Part shown: piece by piece, positions 1 through 64,000 of the stretch | Layout: each line of letters starts with the position of its first letter | Position numbering within the stretch: the first letter of the stretch is position 1 | Assembly (NCBI RefSeq): GCF_014518425.1 | Contig: NZ_JACVCU010000002.1 | Span: 620,001-684,000 of the forward strand | DNA length: 64,000 nt | Origin: Terrabacter sp. MAHUQ-38 | Lineage (GTDB): Bacteria > Actinomycetota > Actinomycetes > Actinomycetales > Dermatophilaceae | Direction of reading: 5' to 3' | Notes under the pieces: model-generated | What the model was told of the DNA's origin: nothing | Database searches by the model: none | What the model saw: only the letters and a program-made list of their open reading frames with translations | Translations under genes and position numbers: made by a program

Positions 1-780
1 CTACATCCCGAGGTAGGTGAGCAGCTCGCCCTCGCGAGCCGTGAAGTCGTCGTTGCCGAGGTGCTCGACGACCTGGCCCTGTGCGAGCAGGTAGTGCCGG
101 TCGGCCACCGTCGAGGCGAACTTCACGTTCTGCTCGACGAGGAGCACCCCGACCCCCTGCCCCTTGATCTCGCGGATGATCTCGCCGATGCGCTGGACGA
201 TGACGGGCGCGAGACCCTCGCTCGGTTCGTCGAGCAGCAGCAGGCGCGAGCCCATCCGCAGGACGCGGGCCATGGCGAGCATCTGCTGCTCACCGCCCGA
301 CAGCTTCGTGCCGGGGAAGTCGCGGCGTTCGTGGAGGACCGGGAAGAACTCGTAGACCCGCTCGATGGGCCACGCGTCGGGGTGCACCACCGGTGGCAGC
401 AGGAGGTTCTCGGCGACGGTGAGGCTCGCGTAGATTCCGCGGTCGTCGGGCACCCAGCCGATGCCGGCGCGGGCCCGGGCGTCGGCGGACCTCCTGCCGA
501 GGTCGGCGCCGTCGAGGCTGATCGTTCCCTGCATCTGCGGGTGCAGGCCCATGACGGAGCGCAGCAGCGTCGTCTTGCCTGCGCCGTTGCGGCCGACGAG
601 CGTGACGACCTCGCCCGGGGCGACGTCGATACTGACGTCCGACAGGACGCGCGCCTCGCCGTACCAGGCGGACAGGCCGGTCACCTCGAGCATCCGCGAA
701 CGGCGCTCTGCCGCAGGCGCGCTCGCCGTCGCGGTCCTCGCGCCGGCGCTGCTCGCGGTGCTGGTCGTGTCGTCAGTCAT
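1..780 (-). CDS. livF: Branched-chain amino acid ABC transporter ATP-binding protein LivF
   Basis: Cytoplasmic ATPase of a high-affinity branched-chain amino acid (or related amide/urea) importer; it pairs with LivG to drive uptake. The 259-residue product has a Walker A (GRNGAGKTT, residues 63-71), a canonical signature (LSGGEQQ, 160-166), Walker B (LLLLDEPSEGL, 180-190) and the LivF-type VEQN switch near 215. It carries about 29 extra N-terminal residues before the usual family start at Met30, but the ATG at 780 is kept because GGAG lies 7 nt upstream and the start overlaps the livG stop by 8 nt, suggesting translational coupling. The permease and binding-protein genes are not seen; they may lie beyond the left edge. 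The stop codon occupies bases 1-3, so the gene is complete. Family certain, substrate inferred. Confidence 0.93.
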   Translation of the reverse strand: MTDDTTSTASSAGARTATASAPAAERRSRMLEVTGLSAWYGEARVLSDVSIDVAPGEVVTLVGRNGAGKTTLLRSVMGLHPQMQGTISLDGADLGRRSADARARAGIGWVPDDRGIYASLTVAENLLLPPVVHPDAWPIERVYEFFPVLHERRDFPGTKLSGGEQQMLAMARVLRMGSRLLLLDEPSEGLAPVIVQRIGEIIREIKGQGVGVLLVEQNVKFASTVADRHYLLAQGQVVEHLGNDDFTAREGELLTYLGM

Positions 781-1528
781 GGGTGGCTCCCAGGTATGCC
801 GTGATGACCCGATCGTCGGCGCGCACCTGCTCGTAGGGCCCCTCCGCGAGCACCTGCCCCGACTGGAGCACCGTGACCCGGTCGGCGAGGGAGCCGACGA
901 CGTGCATGTTGTGGTCGACGAGGACGACCGTGCGTCCGACGGCGAGCTGCTTGACGAGCGCGATGGTGCGGTCGACGTCCTCGATGCCCATGCCCGCGGT
1001 GGGCTCGTCGAGGAGCAGCAGCTTGGGGTCGAGTGCCATGGCGATGGCCAGCTCGAGCGCGCGCTTCTGGCCGTACGCGAGCGATGATGCGGGCGCTCCG
1101 GCGCGGTCCGCGAGCCCGACCTGCTCGAGCAGGTCCATCGCGCGGTTCCGGAACACCGCCAGGCGCGTGACCGAGCGCCACCACTGCTTCCCCATGCCGG
1201 TCGGGCTCGCGAGTGCGAGCTCGAGGTGCTCGGCCAGGCTCATGGCCTCGAAGAGGCTGGTGATCTGGAAGGAGCGGGCGATGCCGAGCGGGGCGATCTG
1301 CTCGGGCGCGCGGCCGGTGATGTCCTGACCGTCGAAGAGGACGGTGCCCGAGGTCGGTGACAGGAAGCCGGTGAGGAGGTTGAAGAGCGTGGTCTTGCCG
1401 GCTCCGTTGGGCCCGACGAGGGCATGGACCGTGCCGCGGGCCACGGACAGGTCGACGTCCCAGACCGCCCGGAAACCGCGGAACTCCTTGGTCAGGGCTC
1501 TGGTCTCGAGCAACGGGGTACCCGTCAA
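773..1528 (-). CDS. livG: Branched-chain amino acid ABC transporter ATP-binding protein LivG
   Basis: Second ATPase of the LivFG pair, about 251 residues. Walker A GPNGAGKTT, a degenerate signature LAYGQKR typical of LivG, and Walker B LLLLDEPTAGM are all present. An in-frame GTG at 1535-1537 would add three residues, but it is fused to the Shine-Dalgarno sequence (GAGGAGGT); a TTG at 1526-1528 sits 7 nt after that SD and is the better start. It is first in the visible operon, with livF overlapping its end by 8 nt. A dyad (ggttcc-ggc-ggaacc) about 75 bp upstream could be an operator. Function by family; the transported substrate is an inference. Confidence 0.9.
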   Translation of the reverse strand: MTGTPLLETRALTKEFRGFRAVWDVDLSVARGTVHALVGPNGAGKTTLFNLLTGFLSPTSGTVLFDGQDITGRAPEQIAPLGIARSFQITSLFEAMSLAEHLELALASPTGMGKQWWRSVTRLAVFRNRAMDLLEQVGLADRAGAPASSLAYGQKRALELAIAMALDPKLLLLDEPTAGMGIEDVDRTIALVKQLAVGRTVVLVDHNMHVVGSLADRVTVLQSGQVLAEGPYEQVRADDRVITAYLGATHD

Positions 1529-1601
1529 GACCTGCACCTCCTCGTGCGTCGCGCTGAGTCAGCGGTTCGCCGACCTGGCGGCCGGCGATGGTTGCCTTGC
1601 T

Positions 1602-1616
1602 GGTTCCGGCGGAACC
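1602..1616. promoter_or_regulatory. Operator-like dyad upstream of livG
   Basis: Perfect inverted repeat ggttcc-ggc-ggaacc, about 75 bp upstream of the livG start. Position and symmetry suit a repressor or activator site; the binding protein is unknown. Confidence 0.35.
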
Positions 1617-1743
1617 GGAAACTTCGGGCAAGCCTAGGAGGGCGGCACGGCGAAAGGACGGTGGGGACCCACACACCTGTCGTGGTTCTGTGGGGTGGGC
1701 ACACATGAGGGCGTAGAAGCACCCGGCCGCGGAGGGAACGAGC

Positions 1744-1831
1744 ACGGAACGGGGTCAGGACGGAGACGGAACGGGGTCAGGACGGGGACGGAACGGGGTC
1801 GGAACGGGGACGGAACGGGGTCAGGACAGAG
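1744..1831. repeat. Four tandem 22-bp repeats
   Basis: Four head-to-tail 22-bp units (1744-1765, 1766-1787, 1788-1809, 1810-1831), each beginning acggaacggggtc and differing by at most a few bases. The period is close to two helical turns. The array lies just downstream of the ligA stop and upstream of livG. There are no spacers, so it is not CRISPR; it looks like a minisatellite/VNTR or a cooperative protein-binding array. Confidence 0.9.
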
Positions 1832-1849
1832 TCTTTGGGATCGGTCGGC

Positions 1850-4072
<2,223 letters not shown>

Positions 4073-4164
4073 TCAATGACGCTCGTCACGTCGCGGCGGG
4101 TCTGTTCACCGGCCGGACCAGCGGTGACAATGGGCGCGAGCCCGCCCGCTGCAAAGGAGCAGAG

Positions 4165-5676
<1,512 letters not shown>

Positions 5677-5733
5677 CCCCCTGCTGAGCACGTCGCGGAC
5701 GAGCAGGCGGCCAGCACCGCGAACCGCCGGCGT

Positions 5734-5774
5734 ATGCCGTCCGCGCACGTCCCGGGGACCTGCGCAGACGGCAT
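5734..5774 (+). terminator. Hairpin after acyl-CoA ligase gene, containing octamer GTATGCCG
   Basis: Inverted repeat with 14-nt arms (5734-5747 and 5761-5774; one mismatch) around a 13-nt loop, 57 bp after the ligase stop. There is no clear T-run. The left arm is entered by a GTATGCCG word at 5732-5739. Confidence 0.5.
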
Positions 5775-5951
5775 TCCCCGGGGTCGTCGGGCACCCCGTC
5801 GTACGCGGCGACACGCTGACGGTTTGGACTCGCCGTCCGTTTTGGAGTATCGACCCCCTTTCGGCGACACTTGTGCGGGGTCACTATCGACGCGCCGCAC
5901 CCCGACCCGCCCTGGGCCGCCCGGCGTCGCGTCTGCGAAGGGTATTCACGC

Positions 5952-7181
5952 GTGAAGTTGAGCATCCGTTCCGCCGCAGTCTCGGGGATGGCCGTCCTGG
6001 CCATGCTCGGCGCCACGGCCTGCAACGCCACGGCCACGGCCGACAACGGCGCGCAGACCGCCTCGTCCGCCGGACCCGGCGAGACCACGACGCAGGCTCC
6101 CACGCCGACGACCGATCCGGTCGTCTTCACGACCACGCCCGACGACGACGCCGACGACGTCGCGGTCGACACCCGCGTCAAGGCCTCCGCCGAGAAGGGC
6201 ACGCTCACCAAGGCCTCGCTCTCCTACAAGAGCAAGAGGGGCAACAGGATCAAGGTCGACGGCACGCTCAAGGGCGGCACGTGGACCGCGGGTGACCTGC
6301 TCGAGCCGGGGGTCAAGTACACCCTCGCCATGGAGGCGACCGACTCCGACGGCAAGACGGTCGAGTCGACGAAGACCTTCCGCACGGCCGACCTCACGCT
6401 CGACGACCAGGTCTACGTCGCGGTGTCGCCGCGCGACGGCGGCACGGTCGGCATCGGCATGCCCGTCGTCATCCGCTTCGACCTGCCCGTCGTCGACAAG
6501 GCGAGCTTCGAGAAGCACATGAAGGTCACCTCGACGCCCGCCCAGGCCGGCTCGTGGTACTGGCTGTCGTCACGCGAGGCGCACTGGCGCCCCAAGACGT
6601 ACTGGAAGGCCGGCACGAAGGTGCACGTCGAGGCCGATCTCAACGGCGTCCCGGCCGGAGGCGGCCGCTGGGGCGAGCAGTCCCGCACGTCGGACTTTAC
6701 GATCGGGCGCGCGCTCATCGCCAAGGTCAACCTCAAGACGCACCAGATGGACGTCTTCATCAACGGCACATGGACCAAGCGCATCCCGGTCACCGGCGGC
6801 CAGCCCGGGTTCATCACGCGCTCCGGCGTCAAGGTGATCATGGACAAGCAGACCAACATCACGATGCGTGCCGAGACGATCGGCCTCAAGAAGGGCGACG
6901 ACGGGTACTACGAGGACACCCCGGTCAAGTACGCCATGCGCGTGACGAACTCCGGCGAGTTCCTCCACACCGCCCCGTGGTCGGTCAAGGACCAGGGCTA
7001 CCGCAACGTGAGCCACGGGTGCACGGGCATGAGCGACGCCAACGGCAAGTGGCTCTACGAGCAGACGCGCATCGGTGACGTCGTCGAGACCACCGGCACG
7101 AACCGCCCGATGACGATGGGCAACGGCTACGCAGACTGGAACCTCGGCTGGGCGACGTGGAAGGCGGGCTCCGCGCTCTGA
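5952..7181 (+). CDS. L,D-transpeptidase (YkuD) lipoprotein with Ig-like domains
   Basis: Cell-envelope enzyme that forms 3-3 peptidoglycan cross-links. About 409 residues: an N-terminal signal with a lipobox-like stretch (MLGATAC, Cys24), a Ser/Thr-rich linker, two Ig-like segments (about 60-230) as in mycobacterial LdtMt2-type proteins, and a YkuD catalytic domain with NVSHGCTGM (catalytic Cys about 357). A short Trp-rich tail follows. GTG at 5952 is chosen because it begins a proper signal peptide and has GAAGGG upstream; an upstream ATG in the same frame has no signal character. Monocistronic, ending at a strong bidirectional terminator. Confidence 0.92.
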   Translation: MKLSIRSAAVSGMAVLAMLGATACNATATADNGAQTASSAGPGETTTQAPTPTTDPVVFTTTPDDDADDVAVDTRVKASAEKGTLTKASLSYKSKRGNRIKVDGTLKGGTWTAGDLLEPGVKYTLAMEATDSDGKTVESTKTFRTADLTLDDQVYVAVSPRDGGTVGIGMPVVIRFDLPVVDKASFEKHMKVTSTPAQAGSWYWLSSREAHWRPKTYWKAGTKVHVEADLNGVPAGGGRWGEQSRTSDFTIGRALIAKVNLKTHQMDVFINGTWTKRIPVTGGQPGFITRSGVKVIMDKQTNITMRAETIGLKKGDDGYYEDTPVKYAMRVTNSGEFLHTAPWSVKDQGYRNVSHGCTGMSDANGKWLYEQTRIGDVVETTGTNRPMTMGNGYADWNLGWATWKAGSAL

Positions 7182-7202
7182 CGCGGTCCGCACACGACGA
7201 GA

Positions 7203-7231
7203 GGCCGGTCACCCTCCACGGGTGACCGGCC
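7203..7231. terminator. Bidirectional intrinsic terminator
   Basis: Perfect 12-bp stem (ggccggtcaccc / gggtgaccggcc) with a 5-nt loop, followed by TTCTGC, between the convergent L,D-transpeptidase gene and the MetE-like gene. Confidence 0.85.
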
Positions 7232-7243
7232 TTCTGCGTCGGC

Positions 7244-8224
7244 TCAGTCTGCGCTGCGCTCGTCGAGCTCGCGGGCCGTGTCGACGGCGGTGCGGTGGAT
7301 CGTCCGGGCCAGCTCGGGGGATGCTCCCGCGAGTCCGCACGCCGGTGTGACGACGACGTCGGCGAGCGCGGCGAACGGCATCCCGATCCGGCGCCAGGCG
7401 TCGACGAGCCGGCCGGCGACGTCCTGCGGCCGCGTGAGGGAACCATCCGTCGGCACCGCTCCCGCATGCAGCCGTATGCCGTCCTCGACCGCCACGGCCA
7501 GGCCCTCCCACCCGCGCGGGCGCAGCACGGACGTGTCGACCGACAGGGCCGACGGTCCGGCCGCGCGCAGGAGCGGCAAGGGCGGGTCCGCGGCGCAGCA
7601 GTGAAGCACGGTCTCGCCGTCGTGGGCGGCGAGGACGGTCCTGAGCCCGGCCGCCGCCACCTGCGGGTCGAGGCTCGGCAGCCGGCCGAAGCCGGACGAG
7701 GTCGGCAGCCGCCCCGCCAGGACCGTCGGCAGCGACGGCTCGTCGACCTGCAGCACGATCTCGGCGCCGGGGACGAGCCGGCGCACCGAGGCGACGTGCA
7801 CGCGTATGCCTTCAGCGAGCGACTCGACGAGGTCACGGCGCGCGCCCGCGTCGACCACGACGCGCTCCCCGCGGGAGAGCCACACGTTCGCGCTGAGGGT
7901 CCAGGGGCCGACGACCTGCACCTTGACCCTTCCGGCGTACCCGTCGAAGGCCTCGGCGAGCTCGTCGAGGTCCTCCCGCATGAACGCACCGGTGCGGTTG
8001 GCGTCGAGGCCGGGTCGGTCGACGAGCCGCCAACCGATGGGCTGGAGGTCGACGGGCATCTCGACGAGCAGACCCGCCGTGCGCCCGATCATGTCGGCGC
8101 CCGGGCCTCGTGCCGGCAGCTCCGGCAGGTAGGGCAGGTGGCCGTCGAGCAGCTCGCGGACCTGGGCGAGCGCCTCGCGGATGGAGGTGCCGGGCCAGGA
8201 GCCGATGCCGGTCGCGAGAGTCAC
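7244..8224 (-). CDS. Cobalamin-independent methionine synthase (MetE)-like protein
   Basis: A 326-residue protein resembling only the C-terminal catalytic half of MetE. Possible zinc ligands are visible as LHCC (His208, Cys209/210) and TPACG (Cys296), and the barrel segment QVDEPSLP is conserved. True MetE is about 750 residues, so methyl donor and acceptor are uncertain; a similar stand-alone protein (Rv3015c) sits next to ligA in M. tuberculosis, which matches this neighbourhood. GTG start, leaderless: TAGGCT ends six bases upstream. Two GTATGCCG words inside force rare ATA codons. Confidence 0.8.
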   Translation of the reverse strand: MTLATGIGSWPGTSIREALAQVRELLDGHLPYLPELPARGPGADMIGRTAGLLVEMPVDLQPIGWRLVDRPGLDANRTGAFMREDLDELAEAFDGYAGRVKVQVVGPWTLSANVWLSRGERVVVDAGARRDLVESLAEGIRVHVASVRRLVPGAEIVLQVDEPSLPTVLAGRLPTSSGFGRLPSLDPQVAAAGLRTVLAAHDGETVLHCCAADPPLPLLRAAGPSALSVDTSVLRPRGWEGLAVAVEDGIRLHAGAVPTDGSLTRPQDVAGRLVDAWRRIGMPFAALADVVVTPACGLAGASPELARTIHRTAVDTARELDERSAD

Positions 8225-8230
8225 CGGCCC

Positions 8231-8236
8231 AGCCTA
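8231..8236 (-). promoter_or_regulatory. -10 element of leaderless MetE-like gene
   Basis: TAGGCT, 6 nt before the GTG at 8224 on the minus strand. Confidence 0.6.
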
Positions 8237-8369
8237 GGCGGGTGCCGGACGGCCGGAGGCCCCGAGTCGCCACGGGACGCACCGTAGGCAGAGGTACGGC
8301 GAGCGGAGGCTCGTCAGCGCGCCGGCCCCCGATCGCACCGCACCAGCCCGTTGGAGACCCCGGCTGGTG

Positions 8370-9023
8370 TCACGGCTGGGAGTGAGAAAGCAGCCCGCCG
8401 ACGGTGACGCGCTCACCCACTTGGAAGTACAGCGGCAGGTCGGGCCCCACGGCCGCGACGATCCGCGCCCGCACCACGGCCACATCGGCTCCGCTCTGGG
8501 CACGGATCTCGTCCGCGGTGCTGTCGAGGGGCGTGATCCGCACCTGCAGCCCACCGGTGCGAGGGTCCGGGCCGTACCCTCCGATCATCGGGGAGTCCTC
8601 GGGAAGCCGCCGGATGGTGTCCATGGCGGCGAGCTGGTCGGCCAGCGAGTGTGGCACCTCCGTGATGCGGACGAGAGCCGGATGCGCTCGTGCCAGCTCG
8701 ACCGCCTTCGCCCTCGTCGGGCCGTCGGCGGGTGACAGGTAGATCCCGACGCTCGACACGTCGCTGCAGAACGCCACCCCACTCGACTCGTCGGGATGCT
8801 CGTTGGCGACCTGCTGCAGTTCTTCTCCGAGCGGCGAGACCTGCGCGGAGATCGTGCCGCCCTGCCACCGCGGGTAGCCGTTCACGTCCACGTGCAGGCA
8901 CTCACCGGGCACGCTCGTCGAGTCTGCGCCGGGCGTCCGGTCAGGGCTGCCGCACGCCCCCGTCGCTACCACCGCGATCCCCGTCACCATCGCGACCAGC
9001 GCCGTCCTCGTCCCCTGTCCCAT
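8370..9023 (-). CDS. Putative lipoprotein of unknown function
   Basis: About 217 residues. The N-terminus MGQGTRTALVAMVTGIAVV ends in a lipobox-like ATGAC (Cys about 24), so the mature protein is probably lipid-anchored outside the membrane. The rest is soluble, with segments such as PHSLADQLAAMDTIRRLP and no recognised catalytic motif. Start ATG 9023 is selected for the signal peptide; the open frame runs further upstream but that part is Arg-rich and implausible. No strong SD. Convergent to nothing; divergent from the GNAT gene. Not recognised as a named family. Confidence 0.7.
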   Translation of the reverse strand: MGQGTRTALVAMVTGIAVVATGACGSPDRTPGADSTSVPGECLHVDVNGYPRWQGGTISAQVSPLGEELQQVANEHPDESSGVAFCSDVSSVGIYLSPADGPTRAKAVELARAHPALVRITEVPHSLADQLAAMDTIRRLPEDSPMIGGYGPDPRTGGLQVRITPLDSTADEIRAQSGADVAVVRARIVAAVGPDLPLYFQVGERVTVGGLLSHSQP

Positions 9024-9104
9024 CGCCACAGTCTGCCGAGGGATCACCCGGGCCCGGGCCGGAATCAGGTGCATCGACCGGTCACGACTCGGACACGCGG
9101 CGGC

Positions 9105-9110
9105 TAGCGT
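9105..9110 (+). promoter_or_regulatory. -10 element of leaderless GNAT gene
   Basis: TAGCGT, 7 nt before GTG 9118; this spacing chooses 9118 over the in-frame GTG at 9109. Confidence 0.65.
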
Positions 9111-9117
9111 GTCGCGG

Positions 9118-10005
9118 GTGACACGGAGAGACTTCGCCGGACCCGATGACCTGCGCGCGATGCAGGACCTCGCCTCGCGCCTGTGGTCACCCACGAGCAG
9201 GTTCCACCCGGGGCAGCTCGCGTGGAGCCGGTACTACCGCCCGGTCGGCCCGGCGGCCCTCGACGACGGCGAGGCCATCGCGATCTGGTCCGACGGCGAC
9301 GAGACCGTCGGCTTCGGGTGGGCCGAGGTCCCCGACTGGCTCGAGCTGCAGGTCGATCCTGCACGTCCCGACGTCGCCGCAGAGCTCGTGGACTGGTTCG
9401 AGGAGGTGAGCGACGCGGAGACCCAGTCAGCCCTCGTCATGGACGGCGACGTCACCGAACACGCCCTTGCTGCAGCCGGATTCGAGCCGGACCGGGAGGC
9501 GCCGTGGTTCACCCACCACACGATCGACGTCGCCGACCTGCCGGCGGTCCCCGACGTCGAGGGCTACCGCTTCCGCCCCGTCGAACGCCACGAGGCCCGT
9601 GAGCGCGCGGCTGTCCACGCCGCGTCGTGGTCGGCCTTCGGCCCGTCGAAGGTCGACGAGCAGGCCTACCGGCAGCTCATGGACGCGTGGCCCTACCGGC
9701 ACGACCTCGACTGGGTGGCGGTCGACGCCGAGGGCGCAATGGTGGCGTCCGTGCTCGTGTGGCTGGACGAGTCGCACGGGGCCGGTCTCGTCGAGCCCGT
9801 CGGCTGCGTGCCGGAGCACCGGGGGCATGGCCTTGCCGGTGCCGTGACCCTCGCGGCCCTGCGCCACCTGGCCACGCTCGGTGCGACCGTGGCGCAGGTG
9901 AGCCCTCGCGGCGACGACGGTTATCCGGCACCGCAGCGTCTCTACCGGTCGCTGGGGTTCCGGCCCCGGGCCCGCACCGTCACCTGGACCAGGTCCCTCA
10001 CCTGA
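9118..10005 (+). CDS. GNAT-family N-acetyltransferase (tandem domains)
   Basis: About 295 residues. The C-terminal half carries the acetyl-CoA binding motif VPEHRGHGLAGAV and a typical end YRSLGFRPRARTVTW; the N-terminal half looks like a second, diverged GNAT domain, an arrangement common in actinobacteria. The acceptor substrate is unknown. No SD precedes either candidate start, but TAGCGT lies exactly 7 nt before GTG 9118, so a leaderless mRNA is inferred. Convergent with mnmA. Confidence 0.85.
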   Translation: MTRRDFAGPDDLRAMQDLASRLWSPTSRFHPGQLAWSRYYRPVGPAALDDGEAIAIWSDGDETVGFGWAEVPDWLELQVDPARPDVAAELVDWFEEVSDAETQSALVMDGDVTEHALAAAGFEPDREAPWFTHHTIDVADLPAVPDVEGYRFRPVERHEARERAAVHAASWSAFGPSKVDEQAYRQLMDAWPYRHDLDWVAVDAEGAMVASVLVWLDESHGAGLVEPVGCVPEHRGHGLAGAVTLAALRHLATLGATVAQVSPRGDDGYPAPQRLYRSLGFRPRARTVTWTRSLT

Positions 10006-10087
10006 CCCCGCCCAGCGCGCGTCGAGGTGATCCTCGCGACGAGGCGCGACGGCATACCTCGACCGCCACGTGCCAGGCGCCGAGGGC

Positions 10088-11194
10088 TCAGGCGACGGAG
10101 GTGCGTTCGAGGCGGGCCGCCGCGATCGTGGCGGAGCCGACGACCCGCGTGCCGTCGTAGAGCACGACGGACTGCCCGGGGGCCACGCCACGGATGCGGC
10201 CCTCGAGCCGCACCTCGACCCGGTCGCCCTCGGCCCAGGCCGAGGCGGCGTACTCCTCGCCGTGCGCGCGCACCTGTGCGCCGACGCGCACGACACCCTC
10301 GGGCGGGGGCCCGCACCAGCGGGCGTGGTCGCCCGTGATGGCGTTGACGCCGAGGAGGTCGGCCGCGCCGACGACGACCTGGTTGCTCTCGGGCCGCACC
10401 TCGACGACGTAGCGCGGCTGCCCGTCGGCCCCGGGTCGCGAGAGGCCGAGCCCACGTCGCTGACCCACGGTGTACGCGAAGGCGCCCTCGTGGTGTCCGA
10501 CGACCTCGCCGCTCGTGTCGACGATCTCGCCGGGGGCCACGCCCAGCTCGCGGGTCAGCCAGCCACGGGTGTCACCGTCGGCGATGAAGCAGATGTCGTG
10601 GCTGTCGGGCTTCTTCGCGACGTAGAAGCCGCGCTCGGCGGCCTCCTCGCGGATGTGCGGCTTGGTCGTGTCGCCGAGCGGGAAGAAGGACCGCGCGAGC
10701 TGGTCGGCGTCGAGCACGCCCAGGACGTAGCTCTGGTCCTTGGCGGAGTCGACGGCGCGGTGCAGCTCGCGGCGCACTCCCCCTCGCCCGTCGGAGGTCT
10801 CGACGACCTGCGCGTAGTGCCCGGTCGCGACGGCGTCGAAGCCCAGGGCGAGAGCCTTGTCGAGCAGGGCCGCGAACTTGATCTTCTCGTTGCAGCGCAG
10901 GCACGGGTTGGGCGTGCGTCCGGCGGCGTACTCGGCGCGGAAGTCGTCGACGACGTCGCGCTTGAACCGGGCGGCCATGTCCCACACGTAGAACGGGATG
11001 CCCAGCACGTCGGCGACCCGGCGGGCGTCGCCGGCGTCCTCGATGGTGCAGCAACCGCGGGCCGACTCACGCAGCGTCGCTGCGCTCTGGCTCAGCGCGA
11101 GGTGGACGCCGACGACCTCGTGGCCCGCGTCGAGCATACGGGCCGCGGCGACCGCTGAGTCGACGCCGCCGCTCATCGCTGCGACGACCCTCAC
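10088..11194 (-). CDS. mnmA: tRNA-specific 2-thiouridylase MnmA
   Basis: Installs the 2-thio group on U34 of tRNA Glu/Gln/Lys using sulfur relayed from a cysteine desulfurase. The 368-residue protein has the PP-loop SGGVDS (8-13), the conserved NPCLRCN with catalytic Cys98, and the second catalytic Cys202 in SHDICFI. The GTG start overlaps the iscS stop by 4 nt (GTGA), so it is translationally coupled to its own sulfur donor, as in M. tuberculosis (Rv3024c-Rv3025c). Confidence 0.96.
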
Positions 11195-12381
11195 GACGCG
11201 GTCGCCTCCCGTGCGCGCCGCGCCCGCTCGATGGCCGCGGGCAGCGCCTCGATGAAGGTGTCGACGTCGGCCTGCGTCGACGTGTGTCCCAAGGTCAGTC
11301 GGAGCGCGCCGCGCGCGTCACCCTCGGGTACGCCCATGGCGAGCAGGACGTGGCTCGGCTGCGGCACGCCGGCCTGGCATGCCGACCCCGTCGAGCACGA
11401 GACCCCGGCCGCGTCGAGGAGGTAGAGCAAGGAGTCGCCGTCGCAACCCGGCACGAGCAGGTGGGCGTTGCCCGGGAGGCGACTCTCACCGTCACCGCGC
11501 CGCCACCTGCCGCTCGGACGGATGTCGGGCGAGATCGCCATGGCACGCTCGATGAGGTCGTCACGCAGCCCCACGAGGCGCGCAGACTCCTGCTCGACCG
11601 CCGCGGTCGCCTCGACGAGGGCCACGGCGAACCCGACGATCGCCGGGGTGTCGAGCGTGCCCGAGCGCACCTGGCGCTCCTGACCTCCGCCGTGGCTCAA
11701 CGGGACGAGCCTGGCGTCGCGGCGCACCACGAGTGCGCCGACGCCGATGGGTCCACCGAGCTTGTGAGCCGTGACGGACATGAGGTCCGCGCCGCTCGCG
11801 GCGAAGTCGACCGGCAGGTGGCCGGCCGCCTGCACGGCATCCGTGTGGAAGGGGACTCCGAACTCGTGCGCGACCTCGGCGATGGCCCGGACGTCCTGCA
11901 CGGCGCCGACCTCGTTGTTGGCCCACATGACCGAGACGAGGGCGACCGACGCCGGGTCGGCCTCGATGGCGGCACGCACGGTCGCCGGCTCGACGACCCC
12001 CTCGGGCGTGCACTCGAGCCACGTCACCTTGGCACCCTCGTGGGCGACGAGGAAGTCGACGCAGTCGAGGACGGCGTGGTGCTCGGTCACGCCGACGAGC
12101 AGGCGCACGCGCGCGGGGTCACGGTCGCGGCGGGCCCAGTAGGTCCCCTTGATCGCGAGGTTGTCGGACTCGGTGCCGCCAGAGGTGAAGACGACCTCCG
12201 AGGGTCGGGCGCCGAGGCAGCGGGCGATCTTCTCGCGGGACTCCTCGACCGCCCGACGGGCCGCGCGGCCGGTGCGGTGCAGCGACGACGCGTTGCCGAC
12301 GACCGCGAGCTGCTCCGTCATCGCCGCGAGCGCGGCAGGGAGCATCGGCGTCGTCGCCGCATGGTCGAGATACGCAGTCAC
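11191..12381 (-). CDS. iscS: Cysteine desulfurase (IscS/NifS family)
   Basis: PLP enzyme releasing sulfur from cysteine as an enzyme persulfide for tRNA thiolation and probably Fe-S clusters. 396 residues; PLP-binding Lys207 in SVTAHKLGG, the group-I motif with active-site Cys335 in STGSACQAG, and conserved TEHHAVL. First gene of the iscS-mnmA operon. GTG start is leaderless: TAGAAT ends six bases upstream. Confidence 0.95.
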
Positions 12382-12387
12382 CCACCG

Positions 12388-12393
12388 ATTCTA
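12388..12393 (-). promoter_or_regulatory. -10 element of leaderless iscS
   Basis: TAGAAT on the minus strand, 6 nt before the GTG at 12381. Confidence 0.6.
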
Positions 12394-12562
12394 GGGCGCG
12401 TCGACAGGGGCGCCCGACCGTCCGCGCCTGCGGTCCCACGGGCCGGTCCCGCGTCCGGGGGCGGCCCGGCTACCCGTCCGTAACCTCCGGGTGCCGCGTG
12501 TCGTTGGCCTAGCACGTCGCCGCCCTCCACTGCAGTGGGGCGGCCCTGCAGAGAGGGAGCTC

Positions 12563-14083
12563 ATGCGCTTGACCACGTCCCGCCGCCTCCGCCTCGGAGC
12601 GGTCACCCTGGCAGCCGCCACCGCGCTGACCACGGCCACCGTCGCAGCCGCCTCGCCGGCGGCGCCCGGACCCCAGTCGGATGGCCTGAACGGCGCCGTC
12701 GGGGGCCTGCTCGGATCGTCCCAGGCCAAGGCCCCGCTGTCGGCGTGGCTCTCAGCGAACTGGTCGAAGCTCTCCGCCGTGACGCCGACGACCGTCATGG
12801 TCCACGCGACCGACGTCGCCACCGCCAAGCGGGCGGCCACGGCATCCGGCCTCGTCGTGCGCGACACGTTCGACAGGATCGGCGTCGTCGTCGCTGCGGG
12901 TCTGCCCGTCCAGATCGACGCCGTGCGCTCGGTCTCCGGTGTGACCTACGTCGAGGGCAACGAGCCGATCGACCTGTTCCTCTCGACGTCCAACACGGCC
13001 ACCCGCGGGTCGGAGGCGCGGGCGACGCTGACCGGGGCGAACGGCAAGGCGCTCGACGGCTCCGGTGTGAGCGTCGCGGTCATCGACTCCGGCGTCGACC
13101 CGACTCACCCGTTCCTGAAGAACGCCAACGGCACCTCGGCCGTGGTCAAGAACCTCAAGATGGTCTGCGACCCGCTCGAGGTGCTGCCGTGCCAGCCCGT
13201 CGACGCCGGCAGCCTCGACACCGACCTGCTCGCCGCGGGCGGCCACGGCATGCACGTGTCGGGCATCGTGGCCGGCCGTGACGTGACGCTGTCCGACGGC
13301 ACGAAGATGCACGGCGCCGCCCCCGGCGCGAGCATCGTGAGCCTCGGCACCGGCGCGGTCCTGCTCATCGTCGGGGCCGACTCGGCCCTGAACTGGGTCC
13401 TGGAGAACCACGCGGCTCCCTGCGGCGCCGGCGTCCCGGTGAGCACCTGCCCGCCGATCAAGGTGACGAGCAACAGCTACGGCCCGTCCGGCGGCGGCGC
13501 GTTCGACCCGAACTCAGCCACGGTCAAGCTCCAGCGCGCCCTCGTCAAGGAGGGCGTGGTCACGGTCTGGGCCAACGGCAACGACGGCGGCGACGGCTCG
13601 GCCAACCTCTCCAACCCGCCCGGCCAGGACCCGACCGGCGGCATCATCTCGGTCGCGTCGTACTTCGACCAGAACACCGGCACGCGCAACGGGACCGTGA
13701 GCGACTTCAGCTCGCGCGGCAAGGCCGGCCAGTTCTCGACCTACCCCGACATCTCCGCTCCGGGTGAGGACATCACCTCGTCGTGCCGGGCGTACCTGCC
13801 GATCTGCTCGACGGGCGGCGACCCCAAGGAGGCCGGTGACTACAACACGATCAGCGGCACGTCGATGGCGACACCGCACATCTCAGGCATCGTCGCGCAG
13901 CTCTTCCAGGCGAACCCGAACGCCACCCCCGCCCAGGTCGAGGCCGCGATCAAGGCCACGGCGTACAAGTTCGCCAACGGCGCCGCCTACGTGACGGATC
14001 CGGCCGGCAACGGGACGACGTCGTTCGACAAGGGCCACGGCCTCGTCGACGTCGTGGCCGCCGCGGCCGCCATCCGACCCTGA
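12563..14083 (+). CDS. Secreted subtilisin-like serine protease (S8)
   Basis: Extracellular protease of about 506 residues. A Sec signal (MRLTTSRRLRLGAVTLAAAT, cleavage near 30-33) is followed by a propeptide-like region and an S8 domain with catalytic Asp175 (VAVIDSGVDP), His228 (GGHGMHVSG) and Ser434 (SGTSMATPH); the oxyanion Asn is in WANGNDGG. The domain ends close to the C-terminus, so there is no cell-wall anchor. ATG 12563 is preferred over an upstream in-frame ATG because it starts the signal peptide and has GAGGGAG upstream. A 12-bp palindrome (ccactgcagtgg, 12527-12538) lies in the leader. Confidence 0.93.
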   Translation: MRLTTSRRLRLGAVTLAAATALTTATVAAASPAAPGPQSDGLNGAVGGLLGSSQAKAPLSAWLSANWSKLSAVTPTTVMVHATDVATAKRAATASGLVVRDTFDRIGVVVAAGLPVQIDAVRSVSGVTYVEGNEPIDLFLSTSNTATRGSEARATLTGANGKALDGSGVSVAVIDSGVDPTHPFLKNANGTSAVVKNLKMVCDPLEVLPCQPVDAGSLDTDLLAAGGHGMHVSGIVAGRDVTLSDGTKMHGAAPGASIVSLGTGAVLLIVGADSALNWVLENHAAPCGAGVPVSTCPPIKVTSNSYGPSGGGAFDPNSATVKLQRALVKEGVVTVWANGNDGGDGSANLSNPPGQDPTGGIISVASYFDQNTGTRNGTVSDFSSRGKAGQFSTYPDISAPGEDITSSCRAYLPICSTGGDPKEAGDYNTISGTSMATPHISGIVAQLFQANPNATPAQVEAAIKATAYKFANGAAYVTDPAGNGTTSFDKGHGLVDVVAAAAAIRP

Positions 14084-14110
14084 CGACGACACGCACCGTG
14101 CCCCACGCAC

Positions 14111-14137
14111 GGGGCCGATCGACCTATGATCGGCCCC
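14111..14137. promoter_or_regulatory. Perfect 10-bp inverted repeat around a -10 element
   Basis: Arms ggggccgatc (14111-14120) and gatcggcccc (14128-14137) with a 7-nt centre. The centre and right arm contain TATGAT (14125-14130), placed 7 nt before ATG 14138. The dyad may be the protease terminator, an operator on the downstream promoter, or both. Confidence 0.5.
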
Positions 14138-14611
14138 ATGCGTGGCACGCACGAGGGCACCGGCCGTAGCCGCCTGCGTGCGCCCGCCGGCCACCGGGCC
14201 GTGTCGGCGCTCGCGTGCCCGGTCATCGGCTACTTCGTCGCACGCCTGCTCGTCCGCCTGGTGCCCGCCCTCCCGGCGGGCATCACCTATGCCGTGTGCC
14301 TGGCCCTCGCGCTCGCGCTGGGCTGGCGGGCGTGGTCGGCCCGCGTCGACCTGGGGACCTCGAGCCTGCGCGTGCACAACACCCTCGCGACGACGACGAT
14401 CGAGCGGCGCGACGTCCGGCGCGTGTCGTCCTCGGGCCGCGTCGAGTGGCGCCGTGGCAACGGACGGCCGGTGCGCCTGCCGTCCGAGGCCCTCCGCGGG
14501 GGGTGGTGGACGCTCGGCACCGGTAAGGCCGCGTACGCCTTCAACCGCGAGCGGCTCGAGAGCTGGACGCGGCTCGCGCCACGGCACGACCTCGACTCCG
14601 AGGCCGCCTGA
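14138..14611 (+). CDS. Small membrane protein, PH-like domain, unknown function
   Basis: About 157 residues. Two close hydrophobic helices (roughly 20-60, including GITYAVCLALALALG) are followed by a basic cytoplasmic part with VDLGTSSLRVHNTLATTTIERRD-like beta pattern, which recalls bacterial PH (bPH) domains in small actinobacterial membrane proteins. Function unknown. Two ATGs are possible (14126, 14138); 14138 is chosen because TATGAT lies exactly 7 nt before it, indicating a leaderless transcript. Confidence 0.65.
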   Translation: MRGTHEGTGRSRLRAPAGHRAVSALACPVIGYFVARLLVRLVPALPAGITYAVCLALALALGWRAWSARVDLGTSSLRVHNTLATTTIERRDVRRVSSSGRVEWRRGNGRPVRLPSEALRGGWWTLGTGKAAYAFNRERLESWTRLAPRHDLDSEAA

Positions 14612-14687
14612 CCGACGTCGGACGAGCCGCGGGCGCGGCTCGCCCCGAGGTGTCGACCCTCTCGAGGCGTCCTGACAAGATGCACCG

Positions 14688-15725
14688 ATGCGCGCCGTGG
14701 TCCTTGATGCCGTTCGAGCCCAGCCCGAAGTTCGGGAGGTGCCCGAGCCGACGGCCCCCGAAGACGGGGTGGTCGTCCGAGTGATGGCCACCGGGATGTG
14801 CCGCAGCGACTGGCACGCCTGGGCCGGACATGACGACATCGCGTTCCCGCACGTTCCGGGTCACGAGCTTGCCGGTGTGGTGGTCGAGGTCGGCGAGGGG
14901 GTCGATCGGTGGGTGGCCGGTGACCGCGTGACTGTCCCGTTCGTCTGCGGCTGCGGTCGCTGCGAGTGGTGCCGCGCCGGTGAGGCGCAGGTCTGTCCTG
15001 ACCAGCAGCAGCCAGGCTTCACGCATTGGGGGTCGTTCGCCGAGTACGTGGCGTTGCACGCGGCGGACAGCAATCTCGTGGCCATCCCCGAGAACGTGGA
15101 CTTCGCGACCGCGGCAAGCCTCGGATGCCGGTTCGCCACCGCGTACCGCGCCCTCGTCGGCCGCGCACGGGTCACCGCAGGAGAGTGGGTGACGGTGGTG
15201 GGAGCCGGCGGCGTGGGGCTCAGCACGGTCATGATCGCTCGTGCCCTGGGTGGGCGGGTGGTTGCGGTGGACCGGAACCACGAGGCCCTCACGGTGGCCT
15301 CGAGCCTTGGCGCGGAACACACGCTGCTCGCCGACGGCAGGGACATCCCGGCCGCTGTCGCCGAGCTCACCGGCGGCGGGAGCCAGGTCTGCGTCGACGC
15401 GGTCGGCAGCGAGCAGACCTGTGCCGATGCGATCCTCAGCCTTCGCCGTCGGGGGCGCCACGTCCAGGTGGGGCTGCTGCCGCCGGTCGACGGTCACCCA
15501 CGGGTGCCGATGGCGCGGGTGATCGGCTGGGAGCTCGATCTGCTGGGCAGTCACGGGATGGCAGCTGCGGACTACCCAGGCATGATGGCGCTCATCGAGC
15601 GCGGCTCCGTACGACCGCAGCGGTTGATCGAACGCACGATCGGGCTCGAGGAGGCGGCGGCGATGCTGCCCGGCTTCGACCGGGCCACCGTCGCCGGCAT
15701 GACCATGGTCGACCCTGCCCGCTGA
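14688..15725 (+). CDS. Zinc-dependent alcohol dehydrogenase (MDR family)
   Basis: NAD(P)-dependent medium-chain dehydrogenase of 345 residues. Catalytic zinc ligands appear in GMCRSDWH and PGHE; the structural zinc site is [17 protein letters not shown]; the Rossmann glycine motif is GAGGVGLS followed by VVAVDRN (Asp, favouring NAD over NADP). Substrate unknown. ATG start with CAAGAT six bases upstream, a near-match to the leaderless pattern. Ends at a strong bidirectional terminator shared with etfA. Confidence 0.9.
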
Positions 15726-15741
15726 CACCGACCACGGGGCG

Positions 15742-15776
15742 CGGCCCCCGACCACGTGCTCGGTGGTCGGGGGCCG
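15742..15776. terminator. Bidirectional terminator
   Basis: Perfect 14-bp stem (15742-15755 / 15763-15776) with a 7-nt loop between the convergent alcohol dehydrogenase and etfA genes. Confidence 0.8.
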
Positions 15777-15800
15777 CCGTCGTCGCCGGAAGGCGCGACG

Positions 15801-16760
15801 TCAGTCCTTGGCGGCCTTGATCGCCTCGGTCGCCTGGGGCAGCACCGTGAACAGGTCGCCCACGACCCCGAAGTCGACGAGCTCGAAGATCGGGGCCTCG
15901 TTGTCCTTGTTGACCGCCACGATGGTCTTGGAGGTCTGCATGCCCGCACGGTGCTGGATCGCGCCGGAGATGCCGCACGCGACGTACAGCTGCGGGCTGA
16001 CCTGCTTGCCGGTCTGCCCGACCTGGCTGGTGTGCGGGTACCAGCCGGCGTCGACCGCCGCCCGGCTCGCGCCGACCGCCGCGCCGAGGCTGTCGGCGAA
16101 GTCCTCGACCTTCGAGAAGTCACCGCCGGTGCCACGGCCACCGGAGACGACGATCGCGGCCTCGGTCAGCTCCGGGCGCCCGGTGGCCGCCTTGGGCTTG
16201 GACTCGATGATCTGCGCGCCCTTGGCGGCCTCGGACGCGGTGAAGTCAAGAATCTCGTCGGCGGCCGCACCCGCAACCTCCTGCGGCGCGGCAGAGTTCG
16301 GCTTGACGGCGACGATGGGCGTGCCCTTCGTGACCGTGGCCGAGACGGTGTACGAGCCGGCGAAGACCGACTGCGTGGTGGCGACGCCACCGCCCTCACC
16401 GGCCTGGACGTCGACGGCATCGGTGATCAGGCCGGACTCGGTCTTGACGGCCAGGCGGGCGGCGATCTCCTTGCCCTCCGGCGAGGCCGGCACGAGCACC
16501 GCGGCCGGGGTGACCTTGGCGACGAGCTGGGCGAGCAGCTCGGCCTGCGGGACGACGAGGTGTTCGAGCACCTCGGGCGACTCGACGCGGTAGACCTTCT
16601 CGGCGCCGAAACGGGCGAGGGTCTCCTTCGCGGTCTCGAAGCCGGCGCCGACGAAGACGGCGGACGGCTCACCGAGGCGACGGGCGATCGTCAGCAGCTC
16701 GGACGTGGTCTTGCGAACCTTGCCCTCGACGTGGTCGACGAGCACGAGTACTTCAGCCAT
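15801..16760 (-). CDS. etfA: Electron transfer flavoprotein alpha subunit
   Basis: FAD-binding subunit of ETF, which accepts electrons from acyl-CoA dehydrogenases. 319 residues; C-terminal FAD-binding region shows [21 protein letters not shown] and [14 protein letters not shown] 16760 begins [13 protein letters not shown] and has AAGGAG 8 nt upstream; the frame continues upstream but without family similarity. It follows etfB by 38 bp in the same operon, matching the fixA-fixB order of M. tuberculosis. Confidence 0.96.
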
Positions 16761-16798
16761 GGTGCGAATCTCCTTTGCTGGCTGGGCTGGTGACGAGG

Positions 16799-17599
16799 TC
16801 AGACGAACTTGCGCGCGGACAGGAACTCGGCCAGCCTGGTGCCGCCGTCGCCCTCGTCGGTGACGATCTCGCCCTGCGTGCGCGGCGGGCGGGCGTCGAA
16901 CGACTCGACCTTCGTCCAGGCTGCTTCGAGGCCGACCTGCGAGGCCTCCAGGCCCAGGTCGGCCAGCGCCCACGACTCGACCGGCTTCTTCTTCGCGGCC
17001 ATGATCCCCTTGAACGAGGGGTAGCGCGGCTCGTTGATCTGGTCGGTCACCGACACCAGCGCCGGCAGGCTAGCCGTGACCGTCTGGGTCGAGGCGTCGC
17101 CGTCGCGGCGAATGGTTGCCGTGCCGCCCGCGCCGCCCTCGACGCTCAGCTCGGACGCGAACGTCACCGCCGGCAGGCCCAGGCGCTCGGCGAGCATCGT
17201 CGGGACGACCCCCATCGTGCCGTCCGTGCTGGCCATGCCGGTCACGACGAGGTCGACAGGGCTCTCGGCCCCGAGCTTCTTGATCGCCTCGGCGAGCACG
17301 AGCGAGGTCGCGAGCGCGTCCGAGCCGTGGATCGCCGGGTCGCTGACGTGGACACCCTTGTCGGCACCCATCTGCAGGGCCTTCTTGATCGCGTCCGCGG
17401 CCTGGTCGGGCCCGACGGTCAGCACGGTCACCTCGCCCTCACCGGCCTCGACGATCTTCAGGGCCTCCTCGACCGCGTACTCGTCGAGCTCGGACAGCAG
17501 GCCGTCGACGTTCTCGCGGTCGGTCGTGTTGTCAGATGCGTTGAACGTGCGCTCGGCCTGGGCGTCCGGCACGTACTTGACACAGACGACGATGTTCAT
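16799..17599 (-). CDS. etfB: Electron transfer flavoprotein beta subunit
   Basis: AMP-binding partner of EtfA, 266 residues, beginning MNIVVCVKYVPDAQAERTF. The family signature VVTGMASTDGTMGVVPTMLAERLGLPAVTFA region is present (about 147-175). First gene of etfBA. An imperfect 18-bp palindrome lies 81-98 bp upstream of the start and could be the operator of a TetR-type regulator of fatty-acid genes (inference). Confidence 0.96.
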   Translation of the reverse strand: MNIVVCVKYVPDAQAERTFNASDNTTDRENVDGLLSELDEYAVEEALKIVEAGEGEVTVLTVGPDQAADAIKKALQMGADKGVHVSDPAIHGSDALATSLVLAEAIKKLGAESPVDLVVTGMASTDGTMGVVPTMLAERLGLPAVTFASELSVEGGAGGTATIRRDGDASTQTVTASLPALVSVTDQINEPRYPSFKGIMAAKKKPVESWALADLGLEASQVGLEAAWTKVESFDARPPRTQGEIVTDEGDGGTRLAEFLSARKFV

Positions 17600-17679
17600 G
17601 GGTGAACGTCCTCTTCCGTTGGGGTGATGGAGCTGACGGGGCTGCCGGAGGTCGCTCCGGCACTGCCCGTCATCCTCTC

Positions 17680-17697
17680 ACTAAGCGCCCGCTCAGT
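17680..17697. promoter_or_regulatory. Operator-like palindrome upstream of etfBA
   Basis: actaagcg-cc-cgctcagt: 8-nt arms with one mismatch. Size and symmetry suit a TetR-family dimer. No regulator gene is adjacent. Confidence 0.45.
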
Positions 17698-17824
17698 CCG
17701 CACGCCAGTGGCGTGACGCTCACCACGAGCCCGGTGGGGCGCACGTGCGGTTGCCCACCGGCATGACCGCGCGCCGGCGGGTTCCGCATCGCCCGACCGT
17801 GCGACGCAGTCAGACCCGGGGACG

Positions 17825-18157
17825 TCAGGCGGGGTCGATCCCCGCCGTCTCGATCACGTGGAAGGCCGGCTCCTCGTAGGGGTGGGCCGCGCGCAGGGCC
17901 GCGACGACGTGGCCCCGCCTCCCACGCGGGAAGGTCAGCTCGACCCGGTGCTCCGGCAGCCGCTCGAGCGATCCCACCGCACCGATGGCGGGATCCGCGC
18001 CGGGACCGGGCCGGAACTGCCCGGTGCCCTCGACGAGCCAGGCGCACTCCGTGTAGTCACCGATCGCCCCGGCGCCAGCCGCGAACACGGCCGCTAGGAC
18101 GTCCTCGGTCGACTCGACGGGCGAGTAGAACACGAGGACGTCCAGCGGCTGGGTCAC
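17825..18157 (-). CDS. YqfO/NIF3-insert-domain-like small protein
   Basis: 110 residues resembling the stand-alone version of the extra domain found in NIF3-like proteins; the diagnostic HPYEEPAFHV is near the C-terminus (about 90-99). Molecular role unknown; related folds (PII/CutA-like) bind small ligands or metals. The GTG start overlaps the enoyl-CoA hydratase stop by 4 nt, so it is the third gene of that operon. Confidence 0.7.
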   Translation of the reverse strand: MTQPLDVLVFYSPVESTEDVLAAVFAAGAGAIGDYTECAWLVEGTGQFRPGPGADPAIGAVGSLERLPEHRVELTFPRGRRGHVVAALRAAHPYEEPAFHVIETAGIDPA

Positions 18158-18933
18158 CGTCCCTCGAACTGCGCCTTGCCCGGCCCCTGTTCCACGAACG
18201 AGGCCATGCCGATCTCACGGTCCCTCGTCGCGAAGAGCGAGGCGAAGAGCAGGCGCTCGATCTCGAGCCCCGTCTCGAGGTCGACCTCGAGCCCGCGGTC
18301 GATGGCCTCCTTGGCGGCGCGGACGGCATACGTCGGCCCGCCCACGAACGTCGCCGCCCACGTGCGCGCGGTGTCGTACACGTCGGCCGCCGGGACGACC
18401 TTGTCAGCGAGCCCGATGGCCTGCGCCTCCTGGGCGTCGACGAAGCGGCCGCTGAAGATGATCTCCTTGGCGCGCGAGGCGCCGACGAGCCGCGAGAGGC
18501 GCTGCGTGCCTCCGGCGCCCGGGATGATGCCGAGGAGGATCTCCGGCTGCCCGAGCTTCGCGTCGTCGGCCACGACCCGGAAGTCGCAGGCGAGCGCGAG
18601 CTCGCACCCGCCGCCGAGCGCGTAGCCGGTGATCGCGGCGATGACCGGCTTGGGGATGCGGGCAACCGACGTGATCGAGCTCATGAGCGGCACGGAGCGC
18701 TCGACCATGTCGGTGTAGGACATGGTCTGCATCTGCTTGATGTCCGCGCCGGCGGCGAACACCCGGTCACCGCCCCAGACGATGACCGCCTTGACGTCCG
18801 TGCGGGCGCCCGCCTCGGCGGCCGCCTCACGGATCTCCTCCTGGACCTGGATGTTGAGGGCGTTCATCTTCGGCCGGTCGAGGCGGATCGTGCCGATGCC
18901 GTCCTCGACCTCCAGCCGGACGAACTCGCCCAT
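18154..18933 (-). CDS. Enoyl-CoA hydratase (crotonase family)
   Basis: Hydrates trans-2-enoyl-CoA in beta-oxidation. 259 residues; oxyanion-hole segment GGDRVFAAGADIKQM, GYALGGGCELALACDF with Glu111, and GQPEILLGIIPGAGGTQ with Glu131 give both catalytic glutamates. ATG at 18933 shares one base with the stop of the upstream ybjN-like gene (TGATG), so it is coupled. Context with etfBA supports fatty-acid catabolism. Confidence 0.94.
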   Translation of the reverse strand: MGEFVRLEVEDGIGTIRLDRPKMNALNIQVQEEIREAAAEAGARTDVKAVIVWGGDRVFAAGADIKQMQTMSYTDMVERSVPLMSSITSVARIPKPVIAAITGYALGGGCELALACDFRVVADDAKLGQPEILLGIIPGAGGTQRLSRLVGASRAKEIIFSGRFVDAQEAQAIGLADKVVPAADVYDTARTWAATFVGGPTYAVRAAKEAIDRGLEVDLETGLEIERLLFASLFATRDREIGMASFVEQGPGKAQFEGR

Positions 18934-19445
18934 CAGGCGTCGCCTGGCGTGCCAGGCGCCGCTTCGTCGATCGGCAGCCAGGACTGGAAGAAGAAACCGA
19001 CGCTCTGGAGGATGTGGTTGACCGAGAGCGGCACGAGGATGTCGAGGTCGGCGTTGGGCGTGATGACGTGCTCGGCCGAGACTACGAGGCTCTCCTGGAC
19101 GAGTGAGAGCTTGACGATGTTGAGCTGCATCGTGAGGTCGTTGCAGCGGGCGAGGCGCTCGTTCCGGTCGGCGGAGACGGGCTCGGCGAGCTGCCACTGC
19201 CCGAAGAAGCGGACGAGCGCCAGGTCGCCCTCGGCCACGCGCGCGAAGAGGGTCGTGCTCGTGCCCTCGTTGTCGACGATGGCGAACTCGAGGTCGCCGT
19301 CGCCGTCGATGGTGGCGTCGATCCCGAGCCCCTTGAGCACCTGCAGGATGCGGTCGCGGACGGGGGCGTCACTGGCGGGGGCGCCGTTCGGTCCGGCGTC
19401 GGGGGCGCTCGGCATGAAGTTGGGCAGCGAAGTCGGATCGGTCAT
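18933..19445 (-). CDS. YbjN domain-containing protein
   Basis: 170 residues with a Pro/Ala-rich N-terminus and a YbjN-type domain (about 30-155) that resembles type III secretion chaperone folds. Family function is poorly defined; many actinobacteria carry paralogues. First gene of a three-gene operon ahead of the enoyl-CoA hydratase. Leaderless ATG: TACGGT ends six bases upstream. Confidence 0.8.
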   Translation of the reverse strand: MTDPTSLPNFMPSAPDAGPNGAPASDAPVRDRILQVLKGLGIDATIDGDGDLEFAIVDNEGTSTTLFARVAEGDLALVRFFGQWQLAEPVSADRNERLARCNDLTMQLNIVKLSLVQESLVVSAEHVITPNADLDILVPLSVNHILQSVGFFFQSWLPIDEAAPGTPGDA

Positions 19446-19451
19446 GCGTCC

Positions 19452-19457
19452 ACCGTA
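19452..19457 (-). promoter_or_regulatory. -10 element of leaderless ybjN-like operon
   Basis: TACGGT on the minus strand, 6 nt before ATG 19445; divergent from the glgX promoter 80 bp away. Confidence 0.6.
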
Positions 19458-19536
19458 ACGAGCCCGCGCGACGAGGTCGATCCGGCCCGGGCGTCCGCCA
19501 GCGAGCAGCGCGCGGCGGCGGTGGACCCGCGAGCCC

Positions 19537-19542
19537 TACGCT
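19537..19542 (+). promoter_or_regulatory. -10 element of leaderless glgX
   Basis: TACGCT, 6 nt before ATG 19549. Confidence 0.6.
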
Positions 19543-19548
19543 CTGCAC

Positions 19549-21693
19549 ATGCCCCCGCCGCCTCCCGCGACGCCTGACCTCCCTCCCCCGCTCGGCGTGC
19601 GCCTCACCGACGAGGGCGCGCAGTTCAGCGTCTACGCCGGCCACGCCCGGTCGGTCGAGGTGTGCCTCTTCGGCACTGGTCCCGACGACGTGACGACCGA
19701 GCGGCGGGTGCCGTTGCGGCACCGCGCGCACGGCACGTGGTTCGACACGGTGCCCGGAGTCGTCGCCGGGCAGCGGTACGCATTCCGCGTCGACGGGGAG
19801 TGGGACCCCGAGCGCTCGTTGCTGCACAACCACACCAAGCTCCTCCTCGACCCGTACGCCCGGGCGGTCGAGGGCGAGGTCCGCCTCGACCCCGCCCTCT
19901 ACGGGCACCGCGTCGGGTCCGACCTGCGCGGAGACCTCTGGGCGCGCGACGACCGCGACTCGGCCCCGTACGTGCCTCGATGCGTCATCGTCGAAGACGA
20001 ATTCGACTGGGGCGCAGACGAGTCCCCGCGACGCTCGCTCACCGAGTCACTCATCTACGAGGTCCACGTCAAGAACGCCACGAAGCTCCATCCCGGGGTC
20101 CCTGAGGAGCTCAGGGGCACGTATGCCGGGTTGGCCCACCCTGCATTCGTGCAGCACCTGCTCGAGCTCGGCGTCACGGCCGTCGAGCTGCTGCCCGTCC
20201 ACACGTTCACGCACGAGCCCGACCTCGTGCTGCGAGGCCTGACGAACCACTGGGGCTACAACACGCTCGGCTTCTTCGCGCCGCACGCGGCGTATGCCGC
20301 CACGTCCGAGCCGCAGGGCGTCCTCGACGAGTTCAAGGCGATGGTCAAGGCCCTGCACGCGGCGGGCATCGAGGTGCTCCTCGACGTCGTCTACAACCAC
20401 ACGGCCGAGAACTCCCGCGAGGGCATGACGCTCTCGTGGCGCGGGCTCGACCAGCGGGCGTACTACCGGGTCGACAGCCGGGGCCGCGACATCGACATGA
20501 CGGGCTGCGGCAACACCCTCGACCTGACCCACCCGATCGTGGCGCGCATGGTTCTCGACTCGCTGCGGTACTGGGTCCAGGAGTGCCACGTCGACGGGTT
20601 CCGCTTCGACCTCGCCGTGGCGCTCGGCCGCGGCAAGGACGACGGCTACGACCGGGACCACCCCTTCCTCGTCGCGCTGCGCACCGACCCGGTGCTCTCG
20701 CGCTCCAAGCTGATCGCCGAGCCGTGGGACCTCGGAATCCACGGGTGGCGCACCGGCCAGTTCCCGCCGCCCTTCTCGGAGTGGAACGACCGCTACCGCG
20801 ACGCCACCCGCACCTTCTGGCTGCGCGACCTCGCGGCCTCCACGACGGGCGGCATCGGCCACGGCGTGCGAGACCTCGCGACGCGCCTCGCGGGTTCGCA
20901 GGACCTCTTCGACAGCCACGACCGGGGCACCATCGCGTCGATCAACTTCGTGACCGCCCACGACGGGTTCACGCTCGCCGACCTCACCGCGTACGACTCG
21001 AAGCACAACGGGATGAACGGGCACGGCGGCACCGACGGATCCGACGACAACCGCTCGTGGAACCACGGCGTCGAGGGCCGCACCGACGACGTCGATGTCC
21101 TCGTCGCGCGGCGACGCTCGATCCGCAACCTGCTCGGCACCCTGCTGCTCTCGACCGGCGTCCCGATGATCAACGCCGGTGACGAGCTCGGCCGCAGCCA
21201 GCGCGGCAACAACAACCCGTACTCGCAGGACAACGAGATCAGCTGGATGTCGTGGGACCTCGAGCCGTGGCAGGAGGACCTGCTCGCCACGACGCGCCAC
21301 CTCGTCCGGCTGCGACGTGACCACCCGGTGCTGCGCCAGCGGGCGTTCTTCTCGGGCAGGCAGATCCACGCGGACGGATCCATGGACCTCGCGTGGTTCG
21401 GCGCCGACGGCGAGCCGATGGGCCACCGGTGGGACGGTCCGACGGTCGACGTGCTCCAGGCCCTCTACAACGGGGCCTGGCTCTCCCACCAGTCCGTCCT
21501 CGTGACCCTCAACGGCTCGGCTCGTCCCGCGGACGTCACCCTGCCCACCGCCCCCGGCACGACGGCGTACGAGCTCGTCTGGGACAGCACGGACGACCGC
21601 CCGGCTCCTCCGGGCGCACCCGTCGACGCCGGATCGGTGGTCGCGACGGGTGCCGCGTCGATGCGCGTCTGGTGCGCCGTCGAGGGCGCCTGA
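19549..21693 (+). CDS. glgX: Glycogen debranching enzyme GlgX
   Basis: GH13_11 isoamylase-type enzyme hydrolysing alpha-1,6 branches of phosphorylase-trimmed glycogen. 714 residues: N-terminal CBM48-like beta domain (15-130), catalytic barrel with DVVYNHT, nucleophile Asp354 (GFRFDLA), acid/base Glu391 (IAEPWDLG) and Asp472 (TAHDGFT), and a C-terminal beta domain. The tract MSWDLEPWQ is typical of the family. Divergent from ybjN-like and convergent with glgP, whose product makes its substrate. Confidence 0.95.
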   Translation: MPPPPPATPDLPPPLGVRLTDEGAQFSVYAGHARSVEVCLFGTGPDDVTTERRVPLRHRAHGTWFDTVPGVVAGQRYAFRVDGEWDPERSLLHNHTKLLLDPYARAVEGEVRLDPALYGHRVGSDLRGDLWARDDRDSAPYVPRCVIVEDEFDWGADESPRRSLTESLIYEVHVKNATKLHPGVPEELRGTYAGLAHPAFVQHLLELGVTAVELLPVHTFTHEPDLVLRGLTNHWGYNTLGFFAPHAAYAATSEPQGVLDEFKAMVKALHAAGIEVLLDVVYNHTAENSREGMTLSWRGLDQRAYYRVDSRGRDIDMTGCGNTLDLTHPIVARMVLDSLRYWVQECHVDGFRFDLAVALGRGKDDGYDRDHPFLVALRTDPVLSRSKLIAEPWDLGIHGWRTGQFPPPFSEWNDRYRDATRTFWLRDLAASTTGGIGHGVRDLATRLAGSQDLFDSHDRGTIASINFVTAHDGFTLADLTAYDSKHNGMNGHGGTDGSDDNRSWNHGVEGRTDDVDVLVARRRSIRNLLGTLLLSTGVPMINAGDELGRSQRGNNNPYSQDNEISWMSWDLEPWQEDLLATTRHLVRLRRDHPVLRQRAFFSGRQIHADGSMDLAWFGADGEPMGHRWDGPTVDVLQALYNGAWLSHQSVLVTLNGSARPADVTLPTAPGTTAYELVWDSTDDRPAPPGAPVDAGSVVATGAASMRVWCAVEGA

Positions 21694-21734
21694 CACCCGT
21701 ACACCGTGCAGGCCGACCCACACGGCCCACGCGA

Positions 21735-21766
21735 AGAGCCCGGACCCCACGAGGGGTCCGGGCTCT
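21735..21766. terminator. Bidirectional terminator between glgX and glgP
   Basis: Perfect 14-bp stem (agagcccggacccc and complement) with the 4-nt loop acga, between convergent genes. Confidence 0.85.
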
Positions 21767-21788
21767 CGACGTCAAGCCGGCGGAAGCG

Positions 21789-24377
21789 TCAGGCGTTGCG
21801 CGCGAGCCCCAGCTCGGCGGCGTTCGCGAGCGCCGGGTGCCTGGGCACGATGCGCACGCTGTAGCCGAACGACCCCGTGCGGCGCAGCGGCTGTGACCCG
21901 GCGAACTGGTGACGGCCGTCGTCGTACGACTCGACGAGCTCGAGCGGCGCGACCTCCGTGCCCGACAGCTCGTCGACGTCGTTGACGTGGCCGTGGACGA
22001 GCTGCACCTCGACATCCTCAGGCGTCAGGCCGTCGAGCGCGACGTAGGCGCGCAGGTCGAGGACGTCGCCGATCTGCGGCGAGTCCGACAGCCCCGACGG
22101 CTCGACGTGCTCCACCTTGACCTTCGACCAGGACGCGCGGACCTTGGCCTTGTAGGCCGCGAGGTCCTTCGCGCCCGCGAAGTCGTCGCCACCCACCGAC
22201 CGGCCGGCACCGGCAGCAGGGCTGTAGAGCTGCGCGGTGTAGTCCTCCACCATGCGGCTCGCGAGCACCTTGGGACCGAGCGTCTTGAGCGTGTGCGTCA
22301 TCATCGCGATCCAGCCCTGCGGCAGGCCGGCGGCGTCGCGGTCGTAGAACTTCGCGGCCACGTCGTTCTCGATGAGGTCGTAGAGGGCCGAGGCCTCGAT
22401 GTCGTCACGGCGCTCGGAGTCCTCGACGCCGTCGGCGGTCGGGATGGCCCAGCCGTTGCGGCCGTCGAACCACTCGTCCCACCAGCCGTCGAGGATCGAG
22501 AGGTTGAGCCCGCCGTTGAGGGCGGCCTTCATGCCCGACGTGCCGCAGGCCTCGAACGGGCGCAGCGGGTTGTTGAGCCAGACGTCACACCCGGGGTAGA
22601 GGTGCTGGGCCATGGCGATGTCGTAGTTCGGCAGGAAGACGATGCGGTGGCGCACCTCGGGGTCGTCGGCGAAGCGGACCATCTCCTGGATGAGACGCTT
22701 GCCCGTCTCGTCGGCCGGGTGCGACTTGCCGGCGATGACGAGCTGGACGGGTCGCTCGGGGTGCAGCAGGAGCGACTTGAGCCGGGCCGGATCGCGCAGC
22801 ATCAGGGTGAGGCGCTTGTACGTGGGCACGCGCCGCGCGAAGCCGATCGTCAGCACGTCGGGGTCGAGCACGTCGTCCACCCAGCCCAGCTCGGCCTCGG
22901 TCGCGCCGCGCTTGAGCCACGACGAGCGGACGCGGCGACGAGCGTCGGCGACGAGCTTCTCGCGCATCTCGCGCTTCGTGCTCCACACGGCGTCGGCGGG
23001 CACCTCGTCGATGCGGTCCCAGGCGTTGTTGCCGGCGATATCGGCCGTGCCGAGGTGCTTGCTGGCGACCTCGTAGACCGAGCGGTCGACCCACGTGGGG
23101 GCGTGAACACCGTTGGTGATGCTCGTGATCGGCACCTCGACGTCGTCGAAGCCCGGCCAGAGGCCGTCGAACATGCCGCGGCTGACGACGCCGTGCAGCT
23201 GGGACACGCCGTTGGCGCGCTGTGCGAGACGCAGACCCATCACGGCCATGTTGAACATGCCGGGCTGGCCGCCCTCGTAGTCCTCGGCGCCCAGGGCGAG
23301 AAGCCGTTCGACGGGGACGCCCGGGACGGCGTTGGCGCCGCCGAAGAAGAGGTTGATCTTCGCGGCGTCGAAGCGGTCGATGCCGGCCGGCACCGGCGTG
23401 TGCGTGGTGAACACGGTCGCCGCACGCACGGCCTCGAGCGCCTCGTCGAAGGTCAGGCCGTGGTCGCGGACGAGCTCGGCGATGCGCTCGACACCGAGGA
23501 AGCCGGCGTGGCCCTCGTTGGTGTGGTAGACCTCCGGCGTCGGCGCGCCGGAGAGGCGCGACCAGAGGCGCAGAGCGCGCACGCCGCCGACGCCGAGCAG
23601 CAGCTCCTGCTCGAGACGCGTGTCGCCGCCACCGCCGTACAGCGACTCGGTGACCATGCGGGTCTGCTCGTCGTTGCCGGGCACGTCGGAGTCGAGGAGC
23701 AGGAGGGGCACGCGCCCGACCTGGGCCTTCCACACGTGGGCGCGCAGCAGGCGGCCGGCGGGCAGGCTGACGGACACGACGGCGGGCGTGCCGTCCTCCT
23801 CGCGCAGCAGCGACAGCGGCAGGCCGTCGGGGTCGAGGACGGGGTAGGTCTCGACCTGCCACCCGTCGCGGTTGAGAGACTGCTTGAAGTAGCCGGTCTT
23901 GTAGAAGAGGCCGACGCCGACGATGGGCACGCCGAGGTCGGAGGCGGACTTGAGGTGGTCGCCGGCGAGGATGCCGAGGCCGCCGGAGTACTGCGGCAGC
24001 ACCGAGGTGATGCCGAACTCGGGGCTGAAGTACGCGATCGCAGCAGGCGCGGTCTTGCCGGCGCCCTCCTGCTCGCGGCTCCACCACTGGTACCAGCGCT
24101 CGTCGGTGAGGTAGTGGTGCAGGTCCTCGTTGGCGGCGACGACGCTGCCGACGAAGTCGTCGTCGGCGGCGAGCGCGGCGAGCTCGTCGGCCGACAGGCG
24201 CGACAGGAGCTTGACGGGGTCCTCACCCGCCTGCGCCCACTTGCGGGGACTGATGCTCTCGAAGAGGTCTCGCGTCGGCGGGTGCCAGGACCAGCGGAGG
24301 TTGCTGGCGAGGACGCCCAGCCCCTCGATGCGGCTGGGCAGGACGGTGCGGACGCTGAAGCGACGGATGGCCTTCAC
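21789..24377 (-). CDS. glgP: Alpha-glucan (glycogen) phosphorylase GlgP
   Basis: GT35 enzyme releasing glucose-1-phosphate from alpha-1,4-glucans. About 862 residues; PLP-binding Lys about 617 in EACGTSGMKAALNGG. Begins MKAIRRFSVRTVLP, with the N-terminal DUF3417 type of actinobacterial phosphorylases. GTG 24377 chosen: TATGCT lies 8 nt upstream on the minus strand, and the longer open frame would run into the divergent glgE promoter. Neighbouring Pgm converts its product to glucose-6-phosphate. Confidence 0.94.
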   Translation of the reverse strand: MKAIRRFSVRTVLPSRIEGLGVLASNLRWSWHPPTRDLFESISPRKWAQAGEDPVKLLSRLSADELAALAADDDFVGSVVAANEDLHHYLTDERWYQWWSREQEGAGKTAPAAIAYFSPEFGITSVLPQYSGGLGILAGDHLKSASDLGVPIVGVGLFYKTGYFKQSLNRDGWQVETYPVLDPDGLPLSLLREEDGTPAVVSVSLPAGRLLRAHVWKAQVGRVPLLLLDSDVPGNDEQTRMVTESLYGGGGDTRLEQELLLGVGGVRALRLWSRLSGAPTPEVYHTNEGHAGFLGVERIAELVRDHGLTFDEALEAVRAATVFTTHTPVPAGIDRFDAAKINLFFGGANAVPGVPVERLLALGAEDYEGGQPGMFNMAVMGLRLAQRANGVSQLHGVVSRGMFDGLWPGFDDVEVPITSITNGVHAPTWVDRSVYEVASKHLGTADIAGNNAWDRIDEVPADAVWSTKREMREKLVADARRRVRSSWLKRGATEAELGWVDDVLDPDVLTIGFARRVPTYKRLTLMLRDPARLKSLLLHPERPVQLVIAGKSHPADETGKRLIQEMVRFADDPEVRHRIVFLPNYDIAMAQHLYPGCDVWLNNPLRPFEACGTSGMKAALNGGLNLSILDGWWDEWFDGRNGWAIPTADGVEDSERRDDIEASALYDLIENDVAAKFYDRDAAGLPQGWIAMMTHTLKTLGPKVLASRMVEDYTAQLYSPAAGAGRSVGGDDFAGAKDLAAYKAKVRASWSKVKVEHVEPSGLSDSPQIGDVLDLRAYVALDGLTPEDVEVQLVHGHVNDVDELSGTEVAPLELVESYDDGRHQFAGSQPLRRTGSFGYSVRIVPRHPALANAAELGLARNA

Positions 24378-24385
24378 AAAGGGAC

Positions 24386-24391
24386 AGCATA
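24386..24391 (-). promoter_or_regulatory. -10 element of glgP
   Basis: TATGCT on the minus strand, 8 nt before GTG 24377; slightly longer than the usual 6-7 nt leaderless spacing seen elsewhere in the window. Confidence 0.5.
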
Positions 24392-24409
24392 GGGGTCGCC
24401 ATGACGTGT

Positions 24410-24429
24410 TCTTGCAAGCCTTTGCAGCG
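24410..24429. promoter_or_regulatory. TTGCA direct repeats in the glgP-glgE divergent promoter
   Basis: CTTGCA (24411-24416) and TTTGCA (24421-24426) repeat at exactly 10 bp; the first is part of the palindrome cttgcaag. Streptomyces maltose/amylase promoters controlled by MalR-type LacI regulators carry TTGCAG-like direct repeats, so a sugar-responsive operator is inferred. Confidence 0.45.
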
Positions 24430-24486
24430 CGGATTTCACCCACTGGACGCTGTCGTCCCCTCATGGGCCAATTGCCACAACTTCGA

Positions 24487-24492
24487 TACGGT
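24487..24492 (+). promoter_or_regulatory. -10 element of leaderless glgE operon
   Basis: TACGGT, 7 nt before GTG 24500. This decides the glgE start. Confidence 0.65.
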
Positions 24493-24499
24493 CGATCAC

Positions 24500-26704
24500 G
24501 TGACCGGCTCAGCGAAGAAGTCCCGTCCCAGCAAGCCCACACCCGTGCGCACGGCCGCACCCGCCCCCCGCCCCGCGGCCGATGCCACCCCGACAGCAGA
24601 TGCCGCGTTCGTCGACGACACCGAGGCGGGCGCGGTCCACCTGGCCCCCGAGCACCCGGTCAGCACCCCGCCGACCGTCGAGGGCATGCCGGGTCGCGCG
24701 CTCCAGGTCGGCCGCATCCCGGTGAGCGACGTCCGCCCGCTCGTCGACGGAGGCACCCGGCCGGCGAAGTCAGTGGTGGGCGAGGAGTTCCCGGTGCGGG
24801 CCAAGGTCTTCCGCGAGGGGCACGACGCGGTCAACGCGACGGCCGTGCTCACCGACCCCGACGGCACCGACCACTACTTCGCGATGCACAGCGACAACCC
24901 CGGCCTGTCCGAGTGGTCCGCCACGGTCGTCGCGGACCGTGAGGGCTGGTGGACCTACCGCGTCGAGGGATGGTCCGACCCGTACGCGACGTGGGTGCAC
25001 GACGCGGGCATCAAGATCGCTGCCGGCGTCGACGAGGACCTCATGTGCGCGGAGGGCGTCACCGTGCTGCAGCGCTTCGCCGCGGCGGTGCGCGGCCAGG
25101 GCGTCGACGCGTCCGAGATCGACAAGGGGATCACCGCACTCGGCGACACCCGGGCACCGGCCGCGCACCGCTTCGGCGCGGCGACGTCGCCCGAGATCCG
25201 CGGCCTCGCCGCGATGATCCCGTTGCGCGAGTTCGTCTCGGCGTCCCCGTCGTACTCGCTGCTCGTCGAGCGCGAACGAGCCCTCTACGGCGCGTGGTAC
25301 GAGATCTTCCCCCGGTCCGAGGGGGCGCGCCGCGACGAGAAGACCGGCGAGTGGGTGTCGGGCACGTTCCGGTCGGCCGCGAAACGCCTGCCCGCGATCG
25401 CCGACATGGGCTTCGACGTCGTCTACCTGACGCCGATCCACCCGATCGGCACCACGGCGCGCAAGGGCCGCAACAACAGCCTGCGCGCCGAGCCCGGCGA
25501 CCCCGGATCCCCTTACGCCATCGGCTCGCCCGACGGTGGGCACGATGCCATCCATCCCGACCTCGGCACGTTCGAGGACTTCGACGCGTTCGTCACCGAG
25601 GCTGGGCGGGTCGGTCTGGAGGTCGCGCTCGACATCGCCCTGCAGGCCTCTCCCGACCACCCGTGGGTGCAGACGCACCCCGATCTGTTCACGACCCGTG
25701 CCGACGGCACCATCGCCTACGCCGAGAACCCGCCGAAGAAGTACCAGGACATCTACCCCCTGAACTTCGACAACGACCCCGCCCGCGCCTACGCCGAGGT
25801 GCGCCGGGTCATCCAGGTCTGGCTCGACCACGGCGTCCGGATCTTCCGCGTCGACAACCCGCACACGAAGCCGGTCGCCTTCTGGCAGTGGATCATCGCG
25901 GACGTCGCGAAGGACCACCCCGAGACCATCTGGCTCTCCGAGGCCTTCACGAAGCCTGCGATGATGCACATGCTCGCCAAGGCCGGCTTCCAGCAGAGCT
26001 ACACCTACTACGCGTGGCGCAACGCGAGGTGGGAGCTCGAGGAGTACGGACGCGAGCTCGCCGGCGAGACGACGGGGGCGGCATACATGCGCCCGTCCTT
26101 CTGGCCGACGACGCACGACATCCTCACGCCGTACATGCAGTACGGCGGGCCGACCGCCTGGAAGCTGCGGGCTGCCATCGCCGCGACGATGGCGCCGACG
26201 TACGGCATCTACGCCGGCTACGAGCTGATGGAGCACGTCGCTCGCCCGGGGGCCGAGGAGCAGATCGACAACGAGAAGTACGAGTACAAGGACCGCCAGT
26301 GGTACCTCTACGAGCCGGGCGGCCCGCTCGAGAGCCGCTCGCTCGCGTGGTACCTCAAGCGACTCAACGACATTCGCGGTTGGCACCCGGCTCTGCGCTG
26401 GCTGCGCAACCTGCGCTTCCACTCCGCCGACGACGACAACGTCCTCGTCTTCAGCAAGTCGCGCCTCGTCGACGCCGCGACCGGCGAGCGCGACACCGTC
26501 CTCGTCATCGCCAACCTCGACCCGCACGCGACCCGTGAGACGTGGGTGCACCTCGACATGGAGGAGCTGGGTATGGCGACCTGGTCGACGTTCGACGCGC
26601 ACGACCACATCACCGGCCAGACATGGCAGTGGCGCCAGGACAACTACGTGCGCCTCGGCCCCGACTCGGAGCCCGTCCACATCATCCACGTGAGGAGCCA
26701 TTGA
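24500..26704 (+). CDS. glgE: Alpha-1,4-glucan:maltose-1-phosphate maltosyltransferase GlgE
   Basis: GH13_3 enzyme extending alpha-1,4-glucan with maltose-1-phosphate. About 734 residues: an Ala/Pro-rich, probably disordered N-terminal 60 residues, an N-terminal beta domain, and the catalytic domain with nucleophile Asp452 (IFRVDNPHTKP) and acid/base Glu481 (IWLSEAFTKP). The tract GAWYEIFPRS is diagnostic. GTG 24500 is chosen because TACGGT sits 7 nt before it; an in-frame ATG at 24401 would cross the promoter. First of six genes with overlaps or minimal gaps (treS follows after 4 nt). Confidence 0.96.
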   Translation: MTGSAKKSRPSKPTPVRTAAPAPRPAADATPTADAAFVDDTEAGAVHLAPEHPVSTPPTVEGMPGRALQVGRIPVSDVRPLVDGGTRPAKSVVGEEFPVRAKVFREGHDAVNATAVLTDPDGTDHYFAMHSDNPGLSEWSATVVADREGWWTYRVEGWSDPYATWVHDAGIKIAAGVDEDLMCAEGVTVLQRFAAAVRGQGVDASEIDKGITALGDTRAPAAHRFGAATSPEIRGLAAMIPLREFVSASPSYSLLVERERALYGAWYEIFPRSEGARRDEKTGEWVSGTFRSAAKRLPAIADMGFDVVYLTPIHPIGTTARKGRNNSLRAEPGDPGSPYAIGSPDGGHDAIHPDLGTFEDFDAFVTEAGRVGLEVALDIALQASPDHPWVQTHPDLFTTRADGTIAYAENPPKKYQDIYPLNFDNDPARAYAEVRRVIQVWLDHGVRIFRVDNPHTKPVAFWQWIIADVAKDHPETIWLSEAFTKPAMMHMLAKAGFQQSYTYYAWRNARWELEEYGRELAGETTGAAYMRPSFWPTTHDILTPYMQYGGPTAWKLRAAIAATMAPTYGIYAGYELMEHVARPGAEEQIDNEKYEYKDRQWYLYEPGGPLESRSLAWYLKRLNDIRGWHPALRWLRNLRFHSADDDNVLVFSKSRLVDAATGERDTVLVIANLDPHATRETWVHLDMEELGMATWSTFDAHDHITGQTWQWRQDNYVRLGPDSEPVHIIHVRSH

Positions 26705-26708
26705 CCAC

Positions 26709-28417
<1,709 letters not shown>

Positions 28418-28418
<1 letters not shown>

Positions 28419-29845
28419 TGGCCATCGTGCACAAGGGCGCCTCGCTCGTCCCGACCAAGACCGAGCTCGTCACGGAGTGGATGCCGCAGCAGCGGTGGTA
28501 CCACGGCAAGGGCCACGTCCCCCGGCTGCGCCGTGTCGGCGGCTTCCGGTTCGAGGACCCCGAGGGTGAGGTCGGCTGCGAGACGCTGCTGCTCGCCGAC
28601 GAGGCGGTCGAGCCCGCGGTCGTCTACCAGGTGCCGCTCACCTACCGGCCCGCACCGCTGGAGGGTGCCGAGCACGCGTTGCTGGGCACGATGGAGCACA
28701 GTGTCCTCGGCACGCGCTGGGTCTACGACGGACCACACGACCCCGTGTACGTCTCGCAGCTGATGGCGACGATCCTCGGCGCCGGTGTCTCCGACGAGGC
28801 GCAGGCGTCCGTAGGCAGCAACGCCCTCGCGACCGGCTCGTCGACGGGCCACGCCGACGGTTCGGTGTCGTCCTCGACCGTGCTCAGCGGAGAGCAGTCC
28901 AACACCTCGGTCATCTGCCGCATGGCCGCCCGCGACGGAGGGCCGGCCGAGCCCGTCATCGTCAAGGTCTTCCGCACCGTGCAGGACGGTGACAACCCCG
29001 ACGTCGTCGTGCAGTCCGCGCTGACGCGCGAGGGCTCGGACCGCGTCCCCATGGCGATCGGGCACCTCGCCGGCGCCTGGGACGCCCCGGCGGGCGGCCC
29101 GGGCCTGCACGGCCACCTCGCGTTCGCGCAGGAGTTCATCCCCGGCGTCGAGGACGCCTGGCGGGTGGCGCTCGTCGCGGCCGCCTCGGCGACCGACTTC
29201 ACGACGCGGGCGCGCGAGCTCGGCGTCGTGACGGCGCAGATCCACACCGCTCTCGCGCACGCCTTCGGCACGAGCGAGGTCACGCCGGAGGCGCGCGACG
29301 CGCTCGCCGCCTCGATGCGCCAGAGGTATGCCGCCGCCGTGGCCCTCGTGCCCGACCTCGCGTCCCACGGAGCCGCAGTCGACCGCGTCGTCGCCTCGGT
29401 GCGCGACGTGCACTGGCCACCACTCCAGCGCATCCACGGCGACTACCACCTCGGCCAGGTGCTCGACGTCCCGGAGCGGGGGTGGGTGGCGCTCGACTTC
29501 GAGGGTGAGCCGCTGCGTCCCCTGTCCGAGCGGACTCAGCCGGACCTGACGGCGCGCGACGTCGCCGGCATGCTCCGCTCCTTCGACTACGCCGCCGGCT
29601 CGGTCGCGCTCGCGGCCTCGCCGGTCGACGCCACCGCGTGGGCAGCGGCCTGCCGTGAGGCGTTCCTCGACGGCTACTCCTCCGTCGTCGGCCGCCCGGA
29701 CGCCGACGCGGTCGTCCTCACCCGGGCACTCGAGCTCGACAAGGCCCTCTACGAGGTCGTCTACGAGGCGCGCAACCGGCCCTCGTGGCTGCCGATCCCG
29801 CTCGGCGCCGTCGAGCGGCTCATCTCCGCGGAAGGCACGCCATGA
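28418..29845 (+). CDS. mak: Maltokinase (Mak/Pep2)
   Basis: Phosphorylates maltose to maltose-1-phosphate, the GlgE donor. 475 residues with an N-terminal lid domain typical of maltokinases (QQRWYHGKGH) and aminoglycoside-kinase-like catalytic motifs: Brenner motif HGDYHLGQV with Asp342 and metal ligand in LDFEGEP (Asp about 360). A Ser/Gly-rich insertion (about 130-165) is unusual and precedes STVLSGEQSNTS. Overlaps treS by 1 nt and glgB by 4 nt. In many actinobacteria treS and mak are fused; here they are separate. Confidence 0.94.
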
Positions 29846-32117
29846 CCACAGAGACCGCGCCCGGACCCTCCCTCGACGACGGAGCCATCACGACGTTCCT
29901 CCAGGGGCGCAACGGCCAGCCGCACGACCTGCTCGGCCACCACGTCGGCCCCGGCGGGCTCACGATCACGGCATACCGGCCCTTCGCGACACGCGTCTCG
30001 GCACGGCTCGACTCGGGCGACCGCGTCGAGCTGCAGCACGTGCGCGACGGCATCTGGTCGATGACCTCGCCCGACTTCACGTCGACCCACGACTACCGGC
30101 TCCTCGTCGAGTACGGCGACGGCGTCGAGCACGAGCAGGACGACCCGTACCGCTTCGCCCCCACCCTGGGCGAGATCGACCGGCACCTCATCAACGAGGG
30201 CCGCCACGAGCAGCTGTGGACCGTCCTCGGGGCACACGTGCGCCACTACCCCGGTCCGCTCGGTGACGTGTGGGGAGTCTCGTTCGCGCTGTGGGCCCCT
30301 CGCGCCATGGCCGTGCACGTCATCGGTGACTTCAACGACTGGGACCGGCGCAGCCACCCGATGCGCGCCCTCGGCGAGAGCGGCATCTGGGAGCTGTTCC
30401 TGCCCGGCGCGCGGGAGGGGATGAACTACCAGTTCGCGGTGCGCGGACCCGACGAGCTCGTACGGCTCAAGAGCGACCCCATGGCGCGGATGACGGAGGT
30501 GGCGCCCAAGCAGGCCGCCATCGTCACCGACACGCACTACGCGTGGGGCGATGACGACTGGATGGAGAAGCGCCGCAGCAGCAACGCCCACGAGGGCCCG
30601 ATGAGCATCTACGAGGTGCACCTCGGCTCGTGGCGCCAGGAGCTCGGCTACCGCGGCCTGGCCGAGCACCTCGTCAACTACGTGCGCGACCTCGGCTTCA
30701 CGCACGTCGAGTTCCTGCCCGTCATGGAGCACCCGTACGTGCCGTCCTGGGGCTACCACGTCACGGGCTACTACGCGCCGAGCTCGCGGTGGGGGCACCC
30801 CGACGACTTCCGCCATCTCGTCAACGAGCTGCACCGGGCCGGCATCGGCGTCCTGCTCGACTGGGTACCCGGCCACTTCGCGACCGACGAGTGGGCGCTC
30901 GCGCGCTTCGACGGCCTGCCGCTCTACGAGCACCCCGACCCGCGCCTCGGCTGGCACCCCGAGTGGGGCTCGAACATCTTCGACTACGGCCGCCCGGAGG
31001 TGCGCAACTTCCTGGTCGCCAATGCCCTCTACTGGATGGAGGAGTACCACATCGACGGCCTGAGGGTCGACGGCGTCGCGTCGATGCTCTATCTCGACTA
31101 CGCCCGGGGCCCGGGCCAGTGGGTGCCCAACAGGGATGGCGGGCGCGAGAACCTCGAGGCCGTCGAGCTGCTCAAGGAGACCAACGGAACCGCCTACAAG
31201 CGTGTCGGCGGCATCGTCATGATCGCCGAGGAGTCGACGACCTGGCCCGGCGTCACGAAGCCGACCAACCACGGCGGCCTCGGTTTCGGCTTCAAGTGGA
31301 ACATGGGCTGGATGAACGACTCGCTCAAGTACCTCGGCGAGGAGCCCATCTACCGCAGCTACCACCACGGCAAGCTGACGTTCTCGCTCATGTACGCGTT
31401 CGACGAGAACTTCGTGCTCCCGATCAGCCACGACGAGGTCGTCCACGGCAAGGGCTCGCTGCTACGCAAGTCCACCGGCCCCCGCGAGCAGCAGGTCGCC
31501 ACGCTGCGGGCGTTCCTCGCCTATCTGTGGTGCCATCCCGGCAAGCAGCTGCTCTTCATGGGCTGCGAGTTCGGGCAGGAGTCCGAGTGGTCCGAGGGAC
31601 GCAGCCTCGACTGGTGGCTGCTCGACCAGCCGCTGCACTACCGCGTGCACAACCTCGTCAAGGACCTCAACGCGCTCTACCGGGGCAACCGCGCCCTGTG
31701 GGAGCTCGACGCCGACCGCTCGGGCTTCGAGTGGCTCGAGGCCGACGACGCGGCGCACAACACGTTCTCGTGGCTCCGGTTCGGCAGGGGGGACCGCGCG
31801 ACCGACGCGCCGGTCGTCGCCTGCGTCATGAACTTCAGCGGCGAGACGCAGCAGTCCTACCGCATCGGCCTGCCACGCGGCGGCCGCTGGACGGTCGTCC
31901 TCGACACGGCCGGGTACCACCCCGACGCACCGAGCAGCACCGGGGTCGTCGTCGAGGCCCGCCAGGAGGACTGGCACCACCAGCCGTACGCCGCCGACGT
32001 GACGGTCCCCCGCCTGTCGACCGTCTGGCTCGCCCCACTCGACGAGCCCACCGTCCCGGCGACGGAAGCCGGGGCCACGCCGGAGCACGCCGACACGACC
32101 ACGAACGGAGACCCCTC

Positions 32118-32121
<4 letters not shown>
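29842..32121 (+). CDS. glgB: 1,4-alpha-glucan branching enzyme GlgB
   Basis: GH13_9 enzyme introducing alpha-1,6 branches into the GlgE-made glucan. 759 residues: N-terminal domain, CBM48 (about 140-230, with VIGDFNDWD), catalytic barrel with Asp410 ([11 protein letters not shown]), Glu463 ([10 protein letters not shown]) and the SHDEVVHGK segment, and C-terminal beta domain. ATG 29842 overlaps the maltokinase stop as ATGA. A GGCATAC word at 29970 forces a GCA codon in ITAYRP. Confidence 0.96.
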
Positions 32122-33760
<1,639 letters not shown>

Positions 33761-33764
<4 letters not shown>

Positions 33765-34261
33765 CGGTTCCCGATGACGCCGCCCCCCGCGGGCGGCTCC
33801 TGCTCGTGACGGCGGGCCGGGGTCGGGCCCGGGCCGGCCTCGCGGCCGCGCTGGCCGCCCGCCTCGAGCGTGCGGTGGTCGTCGACGGCGAGGCGCTCGA
33901 GCGCGCCGTCCTGCCGGAGACGGCACGGCGGGGGTGGGCCGAACCGCCGACGCCCGAGCAGCTGCGGCTGCGCCTCCTGCGTTGGTCGGCGGCGCTCGCG
34001 GTCGCCGAGACGTACCAGCTCGAGGGCTTCGACGCCGTGCTCTCCGACGACGCCCACGGCGAGCACCTCGAGGACTTCCTCGACCTCGCGGCGCCTGAGC
34101 CGGTGCACGTCGTCGTCCTCGGCGACCCGGCGGACCGGGTGACGCCGCGCTGGGGACTGTGGGTCGGCGGCACGACCTCCGACGAGGCCACCGCCGACGA
34201 GGTCCTGGCTCGCCTCGACGAGGCACTCGTCCCAACGTCAGAGGGCGACGGGCCGGGCTGA
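33761..34261 (+). CDS. Degenerate P-loop kinase-like protein, last gene of GlgE operon
   Basis: 166 residues, overlapping pgm by 4 nt (ATGA). The layout (beta strand RLLLVTAG, loop, helix, [41 protein letters not shown]) looks like a P-loop kinase/nucleotidase of the chloramphenicol-phosphotransferase-like sort, but the Walker A position reads [10 protein letters not shown] with no GK[ST], so ATP binding is doubtful. It may be a pseudokinase or a protein with another role; no function is assigned. Co-translation with the GlgE pathway suggests a link to glucan metabolism. Confidence 0.6.
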
Positions 34262-34304
34262 CCGCACACCGGAGGGCGCGGCGGGCGCATCCCGACCGAC
34301 GAAA

Positions 34305-34334
34305 CGGCCCCCCGTCCGAACGGACGGAGGGCCG
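34305..34334. terminator. Terminator after GlgE operon
   Basis: Arms of 13 nt (34305-34317 and 34322-34334; one mismatch) with loop gaac, between convergent genes. Confidence 0.8.
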
Positions 34335-34389
34335 CTGGTGCCTGCGGGGGTCCCGGAGGACCGACCGGGTGGCGCCGCGGCGCCGAGAG

Positions 34390-34830
34390 TCACTCTCCCC
34401 CGAACTCCGCCCCACAGCTGATGAAGCTGCCGATGATGTCCTCGCCGTAGATCCCGAAGAGGCTCTCGACGCCGTGGTGGTTCAGCATCAGCTCGTCGTT
34501 GGGGTTGTTGGCCGACAGGACGCCGTCGTTGCCGTTGGCGCCCTTGGCGTGGACGGTGAAGGACAACGGCGACCCCGTGGCGGAGTACGCGTCGAGGATG
34601 CAGTCGGCCTGGTCCGCAGTGATGAGCCCGGACTCGACGTCGCCGGCGAGGGCCTCCTCGACGTCCAGCGTGAACCAGGCCTGTGAGTTGGACCCCGCCG
34701 ACGTGTTTCCCTGCGCCGACCGGCTGGAGATGATGCAGTCGTGGGCGAAGGCGCCGGCACCGCTGCCGACGACGAGAGCGCCCGCGAGAGCGAAGCCCGC
34801 CCCCCAGCGGGTCGTGGTGCGTATGGACAT
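34390..34830 (-). CDS. Small secreted protein of unknown function
   Basis: 146 residues. Sec signal MSIRTTTRWGAGFALAGALV with a clear AFA cleavage site before HDC. The mature part (about 117 residues) has three Cys (32, 77, 139), is acidic, and ends with MLNHHGVESLFGIYGEDIIG-like text that is probably the conserved core. No enzyme motif is recognised. ATG with GGGGG five nt upstream. Just upstream is a 30-bp dyad that would form a stem-loop in the 5' leader. Confidence 0.75.
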   Translation of the reverse strand: MSIRTTTRWGAGFALAGALVVGSGAGAFAHDCIISSRSAQGNTSAGSNSQAWFTLDVEEALAGDVESGLITADQADCILDAYSATGSPLSFTVHAKGANGNDGVLSANNPNDELMLNHHGVESLFGIYGEDIIGSFISCGAEFGGE

Positions 34831-34847
34831 GCGTCCCCCTGCTTCTC

Positions 34848-34877
34848 GGTGGTGGTGTGCGGGCGCACACCACCACC
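34848..34877. promoter_or_regulatory. 30-bp dyad in the leader of the secreted-protein gene
   Basis: Perfect 14-nt arms (34848-34861 and 34864-34877) around GG, 17 bp before the ATG at 34830. As DNA it is an operator candidate; as RNA it would form a stable hairpin directly upstream of the GGGGG ribosome-binding site. Confidence 0.55.
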
Positions 34878-34893
34878 CATGGTGGCGCGGCGC

Positions 34894-34899
34894 ACACTA
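34894..34899 (-). promoter_or_regulatory. Putative -10 of secreted-protein gene
   Basis: TAGTGT on the minus strand; it would place transcription start near 34887 so that the 30-bp dyad lies in the 5' leader. The -35 is weak. Confidence 0.35.
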
Positions 34900-35064
34900 C
34901 CTCACCGTGCGTATCCGAAAGAAGCGGAATGACCGATTCACTCGGATCGCGTTGCATCGCAACGCTTTTCGAGCTTCGCCCCGGACCATGCCGGTCTGCC
35001 GGATTTGGTCAGTCGCGCCACGGCCCAAGCCGCTCGAGCTCGTGCAGGAGCCGGCCCAGCGGGC

Positions 35065-36009
35065 TCAGAACAGGGCGCTCATGAGCGACTTGCGAGCCTT
35101 CGCGACCCGCTCGTCACCCGTACCGACCACGTCGAACAGCTCCACCAGGTGCTCGCGGGCCTTGTTGCGATCGGCGTCGGCCGTGACTCGGACCGTGTCG
35201 ACGAGTCGCACGAAGGCGTCCTCGACGTGCCCGCCGAGCAGGTCGAGGTCGGCGACGAGGATCTGCGCCTCGACGTCGGCCGGGTCGTCCGCTGCGGCGG
35301 CACGGGCCGCCTGGAGGTCGGCGCCCTGGGTCCGCTGCATGAGCCCCACCTGGGCGAGGCCCAGCTTCGCGTCGGCGTCGACCGGGTTCTGCGCGAGCGC
35401 CTCGCGGTACGCGTCTGCCGCACCGTCGAGGTCACCGGCCTCGATCGCGTCGAAAGCCTTCTGGTGCAGCGGCGGCAGCGGCTGCTCCTGCTCGGCCTCA
35501 TCCTCGACCGGGGCCTCGCCGTCGACGGCGACGGTGCCGGTGACGCCGTGCTGGGCCGCCAGGGTCAGCACCTGGTCGATGACGCCCGTGATCTGCGCCT
35601 CGGGCTGCACGCCCTCGAAGAGCGGCACCGGCTGGCCCTGTACGAACGCGAAGCTGACGGGCACCGCCTGCACCTGGAACGCCTGCAGGATGGTCGGGTT
35701 GGCGTCGACGTCGACCGTCACGAGCTGGAAGCGGCCGGCATAGCGACGTGCCACCGTGCCGAAGGTCGTGACGAAGTCTGCGGACTCCTGCAGCCGCGGC
35801 GACCACAGCACCATGACGACAGGGTGGTTCGCCGAGGCGGCGAGGATGTCGCGGATCGAGCCGTCAGTGCCCTCGACGACGAGGCCAGCACCGTCCGTGG
35901 AGGTGGAGGCCGCGCCGGAGGCGGGGCCAGCCGGCGGGGCCGGACGCTTGAGCGACGACAGGTCTACGGCACCGCGCAGTGCTGCTGCGGTGAATGGCTG
36001 GTGACTCAT
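35065..36009 (-). CDS. CnoX-like co-chaperone: thioredoxin domain plus TPR
   Basis: 314 residues. The Trx fold (about 45-160) has the cis-Pro segment AVPVSFAF, but the active-site CxxC is replaced: WSPRLQES (Ser70, Leu73), so it cannot do disulfide exchange in the usual way. The C-terminal 110 residues form TPR-like helices (QKAFDAIEAGDLDGAADAY). This is the CnoX/YbbN architecture, which in other bacteria holds unfolded clients for GroEL/DnaK. ATG with AGGA at suitable spacing. M. tuberculosis has a comparable protein (Rv1324) between fadA4 and the glg genes, matching this position. Confidence 0.85.
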   Translation of the reverse strand: MSHQPFTAAALRGAVDLSSLKRPAPPAGPASGAASTSTDGAGLVVEGTDGSIRDILAASANHPVVMVLWSPRLQESADFVTTFGTVARRYAGRFQLVTVDVDANPTILQAFQVQAVPVSFAFVQGQPVPLFEGVQPEAQITGVIDQVLTLAAQHGVTGTVAVDGEAPVEDEAEQEQPLPPLHQKAFDAIEAGDLDGAADAYREALAQNPVDADAKLGLAQVGLMQRTQGADLQAARAAAADDPADVEAQILVADLDLLGGHVEDAFVRLVDTVRVTADADRNKAREHLVELFDVVGTGDERVAKARKSLMSALF

Positions 36010-36023
36010 AGATCAATCCTGCC

Positions 36024-37010
36024 TCACCGGCCCGAGCCGGCGACGAGCTGGTCCGAGGCGGCGACGATGCGCGCCTGCCCGGACGCAGGGATGACGAACG
36101 CGACGATCTCGTTGGAGGTCAGGTTGGCCTCGGTCGTGATCTGCTTGATGCCGGTCAGGAGGGTGAGGTCCTTGGCCGGCGTCAGCTTGAGCGGGGTGCG
36201 CATCGCGATGGCGTCGCTGCGCACGAGGTGGGCGAAGACGATGGCCCCGCTGCCGTCCTTGAGCCGCAGCCCGCCGATGACACCCTTCGGCTCGTGCTCC
36301 TGGGTGAACGCACCCTGGTTGTTCAGCGCCTGCGACTGCGCGAGGGCCGACTGGCGCAGCTGCTCCGAGAGCGGGTCGGCGGCGAGAACCTTCGTCGCGG
36401 TCGGCTTGGGGTACTTCACCGAGGCGGCGAACGCGGCGACCACGTCCTCGGGCTTGGCGACAAGACCCTTCGCGTCGGCGATCGCGGCGGAGCCGTCGGT
36501 CGTCGCGTCGAGGGCGTCGAGCTTGGCGTCCGGCAGCATGGGGGTCACGGCGGCGGCCTTGAAGGTGCCGCCCTCCTGGACGAGAAGGACGAGCACCGCG
36601 GCGCCCGTCTTCTTCAACGTGGTCTGGGCGAGGATCTGCTGGGGGCTGTCACCGCCGCGCGAGATCGCGAGCACCTTGACCCCGGTCGACGCGAGCTGCG
36701 CGTCGGCCTTCTCCGCGGCCGTGCGCCCGGACAGCGTCTTGGCGTAGGCGTTGGCGGACTCGAGAGCCGCGCCGGTGAAGGCCTTCTCACGGGCTGCCCT
36801 GCCGGTCGCCGCCCCGTCGAGCGAGGACGTCGCGGCCGCTGCCACCGCCGAGGCGGCGGTCGTCGCAGCGACATCGGGTGCGACCGCCGGGGTGGCCGAG
36901 ACGCCGGTGCCGTCGGTGCCGTCGTCGGAGTTGCCGGTGCAGGCAGAGAGCATCGCAGCACAGGCGAGCGCGGCGGCGAGGGCACGCCGTCGGGTCGCGG
37001 GGCGGGGCAT
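36024..37010 (-). CDS. Lipoprotein of unknown function
   Basis: 328 residues. Signal MPRPATRRRALAAALACAA with lipobox LSAC (Cys about 24), then an Ala/Thr/Asp linker and a soluble domain with VLVLLVQEGGTFKAAAV and GAIVFAHLVRSDAIA. No catalytic motif seen. Start ATG 37010 has AAAGG 7 nt upstream. Only 14 bp separate it from the CnoX-like gene, so they may be co-transcribed. Confidence 0.72.
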   Translation of the reverse strand: MPRPATRRRALAAALACAAMLSACTGNSDDGTDGTGVSATPAVAPDVAATTAASAVAAAATSSLDGAATGRAAREKAFTGAALESANAYAKTLSGRTAAEKADAQLASTGVKVLAISRGGDSPQQILAQTTLKKTGAAVLVLLVQEGGTFKAAAVTPMLPDAKLDALDATTDGSAAIADAKGLVAKPEDVVAAFAASVKYPKPTATKVLAADPLSEQLRQSALAQSQALNNQGAFTQEHEPKGVIGGLRLKDGSGAIVFAHLVRSDAIAMRTPLKLTPAKDLTLLTGIKQITTEANLTSNEIVAFVIPASGQARIVAASDQLVAGSGR

Positions 37011-37261
37011 GGAGAAGCCTTTCGGTGATGCCGGGGGGGACGTGTCGAAGGGCTCGACCGCCACCACGATACGCAGGGACCACGCCGCATCCCCAATCCG
37101 CGTGATGGGCTCCCCGGGACATTTGGGATACTCCCGGCGCGAAGCGTGCAGCGGCGGCCCCGCGTGTCAGGTCGGTCACGTCTGCGAGCACGTCCGGCTT
37201 GCGCCGGTTTGTCGTCGTCGCTGTGCGGCTCTCCCGGGCGCCGGCGACGGCACCGAAGGCG
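37011..37261. other. Intergenic region upstream of lipoprotein gene
   Basis: Gap of 251 bp without a supportable gene. On the minus strand a TATCGT (37066-37071) with TTGGGG about 19 bp further upstream is a possible lipoprotein promoter. Nothing else is seen. Confidence 0.4.
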
Positions 37262-37783
37262 TCAGTCGGCGGTGTGCCGCGCGGCTCGCCGCACCATCCG
37301 CATCTCGGACACGCCCGTCGGCTCGTGCGTGCTCCGCCCGCCCTCGTCGGTGAACCCACGGCGCAGATAGAAGGACCTCGCCCTCGCGTTGTCCTCGACG
37401 ACCCACAGCGTCGCGTCGCGGTCGCCTACGAGCTCGTCGACGAGCCGGTCGGCCACGCCCGTGCCACGCGCCTCCGGCATGAGGTTGACGGCATACAGCT
37501 CCCACTCGGTGGGGGCGTCCGCGTCACGGCTGGGCCCGGCGCTCGCGAAGCCCGCGACCCGACCCTCGGGGTCGATGACGACGATGGTGCGCTCGGGGCC
37601 GCTCTCGTGGTGCGCGGCGCGCTCGCGCCAGTTCGCGGCACAGTGCTCGTCGCTGAGCCCCGCGAGGTACTCGGCAGGCATGACTCCTGCGTAGGCGTCG
37701 CGCCACACCGCCATGTGCACGCGGCCGAGCTCGTCGCAGTCCTCGAGCGTGAGCGGCCTCAGCCGCCAGTCCGACTCACTCAT
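37262..37783 (-). CDS. GNAT-family N-acetyltransferase
   Basis: 173 residues with GNAT motif A LMPEARGTGVADRLVDEL and the end segment RARSFYLRRGFTDEG. Substrate unknown. ATG 37783 overlaps the upstream gene's stop by 8 nt; the frame extends further upstream but that part is Ser/Arg-rich and unlikely. A GGCATAC word (37490) forces a TAT codon in LYAVNLMPE. Confidence 0.87.
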   Translation of the reverse strand: MSESDWRLRPLTLEDCDELGRVHMAVWRDAYAGVMPAEYLAGLSDEHCAANWRERAAHHESGPERTIVVIDPEGRVAGFASAGPSRDADAPTEWELYAVNLMPEARGTGVADRLVDELVGDRDATLWVVEDNARARSFYLRRGFTDEGGRSTHEPTGVSEMRMVRRAARHTAD

Positions 37784-38090
37784 CTCGCTGACGTCCGAGC
37801 GCATCCTCGAGCCGTTCGAGCTTGGCGTCCAGCTCGCCCGTGAACCCGGGCCGGATGTCCGCCTTGAGCACGAGCCCGACACGCGGCGAGCTCTGCGCCA
37901 GCACGTCGCAGCACTGCTTGACGACAGCCATGCACTCGTCCCACTCCCCTTCGATCGTCGTGAACATCGCGTCGGTGCGGTGCGGCAGACCCGAGTCGCG
38001 CACGATGCGGATGGCGCGGGCGACGGCGTCGGACACCGATCCGGTGTCGTCGGCGGCGACGGTCGGGGCGACGGAGAAGGCGATCAGCAT
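37776..38090 (-). CDS. MTH1187/YkoF-type thiamine-binding protein
   Basis: 104 residues, the full length for the MTH1187 family of ferredoxin-like small proteins, with MLIAFSVAP at the start and MFTTIEGEWDECMAVVKQCC in the core. Family members bind thiamine or related ligands; the role here is not proven. ATG 38090 is leaderless (TACGGT six bases upstream), and that -10 overlaps a GGCATAC word. Confidence 0.82.
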   Translation of the reverse strand: MLIAFSVAPTVAADDTGSVSDAVARAIRIVRDSGLPHRTDAMFTTIEGEWDECMAVVKQCCDVLAQSSPRVGLVLKADIRPGFTGELDAKLERLEDALGRQRDE

Positions 38091-38096
38091 GACCTC

Positions 38097-38102
38097 ACCG
38101 TA
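38097..38102 (-). promoter_or_regulatory. -10 element overlapping a CGGCATAC word
   Basis: TACGGT on the minus strand, 6 nt before ATG 38090; the minus strand reads CGGCATACGGT, so the octamer and the promoter share bases. Confidence 0.6.
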
Positions 38103-38151
38103 TGCCGCCGCCGACCGCCGTCGACGCACGGCCCGGCGCCGTTGGTGCCGG

Positions 38152-39159
38152 TCAGAACGCCTTCTTCATCGACAGCGCCTCTTCGATGATCTCGAAGCCG
38201 AGGTCCTTGTTGATCTGGACCATCCAGGGGTTCTGCTCGTCGTTCATCGTCTGCACGGAGCGGCGCTCGGGCGCGACCCGGGCCAGCTCCTGGAGGTTGG
38301 CGACCTTGACCGCCATCCCGAGCCGGTGTCCCCGGTGCTCAGGCAGCACGAGCGTGCCCCACTGGAAGACGATGTCCGGGTCGCCCGACGGGTAGGCGAG
38401 GTCGGTGTAGGCCGCGACGACGCCGGTGCCGCTGTGCTGCGCCACCGCCGTGATCATCGTGCGGCCCGTCTCGCGGTGATGGTCGAGCATCGTCTGGTAG
38501 TCCTCGACCGTCATCGACTCCGGCTCGAAGTCGACGTCGCCGGTGGGCGCGTCGAGGATGAGGCGGTTCGACGCGTCGCAGACGCCCTGGCGCAGCCGCT
38601 CGGGCACGCCGTCGACGTGCACCGTGACCTCGTACTCGTCGCCCATCGCCTCCGCCGCCCGCTGACGCTGCGCGGCCAGCAGGCCGGCGTCGACGGGCAG
38701 CGGGAGCGAGCGGACGATCTCGATGCTCGCGACGGTGTAGCCGCGCTTGAGCGCGAACTCGCGGTCGGCATGCGTCTCGCGGTCGCCGATGGGCACGAAC
38801 ACCTCGCCGAGCAGCATCGCCCTGCCCCCGGCACGGGCACGCTCCTCCGCCCACTCGAGCAGCGCGGAGCCCACCCCCTGGCGGCGGTGCTGCGGGTCGA
38901 CCTCGAGGTGGAACCAGCTCTTGTCGAGGTTGTCGCGCTCGGGGAAGAAGAGCTGCGACCAGCCGACGGGCGTGCCGTCCACGAGGGCGACCGCGCCTTC
39001 GGCGCGCTCCCCGGGAAAGTCGAAGCGAACCCGTTTGATGAACTCGTCGAGGCCACGCCGGACCGGCTGGACGCGCGAGACCGCCTCCGACCGGCAGGCA
39101 GCGGCGAAGACGCCCTTGAGCACGACGTCGTCGTCGCGGTCGAGCGGGATGATCTCCAT
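38152..39159 (-). CDS. GNAT-family acetyltransferase (two GNAT domains)
   Basis: 335 residues with two acetyl-CoA motifs: DPQHRRQGVGSALLEWA (first domain) and VLPEHRGHRLGMAVK (second domain), and a C-terminal NPWMVQINKDLGF, typical of the double-GNAT proteins of actinobacteria related to mycothiol synthase folds. Substrate unknown; mycothiol synthase itself is about 300 residues, so identity is not claimed. Start ATG 39159 begins MEIIPLDRDDD; CACCGT lies six bases upstream. Confidence 0.82.
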   Translation of the reverse strand: MEIIPLDRDDDVVLKGVFAAACRSEAVSRVQPVRRGLDEFIKRVRFDFPGERAEGAVALVDGTPVGWSQLFFPERDNLDKSWFHLEVDPQHRRQGVGSALLEWAEERARAGGRAMLLGEVFVPIGDRETHADREFALKRGYTVASIEIVRSLPLPVDAGLLAAQRQRAAEAMGDEYEVTVHVDGVPERLRQGVCDASNRLILDAPTGDVDFEPESMTVEDYQTMLDHHRETGRTMITAVAQHSGTGVVAAYTDLAYPSGDPDIVFQWGTLVLPEHRGHRLGMAVKVANLQELARVAPERRSVQTMNDEQNPWMVQINKDLGFEIIEEALSMKKAF

Positions 39160-39337
39160 CCGTCGACGGTGACACCGGCGCGCCCCCCGCGCCAACGATT
39201 TACGGATGCCGTCCGCTCCCACCCCGCGGCCCTCGCGAAACGTGAAACCTGGGTCGGCGCGCGAATCCCCGCAGGCCACCTCGCGCGCGGCCGGTCATCA
39301 TGTGTGCGGCGGGCCTGTGGATCGCTCGCACGGGGGT

Positions 39338-40303
39338 TCAGGTGCCGAGCTGCTCCAGGAGACGATCAGCGGCGGCATACGGGTCGAGGGTGCCGTCGGT
39401 CACCTCACGGGCCAGCGCACTGAGCCCCTCGCGCCCACCCAGCGTGCCGAACCGCGAGCGCAGGGTAGCGAGGGCGATCGCCTCGATCTCGTCGGCAGCA
39501 CGTCGCTCGCGGCGCCGGGCGAGCTCGCCGTTGTCGGAGGCGTTGGCCCGGTGCTTGTCCAGTGCCTCCATGACCTCGTCGACGCCGATCTTCTGCGCGG
39601 CAACGGTTTTCACGACCGGTGGGCGCCAGAGACCGGGCTCGGTGCGGTCGCCGAGCGAGATCATGTGCCTCAGGTCGCGCACCGTGGCGTCGGCCCCGTC
39701 ACGGTCGGCCTTGTTGACGACGAAGACGTCGCCGATCTCGAGGATGCCGGCCTTCGCCGCCTGGATGCCGTCGCCCATCCCCGGCGCGAGCAGGACGACC
39801 GAGGTGTCGGCGAGCCCGGCGATCTCCACCTCGGACTGACCGACGCCGACCGTCTCGACGAGGACGACGTCGCAGCCGGCGGCGTCGAGCACGCGGATCG
39901 CCTGGGGCGTGGTCCAGGACAGGCCTCCGAGGTGCCCGCGCGAGGCCATCGAGCGGATGTACACCTCGGGGTCGAGGGCGTGGTCCTGCATCCGGATGCG
40001 GTCACCGAGCAGCGCCCCACCGGAGAAGGGCGACGACGGGTCCACCGCGAGCACGCCCACGCGCAGGCCGCGCTGTCGGAACGCGCCGACGAGGGCGGTC
40101 GTCGTCGTCGACTTGCCCACGCCGGGTGAGCCGGTCAGGCCGATGACCCAGGCCGAGCCCGCATGGGGAGCCAGCGCGGCCATGACCTCACGCAGCGTCT
40201 CGTGGCCGTCCTCGACGAGCGAGATCAGGCGTGCGACGGCACGCGGCGCACCCGCCCTGGCCGACTCGACCAGGGCGGGGACGTCGACGGATCGGCGCGC
40301 CAC
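39338..40303 (-). CDS. meaB: Methylmalonyl-CoA mutase-associated GTPase MeaB
   Basis: G3E GTPase that protects and loads adenosylcobalamin onto B12-dependent acyl-CoA mutases. 321 residues: Walker A GSPGVGKS (58-65), DPSSP, ETVGVGQSE and NKAD (197-200). GTG start, 21 bp downstream of the thiolase, probably the second gene of a thiolase-meaB operon. Its client is likely the ethylmalonyl-CoA mutase encoded at 50.9-53 kb. Confidence 0.95.
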   Translation of the reverse strand: MARRSVDVPALVESARAGAPRAVARLISLVEDGHETLREVMAALAPHAGSAWVIGLTGSPGVGKSTTTTALVGAFRQRGLRVGVLAVDPSSPFSGGALLGDRIRMQDHALDPEVYIRSMASRGHLGGLSWTTPQAIRVLDAAGCDVVLVETVGVGQSEVEIAGLADTSVVLLAPGMGDGIQAAKAGILEIGDVFVVNKADRDGADATVRDLRHMISLGDRTEPGLWRPPVVKTVAAQKIGVDEVMEALDKHRANASDNGELARRRERRAADEIEAIALATLRSRFGTLGGREGLSALAREVTDGTLDPYAAADRLLEQLGT

Positions 40304-40324
40304 GTGCTGCGGTGCTCGCTGTGA

Positions 40325-41530
40325 TCAGGCAGAGGCGGGCACGCGGACGATGAGGGCGTCGCCCTGACCGCCACCACCGCAGAGGGCAGCCGCGCCGATG
40401 CCGCCCCCGCGGCGCTTCAGCTCGAGTGCCAGGTGCAGGGCGATGCGGGCGCCGGACATGCCGATCGGGTGGCCGAGGGCGATGGCGCCACCGTTGACGT
40501 TGATCTTCTCGACCTCGATGCCGAGCTCCTTGGCCGAGGCCAGGCCGACCGCGGCGAAGGCCTCGTTGATCTCGACGAGGTCGAGGTCGGCGGGCGTGAT
40601 GCCCTCCTTCTCGCAGGCGCGGGCGATGGCGCGGGCCGGCTGCTGCTGCAGGGTCGAGTCGGGGCCGGCGACGACGCCGTGGGCGCCGATCTCGGCGATC
40701 CACGACAGACCGAGCTCCTCGGCCTTCGCCTTGCTCATGACGACGACGGCGGCGGCGCCGTCGGAGATCTGCGAGGCCGAGCCGGCGGTGATCGTGCCGT
40801 CCTTGCTGAAGGCCGGGCGCAGGCCTGCGAGCGAGGCGGCCGTCGTGTCGGCGCGGATGCCCTCGTCGGACTTGAACTCGATGGGGTCGCCCTTGCGCTG
40901 CGGGATCGAGACGCCGACGACCTCGTCGTCGAAGAGGCCGTCCTTCCAGGCCTTCGCGGCGAGCTGGTGGCTGCGCGCCGAGAACTCGTCCTGCTCCTCG
41001 CGCGTGAAGGCCTGGTCGCCCGTGTTGGCCTGCTCCGTGAGCAGCCCCATGGCCTGGTCGGTGAAGGCGTCCCACAGCCCGTCGAAGGCCATGTGGTCGC
41101 GCACGGTCACGTCGCCGTACTTGTAGCCCTCGCGCGACTTCGTCATGAGGTGCGGGGCGTTCGTCATCGATTCCTGCCCTCCGGCCACGATCACGTCGAA
41201 CTCGCCCGCTCGGATGAGCTGGTCGGCCATGGCGATGGCGTTGATGCCGGAGAGGCAGACCTTGTTGATCGTCAGGGCCGGGACGGTCATCGGCACACCG
41301 GCGGCGTGGGCGGCCTGACGGGCCGGGATCTGCCCGGCGCCGGCCTGGAGGACCTGGCCCATGATGACGTACTCGACCTGCTCGGGGGCCACGCCCGCCT
41401 TCTCGAGAGCGCCCTTGATGGCCAGGCCACCGAGGTCCGATCCGGAGAAGTCCTTGAGCGAGCCGAGCAGCCGACCCATGGGGGTCCGGGCACCGGCGAC
41501 GATCACGGAGGTGGGACGGTCAGCAGTCAT
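40325..41530 (-). CDS. Acetyl-CoA C-acetyltransferase (thiolase)
   Basis: 401 residues; acylated Cys92 ([10 protein letters not shown]), His354 ([10 protein letters not shown]) and Cys384 (ALCGGGGQG). Can condense two acetyl-CoA to acetoacetyl-CoA, the entry step of the ethylmalonyl-CoA pathway, or act in beta-oxidation; it corresponds in position to fadA4 of M. tuberculosis. ATG 41530 has GAGG about 9 nt upstream. Divergent from the epimerase gene across a strong 31-bp palindrome. Confidence 0.94.
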
Positions 41531-41570
41531 GGGTGAAGCCTCTTCCGACGTCATTGGGGATGTCATTCTC

Positions 41571-41576
41571 ACTGTA
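41571..41576 (-). promoter_or_regulatory. Putative -10 of thiolase-meaB operon
   Basis: TACAGT on the minus strand, giving a leader of about 34 nt before ATG 41530. Confidence 0.45.
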
Positions 41577-41581
41577 GCCGC

Positions 41582-41597
41582 GGGCCCCGAAGGGCCC
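41582..41597. promoter_or_regulatory. Inverted repeat with UUCG tetraloop
   Basis: gggccc-cgaa-gggccc on the plus strand, which is GGGCCC-UUCG-GGGCCC on the minus strand: a C(UUCG)G tetraloop. It lies between the thiolase -10 and the larger palindrome, so it could be an operator or stop stray leftward transcripts. Confidence 0.4.
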
Positions 41598-41616
41598 TGG
41601 CCGGCATGACCAAGCG

Positions 41617-41647
41617 CACACGGCATACGGCGTCCGTATGCCGTGTG
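41617..41647. promoter_or_regulatory. 31-bp palindrome in the thiolase/epimerase divergent promoter
   Basis: Perfect 14-nt arms (41617-41630 and 41634-41647) around cgt, made of two inverted GTATGCCGTGTG words. The right arm covers the expected -35 region of the epimerase promoter (17 bp before its -10 at 41655), so binding here should block it. Confidence 0.6.
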
Positions 41648-41654
41648 GTCGCTC

Positions 41655-41660
41655 TACGTT
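41655..41660 (+). promoter_or_regulatory. -10 element of leaderless epimerase gene
   Basis: TACGTT, 7 nt before ATG 41668. Confidence 0.65.
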
Positions 41661-41667
41661 GGAACCC

Positions 41668-42108
41668 ATGAGCGCGAGTTCCGACCCCCTCTTCACCCAC
41701 ATCGACCACGTCGGCATCGCGGTGCCCGACCTCGACGCGGCCATCGCGTTCTACAGCGAGACGTACGGCATGGCGATGCTCCACGAGGAGACGAACGAGG
41801 AGCAGGGCGTGCGCGAGGCGATGATGGGCGTCGGAGACTCCGGGTCCTGCATCCAGCTCCTCGCGCCCCTCTCGCCGGACTCGACGATCGCGAAGTTCCT
41901 CGACCGCAGCGGCCCCGGCATGCAGCAGCTCGCCTACCGCGTCACCGACATCGACGCCGTGTGCGCGACGCTGCGCGAGCGCGGCCTGCGGCTGCTCTAC
42001 GACACCCCGAAGAGGGGCACGAGCAACAGCCGCGTCAACTTCATCCACCCTAAGGACGCCGGCGGCGTCCTCGTCGAGCTCGTCGAGCCCGCGGCCGACG
42101 GGCACTGA
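41668..42108 (+). CDS. mce: Methylmalonyl-CoA/ethylmalonyl-CoA epimerase
   Basis: VOC-fold metalloenzyme interconverting the (R) and (S) forms of ethyl- and methylmalonyl-CoA. 146 residues; metal ligands His14 (HIDHVGIAV) and Glu137 (VLVELVE) visible, and the region LLAPLSPDSTIAKFL is typical. The ATG at 41668 is leaderless; an in-frame ATG at 41638 lies inside the operator palindrome and is rejected. Stops 8 bp from the convergent deacetylase gene. Confidence 0.94.
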   Translation: MSASSDPLFTHIDHVGIAVPDLDAAIAFYSETYGMAMLHEETNEEQGVREAMMGVGDSGSCIQLLAPLSPDSTIAKFLDRSGPGMQQLAYRVTDIDAVCATLRERGLRLLYDTPKRGTSNSRVNFIHPKDAGGVLVELVEPAADGH

Positions 42109-42116
42109 CCGGCAGC

Positions 42117-42920
42117 TCAGTGCGGCGTGCCCGACGCCACGAGGTCCTGGACCGGCACACCGACGAGCCCACGGCGACGCAGGCGCTCGAGCAGCACCGG
42201 CAGCGCCTCGACGGTGCGTGACCGGTCGAGGTCCTGCGGGTTCGGCCCGACCACGCGTCCGCCATCGTGGGCCAGCAGCACGTCGCCCGGCCCGAGGACG
42301 GCGCCGACGGCACCGCCCGCCACAGCGGGGCCGTCGTGCAGGGCGGACTCGAGGCAGGTGCTCCAGTAGACGGAGCGCATGCCGAGCTCGCTCGTGCTGC
42401 GGGCCACGGAGCGCGACGTCCAGCCCCGCGGGGGCCGCACGAGCCGCCCGCCGGTGGGGTCGAACGCGGCCACGGCGTCACGACCCCGGATCAGCTGGTC
42501 CGCAACGGTGTCGGTGTCGACCCGGTCCAGCCACACGTGGTCGTGGGTGTGGTTGGAGAGCCGGTGCCCCTCGGCGACGATGCGGCGGGCAAGGTCAGGG
42601 TGCGCCTCCACGTTGCTGCCCACGGCGAAGAACGTCGCTCGGCACCCGTACGTGCGGAGCACGTCGAGCACGTCCGGCGTGAAGCGGGGGTCGGGGCCGT
42701 CGTCGAAGGTCAGCGCGACCCATCGGCGCGACGTGCGCACGCGCGTCACGCCCTGCGGGTCGACGTCGTGACGCAGGGCCGGGCTGTCGGTCTCCCGACC
42801 GGGGCCGCCGGGGTGCAGGGCCTCGTCGACCCGGGGCCAGGCCACGAGGACGCACAGGCTCGCGGCCCCGAGCACGACCGAGCGACGCGACACCGCCTCG
42901 AACACGTCCCCCTGGGCCAC
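42117..42920 (-). CDS. Tat-exported polysaccharide deacetylase
   Basis: About 267 residues. The N-terminus SRRSVVLGAASLCVLVAW is a short twin-arginine-type signal. The NodB domain has motif 1 TFDDGPDPRFT and motif 2 NHTHDH (zinc His pair), then RPPRGWTS and DVLLAHDGG. Expected to deacetylate cell-wall or extracellular polysaccharide. GTG 42920 is a best guess (CACACT lies six bases upstream). Unrelated in function to its CoA-metabolism neighbours. Confidence 0.87.
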   Translation of the reverse strand: MAQGDVFEAVSRRSVVLGAASLCVLVAWPRVDEALHPGGPGRETDSPALRHDVDPQGVTRVRTSRRWVALTFDDGPDPRFTPDVLDVLRTYGCRATFFAVGSNVEAHPDLARRIVAEGHRLSNHTHDHVWLDRVDTDTVADQLIRGRDAVAAFDPTGGRLVRPPRGWTSRSVARSTSELGMRSVYWSTCLESALHDGPAVAGGAVGAVLGPGDVLLAHDGGRVVGPNPQDLDRSRTVEALPVLLERLRRRGLVGVPVQDLVASGTPH

Positions 42921-42989
42921 GGCGCCAGTGTGACCGAGGGACGACCGCGCCGGGCGGGAATCGGTGGATCCGCAGCGCCCTGGCCTCTC

Positions 42990-43003
42990 GTGACCCAGGT
43001 CAC
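42990..43003. promoter_or_regulatory. CRP/GlxR-type palindrome upstream of ccr
   Basis: GTGA-CCCAGG-TCAC, a perfect match to the core GTGA-N6-TCAC of CRP-family sites, about 47 bp before the putative ccr -10. A cAMP-responsive activator or repressor is inferred. Confidence 0.5.
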
Positions 43004-43049
43004 CTGTGGTGGCCGTCTCAGAGGCGGCTACCCACGGGTCGCGTCTCGC

Positions 43050-43055
43050 TACGTT
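43050..43055 (+). promoter_or_regulatory. Putative -10 of ccr
   Basis: TACGTT, giving a leader of about 50 nt with an AAGGA ribosome-binding site before ATG 43114. Confidence 0.4.
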
Positions 43056-43113
43056 CGGGTAGATACCGCAATGCCTGGAACCACCAATGACGCTGCGACG
43101 TAAGGACCTTCCA

Positions 43114-44454
43114 ATGCAGGCCATCCGCGACGCCATCCTCTCCGGCGACCGCGCCCAGGAGACCTACGCGAACATCGAGATCCCCGAGACCTACCGCGGG
43201 GCGACCGTCCACAAGGACGAGGTCGGCATGTTCGAAGGAATCGCCACGCGCGACAAGGACCCCCGCAAGTCCCTGCACATCGACGAGGTACCGGTGCCCG
43301 AGCTCGCCCCCGGCGAGGCGCTGGTCGCGGTCATGGCCAGCGCGATCAACTACAACACCGTGTGGACCTCCATCTTCGAGCCGGTCCCGACGTTCGGCTT
43401 CCTCGAGCGCTACGGTCGCATGTCGGAGTTCGCCAAGCGCCACGACCTGCCGTACCACGTCGTCGGCTCGGACCTCGCGGGCGTCATCCTGCGCACCGGC
43501 CCGGGCGTCACGAAGTGGAAGCCGGGCACCGAGGTCGTGGCGCACTGTCTCTCCGTCGAGCTCGAGGACGCCGAGGGTCACGACGACACGATGCTCGACC
43601 CGCAGCAGCGCATCTGGGGCTTCGAGACGAACTTCGGCGGCCTGGCCGAGCTCGCGATCGTCAAGGCCAACCAGCTCATGCCCAAGCCCGGCCACCTGAC
43701 GTGGGAGGAGGCCGCCTCCCCCGGTCTGGTCAACTCGACCGCCTACCGGCAGCTGATCTCCAAGAACGGCGCCGCGATGAAGCTCGGCGACCGGGTCCTC
43801 GTCTGGGGCGCCTCGGGCGGCCTCGGCTCGTACGCCACGCAGATGGCGCTCGCCGGTGGCGCGACGCCGATCTGCGTCGTCTCCTCCCCCGAGAAGGCCG
43901 CCATCTGCCGCGCCATGGGCGCCGAGCTGATCATCGACCGCAATGCCGAGGACTACCGCTTCTGGAACGAGGACGGCACGGAGCAGAACCCCAAGGAGTG
44001 GCAGCGGCTCGGCAAGAAGATCCGCGAGCTGACCGGCGGCTACGACGTCGACATCGTCTTCGAGCACCCGGGCCGCGAGACCTTCGGGGCCAGCGTCTAC
44101 GTCGCGCGCAAGGGCGGCACGATCGTCACGTGCGCCTCGACCTCGGGCTACATGCACGAGTACGACAACCGCTACCTCTGGATGAACCTCAAGCGCATCG
44201 TCAGCTCGCACTTCGCCAACTACCGCGAGGCGTGGGAGGCCAACGAGCTCATCAACCGCGGCCTCATCCACCCCACCCTGAGCAAGACGTACGCGCTCGA
44301 CGAGGTCGGCCAGGCCGCCCTCGACGTCCACCAGAACGCCCATCAGGGCAAGGTCGGCGTGCTCACCCTCGCCCCCGAGGCGGGCCTCGGCGTCACCAAC
44401 CCCGACAAGCGAGCCGGCTTCGAGGCCGCGATCAACCGCTTCGCCGACCAGTAG
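43114..44454 (+). CDS. ccr: Crotonyl-CoA carboxylase/reductase
   Basis: NADPH-dependent reductive carboxylation of crotonyl-CoA to (2S)-ethylmalonyl-CoA, the key reaction of the ethylmalonyl-CoA pathway. 446 residues, the normal Ccr length, in the MDR superfamily; family-specific segments are SAINYNTVWTSIFEPV, YHVVGSDLAGV, RIWGFETNFGGLAE and VNSTAYRQLISKNGA. NADPH site LVWGASGGLGS. ATG 43114 is chosen over ATG 43087 because AAGGA stands 7 nt upstream. Followed by a strong hairpin carrying GTATGCCG. Confidence 0.97.
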   Translation: MQAIRDAILSGDRAQETYANIEIPETYRGATVHKDEVGMFEGIATRDKDPRKSLHIDEVPVPELAPGEALVAVMASAINYNTVWTSIFEPVPTFGFLERYGRMSEFAKRHDLPYHVVGSDLAGVILRTGPGVTKWKPGTEVVAHCLSVELEDAEGHDDTMLDPQQRIWGFETNFGGLAELAIVKANQLMPKPGHLTWEEAASPGLVNSTAYRQLISKNGAAMKLGDRVLVWGASGGLGSYATQMALAGGATPICVVSSPEKAAICRAMGAELIIDRNAEDYRFWNEDGTEQNPKEWQRLGKKIRELTGGYDVDIVFEHPGRETFGASVYVARKGGTIVTCASTSGYMHEYDNRYLWMNLKRIVSSHFANYREAWEANELINRGLIHPTLSKTYALDEVGQAALDVHQNAHQGKVGVLTLAPEAGLGVTNPDKRAGFEAAINRFADQ

Positions 44455-44499
44455 CCCACGTATGCCGTGTGGCGGGATCCGCCGCACGGCAATCGTGGG
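44455..44499 (+). terminator. Hairpin terminator of ccr containing GTATGCCGTGTGG
   Basis: Arms 44455-44475 and 44479-44499 pair at 18 of 21 positions plus one G-U. It begins right after the ccr stop and shares the 14-mer cgtatgccgtgtgg with the palindrome at 41635-41648. Confidence 0.65.
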
Positions 44500-44576
44500 G
44501 CGGTTGACCCGCGACACGGCGTTCGTCGGGCACTGACACGCACCGCAGTGCACCCGTCCGCGGCAGCGGCCTGACG

Positions 44577-44582
44577 TAGGCT
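44577..44582 (+). promoter_or_regulatory. -10 element of leaderless AI-2E family gene
   Basis: TAGGCT, 7 nt before GTG 44590. Confidence 0.6.
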
Positions 44583-44589
44583 CCCGAGG

Positions 44590-45930
44590 GTGAGCATCTG
44601 GGGTCGGTGGACCCGCTACCGCCGCGTCCAGCGCGCCCGCATGGACGAGTTCCGGGCGCGCGACCTCGGCTTCGACGACCAGTCCTCGCGGGCGGCGTAC
44701 GGCACGTCGTCGGAGCCGCCCGACGAACAGCTCGAGCACGACCTCATCGCGAGCACGCTGCCCGGGTTCGACCCCGGAGGAGGCCGCGGGAGCACGCCGG
44801 CCGACGACGACCCCGCGGCCTCCGGAACGGGGGCTGAGGGCCCCAAGCGCGCCAAGGGCGCCCGCCGCGACTTCGGTCCGAGCGGCACGCCGTTCAACCG
44901 CCAGTCACCGTTCTACGTCGGCTTCGTCGGGGCGGTCGGCGTGCTCACGGCATACGCCGTCGTCCAGGCCGTCGGGCGGCTCGGCACCGTCATCACGCTG
45001 CTCGTCATCTCCTTCTTCCTCACGCTGGCCCTCAATCCCCTCGTCGAGGCGCTGACGACGAGGAACCTGCGTCGGGGGTGGGCCGTCACGGGCGTCTTCC
45101 TCGGGGTGCTCGCCGTCTTCACGCTCGTGGGCTGGGTCGTCATCCCACCCGTCGCGCAGCAGGGCACCGAGCTGGCGACGAACGCCCCGCGCATGTTCGA
45201 CGACCTGCTCGCCAACCCCTGGGTGCAGGACGTCGACCACCGCTACCAGCTCGTCCAGCGCATCCAGGAGGAGGTGGGCAGGCGCGTCGCCGACGGCAAC
45301 CTCTGGGCCGGCGTCTTTGGCGGGGTCCTCGACGCCGGCAAGGTCATCGCCTCCGGCGTCTTCAGCGTGCTGACCGTCCTCGTGCTGACGCTCTACTTCC
45401 TCGCATCACTGCCGGCCGTCAAGCAGGCCGCCTACGCCCTCGTCCCGGCGAGCCGCCGCCCCCGCACCGTCTCGCTCTCCGAGGAGGTCATGCGTCGGGT
45501 CGGCTCGTACGCGATCGGCCAGGTCGCGGTGGCCGCGATCAACGCCTTCTTCGCGTGGATCATGATGAGCCTCATCGGCCTGAGGTTCGCAGCCGTGCTG
45601 GCTGTCGCGGTCGGGTTCCTGGGACTCGTCCCCATGGTCGGCGCGACTCTCGGTGCGTCGGTCGTGGCTGTCGTGGCCTTCTTCGACGAGCCCCAGAAGG
45701 CCCTCATCGTCATCATCTACTTCATCGTCTACCAGCAGCTCGAGAACTATGCCGTCATGCCGCGGATCATGCAGCGCACCGTTGCCGTGCCGGGCGCGGT
45801 GACCGTCGTGGCCGCGCTCGCGGGCGGCACCCTGCTCGGCATCCTCGGTGCCCTCCTCGCGATCCCCTTCGCGGCCGGAGCGCTGCTGCTCTACGAGGAG
45901 GTGCTGGTCCCCCGCCAGCGCCGCCACTAG
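44590..45930 (+). CDS. AI-2E family transporter
   Basis: 446-residue membrane protein of the AI-2E (TqsA/YdiK, UPF0118) family, proposed exporters or permeases of small molecules. A soluble N-terminal 105 residues, acidic and Gly/Pro-rich, precedes paired hydrophobic helices (SPFYVGFVGAVGVLTAYAVV and VITLLVISFFLTLALNPLV), a large central loop, and the C-terminal helices with GLVPMVGATLGAS and YFIVYQQLENYAVMP, the family signature. Transport substrate unknown. Its TAG stop overlaps the convergent gene's TAG in a shared CTAG. Confidence 0.9.
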   Translation: MSIWGRWTRYRRVQRARMDEFRARDLGFDDQSSRAAYGTSSEPPDEQLEHDLIASTLPGFDPGGGRGSTPADDDPAASGTGAEGPKRAKGARRDFGPSGTPFNRQSPFYVGFVGAVGVLTAYAVVQAVGRLGTVITLLVISFFLTLALNPLVEALTTRNLRRGWAVTGVFLGVLAVFTLVGWVVIPPVAQQGTELATNAPRMFDDLLANPWVQDVDHRYQLVQRIQEEVGRRVADGNLWAGVFGGVLDAGKVIASGVFSVLTVLVLTLYFLASLPAVKQAAYALVPASRRPRTVSLSEEVMRRVGSYAIGQVAVAAINAFFAWIMMSLIGLRFAAVLAVAVGFLGLVPMVGATLGASVVAVVAFFDEPQKALIVIIYFIVYQQLENYAVMPRIMQRTVAVPGAVTVVAALAGGTLLGILGALLAIPFAAGALLLYEEVLVPRQRRH

Positions 45931-46871
45931 CGCGCGCTCGCCTCGTGCCCGCCGGCGGCCTCGTGCGCCTGCTGCGGCGCGGCACGTCGGTCGGGGGTGA
46001 CCCCGTCGCGTCGCTCGAGGGCGGTCACGACCGCGGCCATGTCGAGCGCCCCGGAGCCCGCCGCCTCGGTCTCGCGGAACAGCTGCCGACTGGCCTCGAT
46101 GACGGGTGCCGAGGCCCCGACCGCACGGGCCGCCTCCGCGATGAGGCGGGTGTTCAGGTGGACGTCGCGGATCGCGGCCTGCGGCGCGAAGTCCCGCGCG
46201 ACGAGCTTGGTGAGCTTCACCGTCGACACGGCGCTCGCCATCGGGCCCGAGTCGAGGGCGCGCTGGAAGGCCTCGAGGTCGAGGCCCAGGGCCACAGCGA
46301 GGTGGTACGCCTCGGCGAGCGCGGCTACCGTCGCGCACAGGTAGAGGTTGACCGCGAGCTTGGTGCCGATGCCCGCCGGGACCTCGCCGCAGCGCACCAC
46401 CTCGCGGCACATCGGCGCGAGAAGCGGCACGACCCGCTCGACCGCCTCGCGATCACCGGCGACGAGGCCGACCAGCTCCCCGCGTTCAGCGGGGACACGT
46501 GACCCGGAGACCGGCGCCTCGACGTAGCTGCCGCCGGCCGCCTCGACCTCGTGCGCGAGACCCACCGAGTAGCCGGGTGAGGTCGTGCCGAGAGGCACGA
46601 GCGTACGACCCGACACCATGCCCGCGAACGCGGGACGTCCCCGTTGGAGCACGTCGTCGACGACGTCCGCGGTCGCGAGCATGAGGAAGACGACGTCACT
46701 CGCGGCGAACACCGCGGCAGGCGACTGCGCCACTCGCGCGCCCGCCACCCCGAGCTCCCGCGCCGCCTCGGGCGACCGGTTCCACACGGTGAGTGGGAGG
46801 CCCGCACGCAGCAGGTTGGCGGCCATGGGTCGTCCCATGATCCCGAGCCCGATGAACCCGACACGGGTCAT
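45927..46871 (-). CDS. NAD(P)-dependent beta-hydroxyacid dehydrogenase (HIBADH/6PGDH-like)
   Basis: About 314 residues. Rossmann motif GFIGLGIMGRPMA at the N-terminus, substrate segment EAPVSGSRV and catalytic Lys in GIGTKLAVN. The substrate could be 3-hydroxyisobutyrate, tartronate semialdehyde or similar; not resolved. ATG 46871 is chosen because GGAGG stands five bases upstream. Divergent from a TetR gene over two matching operators, so it is probably that regulator's target. Confidence 0.87.
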   Translation of the reverse strand: MTRVGFIGLGIMGRPMAANLLRAGLPLTVWNRSPEAARELGVAGARVAQSPAAVFAASDVVFLMLATADVVDDVLQRGRPAFAGMVSGRTLVPLGTTSPGYSVGLAHEVEAAGGSYVEAPVSGSRVPAERGELVGLVAGDREAVERVVPLLAPMCREVVRCGEVPAGIGTKLAVNLYLCATVAALAEAYHLAVALGLDLEAFQRALDSGPMASAVSTVKLTKLVARDFAPQAAIRDVHLNTRLIAEAARAVGASAPVIEASRQLFRETEAAGSGALDMAAVVTALERRDGVTPDRRAAPQQAHEAAGGHEASAR

Positions 46872-46893
46872 GGCATCCTCCATCCCGCCGGAC

Positions 46894-46909
46894 TATGACA
46901 GATGTCATA
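46894..46909. promoter_or_regulatory. TetR operator 1
   Basis: Perfect 16-bp palindrome tatgaca-ga-tgtcata between the divergent dehydrogenase and tetR genes; the core is ATGAC-N4-GTCAT. Confidence 0.75.
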
Positions 46910-46923
46910 CTAGCGGTAGAACC

Positions 46924-46937
46924 ATGACACCCGTCAT
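46924..46937. promoter_or_regulatory. TetR operator 2
   Basis: ATGAC-ACCC-GTCAT, the same core as operator 1, centre-to-centre 29 bp away, nearer the tetR start. Confidence 0.7.
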
Positions 46938-46969
46938 AGTCAGCCGAGTCCGACCGCACTGGAGGCGAC

Positions 46970-47548
46970 ATGTCGAGCAGCCGACGGGGTCACCGAGAGC
47001 GCCTGGTCTACGAGACCGCCCAGCAGCTGCGACGCGCCGGGGTCACCGGCACGGGCCTGCGCCGGGTCGTCTCTGACGCCGGTGCCCCCCGTGGGTCGCT
47101 CCAGCACTACTTCCCGGGCGGCAAGGACCAGCTCGTCGGCGAGGCGCTCCAGTGGTCGGGCACGTGGGCCGCCGCACGCGTCATGCACCACGTCGACCGG
47201 ATGCGCCGGCCGACACCGAGCCGGCTGTTCGCGGCCATCGTCGACGAGTGGGCAGCAGACCTCGACGCCCGGGACTTCTCGCGCGGCTGTCCCGTCGCGG
47301 CGTCCGTCATCGACTGCGCCGACACGAACGACACCGTGCGCCGCGCCGCCGATGCTGCGCTCGAGACGTGGCGCCGACCCATCACCGAGGCCCTCGTCGA
47401 GATGGGCAGGCCCCGTCGCCGCGCGGAGAGGCTGTCGACCCTCATGTTGTGCGCGCTCGAAGGGGCCCTCGTGGTCGCACGGGCCCGGCGCGACACCACC
47501 CCCCTGGGACTCGTCGCCCGCGAGCTCGCACCCGTCCTCGACGCCTGA
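46970..47548 (+). CDS. TetR/AcrR-family transcriptional regulator
   Basis: 192 residues. N-terminal helix-turn-helix: GTGLRRVVSDAGAPRGSLQHYFPGGKDQL (about 26-54) is the TetR recognition region; the C-terminal ligand domain is of the TetR_C type with RDFSRGCPVAASVID. ATG with GGAGG 5 nt upstream. Two palindromes sharing ATGAC-N4-GTCAT in the divergent promoter make autoregulation plus control of the dehydrogenase likely. Ligand unknown. Confidence 0.92.
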   Translation: MSSSRRGHRERLVYETAQQLRRAGVTGTGLRRVVSDAGAPRGSLQHYFPGGKDQLVGEALQWSGTWAAARVMHHVDRMRRPTPSRLFAAIVDEWAADLDARDFSRGCPVAASVIDCADTNDTVRRAADAALETWRRPITEALVEMGRPRRRAERLSTLMLCALEGALVVARARRDTTPLGLVARELAPVLDA

Positions 47549-47572
47549 CCCCGAGCGGGCAGCTGGGACCGG

Positions 47573-47881
47573 TCAGCGGTAGGCGTTGCCCGGAGGTCTC
47601 GCATCGCGCCGCTGCCAGCACCCCGTGTGCCAGTGGCGCCGGTCGCCGAGACCGCCCACGCCCTCGGCCGGCCACACGACGACGTGTGGCACGCCGGGAG
47701 GCACGTCCTGCTGACAGCCCGGGCAGAGGTAGGGCCGGGTGGCGGACGCGCCGCTCACGGAGCGCACGGTCCACCGCGTGCCGGCATACGTCTCCTCGCG
47801 CGTCGTGCCGCCCTGGATGCGCGTCACGTCGAGCGGGACGTGCCCCCGCGCGTGTTTGCTGGGACGTCGACGCGAGGGCAT
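47573..47881 (-). CDS. Small Cys/His zinc-ribbon-like protein
   Basis: 102 residues; basic N-terminus, then CPGC (about 64-67) and a distal HWHTGCW that together could bind zinc, with PHVVVWPAEGVGG between. Such proteins are widely conserved in actinobacteria, sometimes labelled ATP/GTP-binding without evidence. Function unknown. Leaderless ATG: TACGCT six bases upstream. An upstream in-frame start would overlap the dehydrogenase gene and is rejected. Confidence 0.72.
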   Translation of the reverse strand: MPSRRRPSKHARGHVPLDVTRIQGGTTREETYAGTRWTVRSVSGASATRPYLCPGCQQDVPPGVPHVVVWPAEGVGGLGDRRHWHTGCWQRRDARPPGNAYR

Positions 47882-47887
47882 GCGTCC

Positions 47888-47893
47888 AGCGTA
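47888..47893 (-). promoter_or_regulatory. -10 element of leaderless zinc-ribbon gene
   Basis: TACGCT on the minus strand, 6 nt before ATG 47881. Confidence 0.55.
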
Positions 47894-47897
47894 GGCG

Positions 47898-49676
47898 TCA
47901 GGCGTACGTGCGGAACCCACGCCCCGTCTTGCGCCCGAGGTAGCCGGCGGTGACGAGGTGCTCGAGGAGGGGCGCCGGCGCGTAGCCACGCTCGCGGAAC
48001 TCGAGGTAGAGCTCGCGCTCGATCGCGAGCGACACGTCGAGGCCGACGACGTCGAGCAGCTCGAAGGGGCCCATCGGCAGACCGCAGCCGGTCTTCATCG
48101 CGGTGTCGATGTCATCGGCCGTCGAGTAGTTGGCCTCGAGCATCTTCACGGCGTCGTTGAGGTACGGGAAGAGCAGCGCGTTGACGATGAATCCCGCACG
48201 GTCACCACACGTCACGGGGTGCTTGCCGATGCTCGCGCAGAGCTGCTGCACCGTCGCGACGACGTCGTCGCCGGTCGAGACCGTGTGGACGACCTCGACG
48301 AGCTTCATGACCTGGGCCGGGTTGAAGAAGTGCATGCCGATGACGTCCTGCGGACGCTTCGTCGCGGCCGCGCACTCGACGACGGGCAGCGAGCTCGTCG
48401 TCGTCGCGAGGATCGCGCCGGGGCGGCAGATCTCGTCGAGGTTCTCGAAGAGAGCGCGTTTGACGGTGAGGTCCTCGACGACGGCCTCGACGACGAGGTC
48501 GACCTGGGCGAGGTCGTCGAGACGCGTCGTGCCACGCACACGGGCGAGGGCGGCGTCGCGCTCGTCCTCTGTGGCCTTGCCGCGCTGGACGGCCTTCTCG
48601 AGGCTCTTGGCGATGGCGGCCATGACGGCGTCGACCTTCGCCTGCGAGCGAGCCACCACCGTGACGTCGAGACCGGCCTTGGCGAAGACCTCGACCATGC
48701 CGGTCGCCATCGTGCCGGACCCGACGACACCGACGGTGCGGATCGGACGGGCGGACGCCGCGGCCTCGGCGGTGGCTTTCGGCGTCAGCGCGTCGTCGAC
48801 GACCTCAGAGCTGCCCGGGGCGGCATACGTGTAGAAGCCGCGGCCGCTCTTGCGGCCCTTGAGCCCGGCGCTGACCATCTGCTTGATGATGGGGCTCGGC
48901 GCGTGGAGGCGGTCACGCCCCTGCTTGTACATCGTGTCGAGGATCTCGTAGGCGGTGTCGAGGCCGATGAGATCCATGAGCGCGAGGGGGCCCATCGGGT
49001 AGCCACAGCCGAGGCGCATCGCGGCGTCGATGTCCTCGCGCGTCGCGTAGCGGCTCTCGTACATCGACACCGCGTGGTTGAGGTAGCCGAAGAGCAGCGC
49101 GTTGGCGATGAAACCGGCCTTGTCGCCCACGATGACCGGCTTCTTGCCGATGCGCTCGGCGAGAGCCTTGACGTCCTCGAAGATCTCGTCGCTCGTGATG
49201 ACGGTCTTGATGACCTCGACGAACTGGAGCACCGGCGCGGGGTTGAAGAAGTGCATGCCGACGACACGCTTGGGGTTGAGGGTCGCCACGGCGATCTCGG
49301 TGACCGGGAGGCTCGAGGTGTTCGTCGCGAGGATCGCGTCGTCGGCGACGATCGTGTCGAGCCGCGCGAAGATCTCCTTCTTGAGGTCGAGGTGCTCGGG
49401 CACCGCCTCGACGACGAGCTGGCACTCCTTGAGGTCGGCCATGTCGCTCGTGAACTGGACGCGCGAGTGCAGCGTCGCCTGCTCCTCCTCCGTCAGCTTG
49501 CCGCGCGAGACGGCGCGGTCGGTCGAGTGCTGCAGGACGCCCTTGCCCTTCTCCACCGCCTCGTCGGTGACCTCGACCGCGACGACGTCGATGCCGTTGC
49601 GTGCGAAGACCTCGACGATGCCGGCACCCATGGTGCCGAGTCCGATGACGCCAACCTTGGTGAACTCACGAGCCAT
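47898..49676 (-). CDS. Tandem 3-hydroxyacyl-CoA (3-hydroxybutyryl-CoA) dehydrogenase
   Basis: 592 residues made of two complete HBD modules. Each has its own NAD motif (VGVIGLGTMGAGIVE near residue 8, VGVVGSGTMATGMVE near 305), NTSSLPV/TTSSLPV, GMHFFNPAPV/GMHFFNPAQV with catalytic His, and C-terminal domain ending GRKSGRGFYTY/GRKTGRGFRTY. It would reduce acetoacetyl-CoA to 3-hydroxybutyryl-CoA upstream of Ccr or oxidise hydroxyacyl-CoA. ATG 49676 with GGGAG upstream. Such fused twins are known in actinobacteria. Divergent from nucS. Confidence 0.95.
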   Translation of the reverse strand: MAREFTKVGVIGLGTMGAGIVEVFARNGIDVVAVEVTDEAVEKGKGVLQHSTDRAVSRGKLTEEEQATLHSRVQFTSDMADLKECQLVVEAVPEHLDLKKEIFARLDTIVADDAILATNTSSLPVTEIAVATLNPKRVVGMHFFNPAPVLQFVEVIKTVITSDEIFEDVKALAERIGKKPVIVGDKAGFIANALLFGYLNHAVSMYESRYATREDIDAAMRLGCGYPMGPLALMDLIGLDTAYEILDTMYKQGRDRLHAPSPIIKQMVSAGLKGRKSGRGFYTYAAPGSSEVVDDALTPKATAEAAASARPIRTVGVVGSGTMATGMVEVFAKAGLDVTVVARSQAKVDAVMAAIAKSLEKAVQRGKATEDERDAALARVRGTTRLDDLAQVDLVVEAVVEDLTVKRALFENLDEICRPGAILATTTSSLPVVECAAATKRPQDVIGMHFFNPAQVMKLVEVVHTVSTGDDVVATVQQLCASIGKHPVTCGDRAGFIVNALLFPYLNDAVKMLEANYSTADDIDTAMKTGCGLPMGPFELLDVVGLDVSLAIERELYLEFRERGYAPAPLLEHLVTAGYLGRKTGRGFRTYA

Positions 49677-49758
49677 GGGTGGAGTCTCCCAGAGCCCGGA
49701 TGCCGCCCACACCCGCCGGCGGCGTGACGCTGCCCACGCAGCCGGAGCGGGCCTGATC

Positions 49759-49764
49759 TAGGGT
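49759..49764 (+). promoter_or_regulatory. -10 element of leaderless nucS
   Basis: TAGGGT, 6 nt before GTG 49771. Confidence 0.6.
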
Positions 49765-49770
49765 GGTCCG

Positions 49771-50466
49771 GTGCGTCTCGTCATTGCCCGGTGCAGCGTC
49801 GACTATGACGGTCGGCTGACCGCCCACCTCCCGCTCGCGACCCGGTTGCTCGTCGTCAAGGCCGACGGGTCGGTGCTCGTGCACAGCGATGGCGGTTCCT
49901 ACAAGCCGCTCAACTGGATGTCGCCCCCGTGCACCATGGCCGAGGTCGAGCCCGACGAGGCGCAGGCCTCCGACGGCGTCGTCGCCGTCTGGCGCGTCCA
50001 GCACGCCAAGAGCGAGGACCGCCTGACGGTCCTGCTCCACGAGGTCCTCCACGACTCCGCCCACGAGCTGGGTGTCGACCCGGGACTCGTCAAGGACGGC
50101 GTCGAGTCCCACCTGCAGAGGCTTCTCGCCGAGCACATCCACACACTCGGCCACGGCTGGTCGCTCGTGCGGCGCGAGTACATGACCGCCATCGGCCCGG
50201 TCGACATCCTCGCGAAGGACTCTGCGGGCACGAGCGTCGCGGTCGAGATCAAGCGTCGGGGGGAGATCGACGGAGTCGAGCAGCTGACCCGCTACCTCGA
50301 GCTGATGAACCGCGACCCGCACCTGGCGCCGGTCACCGGGGTCTTCGCCGCTCAGCAGATCAAGCCGCAGGCCCGCACGCTGGCCGAGGACCGCGGCATC
50401 CGCTGCGTCGTGCTCGACTACGACGCCCTGAAGGGCATCGACGACGCGGAGTCGCGCCTCTTCTGA
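49771..50466 (+). CDS. nucS: Endonuclease NucS (mismatch-specific, EndoMS)
   Basis: 231 residues. Replaces MutSL in actinobacteria: cuts both strands at mismatches. N-terminal DNA-binding/dimer domain (1-115), then the RecB-like nuclease core with GPVDILAKD (Asp145), VAVEIKRRG (Glu159, Lys161) and [10 protein letters not shown]. The C-terminus ESRLF may contact the beta clamp, as in M. tuberculosis and Corynebacterium NucS. GTG, leaderless. Confidence 0.95.
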
Positions 50467-50528
50467 CCGTCCGGATCGGTTTCCGCCCAGCGCTCCCCCG
50501 GAGCTCGGAGCCGACGACCCCGTGGCCG

Positions 50529-50876
50529 TCAGTCCAGTCCGTCGATCGGCTGCTCGGTGCTGCCGTCGGCGTCGACGAGGAGCAGGAGGGGTTGCGGCGC
50601 CGAGCCGCCGCGCACGACGACGACCGTCTCCCCACGGTGACGGTCGACGAGCTCGTCGAAGCCTGCCGACCCGTCCCGGAGGTCACCGTGGCTGAGGTGT
50701 GAGGGCACGCCGAGGTCGTCGGCCAGCGACTCGACCGGACCGCTGTCAGGGACGTCGGCGGCGGCATACACCGCCTGGATCTTCTCGAGGTGGATCGCAG
50801 AGGCGAGCCACGCGACATCGGCCAGGCCCGGCGGGTTGACGACGATGATCCGCGCGGCGCACTGGAGGTCGCTCAT
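50529..50876 (-). CDS. Putative degenerate histidine-phosphatase-like protein
   Basis: 115 residues. The start ARIIVVNPPG occupies the place of the histidine phosphatase RHG motif, and VVVVRGGSAP that of the distal HGG motif; YAAADVPDSGPVESLADDLGVP resembles the intervening SP-RA--TA region. With RHG and the second His lost, catalysis is unlikely; the protein may be a regulatory remnant. The match is by eye and moderate. ATG 50876 is leaderless (TAGCGT six bases upstream), so the gene looks expressed. It lies between nucS (convergent) and the mutase. Confidence 0.5.
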   Translation of the reverse strand: MSDLQCAARIIVVNPPGLADVAWLASAIHLEKIQAVYAAADVPDSGPVESLADDLGVPSHLSHGDLRDGSAGFDELVDRHRGETVVVVRGGSAPQPLLLLVDADGSTEQPIDGLD

Positions 50877-50882
50877 GCCTCG

Positions 50883-50888
50883 ACGCTA
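50883..50888 (-). promoter_or_regulatory. -10 element of leaderless histidine-phosphatase-like gene
   Basis: TAGCGT on the minus strand, 6 nt before ATG 50876. Confidence 0.55.
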
Positions 50889-50894
50889 CGCCAG

Positions 50895-52976
50895 TCAGGC
50901 GGGCGCGGTCTCGAGGGGCGCGAGGCCGCGGGCCGAGCGGATGACGCCCACCATCTCGCCCATGATGTCGTTGAGACCGAAGTCCTTGGGGGTGAAGACC
51001 ATCGCGACACCGGCCGCACGCAGGGCCGCGGCGTCGGACTCGGGGATGATGCCGCCGACGATGACGGGGACGTCGCCCGCGCCGGCCTCCTCGAGCCCGC
51101 GCAGCACCTCGGGCACGAGCTCCATGTGCGAGCCGCTCAGGATGGAGAGTCCGACGAGGTGCACGTCCTCGGCGACGGCCGCTGCCACGATCTGCTCCGG
51201 CGTCAGACGGATGCCCTGGTAGACGACCTCGAATCCCGCGTCGCGGGCCCGCACCGCCACCTGCTCGGCACCGTTGCTGTGGCCGTCGAGACCAGGCTTG
51301 CCGACGAGGACGCGCAGCTTCTCGCCGAGCTCCTCTCCGGTGCGCGCCACGAGCCGGCGCACGAGCGACAGGGCGTCCCCCGGCTCGCTCGACCCGACGC
51401 CGACGGAGCCCGAAACGCCTGTCGGAGCGCGGTACTCGCCGAACTCCTCGCGCAGCGCGGCCGCCCACTCCCCCGTGGTCACCTCGGCCCGGGCGCACTC
51501 GAGGGAGGCGGCCATGAGGTTTGCCCCGGATGCCGCGTCAGCTCGCAGGCGCTCCAGCGAGGCGACCGCTCGGGCTCGCCGCTTCGGGTCCGCGTCACGC
51601 GCCTCCCGCCACGCGCGTACGGCGTCGGCGGCCGTCCGCTCGACGTCCGCGTCGACCGTCTGGATTGCGGTGTCGAGGTCTGACGTCAGCGGGTTGGGCT
51701 CCGTCGTCTCGAAGCGGTTGAGGCCCACGACGACCGACTCACCCGCCTCGATGCGGCGGCGGCGCTCGGCGTGGGAGGCGACGAGGGCCGACTTCATGTA
51801 CCCGGACTCGACGGCCGCGACGGCGCCACCCATCTGCTCGATGCGTGCCATCTCGGCCCTCGCCCCCTCGACGAGCTCGGCGACCTTGCCCTCGACGACG
51901 ACCGAGCCGGTGAAGAGGTCGTCGTACTCGAGCAGGTCGGACTCGTAGGCGAGGACCTGCTGCATGCGCAGGCTCCACTGCTGGTCCCACGGGCGCGGCA
52001 GTCCCAGCGCCTCGTTCCACGCCGGGAGCTGGATCGCCCGGGCCCGGGCGTCCTTCGAGAGCGTCACGGCGAGCATCTCGAGGACGATGCGCTGGACGTT
52101 GTTCTCCGGCTGGGCCTCGGTCAGGCCGAGACTGTTGACCTGGACTCCGTAGCGGAAGCGCCGAGCCTTCGCGTCGGTGACGCCGTAGCGCTCACGGGTC
52201 AGCTCGTCCCAGAGCTGGACGAAGGCGCGCATCTTGCACATCTCCTCGACGAAGCGCACGCCGGCGTTGACGAAGAAGGAGATGCGGGCGACGACACTCG
52301 CGAACTCGTCCGCCGGCAGCTGGCCCGAGTCGCGCACCGCGTCGAGCACCGCGACGGCCGTCGACATGGCGTACGCGATCTCCTGGACGGGAGTCGCCCC
52401 GGCCTCCTGCAGGTGGTAGCTGCAGATGTTGATCGGGTTCCACCTCGGGATGTCACGCACGGTGTAGGCCACCATGTCGGTGATGAGCCGCAGCGACGGA
52501 CCGGGCGGGAAGACGTAGGTCCCGCGCGAGAGGTACTCCTTGATGATGTCGTTCTGCGTCGTGCCGGCGAGCGCGTGCACCCACGCGGTCGGGTCCTCGC
52601 CCGCGGCCTCGGCCTGGCGCTCGGCCGCGACCTGGTAGAGCGAGAGCAGCCACATGGCCGTCGCGTTGATCGTCATCGACGTGTTCATCTCGCGCAGCGG
52701 GATCGCGTCGAAGAGGGCGGCCATGTCGCCGATGTGGCTGATCGGCACGCCCACCTTGCCGACCTCGCCCCGGGACAGCACGTGGTCGGGGTCGTAGCCG
52801 GTCTGCGTCGGCAGGTCGAAGGCGACGGAGAGGCCGGTCTGGCCCTTGGCGAGGTTGCGGCGGTAGAGCTCGTTGCTCGCGGCGGCGCTCGAGTGGCCGG
52901 CATACGTCCGCATGACCCATGGGCGGTCGGGCGTCACCCGGGCGGCCGGGGCAGGCGTGCTCTCCGTCGAAGACAT
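50895..52976 (-). CDS. ecm: Ethylmalonyl-CoA mutase (MeaA/Ecm)
   Basis: B12-dependent mutase converting (2R)-ethylmalonyl-CoA to methylsuccinyl-CoA. 693 residues: TIM-barrel mutase domain with SVAFDLPTQTGYDPDH and GEVGKVGVPISHIGD (Ecm-type rather than the MCM text), MNTSMTINATAMWLL, and a fused C-terminal cobalamin domain with DGHSNG (His566 lower ligand). Methylmalonyl-CoA mutase is the alternative. ATG 52976 is leaderless (TACCGT six bases upstream). MeaB and a B12 adenosyltransferase are encoded nearby. Confidence 0.93.
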   Translation of the reverse strand: MSSTESTPAPAARVTPDRPWVMRTYAGHSSAAASNELYRRNLAKGQTGLSVAFDLPTQTGYDPDHVLSRGEVGKVGVPISHIGDMAALFDAIPLREMNTSMTINATAMWLLSLYQVAAERQAEAAGEDPTAWVHALAGTTQNDIIKEYLSRGTYVFPPGPSLRLITDMVAYTVRDIPRWNPINICSYHLQEAGATPVQEIAYAMSTAVAVLDAVRDSGQLPADEFASVVARISFFVNAGVRFVEEMCKMRAFVQLWDELTRERYGVTDAKARRFRYGVQVNSLGLTEAQPENNVQRIVLEMLAVTLSKDARARAIQLPAWNEALGLPRPWDQQWSLRMQQVLAYESDLLEYDDLFTGSVVVEGKVAELVEGARAEMARIEQMGGAVAAVESGYMKSALVASHAERRRRIEAGESVVVGLNRFETTEPNPLTSDLDTAIQTVDADVERTAADAVRAWREARDADPKRRARAVASLERLRADAASGANLMAASLECARAEVTTGEWAAALREEFGEYRAPTGVSGSVGVGSSEPGDALSLVRRLVARTGEELGEKLRVLVGKPGLDGHSNGAEQVAVRARDAGFEVVYQGIRLTPEQIVAAAVAEDVHLVGLSILSGSHMELVPEVLRGLEEAGAGDVPVIVGGIIPESDAAALRAAGVAMVFTPKDFGLNDIMGEMVGVIRSARGLAPLETAPA

Positions 52977-52982
52977 GGCTCG

Positions 52983-52988
52983 ACGGTA
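52983..52988 (-). promoter_or_regulatory. -10 element of leaderless ecm
   Basis: TACCGT on the minus strand, 6 nt before ATG 52976. Confidence 0.6.
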
Positions 52989-53016
52989 GCGGCGGGTTCG
53001 GGCGGCCGGGAGTCGC

Positions 53017-53376
53017 TCAGGCGGTGAGAGGCGCCACAGTGACGGCGGGGTGGCGCGGGGCGAGGATGCGTTCGAGGCGGCAGCCCCGGAGCAGGCGGGT
53101 CGTCCGGTCGCTCGCGTCGACGAGGAGCAGCCGCCGCTCGGCCCGCGTCGCTCGTCGGTGGAGGTGGACGATGACGCCGAGGCCCGTGGCGTCACCGATT
53201 TCGGCGCTGCCGAGGTGCAGGCGCAGCTCGCCCGGACCCTGGATGATGACCGCGTGGATCGCGTCGCGGATGTCGGGCACCGTGTGGACGTCAAGACGGC
53301 CCTCGATGATGACATCGTGGCCGTCGGGCGCGTCGAGCACTTGGACCGGACCCCTGCGGTGGGTGTTCAGCGTCAT
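53017..53376 (-). CDS. STAS-domain protein (anti-sigma factor antagonist-like)
   Basis: 119 residues; STAS fold with VIIEGRLDVHTVPDIRDAI and the phospho-acceptor loop reading IGDATGLGVIVHLHRRA. Classical antagonists have DSSG with a phosphorylated Ser; here the position is Thr (DATG), still phosphorylatable. Partner anti-sigma/kinase genes are not adjacent. ATG 53376 with GAGGGG upstream. Likely part of a SigB/SigF-type switch (inference). Confidence 0.82.
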   Translation of the reverse strand: MTLNTHRRGPVQVLDAPDGHDVIIEGRLDVHTVPDIRDAIHAVIIQGPGELRLHLGSAEIGDATGLGVIVHLHRRATRAERRLLLVDASDRTTRLLRGCRLERILAPRHPAVTVAPLTA

Positions 53377-53564
53377 GTAGACCCCTCTCAACGCTGTGCC
53401 GTCACCATGATGACGCCCCAGCCCTCGAAAACGTTGCCCCTAGGAGTCAAGAAGTGGTCAAGAAAATACGAACATGGAGCGAAGAACGTCGCTGAGTTCC
53501 GTGCCACGTCCGGCAAGCCCGGACAAAGCGGACGACCCCGCGGGTCCCCGGGGAGGGGCGCTGG

Positions 53565-54851
53565 TCAGTCGGCGAAAGGGGCGTCGTCAGGCTCACGCGT
53601 GACGTCCGCACCGAGCGTCCACAGGGCCTGTTCGAAACGCGGGTAGCCGCGGTCGATGTGGTGGACGCCGCTGACGAGCGTGTCGCCCTCGGCGACCAGC
53701 CCGGCGATGACCAGGGCGGCCCCCGAGCGGATGTCGCTGCTCTCGACGGGGGCCCCCGACAGGATGGGAACGCCGTGGGTCATGACGTGGTGACCGTCGA
53801 TCTGGGCGTCCGCCCCGAGCCGGGCGAGCTCCTGGACGGTGCGGAAACGGGCCTCGAAGAGGTTCTCCGTGACCATGGCCGACCCGTCGGCAACGGCGTT
53901 GTAGGTCAGGGCGAACGGCTGCAGGTCTGTCGGGAAGCCTGGGTAGGGCAGCGTCGCCACGTCGAACGCCCGCGGTCGTCGATCGAGGGCCGAGACCCGG
54001 AAGCCGCGGTCGGTGACCTCGACGTGGCAGCCCGCCTCCTCGAGGGCGCCAAGCGGCGCGCGCAGGTGCGCGGCCACGCCGCCGACGACCTCGATGTCGC
54101 CTCGCGTCGTCGCGGCCGCGAAGGCCCACGTCCCGGCGGCGATCCGGTCGGGCACGACCGCGTGTTCGCACGGCGACAGGGCGTCGACGCCGTGGACCGT
54201 GATGCGCGACGTCCCCGCCCCCTCGATGCGGGCGCCCATGGACCCGAGCATCTCGGCGATGTCGACGATCTCGGGCTCCTTGGCGACGTTGTCGATCGTC
54301 GTCGTGCCGCTGGCCAGGACGGATGCCGTGAGGATGTTCTCGGTGGCGCCGACGCTCGGGAAGTCGAGCCTGATGTCGGCACCGTGCAGCCCGTCGCGCG
54401 CGGTGGCCACGAGGTAGCCGTGCGTCACGTGCACCTGCGCGCCGAGCGCCTCGAGACCTGCCGCGTGCAGGTCGAGGCCACGCGACCCGATCGCGTCTCC
54501 GCCCGGGACGGCGACGTCGGCCTCCCCCATCCGCGCGACGAGAGGGCCGAGGACGGAGATCGAGGCGCGCAGTGCCCGGACGAGCTCGTAGTCGGCGCGA
54601 TGACCGATGCGCTCCGGGACGTCGAGCACGACCGTGCCCGCCTCGGCGTCGTAGTGGACGTCGACCCCGAGCCGCCGCAGCAGCTCCGCCATGATCGTGA
54701 CGTCGGCGATCGCCGGGACGTTCGTGAGCGTCGTGCGGCCGACACCGAGCAGCGCGACAGCCATGAGCTTGAGGGCGCTGTTCTTCGCGCCGACGACGGG
54801 CACCTCGCCCACGAGGTGGGCGCCGCCGACGACCCGGAATCGCTCTCTCAC
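53565..54851 (-). CDS. murA: UDP-N-acetylglucosamine 1-carboxyvinyltransferase MurA
   Basis: First committed step of peptidoglycan synthesis, transferring enolpyruvate from PEP to UDP-GlcNAc. 428 residues; GAKNSALK (Lys23, Asn24), [10 protein letters not shown] and the active loop [15 protein letters not shown], where Asp119 replaces the Cys that fosfomycin alkylates, as in M. tuberculosis. GTG 54851 is leaderless (TAGGGT, 7 nt); an upstream in-frame ATG is rejected. Divergent from the cobalamin adenosyltransferase gene, as in M. tuberculosis. Confidence 0.96.
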
Positions 54852-54858
54852 CCACCGC

Positions 54859-54864
54859 ACCCTA
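54859..54864 (-). promoter_or_regulatory. -10 element of leaderless murA
   Basis: TAGGGT on the minus strand, 7 nt before GTG 54851. Confidence 0.6.
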
Positions 54865-54916
54865 TCGGGGCCGTGCCCGGGCATCGACGGCCCGTGACGG
54901 GTGAGAGAGTGGCCCC

Positions 54917-55555
54917 ATGGTCAACCTGACGCGGATCTACACGCGCACCGGCGACGACGGCTCGACGAGCCTCGGCGACTTCTCGAGGGTGAGCAAGAAC
55001 GACCCCCGGCTGCACGCGTACGCCGACACCAACGAGGCCAACGCCGCCATCGGCATCGCGGTCGCGGCGGGTGACCTGCCCCAGGAGGTGCGCGCCACGC
55101 TCCAACGCGTCCAGAACGAGCTCTTCGACGTGGGCGCGGACCTCTCGACCCCCCTGCGCGCGAGCTACGACTACCCGCCGCTGCGGGTCGAGCAGCCGTG
55201 GATCGACGACCTCGAGGCCGACTGCGACCACTACCTCGACCAGGTCGAGAAGCTCCGCTCGTTCATCCTGCCCGGCGGCACCGCGGGCTCGGCCTACCTG
55301 CACCTCGCCACGACGGTCGTGCGCCGCGCGGAGCGGTCCGCGTGGGCCGCAGCCGAGCAGCACGGCACGGAACCCGGCCCTGAGGGCAGCAAGGGCGTCG
55401 GCGGCGTCAACGTGCTGACGGCGAAGTACCTCAACCGCCTGTCGGACCTTCTCTTCATCCTCGCCCGTATCGCCAACAAGCCCATCGGTGGCGACGTGCT
55501 CTGGCAGCCGGGCGGCGGCCGCGTCGAGAAGCCGGAGCGAAAGCGCCGGGCCTGA
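54917..55555 (+). CDS. Cob(I)alamin adenosyltransferase (PduO type)
   Basis: Forms adenosylcobalamin from cob(I)alamin and ATP; supplies the cofactor for Ecm and any methylmalonyl-CoA mutase. 212 residues with the PduO N-terminal signature [31 protein letters not shown], and the ATP/cobalamin segment [12 protein letters not shown] start; GAGAGT lies six bases upstream, a weak -10. Followed by a large imperfect hairpin. Confidence 0.94.
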
Positions 55556-55620
55556 TCGTGCGAGAGATCGCGCAGATCGTGTCGCTCAGGCGGAGCAGAT
55601 GCGCCATCTCGCGCACGATC
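55554..55620 (+). terminator. Large imperfect hairpin after adenosyltransferase gene
   Basis: Arms of 21 nt (55554-55574 and 55600-55620) pair at 19 positions around a 25-nt loop, starting inside the stop codon region. A terminator or processed 3' structure; no T-run. Confidence 0.55.
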
Positions 55621-56023
55621 TGACCCTCGTCCACATCCCGGTCGGGCCGTCCGGATGCCGTCCACAGCCGCGGCGCCTGCGATGAGCAGAGGCCGGATGC
55701 CGTCGAGGGTGGCTCCCATGGACCTTCCGCGGCCGCTGTCCGACCTCACAGACCACCAGTACGGTGTCCTGACTCGCACCCAGCTGCTCGAGGCGGCATC
55801 ACTGCCGCCCAGCTGCGCACCCCACTGGGCCGCGAGTGGCTGTTGGTGCTACTCGCAGTCGTGCTGCTCTGCAACGCGCTCCCATCCGACGCCCAACGGC
55901 TGGTGGCCGCCCAGCTCTTCGCGGGACCCGCAGCTGGCTCGAAGGGCCGACCCCCGCCGTCACGCTTGGTCGGGCGACTGATCGGGCGCGCGTCGCGATC
56001 ACACGATCGCGCGCGGTCGGCGG
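55556..56023. other. Gene-poor region between adenosyltransferase and DUF2550 genes
   Basis: About 470 bp with no intact gene. It contains the hairpin at 55554-55620, two ggatgccg words (near 55651 and 55695) and the AbiEi-like remnant. The M. tuberculosis counterpart of this gap contains a transposase gene, so it may be an insertion-tolerant site. Confidence 0.6.
55718..56010 (+). pseudogene. Decayed AbiEi-type antitoxin-domain gene remnant
   Basis: A coherent protein can be read only by changing frame twice: MDLPRPLSDLTDHQYGVLTR with TQLLEA in frame 1, then GITAAQLRTPLGREWLLVL and onward from about 55795, then WLEGPTPAVTLGRATD from about 55932. This is the winged-helix N-terminal region of the type IV toxin-antitoxin AbiEi/DUF559-like proteins common in actinobacteria. 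The C-terminal domain is missing. Two shifts plus truncation make it a pseudogene; family call is by eye. Confidence 0.6.
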
Positions 56024-56461
56024 TCAGGCGACGTTGACGTTGTAGCCCGGGGGCGCGGCCTCCTGCCAGGACCGCAACGCGGTGTAGGCAGGGCCCTGCA
56101 GTGCGAGCTCGAAGTCGCTGTCGCCGTCGGTGCACGGCACGCGGCTCGCATCGGGGAGCAGCGGGATGGACTCGTCGCCGCGGAGCCGGTCCGGCGCCTG
56201 GAGGAGCATCCGCTGGCGCAGCCACCGGTGCTTCGCGCGCACCGAGACGCCCCCGAGGGAGTACCACTCGAGGGCGTTGTCACCGAACCGGATGAGGCCG
56301 AGGCGCCAGCGGTCGCCGTCCGACTGGCGCAGACCACACAGCGTCAAGGGCAGGCCCTTGGCGATGTAGCGGCGTCGCAGGTAGGTCGTCGCGAGGACGA
56401 CCACCGCGAGGACCAGGAGCGTGCCGATCACGATCTCGGTGGAGACGAGAACGGATGGCAC
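56024..56461 (-). CDS. DUF2550 family membrane protein
   Basis: 145 residues; one N-terminal transmembrane helix (about 8-27: TEIVIGTLLVLAVVVLATTY) then a cytoplasmic domain with WRLGLIRFGDNALEWYSLGG. The family sits directly after atpC in actinobacteria (Rv1312 in M. tuberculosis), as here. Function unknown. GTG start 9 nt after atpC with GAGG upstream, so co-transcribed with atpC. Confidence 0.85.
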   Translation of the reverse strand: MPSVLVSTEIVIGTLLVLAVVVLATTYLRRRYIAKGLPLTLCGLRQSDGDRWRLGLIRFGDNALEWYSLGGVSVRAKHRWLRQRMLLQAPDRLRGDESIPLLPDASRVPCTDGDSDFELALQGPAYTALRSWQEAAPPGYNVNVA

Positions 56462-56470
56462 GCGGCGGCC

Positions 56471-56749
56471 TCAGTTGCTCGTCTGGAGCGAGGACGCGTC
56501 GACGTGCTCGGCCACGATCGTGACGACGTCGGAGTCGATGGAGAGGAAGCCACCGTCGACCATCACGGTGCGCCGGTCGCCATCGAGAGACTCGATGGCC
56601 ACCTCGCCCTCGACCAGGACACCCAGAAGGGGGGTGTGGCCGGGCAGGATGCCCAGCTCGCCCGAGATGGACCGGGCGCGTACGAACTTGGCCTCGCCCT
56701 CCCAGACCTTCCGGTCGGCGGCAACCATCTCAACCTTGAGCGAACTCAC
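56471..56749 (-). CDS. atpC: ATP synthase epsilon subunit (short form)
   Basis: 92 residues covering the N-terminal beta-sandwich (LKVEMVAADRKVWEGEAKFV to VTIVAEHVDASS) and ending before the two C-terminal helices that inhibit hydrolysis in E. coli epsilon (139 residues). GTG start with a strong SD (GGAGG). Not next to atpD: about 4 kb of other genes intervene, and it has its own TAAACT promoter. Co-transcribed with DUF2550. Confidence 0.92.
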   Translation of the reverse strand: MSSLKVEMVAADRKVWEGEAKFVRARSISGELGILPGHTPLLGVLVEGEVAIESLDGDRRTVMVDGGFLSIDSDVVTIVAEHVDASSLQTSN

Positions 56750-56780
56750 GTTTCCTCCGGATCGTGGGGGTGTGCTGTGC

Positions 56781-56786
56781 AGTTTA
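56781..56786 (-). promoter_or_regulatory. -10 of the separate atpC promoter
   Basis: TAAACT on the minus strand, giving a leader of about 25 nt with GGAGG before GTG 56749. Lies between divergent atpC and the small plus-strand gene. Confidence 0.5.
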
Positions 56787-56867
56787 GTGCCTCTGCGAGG
56801 ATGCTCCGTACGCGAGGTGGCGCTCGCCTCTCGCGCCGATTCCCCATCCTCCACAGGAGTCCGATCC

Positions 56868-57305
56868 ATGAGCACTGCAGTGTCCGACGCCCTCCTCGAG
56901 CCCGCCCGCCGCCCGGTGGCGGTCGAGACCCTGACCGATGTCATCGACGCCGAGGTGGCCGACAAGTCCGGCTTCGGGGGCGCCGCAGTCAAGGCCGGGT
57001 ACGCCGCCGCGAAGAAGCTCGGCGGCAGCTTCGTGTCGAGCGCCACCGACCGCCTGCTCCCCCAGTTCGCCAGCGCCCTCGACCCGTTCTGGGCCACGAA
57101 GGGCGACCAGCCGTTCGGCGCGCACCTCGCAGCCCAGCCGGACGCCGCCGCGGACGCTCTGCTCGCCGTCACCGACGCGAAGGCCGCGAACACCTCGCAC
57201 GGCTCCGCCGCCAAGGTCTACGGCACGCTGCGCGGGAAGGCCAAGGAGCACGTCGTGGCCGCCCTCCCGCGCCTCGGCGCGGCAGTGGAGCGCCTCGTCC
57301 CCTGA
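56868..57305 (+). CDS. Conserved hypothetical protein
   Basis: 145 residues, Ala-rich and helical, beginning MSTAVSDALLEPARRPVAV; regions KAGYAAAKKLGGSFVSS and RLLPQFASALDPFW stand out. No signal peptide, membrane helix or enzyme motif. It may belong to an actinobacterial family of unknown function (possibly DUF6918, not certain). ATG with GGAG 8 nt upstream. It is one of the genes separating atpC from atpD. Confidence 0.7.
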   Translation: MSTAVSDALLEPARRPVAVETLTDVIDAEVADKSGFGGAAVKAGYAAAKKLGGSFVSSATDRLLPQFASALDPFWATKGDQPFGAHLAAQPDAAADALLAVTDAKAANTSHGSAAKVYGTLRGKAKEHVVAALPRLGAAVERLVP

Positions 57306-57342
57306 CCCGGCTCCCGCGTGGCGGGACCCCCTAGGACGTATG

Positions 57343-57381
57343 CCGCTGGGCCGGCTCCCACGTGCGGAGCCGGCCCAGCGG
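57343..57381. terminator. Bidirectional terminator
   Basis: Perfect 16-bp stem (57343-57358 / 57366-57381), 7-nt loop, between the convergent hypothetical and ndh genes; a GTATGCCG word (57338-57345) runs into the left arm. Confidence 0.8.
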
Positions 57382-57410
57382 TGGTTCGCAGACCCCGCGC
57401 CGCGAGCGGG

Positions 57411-58838
57411 TCAGTCGACGCGCGACCGGAACGTCGCGCCGTCGGTGGGCTCGACGGTGGGCGGCTGCTCGTCGGGACGGTCCTTGGCGAGGCGCGGCAG
57501 CTCGGGGTTGTACCCGTCGCCGAGGTCAGCTATGGCCTGCCGTGCGAAGACCTGCTGCTGGGTCACGACGCGCTCCGAGCGCCCGCGCCCGATGAACGTC
57601 ACGACCCAGTGGAGCAACGTCGTGATGCGGTGCTTGAACCCGATGATGTAGACGAGGTGGACGGCGAGCCAGAGGATCCACGCGAAGAACCCGCTGAACT
57701 GCGCCTTGCCGACCGACGCGACGGCTGAGAAGCGCGAGATGGTCGCCATCGAGCCCTTGTCGAAGTACTCGAACGGGCCCTTGGGCTCCTCGCCCTCGAG
57801 ACGCCGCTGGATCTGCTCGGCGGCGTAGCGCCCTCCCTGGATCGCGACCTGCGCGACCCCCGGAAGACCCTTGAGCGACATCATGTCGCCGACGACGAAG
57901 ACCTCGGGGTGGCCCGGGAGCGTCAGGTCGTCGCGCACCTCGACGCGGCCGGCCCGGTCGAGCTTCGCGCCTGACTGCTCGGCGAGCTGACGACCGAGCG
58001 GTGAGGCGCTGACGCCGGCGGCCCACACCTTGCACACCGACTCGATGCGCTCGCGAGTGCCGTCGCCGTGCTCGACCTCGATACCGGTCGAGTCGACGTC
58101 GACGACCTTCGCACCGAGGCGAACCTCGACGCCCATCTCGGTGAGCCGGCGCACCGCGCGGTCACCGAGCTTGTCGCCGAACGAGCCGAGCACCGCGGGA
58201 GCCGCGTCGAGCAGGATGACGCGTGCGGTCGTCGGGTCGATGCGGCGGAAGTCCCGCTTGAGGGTGCGTCGGGCGAGCTCGGAGATCTGCCCGGCCATCT
58301 CGACACCGGTCGGGCCGGCGCCGACGACGACGAACGTCATGAGCCGCTCGATCTCGGCAGGCGTCGACGCGAGCTCGGCGAGCTCGAACGAGCCGAAGAT
58401 GCGGCCGCGCAGCTCGAGGGCGTCGTCGATGGACTTCATGCCCGGCGCGTGCCGGGCGAACGCGTCATTGCCGAAGTAGGACTGCCCCGCCCCGGCCGCG
58501 ACGATGAGCGAGTCGTACGGCGTCACGGTCGTGCGGCCGACGGCGCTGTGGGTCACCGTGCGCGCCTCGAGGTCGATCTCCGTGACGTCGCCGAGCAGCA
58601 CCTTCGCGTTGGCCTGGCGGTGCAGCACCTCACGCGTCGAGGGCGCGATCTCGCCCTCGGAGAGGATGCCGGTCGCCACCTGGTAGAGCAGCGGCTGGAA
58701 GAGGTGGTGCGTCGTGCGCGCGATGAGGGTCACGTCGACGTCGGCGCGTTTCAGCTTCTGCGTGCTGAACAGTCCGCCGAACCCCGATCCGATGACGACG
58801 ACCCGATGGCGGGGGGCCTGCTGGGTGGACGTGCTCAC
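57411..58838 (-). CDS. ndh: NADH dehydrogenase type II (NDH-2)
   Basis: Single-subunit, non-proton-pumping NADH:menaquinone oxidoreductase on the inner membrane face. 475 residues; FAD motif VVIGSGFGGLF (14-24), NADH motif VVVGAGPTGVEMAG, second FAD segment EVFVVGDMMS and the quinone-site text GVAQVAIQGGRYAA. C-terminal hydrophobic stretch FAWILWLAVHLVYIIGF anchors it. GTG with AAGGAG. Lies between atpC and atpD, downstream of the GT-C-like gene. Confidence 0.95.
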   Translation of the reverse strand: MSTSTQQAPRHRVVVIGSGFGGLFSTQKLKRADVDVTLIARTTHHLFQPLLYQVATGILSEGEIAPSTREVLHRQANAKVLLGDVTEIDLEARTVTHSAVGRTTVTPYDSLIVAAGAGQSYFGNDAFARHAPGMKSIDDALELRGRIFGSFELAELASTPAEIERLMTFVVVGAGPTGVEMAGQISELARRTLKRDFRRIDPTTARVILLDAAPAVLGSFGDKLGDRAVRRLTEMGVEVRLGAKVVDVDSTGIEVEHGDGTRERIESVCKVWAAGVSASPLGRQLAEQSGAKLDRAGRVEVRDDLTLPGHPEVFVVGDMMSLKGLPGVAQVAIQGGRYAAEQIQRRLEGEEPKGPFEYFDKGSMATISRFSAVASVGKAQFSGFFAWILWLAVHLVYIIGFKHRITTLLHWVVTFIGRGRSERVVTQQQVFARQAIADLGDGYNPELPRLAKDRPDEQPPTVEPTDGATFRSRVD

Positions 58839-58899
58839 GGTTCTCCTTGTCGTTGCGTGAAGGGTCTCGTCGACGCTGACGTCTGTCCATCTGTTCCAA

Positions 58900-58946
58900 C
58901 ACCGGTGCTCCTACCCACATGCCCCTCGGGCGGTGCAGCACCGGTG
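58900..58946 (-). terminator. Hairpin downstream of GT-C-like gene
   Basis: Perfect 10-nt arms caccggtgct / agcaccggtg (58900-58909, 58937-58946) around a 27-nt loop in the gap between the membrane-protein gene and ndh; possible terminator. Confidence 0.4.
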
Positions 58947-58971
58947 GCCTGCATCACATGCTCGGCACTGC

Positions 58972-60744
58972 TCATCCGGTGTGTCTCAGGACCACGACCT
59001 GCGAGGTCTGGGATACGACGCGGTAGTGAGCGACGACCCAGTCGCGCAGCGGGTCGGGGGCTCGGATGTAGCGGTTGCGGCCGAGACCGGGCCAGTAGTC
59101 GCGGGCGGCGACGACGCACTCCGGCACGCGGCCGGTGCGCTCGATCCAGTCCAGCACGTATCGGCTCGTCGAGCCGAAGTAGTCCATCCACACGATGGGG
59201 GTGTCGAAACGGACGTCGGCGTAGAGGAACGCGGCTGGGTGGATGTAGTCGAGGACTCCGTCTCCCGCAGCCGCGCAGGCCCGCAACGCCTGCTGGCCGG
59301 CCAGGACCTCGTCGCTGCGCTCCTGCGTCGTGAGAAGCCCCGCGAACGCGCCGTCGGGTGCGGCGACGACGAGCGTACCGGGCGGCCCGTCGCGGTAGCT
59401 GTTGAGCACGTGGACCGTGCCGAGCCAGAGCAGCAGCATCACCGCGACCATGACCTTGCCGGCGCGCGAGCGCACCCAGACGAGCGCGCCCAGCGACGCC
59501 GCGAGCAGTCCCGGCGCGAGGGTCGCCCCGGTCGCGCCCCAGACCGGTGCCGACGACGTGAACGCCGCGACGAGGGGCGTCCCGACGAGCGTCGGGGCGA
59601 AGCCCAGGACCGCGAGGCGTCCCACCGGGCGGTGGTCCCGCACCGAGGCCACGACCAGGACCGGCAACAGCACGACCGCCACGACGCTGCCGGCGAGCGG
59701 GCTGAGCCACGACAGGACGGTGTAGGTGCTCGCTTCCGCACCGCCCTGCACCGCCTGCACACCGACGGCGAGGACGGCGACGACGAGCAGCGGTGCGCGC
59801 AGGCGGCGCATGGCCGGAAACGCCGCGAGCACGCCCAACCACATCGCGGTCAGCACCCACGGACCGGTGAGTGCCTCGCCGAGCTGGGTCGCCCAGCGGC
59901 CGAGCCGGTCGGCTCGGCTGGGACGCGTGACCTGGTAGGCGTCGGTGAAGGCCAGCGTCTCCGACACGTTGGCCGGACCCCAGACGCCCACCCAGAGCAC
60001 CACGACGACGAGCACCACGGCCACCACCCCGACCACCACGGCCGTGACCCCCGGCCGGCGTGCGAGCCTGCTCCGTATGCCGGGAGGTGCCTGCCGAAGA
60101 CCTTCCGCGGCGTCGCGGCGCCACAGCATCGTCCCGAGCAGGATGAGCAGCACGGCCGCCGCAGGTGCGGTGACCGGGTGGCTCACCGCCCCGAGCGTGG
60201 CCGCCGCTCCCGCCAGGACGGCATACGGCCGCCGACAACGCACACACCGGGTCACCGCCCCGACGCCGGCGCTCGCGGCGAGCAGGTACATGAGCGCAGG
60301 CGTCGTGTTGTACGACAACACCTGCTGGTTGTACGCGGCGGGCACGAGCGCGACCGCCAGCGCGCAGGCGCTCGCGCCCCAGCCGAACGTCCGGCGCAGC
60401 GCGAGCCAGGCCGCCGTACCGACGGCCGCCGACACGACCACGAACCACACGCGCGACGCGAGCACGATCCCGTGCAGACCCACGACGTGCAGCCACACCC
60501 ACGTGAACGGCACCCCCGGCCACGCCCCGAGGACCTGCAGGTTCATCTCGTCGCGGAACGGCACGTCACCCTGAGCGAGCCGCATCGCCAGCTCCACGGC
60601 GTGCGAGCTGTCGCTGAGGTCGACCCCGTAGCGTGCCCGCGAGACCACCGCGGCCACGACGGCGGCGGCGAACACCGCCACCCACCGACGACGAGCGGGG
60701 AGGGCCCAGAGGGCACCTCCCCGCCATCGGGTCGCACGGACCAT
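58972..60744 (-). CDS. Polytopic membrane protein, GT-C glycosyltransferase-like
   Basis: 590 residues with about ten to twelve hydrophobic helices and a soluble C-terminal part (about 485-590) probably outside the membrane. The first loop DLSDSSHAVELAMRLAQGDV, followed by PFRDEMN, resembles the acidic loop of GT-C (GT39/ArnT-like) enzymes, but the acidic pair is not classical, so the call is tentative. It begins only 15 bp after atpD, with no clear SD, exactly where atpC is expected. Function unknown; likely polyprenyl-linked sugar transfer. Confidence 0.6.
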   Translation of the reverse strand: MVRATRWRGGALWALPARRRWVAVFAAAVVAAVVSRARYGVDLSDSSHAVELAMRLAQGDVPFRDEMNLQVLGAWPGVPFTWVWLHVVGLHGIVLASRVWFVVVSAAVGTAAWLALRRTFGWGASACALAVALVPAAYNQQVLSYNTTPALMYLLAASAGVGAVTRCVRCRRPYAVLAGAAATLGAVSHPVTAPAAAVLLILLGTMLWRRDAAEGLRQAPPGIRSRLARRPGVTAVVVGVVAVVLVVVVLWVGVWGPANVSETLAFTDAYQVTRPSRADRLGRWATQLGEALTGPWVLTAMWLGVLAAFPAMRRLRAPLLVVAVLAVGVQAVQGGAEASTYTVLSWLSPLAGSVVAVVLLPVLVVASVRDHRPVGRLAVLGFAPTLVGTPLVAAFTSSAPVWGATGATLAPGLLAASLGALVWVRSRAGKVMVAVMLLLWLGTVHVLNSYRDGPPGTLVVAAPDGAFAGLLTTQERSDEVLAGQQALRACAAAGDGVLDYIHPAAFLYADVRFDTPIVWMDYFGSTSRYVLDWIERTGRVPECVVAARDYWPGLGRNRYIRAPDPLRDWVVAHYRVVSQTSQVVVLRHTG

Positions 60745-60759
60745 CCAGTCAGGTCCGGG

Positions 60760-62250
<1,491 letters not shown>

Positions 62251-63186
62251 TTACTTCTTGGCGTCCGCGAGGGCGTTCGCGCCGCCCACGATTTCGCTGA
62301 TCTCTTGGGTGATGCCGGCCTGGCGTGCCTGGTTGGCGAGGCGCTGGTACTTCTTGATGAGCTCGGTGGCGTTGTCGGTCGCCGACTTCATCGCCCGCTG
62401 GCGGGCCGCGAGCTCGGAGGCCGCCGAGCTGAGCAGCGCGGTGAAGATGCGGTTGCGCACGTACTTGGGCAGCAGCAGGTCGAGGACCTCGGCCGCGCTC
62501 GGCTCGAAGGAGTACTCGGGCGGGATCTGGCCCTGCTCGTAGGTGTTGACCGAGAGGTCGAGACCCTCCTCGCCCTCCGCGTCGTGCTCGACGACCTCGA
62601 GGGGCAGCAGCCGCAGCACGTGGGGCTCCTGGCGGACCATCGAGCGGAAGCGCGTGAAGACGACGTGGATCTCGTCGTGGCCGCCCTCTGCCGTCTCCTT
62701 GAGGAAGTCGGCGGTGATGCGGTCGGCGATGTCCTTGGCTGCCTCGAACGTCGGCGCGTCTGAGAAACCGGTCCACTCGGCGGCGTACTCGCGATGGCGG
62801 AACTTGTAGTAGCTGACCGCCTTGCGCCCGACGAGGTAGGAGGAGACCTCCTTGCCCTCGGCCTGGAGGCGGGCGATGAGCTCGGCGCTGCGCTTGATCG
62901 CCGCGACGGAGTAGGCACCGGCCAGCCCGCGGTCCGCCGTGATGATGACGACGCCGGCGCGCTTCGCGTCGGGGTTCGCCGTCGTCAGCGGGTGGTCCTC
63001 GTTGGTGTTGGTGGCCACGGCGGACACGGCGCGCGTCAGGGCGGTCGTGTACGGCATCGCCTCGGAGGCCTTCTGGCGGGCCTTGATGACGCGTGCGGCC
63101 GCGATCAGTTCCATCGCGTTGGTGATCTTCTTGATGGACTGGACGGACTTGATGCGCTGGCGGTAGATCCGCATCTGCGCTCCCAT
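62251..63186 (-). CDS. atpG: ATP synthase gamma subunit
   Basis: Central stalk of F1, 311 residues. N-terminal coiled coil [21 protein letters not shown] and C-terminal helix with [21 protein letters not shown] are diagnostic. Longer than E. coli gamma (287) owing to the actinobacterial loop (about 195-215, acidic). ATG 63186 with GGCGGAG upstream. Confidence 0.97.
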
Positions 63187-63231
63187 GTGCTCCGCCTCTC
63201 TTGGTCTAGAAGTGTGGGGTGCGGGCCCGCT

Positions 63232-63266
63232 CCGGGTGCCGCTCAGCGAAGCCGAGCGGCACCCGG
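63232..63266. other. Hairpin in the atpA-atpG intercistronic gap
   Basis: Perfect 13-bp stem (63232-63244 / 63254-63266) with a 9-nt loop; no T-run, and it is inside a polycistronic unit. May stabilise or process mRNA, tuning subunit stoichiometry (inference). Confidence 0.5.
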
Positions 63267-63274
63267 GCGGCGAC

Positions 63275-64000
63275 TCACTTGGTCTTGACGATCCTCGCCT
63301 GGGCGATCGCGTCGTCCTCGAGCTCCTCGGCCTCCTCGTGGCCGGCCTCGAGGCCGTCACGACCGGTGCCGCGGAAGGTGAACTTCACGTCGTCGATGAC
63401 CTTCGTCAGGGCCGCCTCGGTGTCGTCGTCGAGCTTGGCCGTCTCTCGGATCGTCTGGAGGATCTTGCCGTCGCGGCGGAGCGTGTCGAGCAGCTCGGCC
63501 TCGAAGGTGCGGACGTCCTCGACCGCGACGTCGTCGAGCTTGCCGGTCGTACCGGCCCACACCGACACGACCTGCTCCTCGACGGGGTACGGGTTGCTCT
63601 GTGGCTGCTTGAGCAGCTCGACGAGGCGCGCACCACGGGCGAGCTGGGCTCGCGAGGCGGGGTCGAGGTCGGAGGCGAACATCGCGAACGCCTCCATGGC
63701 CCGGAACTGCGCGAGGTCGAGCTTGAGTCGGCCCGCGACCGACTTCATCGCCTTGATCTGCGCGGCACCACCGACTCGGGACACCGAGACACCCACGTCG
63801 ATGGCCGGACGCACGTTGGCGTTGAACAGGTCGGCCTGGAGGTAGATCTGGCCGTCGGTGATCGAGATGACGTTGGTCGGGATGTACGCGGAGACGTCAC
63901 CGGCCTTGGTCTCGATGATCGGCAGGCCGGTCATCGAGCCGTGGCCGAGGTCGTCCGAGAGCTTCGCGCAACGCTCGAGCAGCCGCGAGTGCAGGTAGAA
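63275..64000 (-). CDS. atpA: ATP synthase alpha subunit (3' part, cut by window edge)
   Basis: The last 241 or so codons of alpha, running off the right edge: [20 protein letters not shown] at the edge, then [12 protein letters not shown]-type core, [17 protein letters not shown] with the family signature, and the acidic tail [17 protein letters not shown]. Start and P-loop lie beyond 64000. Same operon as atpG. Confidence 0.97.

What the first reader, a model, noticed from the sequence alone, without database searches (positions are those of the whole stretch)
794..60227. Octamer GTATGCCG / CGGCATAC is strongly over-represented on both strands
By hand count the 7-mer GTATGCC/GGCATAC occurs 25 times (starts 794, 5732, 7474, 7804, 10051, 18325, 20121, 20292, 26080, 29326, 29970, 37490, 38100, 39374, 41622, 41636, 44460, 44949, 47783, 48822, 50763, 52899, 57338, 60075, 60220), and in 24 of these the next base is G. 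With about 71% GC assumed, roughly 2 copies of the octamer would be expected. Orientation is balanced (12 versus 13), and only a couple of GCATAC hexamers lack the flanking bases. This suggests a recognised DNA word: a methyltransferase site, nucleoid-protein or regulator site, or DNA-processing signal. It is not one I know.
Basis: seen in the sequence. Interest (0 to 1): 0.75.

Follow-up and report, generated by a model that had tools for sequence, protein, structure and literature searches.

The report
Uptake-sequence-like DNA word in Terrabacter
An eight-letter DNA word is scattered about two thousand times through this soil actinobacterium and kept in place against its normal codon habits, in the way that bacteria such as Neisseria and Haemophilus mark their own DNA for uptake; if uptake is its job, it would be the first such marking system I know of in this phylum.

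Summary
The genome (a Terrabacter, Dermatophilaceae) holds 2024 copies, the reversed word 309. It is the top coding octamer under a synonymous-codon shuffle (145 against 9.5), overrides codon preference (77 of 189 TAT codons lie in it) and is conserved between congeners as DNA. It follows no GC-skew strand, is evenly spaced in some genomes but not G000, and is about twice as dense outside genes. Close GTATGCCG...CGGCATAC pairs form hairpins between genes, never between divergent ones (0 of 18). Of 149 family genomes 81 are rich, 53 at background, 15 between. Relatives carry related words: GTATGNCG (G011), GTACGNCG (G031, G388). This resembles DNA uptake sequences (DUS/USS) in most features tested, and comEC and tadE are present. 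But no receptor, competence or uptake was shown, and background genomes mostly have those genes too. Best reading: an uptake (self-recognition) sequence, about 0.57. Main rival: a HIP1-like word kept by methylation or repair.

The parts
794..801 (+). GTATGCCG
   Evidence: identical in 3 of 5 congeners
5732..5739 (+). GTATGCCG, intergenic
   Evidence: not kept: 2 congeners align with gaps, 3 do not align
7474..7481 (+). GTATGCCG
   Evidence: identical in 5 of 5 congeners
7804..7810 (+). GTATGCC followed by T (heptamer only, the one exception)
10050..10057 (-). CGGCATAC, intergenic
   Evidence: not aligned in any of 5 congeners
18324..18331 (-). CGGCATAC
   Evidence: identical in 4 of 5
20121..20128 (+). 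GTATGCCG
   Evidence: identical in 5 of 5
20292..20299 (+). GTATGCCG
   Evidence: 0 of 5, seen in G000 only
26079..26086 (-). CGGCATAC
   Evidence: 0 of 5, one-base variants in all
29326..29333 (+). GTATGCCG
   Evidence: identical in 5 of 5
29969..29976 (-). CGGCATAC
   Evidence: 1 of 5
37489..37496 (-). CGGCATAC
   Evidence: identical in 5 of 5
38100..38107 (+). GTATGCCG, intergenic
   Evidence: identical in 5 of 5
39373..39380 (-). CGGCATAC
   Evidence: 4 of 5
41621..41628 (-). CGGCATAC, left arm of an inverted pair between a thiolase gene (- strand) and a glyoxalase-superfamily gene (+ strand)
   Evidence: 4 of 5
41636..41643 (+). GTATGCCG, right arm of the same pair; 14-bp uninterrupted stem
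   Evidence: 3 of 5
44460..44467 (+). GTATGCCG, intergenic
   Evidence: 0 of 5, mostly unaligned
44948..44955 (-). CGGCATAC
   Evidence: 0 of 5
47782..47789 (-). CGGCATAC, intergenic
   Evidence: identical in 5 of 5
48821..48828 (-). CGGCATAC
   Evidence: 3 of 5, two have GTACGCCG
50762..50769 (-). CGGCATAC
   Evidence: identical in 5 of 5
52898..52905 (-). CGGCATAC
   Evidence: 3 of 5, two have GTACGCCG
57338..57345 (+). GTATGCCG, intergenic
   Evidence: 4 of 5
60075..60082 (+). GTATGCCG
   Evidence: 0 of 3 aligned
60219..60226 (-). CGGCATAC
   Evidence: 3 of 4 aligned

Best explanation
GTATGCCG is most likely a DNA uptake (self-recognition) sequence. A surface DNA receptor of the competence machinery, probably part of the Tad/Flp pilus-ComEA-ComEC pathway (tad genes are needed for transformation in the actinobacterium Micrococcus luteus), would bind the word in either orientation. 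Fragments carrying it would be taken up and recombined more often, and that bias spreads and preserves the word across the chromosome, about one per 2.5 kb. Shown here: abundance, lineage restriction, DNA-level conservation, no polarity relative to GC skew, even spacing in some genomes, intergenic hairpins, related words in relatives, and presence of comEC and tadE. Inferred: binding, uptake preference, competence itself and the receptor.
For: 2024 copies, balanced orientation. Top octamer under codon shuffle in G000, G005 and G015. 77/189 TAT and 17/40 ATA codons lie inside the word. TAT inside the word kept 39/48 against 12/49 outside, p=2e-8; intergenic word kept 21/29 against 0.291 for all intergenic octamers. 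51 of 195 sites are intergenic or at gene boundaries in sequence that is 87% coding. No bias relative to GC skew in four genomes. More even than random in G005, G003, G006, G007 and G011; two control words are not. 0 of 18 close +- pairs lie inside genes or between divergent genes, though divergent regions are 30% of intergenic length. 30 +- against 14 -+ pairs in G000 and an excess of +- in 9 of 9 Terrabacter genomes, the configuration bias described for Neisseria uptake sequences (PMC1852404 passages). Poorer in low-GC bins in G000 and G015. Related words GTATGNCG in G011 and GTACGNCG in G031 and G388, like DUS dialects (PMC3630211 abstract). ComEC in 57 of 58 and TadE in 56 of 58 genomes.
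Against: No receptor was found: the 11 ComEA proteins recovered look alike by eye in rich and background genomes, and ComEC and TadE are near-universal, also in genomes without the word. No report of natural transformation in this family was seen in the listings. Hairpins and related words would also follow from other processes that favour the word (HIP1 has alternate HIPs). Hairpin pairs are few: 30 pairs, 60 of 2024 sites, in G000, against about 10% in inverted repeats for known uptake sequences (PMC1939737 passage). +- is not favoured in G012 13:24, G015 74:81, G020 5:7, G023 33:39, G026 2:12 and G013 4:4. Spacing is not even in G000 itself, G015 and G031, and not significantly in G002. One stretch of G011 has 11 forward and 0 reverse words (L194). 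The G031 and G388 forms are enriched only 1.4- to 4.3-fold, G031 has few GTACGCCG hairpins, and GTACGCCG alone is frequent in some other families (G259, 2247 in 7.0 Mb). One-base variants are not in excess in G005 and G015.
Confidence: 0.57

Rival explanations
1. A HIP1-like iterated word: a methyltransferase (or other base modification) acting at the word, with a linked mismatch-repair bias, creates and preserves it without any role in uptake.
For: HIP1 in cyanobacteria is also an octamer at very high frequency, has alternates in some lineages and tracks methyltransferases (PMC4390886 passages). GTATGCCG-rich genomes G005 and G015 are depleted in GTACGCCG (15 against 27.7, 11 against 23.4), though G000 is not (70 against 65.9).
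Against: The word is not palindromic. Simple C-to-T conversion of GTACGCCG cannot supply the copies: G015 holds 4724 + 304, the background genomes G009 and G014 29 + 488 and 48 + 524. Repair bias does not predict even spacing (inference). No methyltransferase was looked for, so this rival was not tested directly.
Confidence: 0.22
2. A recombination hot-spot signal (Chi-like) read by a RecBCD/AddAB/AdnAB-type enzyme.
For: Octamer, genome-wide, roughly every 2.5 kb; even spacing in some genomes.
Against: No polarity relative to GC skew (35:34, 62:78, 63:86, 52:55). At background in 53 of 149 family genomes, and in the three background genomes sampled no octamer stood out to the same degree.
Confidence: 0.08
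3. A chromosome-handling signal: FtsK/SpoIIIE-type polar sequence, TraB-like recognition repeats, or a nucleoid-protein site.
For: High copy number, present in each of the 21 stretches sampled from G000 (two contigs).
Against: No polarity relative to GC skew; mostly single copies, 9 of 174 neighbouring sites within 60 bp; rich and background genomes within genera g26 and g51.
Confidence: 0.08
4. An ordinary effect of codon usage or base composition.
For: Most coding copies sit in the Tyr-Ala frames: 77 as TAT GCC and 36 as GCA TAC of 144 in genes.
Against: 15-fold excess over synonymous-codon shuffles; rare codons TAT and ATA are used to build it; about twice as dense outside genes.
Confidence: 0.01

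Closest known systems
DNA uptake sequence (DUS) of Neisseriaceae
   Same: Short non-palindromic word in thousands of copies, both orientations, hairpins with +- favoured, family of dialects around a constant core (PMC3630211 abstract; PMC1852404 passages)
   Different: Unrelated sequence; high-GC Gram-positive host; far fewer hairpin pairs; no ComP-like receptor identified; uptake not tested
Uptake signal sequence (USS) of Pasteurellaceae
   Same: Abundance, no orientation bias, excess outside genes, some hairpin pairs (PMC1939737 passages)
   Different: 8-bp core with weak flanks (C before it in 57-71%) and no AT-rich flanking segments
HIP1 of cyanobacteria
   Same: Highly iterated octamer with alternates in some lineages (PMC4390886 passages)
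   Different: HIP1 is a palindrome tied to methyltransferases; this word is not a palindrome and its methylation is unknown
Chi sites
   Same: Octamer scattered over the chromosome
   Different: No polarity relative to GC skew; that Chi is usually polar is recalled, not from a call

Membership tests
DUS/USS | Short word in about a thousand or more copies, far above expectation | tested here: met
   2024 copies; 145 against 9.5
[quoted passage not shown]
   GC skew as proxy, stretches with |skew| over 0.015; 4 genomes, p 0.07 to 1.00; one G011 stretch is 11:0
DUS/USS | Denser outside genes | tested here: met
   51 of 195 sites intergenic or at gene boundaries, 13% of sequence non-coding (home-made gene caller)
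DUS/USS | Close inverted pairs as hairpins outside genes, +- favoured | tested here: met
   0 of 18 +- pairs inside genes or between divergent genes (about 13 distinct loci); +- in excess in 9 of 9 Terrabacter genomes, but not in G012, G013, G015, G020, G023, G026; fewer pairs than in known cases
DUS/USS | Conserved among related strains as DNA | tested here: met
DUS/USS | Even spacing | tested here: inconclusive
   met in G005, G003, G006, G007, G011; not in G000, G015, G031; G002 not significant
DUS/USS | Dialects in related species | tested here: met
   GTATGNCG in G011, GTACGNCG in G031, and in 60 kb of G388 and 22 kb of Allobranchiibius; weaker enrichment than GTATGCCG
DUS/USS | Host has a competence machinery | tested here: met
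   ComEC 57 of 58, TadE 56 of 58 genomes; present in background genomes too
DUS/USS | Word raises DNA binding, uptake or transformation | not testable with these tools
   needs the bench
DUS/USS | Cognate receptor | tested here: inconclusive
   ComEA (11 proteins recovered from 25 loci, compared by eye) did not discriminate; TadE proteins only counted
HIP1 | Palindromic octamer | tested here: not met
   the reverse complement of GTATGCCG is CGGCATAC
HIP1 | Matching methyltransferase | not tested
   no methylome, no enzyme search made
Chi | Polarity relative to replication | tested here: not met
   (GC skew as proxy)

The most novel reading that the evidence does not exclude
Actinomycetota have their own uptake-sequence language, GTAYGNCG, read by a so far unknown Tad-pilus or ComEA-linked receptor. 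The receptor has switched dialect at positions 4 and 6 between and even within genera (g26: G033 and G414 rich in GTATGCCG, G388 with GTACGNCG instead), and the GTACGNCG form may reach beyond the family, since 22 kb of Nocardioides alcanivorans has GTACGCCG as its top coding octamer.
Probability: 0.43. Interest if true: 0.9.

Novelty: new variant of a known kind. Interest (0 to 1): 0.8.

Why it matters
Self-specific uptake sequences are, as far as I recall, established only in Neisseriaceae and Pasteurellaceae; a 2025 review gives Neisseria as its example of an exception to non-specific uptake (PMC12236230, passages). A third, independent system in Gram-positive bacteria would test whether such words arise by receptor-driven bias or by selection for exchange with kin. 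It would point to natural transformation, and to a practical genetic tool, in a family for which no transformation report was seen in the listings. Genomes of one genus that differ in word make the search for the receptor direct.

Tried and rejected
Order-5/6 Markov test: uninformative, because subwords carry the signal. ComEC and TadE as discriminating genes: near-universal. ComEA: the first motif search was too strict; in the second 11 of 25 loci gave a protein, that of G000 not among them, and by eye rich (5), background (3), dialect (2) and outgroup (1) proteins did not differ in kind. GTACGCCG as a clean dialect of G031 and G032: replaced by GTACGNCG in G031, while G032 fits CGTACGYC rather than the same octamer. 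GTACGCCG hairpins: 14 in G031, 4 in G032, at most 3 in any other genome, mostly without an extended stem by eye. C-to-T deamination of GTACGCCG as sole source: copy numbers do not add up. Phage and plasmid collections were not searched; no methyltransferase was sought. Literal octamer in papers: 643 papers hold the string; the 15 listed look unrelated. A five-term search found nothing. Rows dropped: G031 loci L055 (tandem repeat), L058 and L059 were left out; three short G015 loci (L024, L026, L028) out of the spacing tests. In one search one control word is mislabelled: the pattern run was GGCGTACG.
Full report
The word is real. All 25 listed heptamers are in place and 24 are GTATGCCG or its complement, against 0.9-1.4 expected by order-2 or order-3 Markov chains. 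In the window's genome (G000, 5.16 Mb, 18 contigs) there are 1006 forward and 1018 reverse copies; the reversed control has 167 and 142. The finding's own refutation test (order 5-6) gives 18-23 expected in the window, but only because the subwords are themselves made common by the word. A better null keeps the proteins and the codon usage and shuffles synonymous codons: 145 seen against 9.5 expected in G000, 80 against 3.8 in G005 and 97 against 4.7 in G015, each time the top octamer (genes from a home-made caller).

Whose genome. A ComEC scan of named genomes gave 11 loci, four of them Terrabacter; contig NZ_BMNZ01000006.1 of Terrabacter tumescens JCM 1365 has the same length (447014) as contig C6 of G005, a member of the window's genus. 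So the genus is Terrabacter and the family, by the names of related MAGs, Dermatophilaceae (inference).

Selection or bias acts on the DNA word. In sampled coding DNA of G000 the word uses TAT (77 of 189 TAT codons lie inside it) and ATA (17 of 40), both rare in this genome; G005 has 52 of 99 and G015 54 of 121 TAT. In alignments of the window with five congeners (about 86% identical; 56-61 kb aligned) TAT inside the word stays TAT in 39 of 48 comparisons, outside it in 12 of 49 (p = 2e-8). Intergenic words are identical in 21 of 29 comparisons against 0.291 for all intergenic octamers, coding words in 46 of 77 against 0.378. These comparisons share sites across five congeners and are not independent, so the p-values are optimistic. 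Of 42 word columns in the alignment anchored on the window 8 are invariant, 16 hold the word in most genomes and 18 in half or fewer, so the word is both kept and turned over.

Arrangement. Of 195 sites in the 464 kb sample of G000, 51 are intergenic or cross a gene boundary though 87% of the sequence is coding. In stretches with a clear GC skew, orientation follows neither strand: 35:34, 62:78, 63:86 (p 0.07) and 52:55 in G000, G005, G011 and G015; a single G011 stretch has 11 forward and 0 reverse words. With clusters under 60 bp merged, 5-kb counts are more even than random in G005 (variance/mean 0.34 and 0.36 in two sets), G003 0.29, G006 0.27, G007 0.36 and G011 0.58, but not in G000 0.89, G015 0.94 or G031 0.78, and not significantly in G002 0.58; two control words in G000 and one of them in G005 give 0.82-1.03. 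The G002, G003, G006 and G007 sets and the second G005 set are stretches orthologous to the window. Low-GC bins are poorer in words in G000 (1.25 against 2.21 per 5 kb) and G015 (1.75 against 5.84); in G005 the difference is not significant.

Hairpins. In eight sampled genomes 18 GTATGCCG...CGGCATAC pairs have starts 11-46 bp apart. None lies inside a gene or between divergent genes (divergent regions are 30% of intergenic length); 16 lie between co-directional and 2 between convergent genes, with uninterrupted stems of 8-17 bp, median 12. By their sequences several are orthologous, leaving about 13 distinct loci. The opposite order (9 pairs) occurs between divergent genes (4, the same locus in four genomes), inside genes (2), between co-directional genes (2) and at a contig edge (1). 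The window's own pair at 41621-41643 is that divergent locus, between a thiolase gene and a glyoxalase-superfamily gene. Genome-wide, G000 has 30 +- and 14 -+ pairs and all nine Terrabacter genomes have more +- than -+; G012, G015, G020, G023 and G026 have fewer and G013 as many; none of the 22 genomes from other families has either. In Neisseria and Pasteurellaceae uptake sequences form terminator hairpins with a similar configuration bias (PMC1852404 passages), though there more of the sites are paired (PMC1939737 passage). Hairpins alone do not prove uptake: any force favouring the word would mark both arms of a stem.

Phylogeny. Among 58 genomes (the window's own included) the word reaches high density only inside family f1. 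In a phylum-wide draw of 296 genomes the three f1 members are the only ones at high density (392, 604 and 357 per Mb); the next, G330, has 161 copies in 1.8 Mb with 30 in the control. In a family draw of 149 genomes 81 have at least 150 per Mb (median 491, maximum 1356), 53 fewer than 40 (median 10) and 15 lie between; of 53 genera 25 are all-rich, 18 all-background, and two mix rich and background (g26, g51).

Dialects. G011 carries GTATGNCG: C 199, A 116, G 115, T 88 against 16-23 expected each, ranks 1-4 under the codon shuffle. G031 carries GTACGNCG (C 128 against 30.9, G 101 against 25.5, T 83 against 19.4, A 55 against 23.3; ranks 1, 2, 3 and 26). I sampled G388, at background for GTATGCCG in genus g26, as a candidate for a switch; its 60 kb show GTACGGCG 27 against 7.8 (rank 2), GTACGACG 27 against 10.7 (rank 6), GTACGTCG 17 against 6.8 (rank 49) and GTACGCCG 10 against 7.1 (rank 1698); the top octamer there is another word. 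Allobranchiibius (22 kb) has GTACGCCG 15 against 3.4 and Nocardioides alcanivorans, outside the family, 11 against 2.3 in 22 kb, both rank 1. G032 fits CGTACGYC better. Raw GTACGCCG counts alone show no dialect, since they are high in some other families too. Terrabacter itself is strict: GTATG followed by A, G or T and CG is at or below expectation. Three sampled background genomes (G009, G014, G017) show none of the eight forms clearly in excess; the other background genomes were not sampled.

Mechanism. Abundance, balance, intergenic excess, hairpins, conservation and dialects around a constant GTA-G-CG frame match DNA uptake sequences (PMC3630211 abstract; PMC1939737 and PMC1852404 passages). 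In M. luteus, an actinobacterium, transformation needs tad pilus genes (PMC4322843 passages; the phrase 'uptake sequence' does not occur there). ComEC is found in 57 of 58 genomes and TadE in 56 of 58, so the machinery is there but does not explain who has the word. The receptor, the uptake preference and competence itself are inferred. HIP1-like maintenance by methylation and repair is the main rival, since HIPs too have alternates (PMC4390886 passages); even spacing and lack of a palindrome speak against it, no methyltransferase was sought, and a methylome would decide.

In print. Searches for the octamer, for uptake sequences with Actinobacteria or Actinomycetota, and with family and genus names listed no paper that by its title or abstract start reports this word or an uptake sequence in this phylum; only open-licence papers are held, the lists were capped, and only listings, one abstract and some passages were read.

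Noticed in passing
G023:C1, many places: Most of 33 +- hairpins share a CTGAGC or CTGGGC stem beside the word; and of 39 pairs in the opposite order, 32 of the 34 listed have total lengths of 23, 26, 29 or 32 (steps of three), as if set by codon phase or a fixed motif.
   Followed up: no
L139 (Nocardioides alcanivorans), 22 kb: GTACGCCG is the top coding octamer (11 against 2.3 expected), a possible form of the word outside the family.
   Followed up: partly
L134 (Intrasporangium oryzae), 22 kb: 10 copies of GTATGCCG but only 2 fall in called coding sequence; Intrasporangium flavum (L136) has none.
   Followed up: no
L055 (G031:C1), from about 5010: A 24-bp tandem repeat carrying AGTTCGACG and ACGGTCACG, some 25 copies.
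   Followed up: no
L194 (G011:C2:50001-70000): 11 forward and 0 reverse GTATGCCG in one 20-kb stretch, against balance elsewhere.
   Followed up: no
G014, L045-L049: CCGNCTCC is enriched in raw k-mer counts (for example 58 against 20.1 and 50 against 18.8) in this genome without the word.
   Followed up: no
G330: 161 copies of GTATGCCG in 1.8 Mb against 30 for the reversed word, in another family of the phylum.
   Followed up: no
L003:14144-14165 (G000): Three CGGCATAC words in tandem, overlapping by one base, between two called genes.
   Followed up: no
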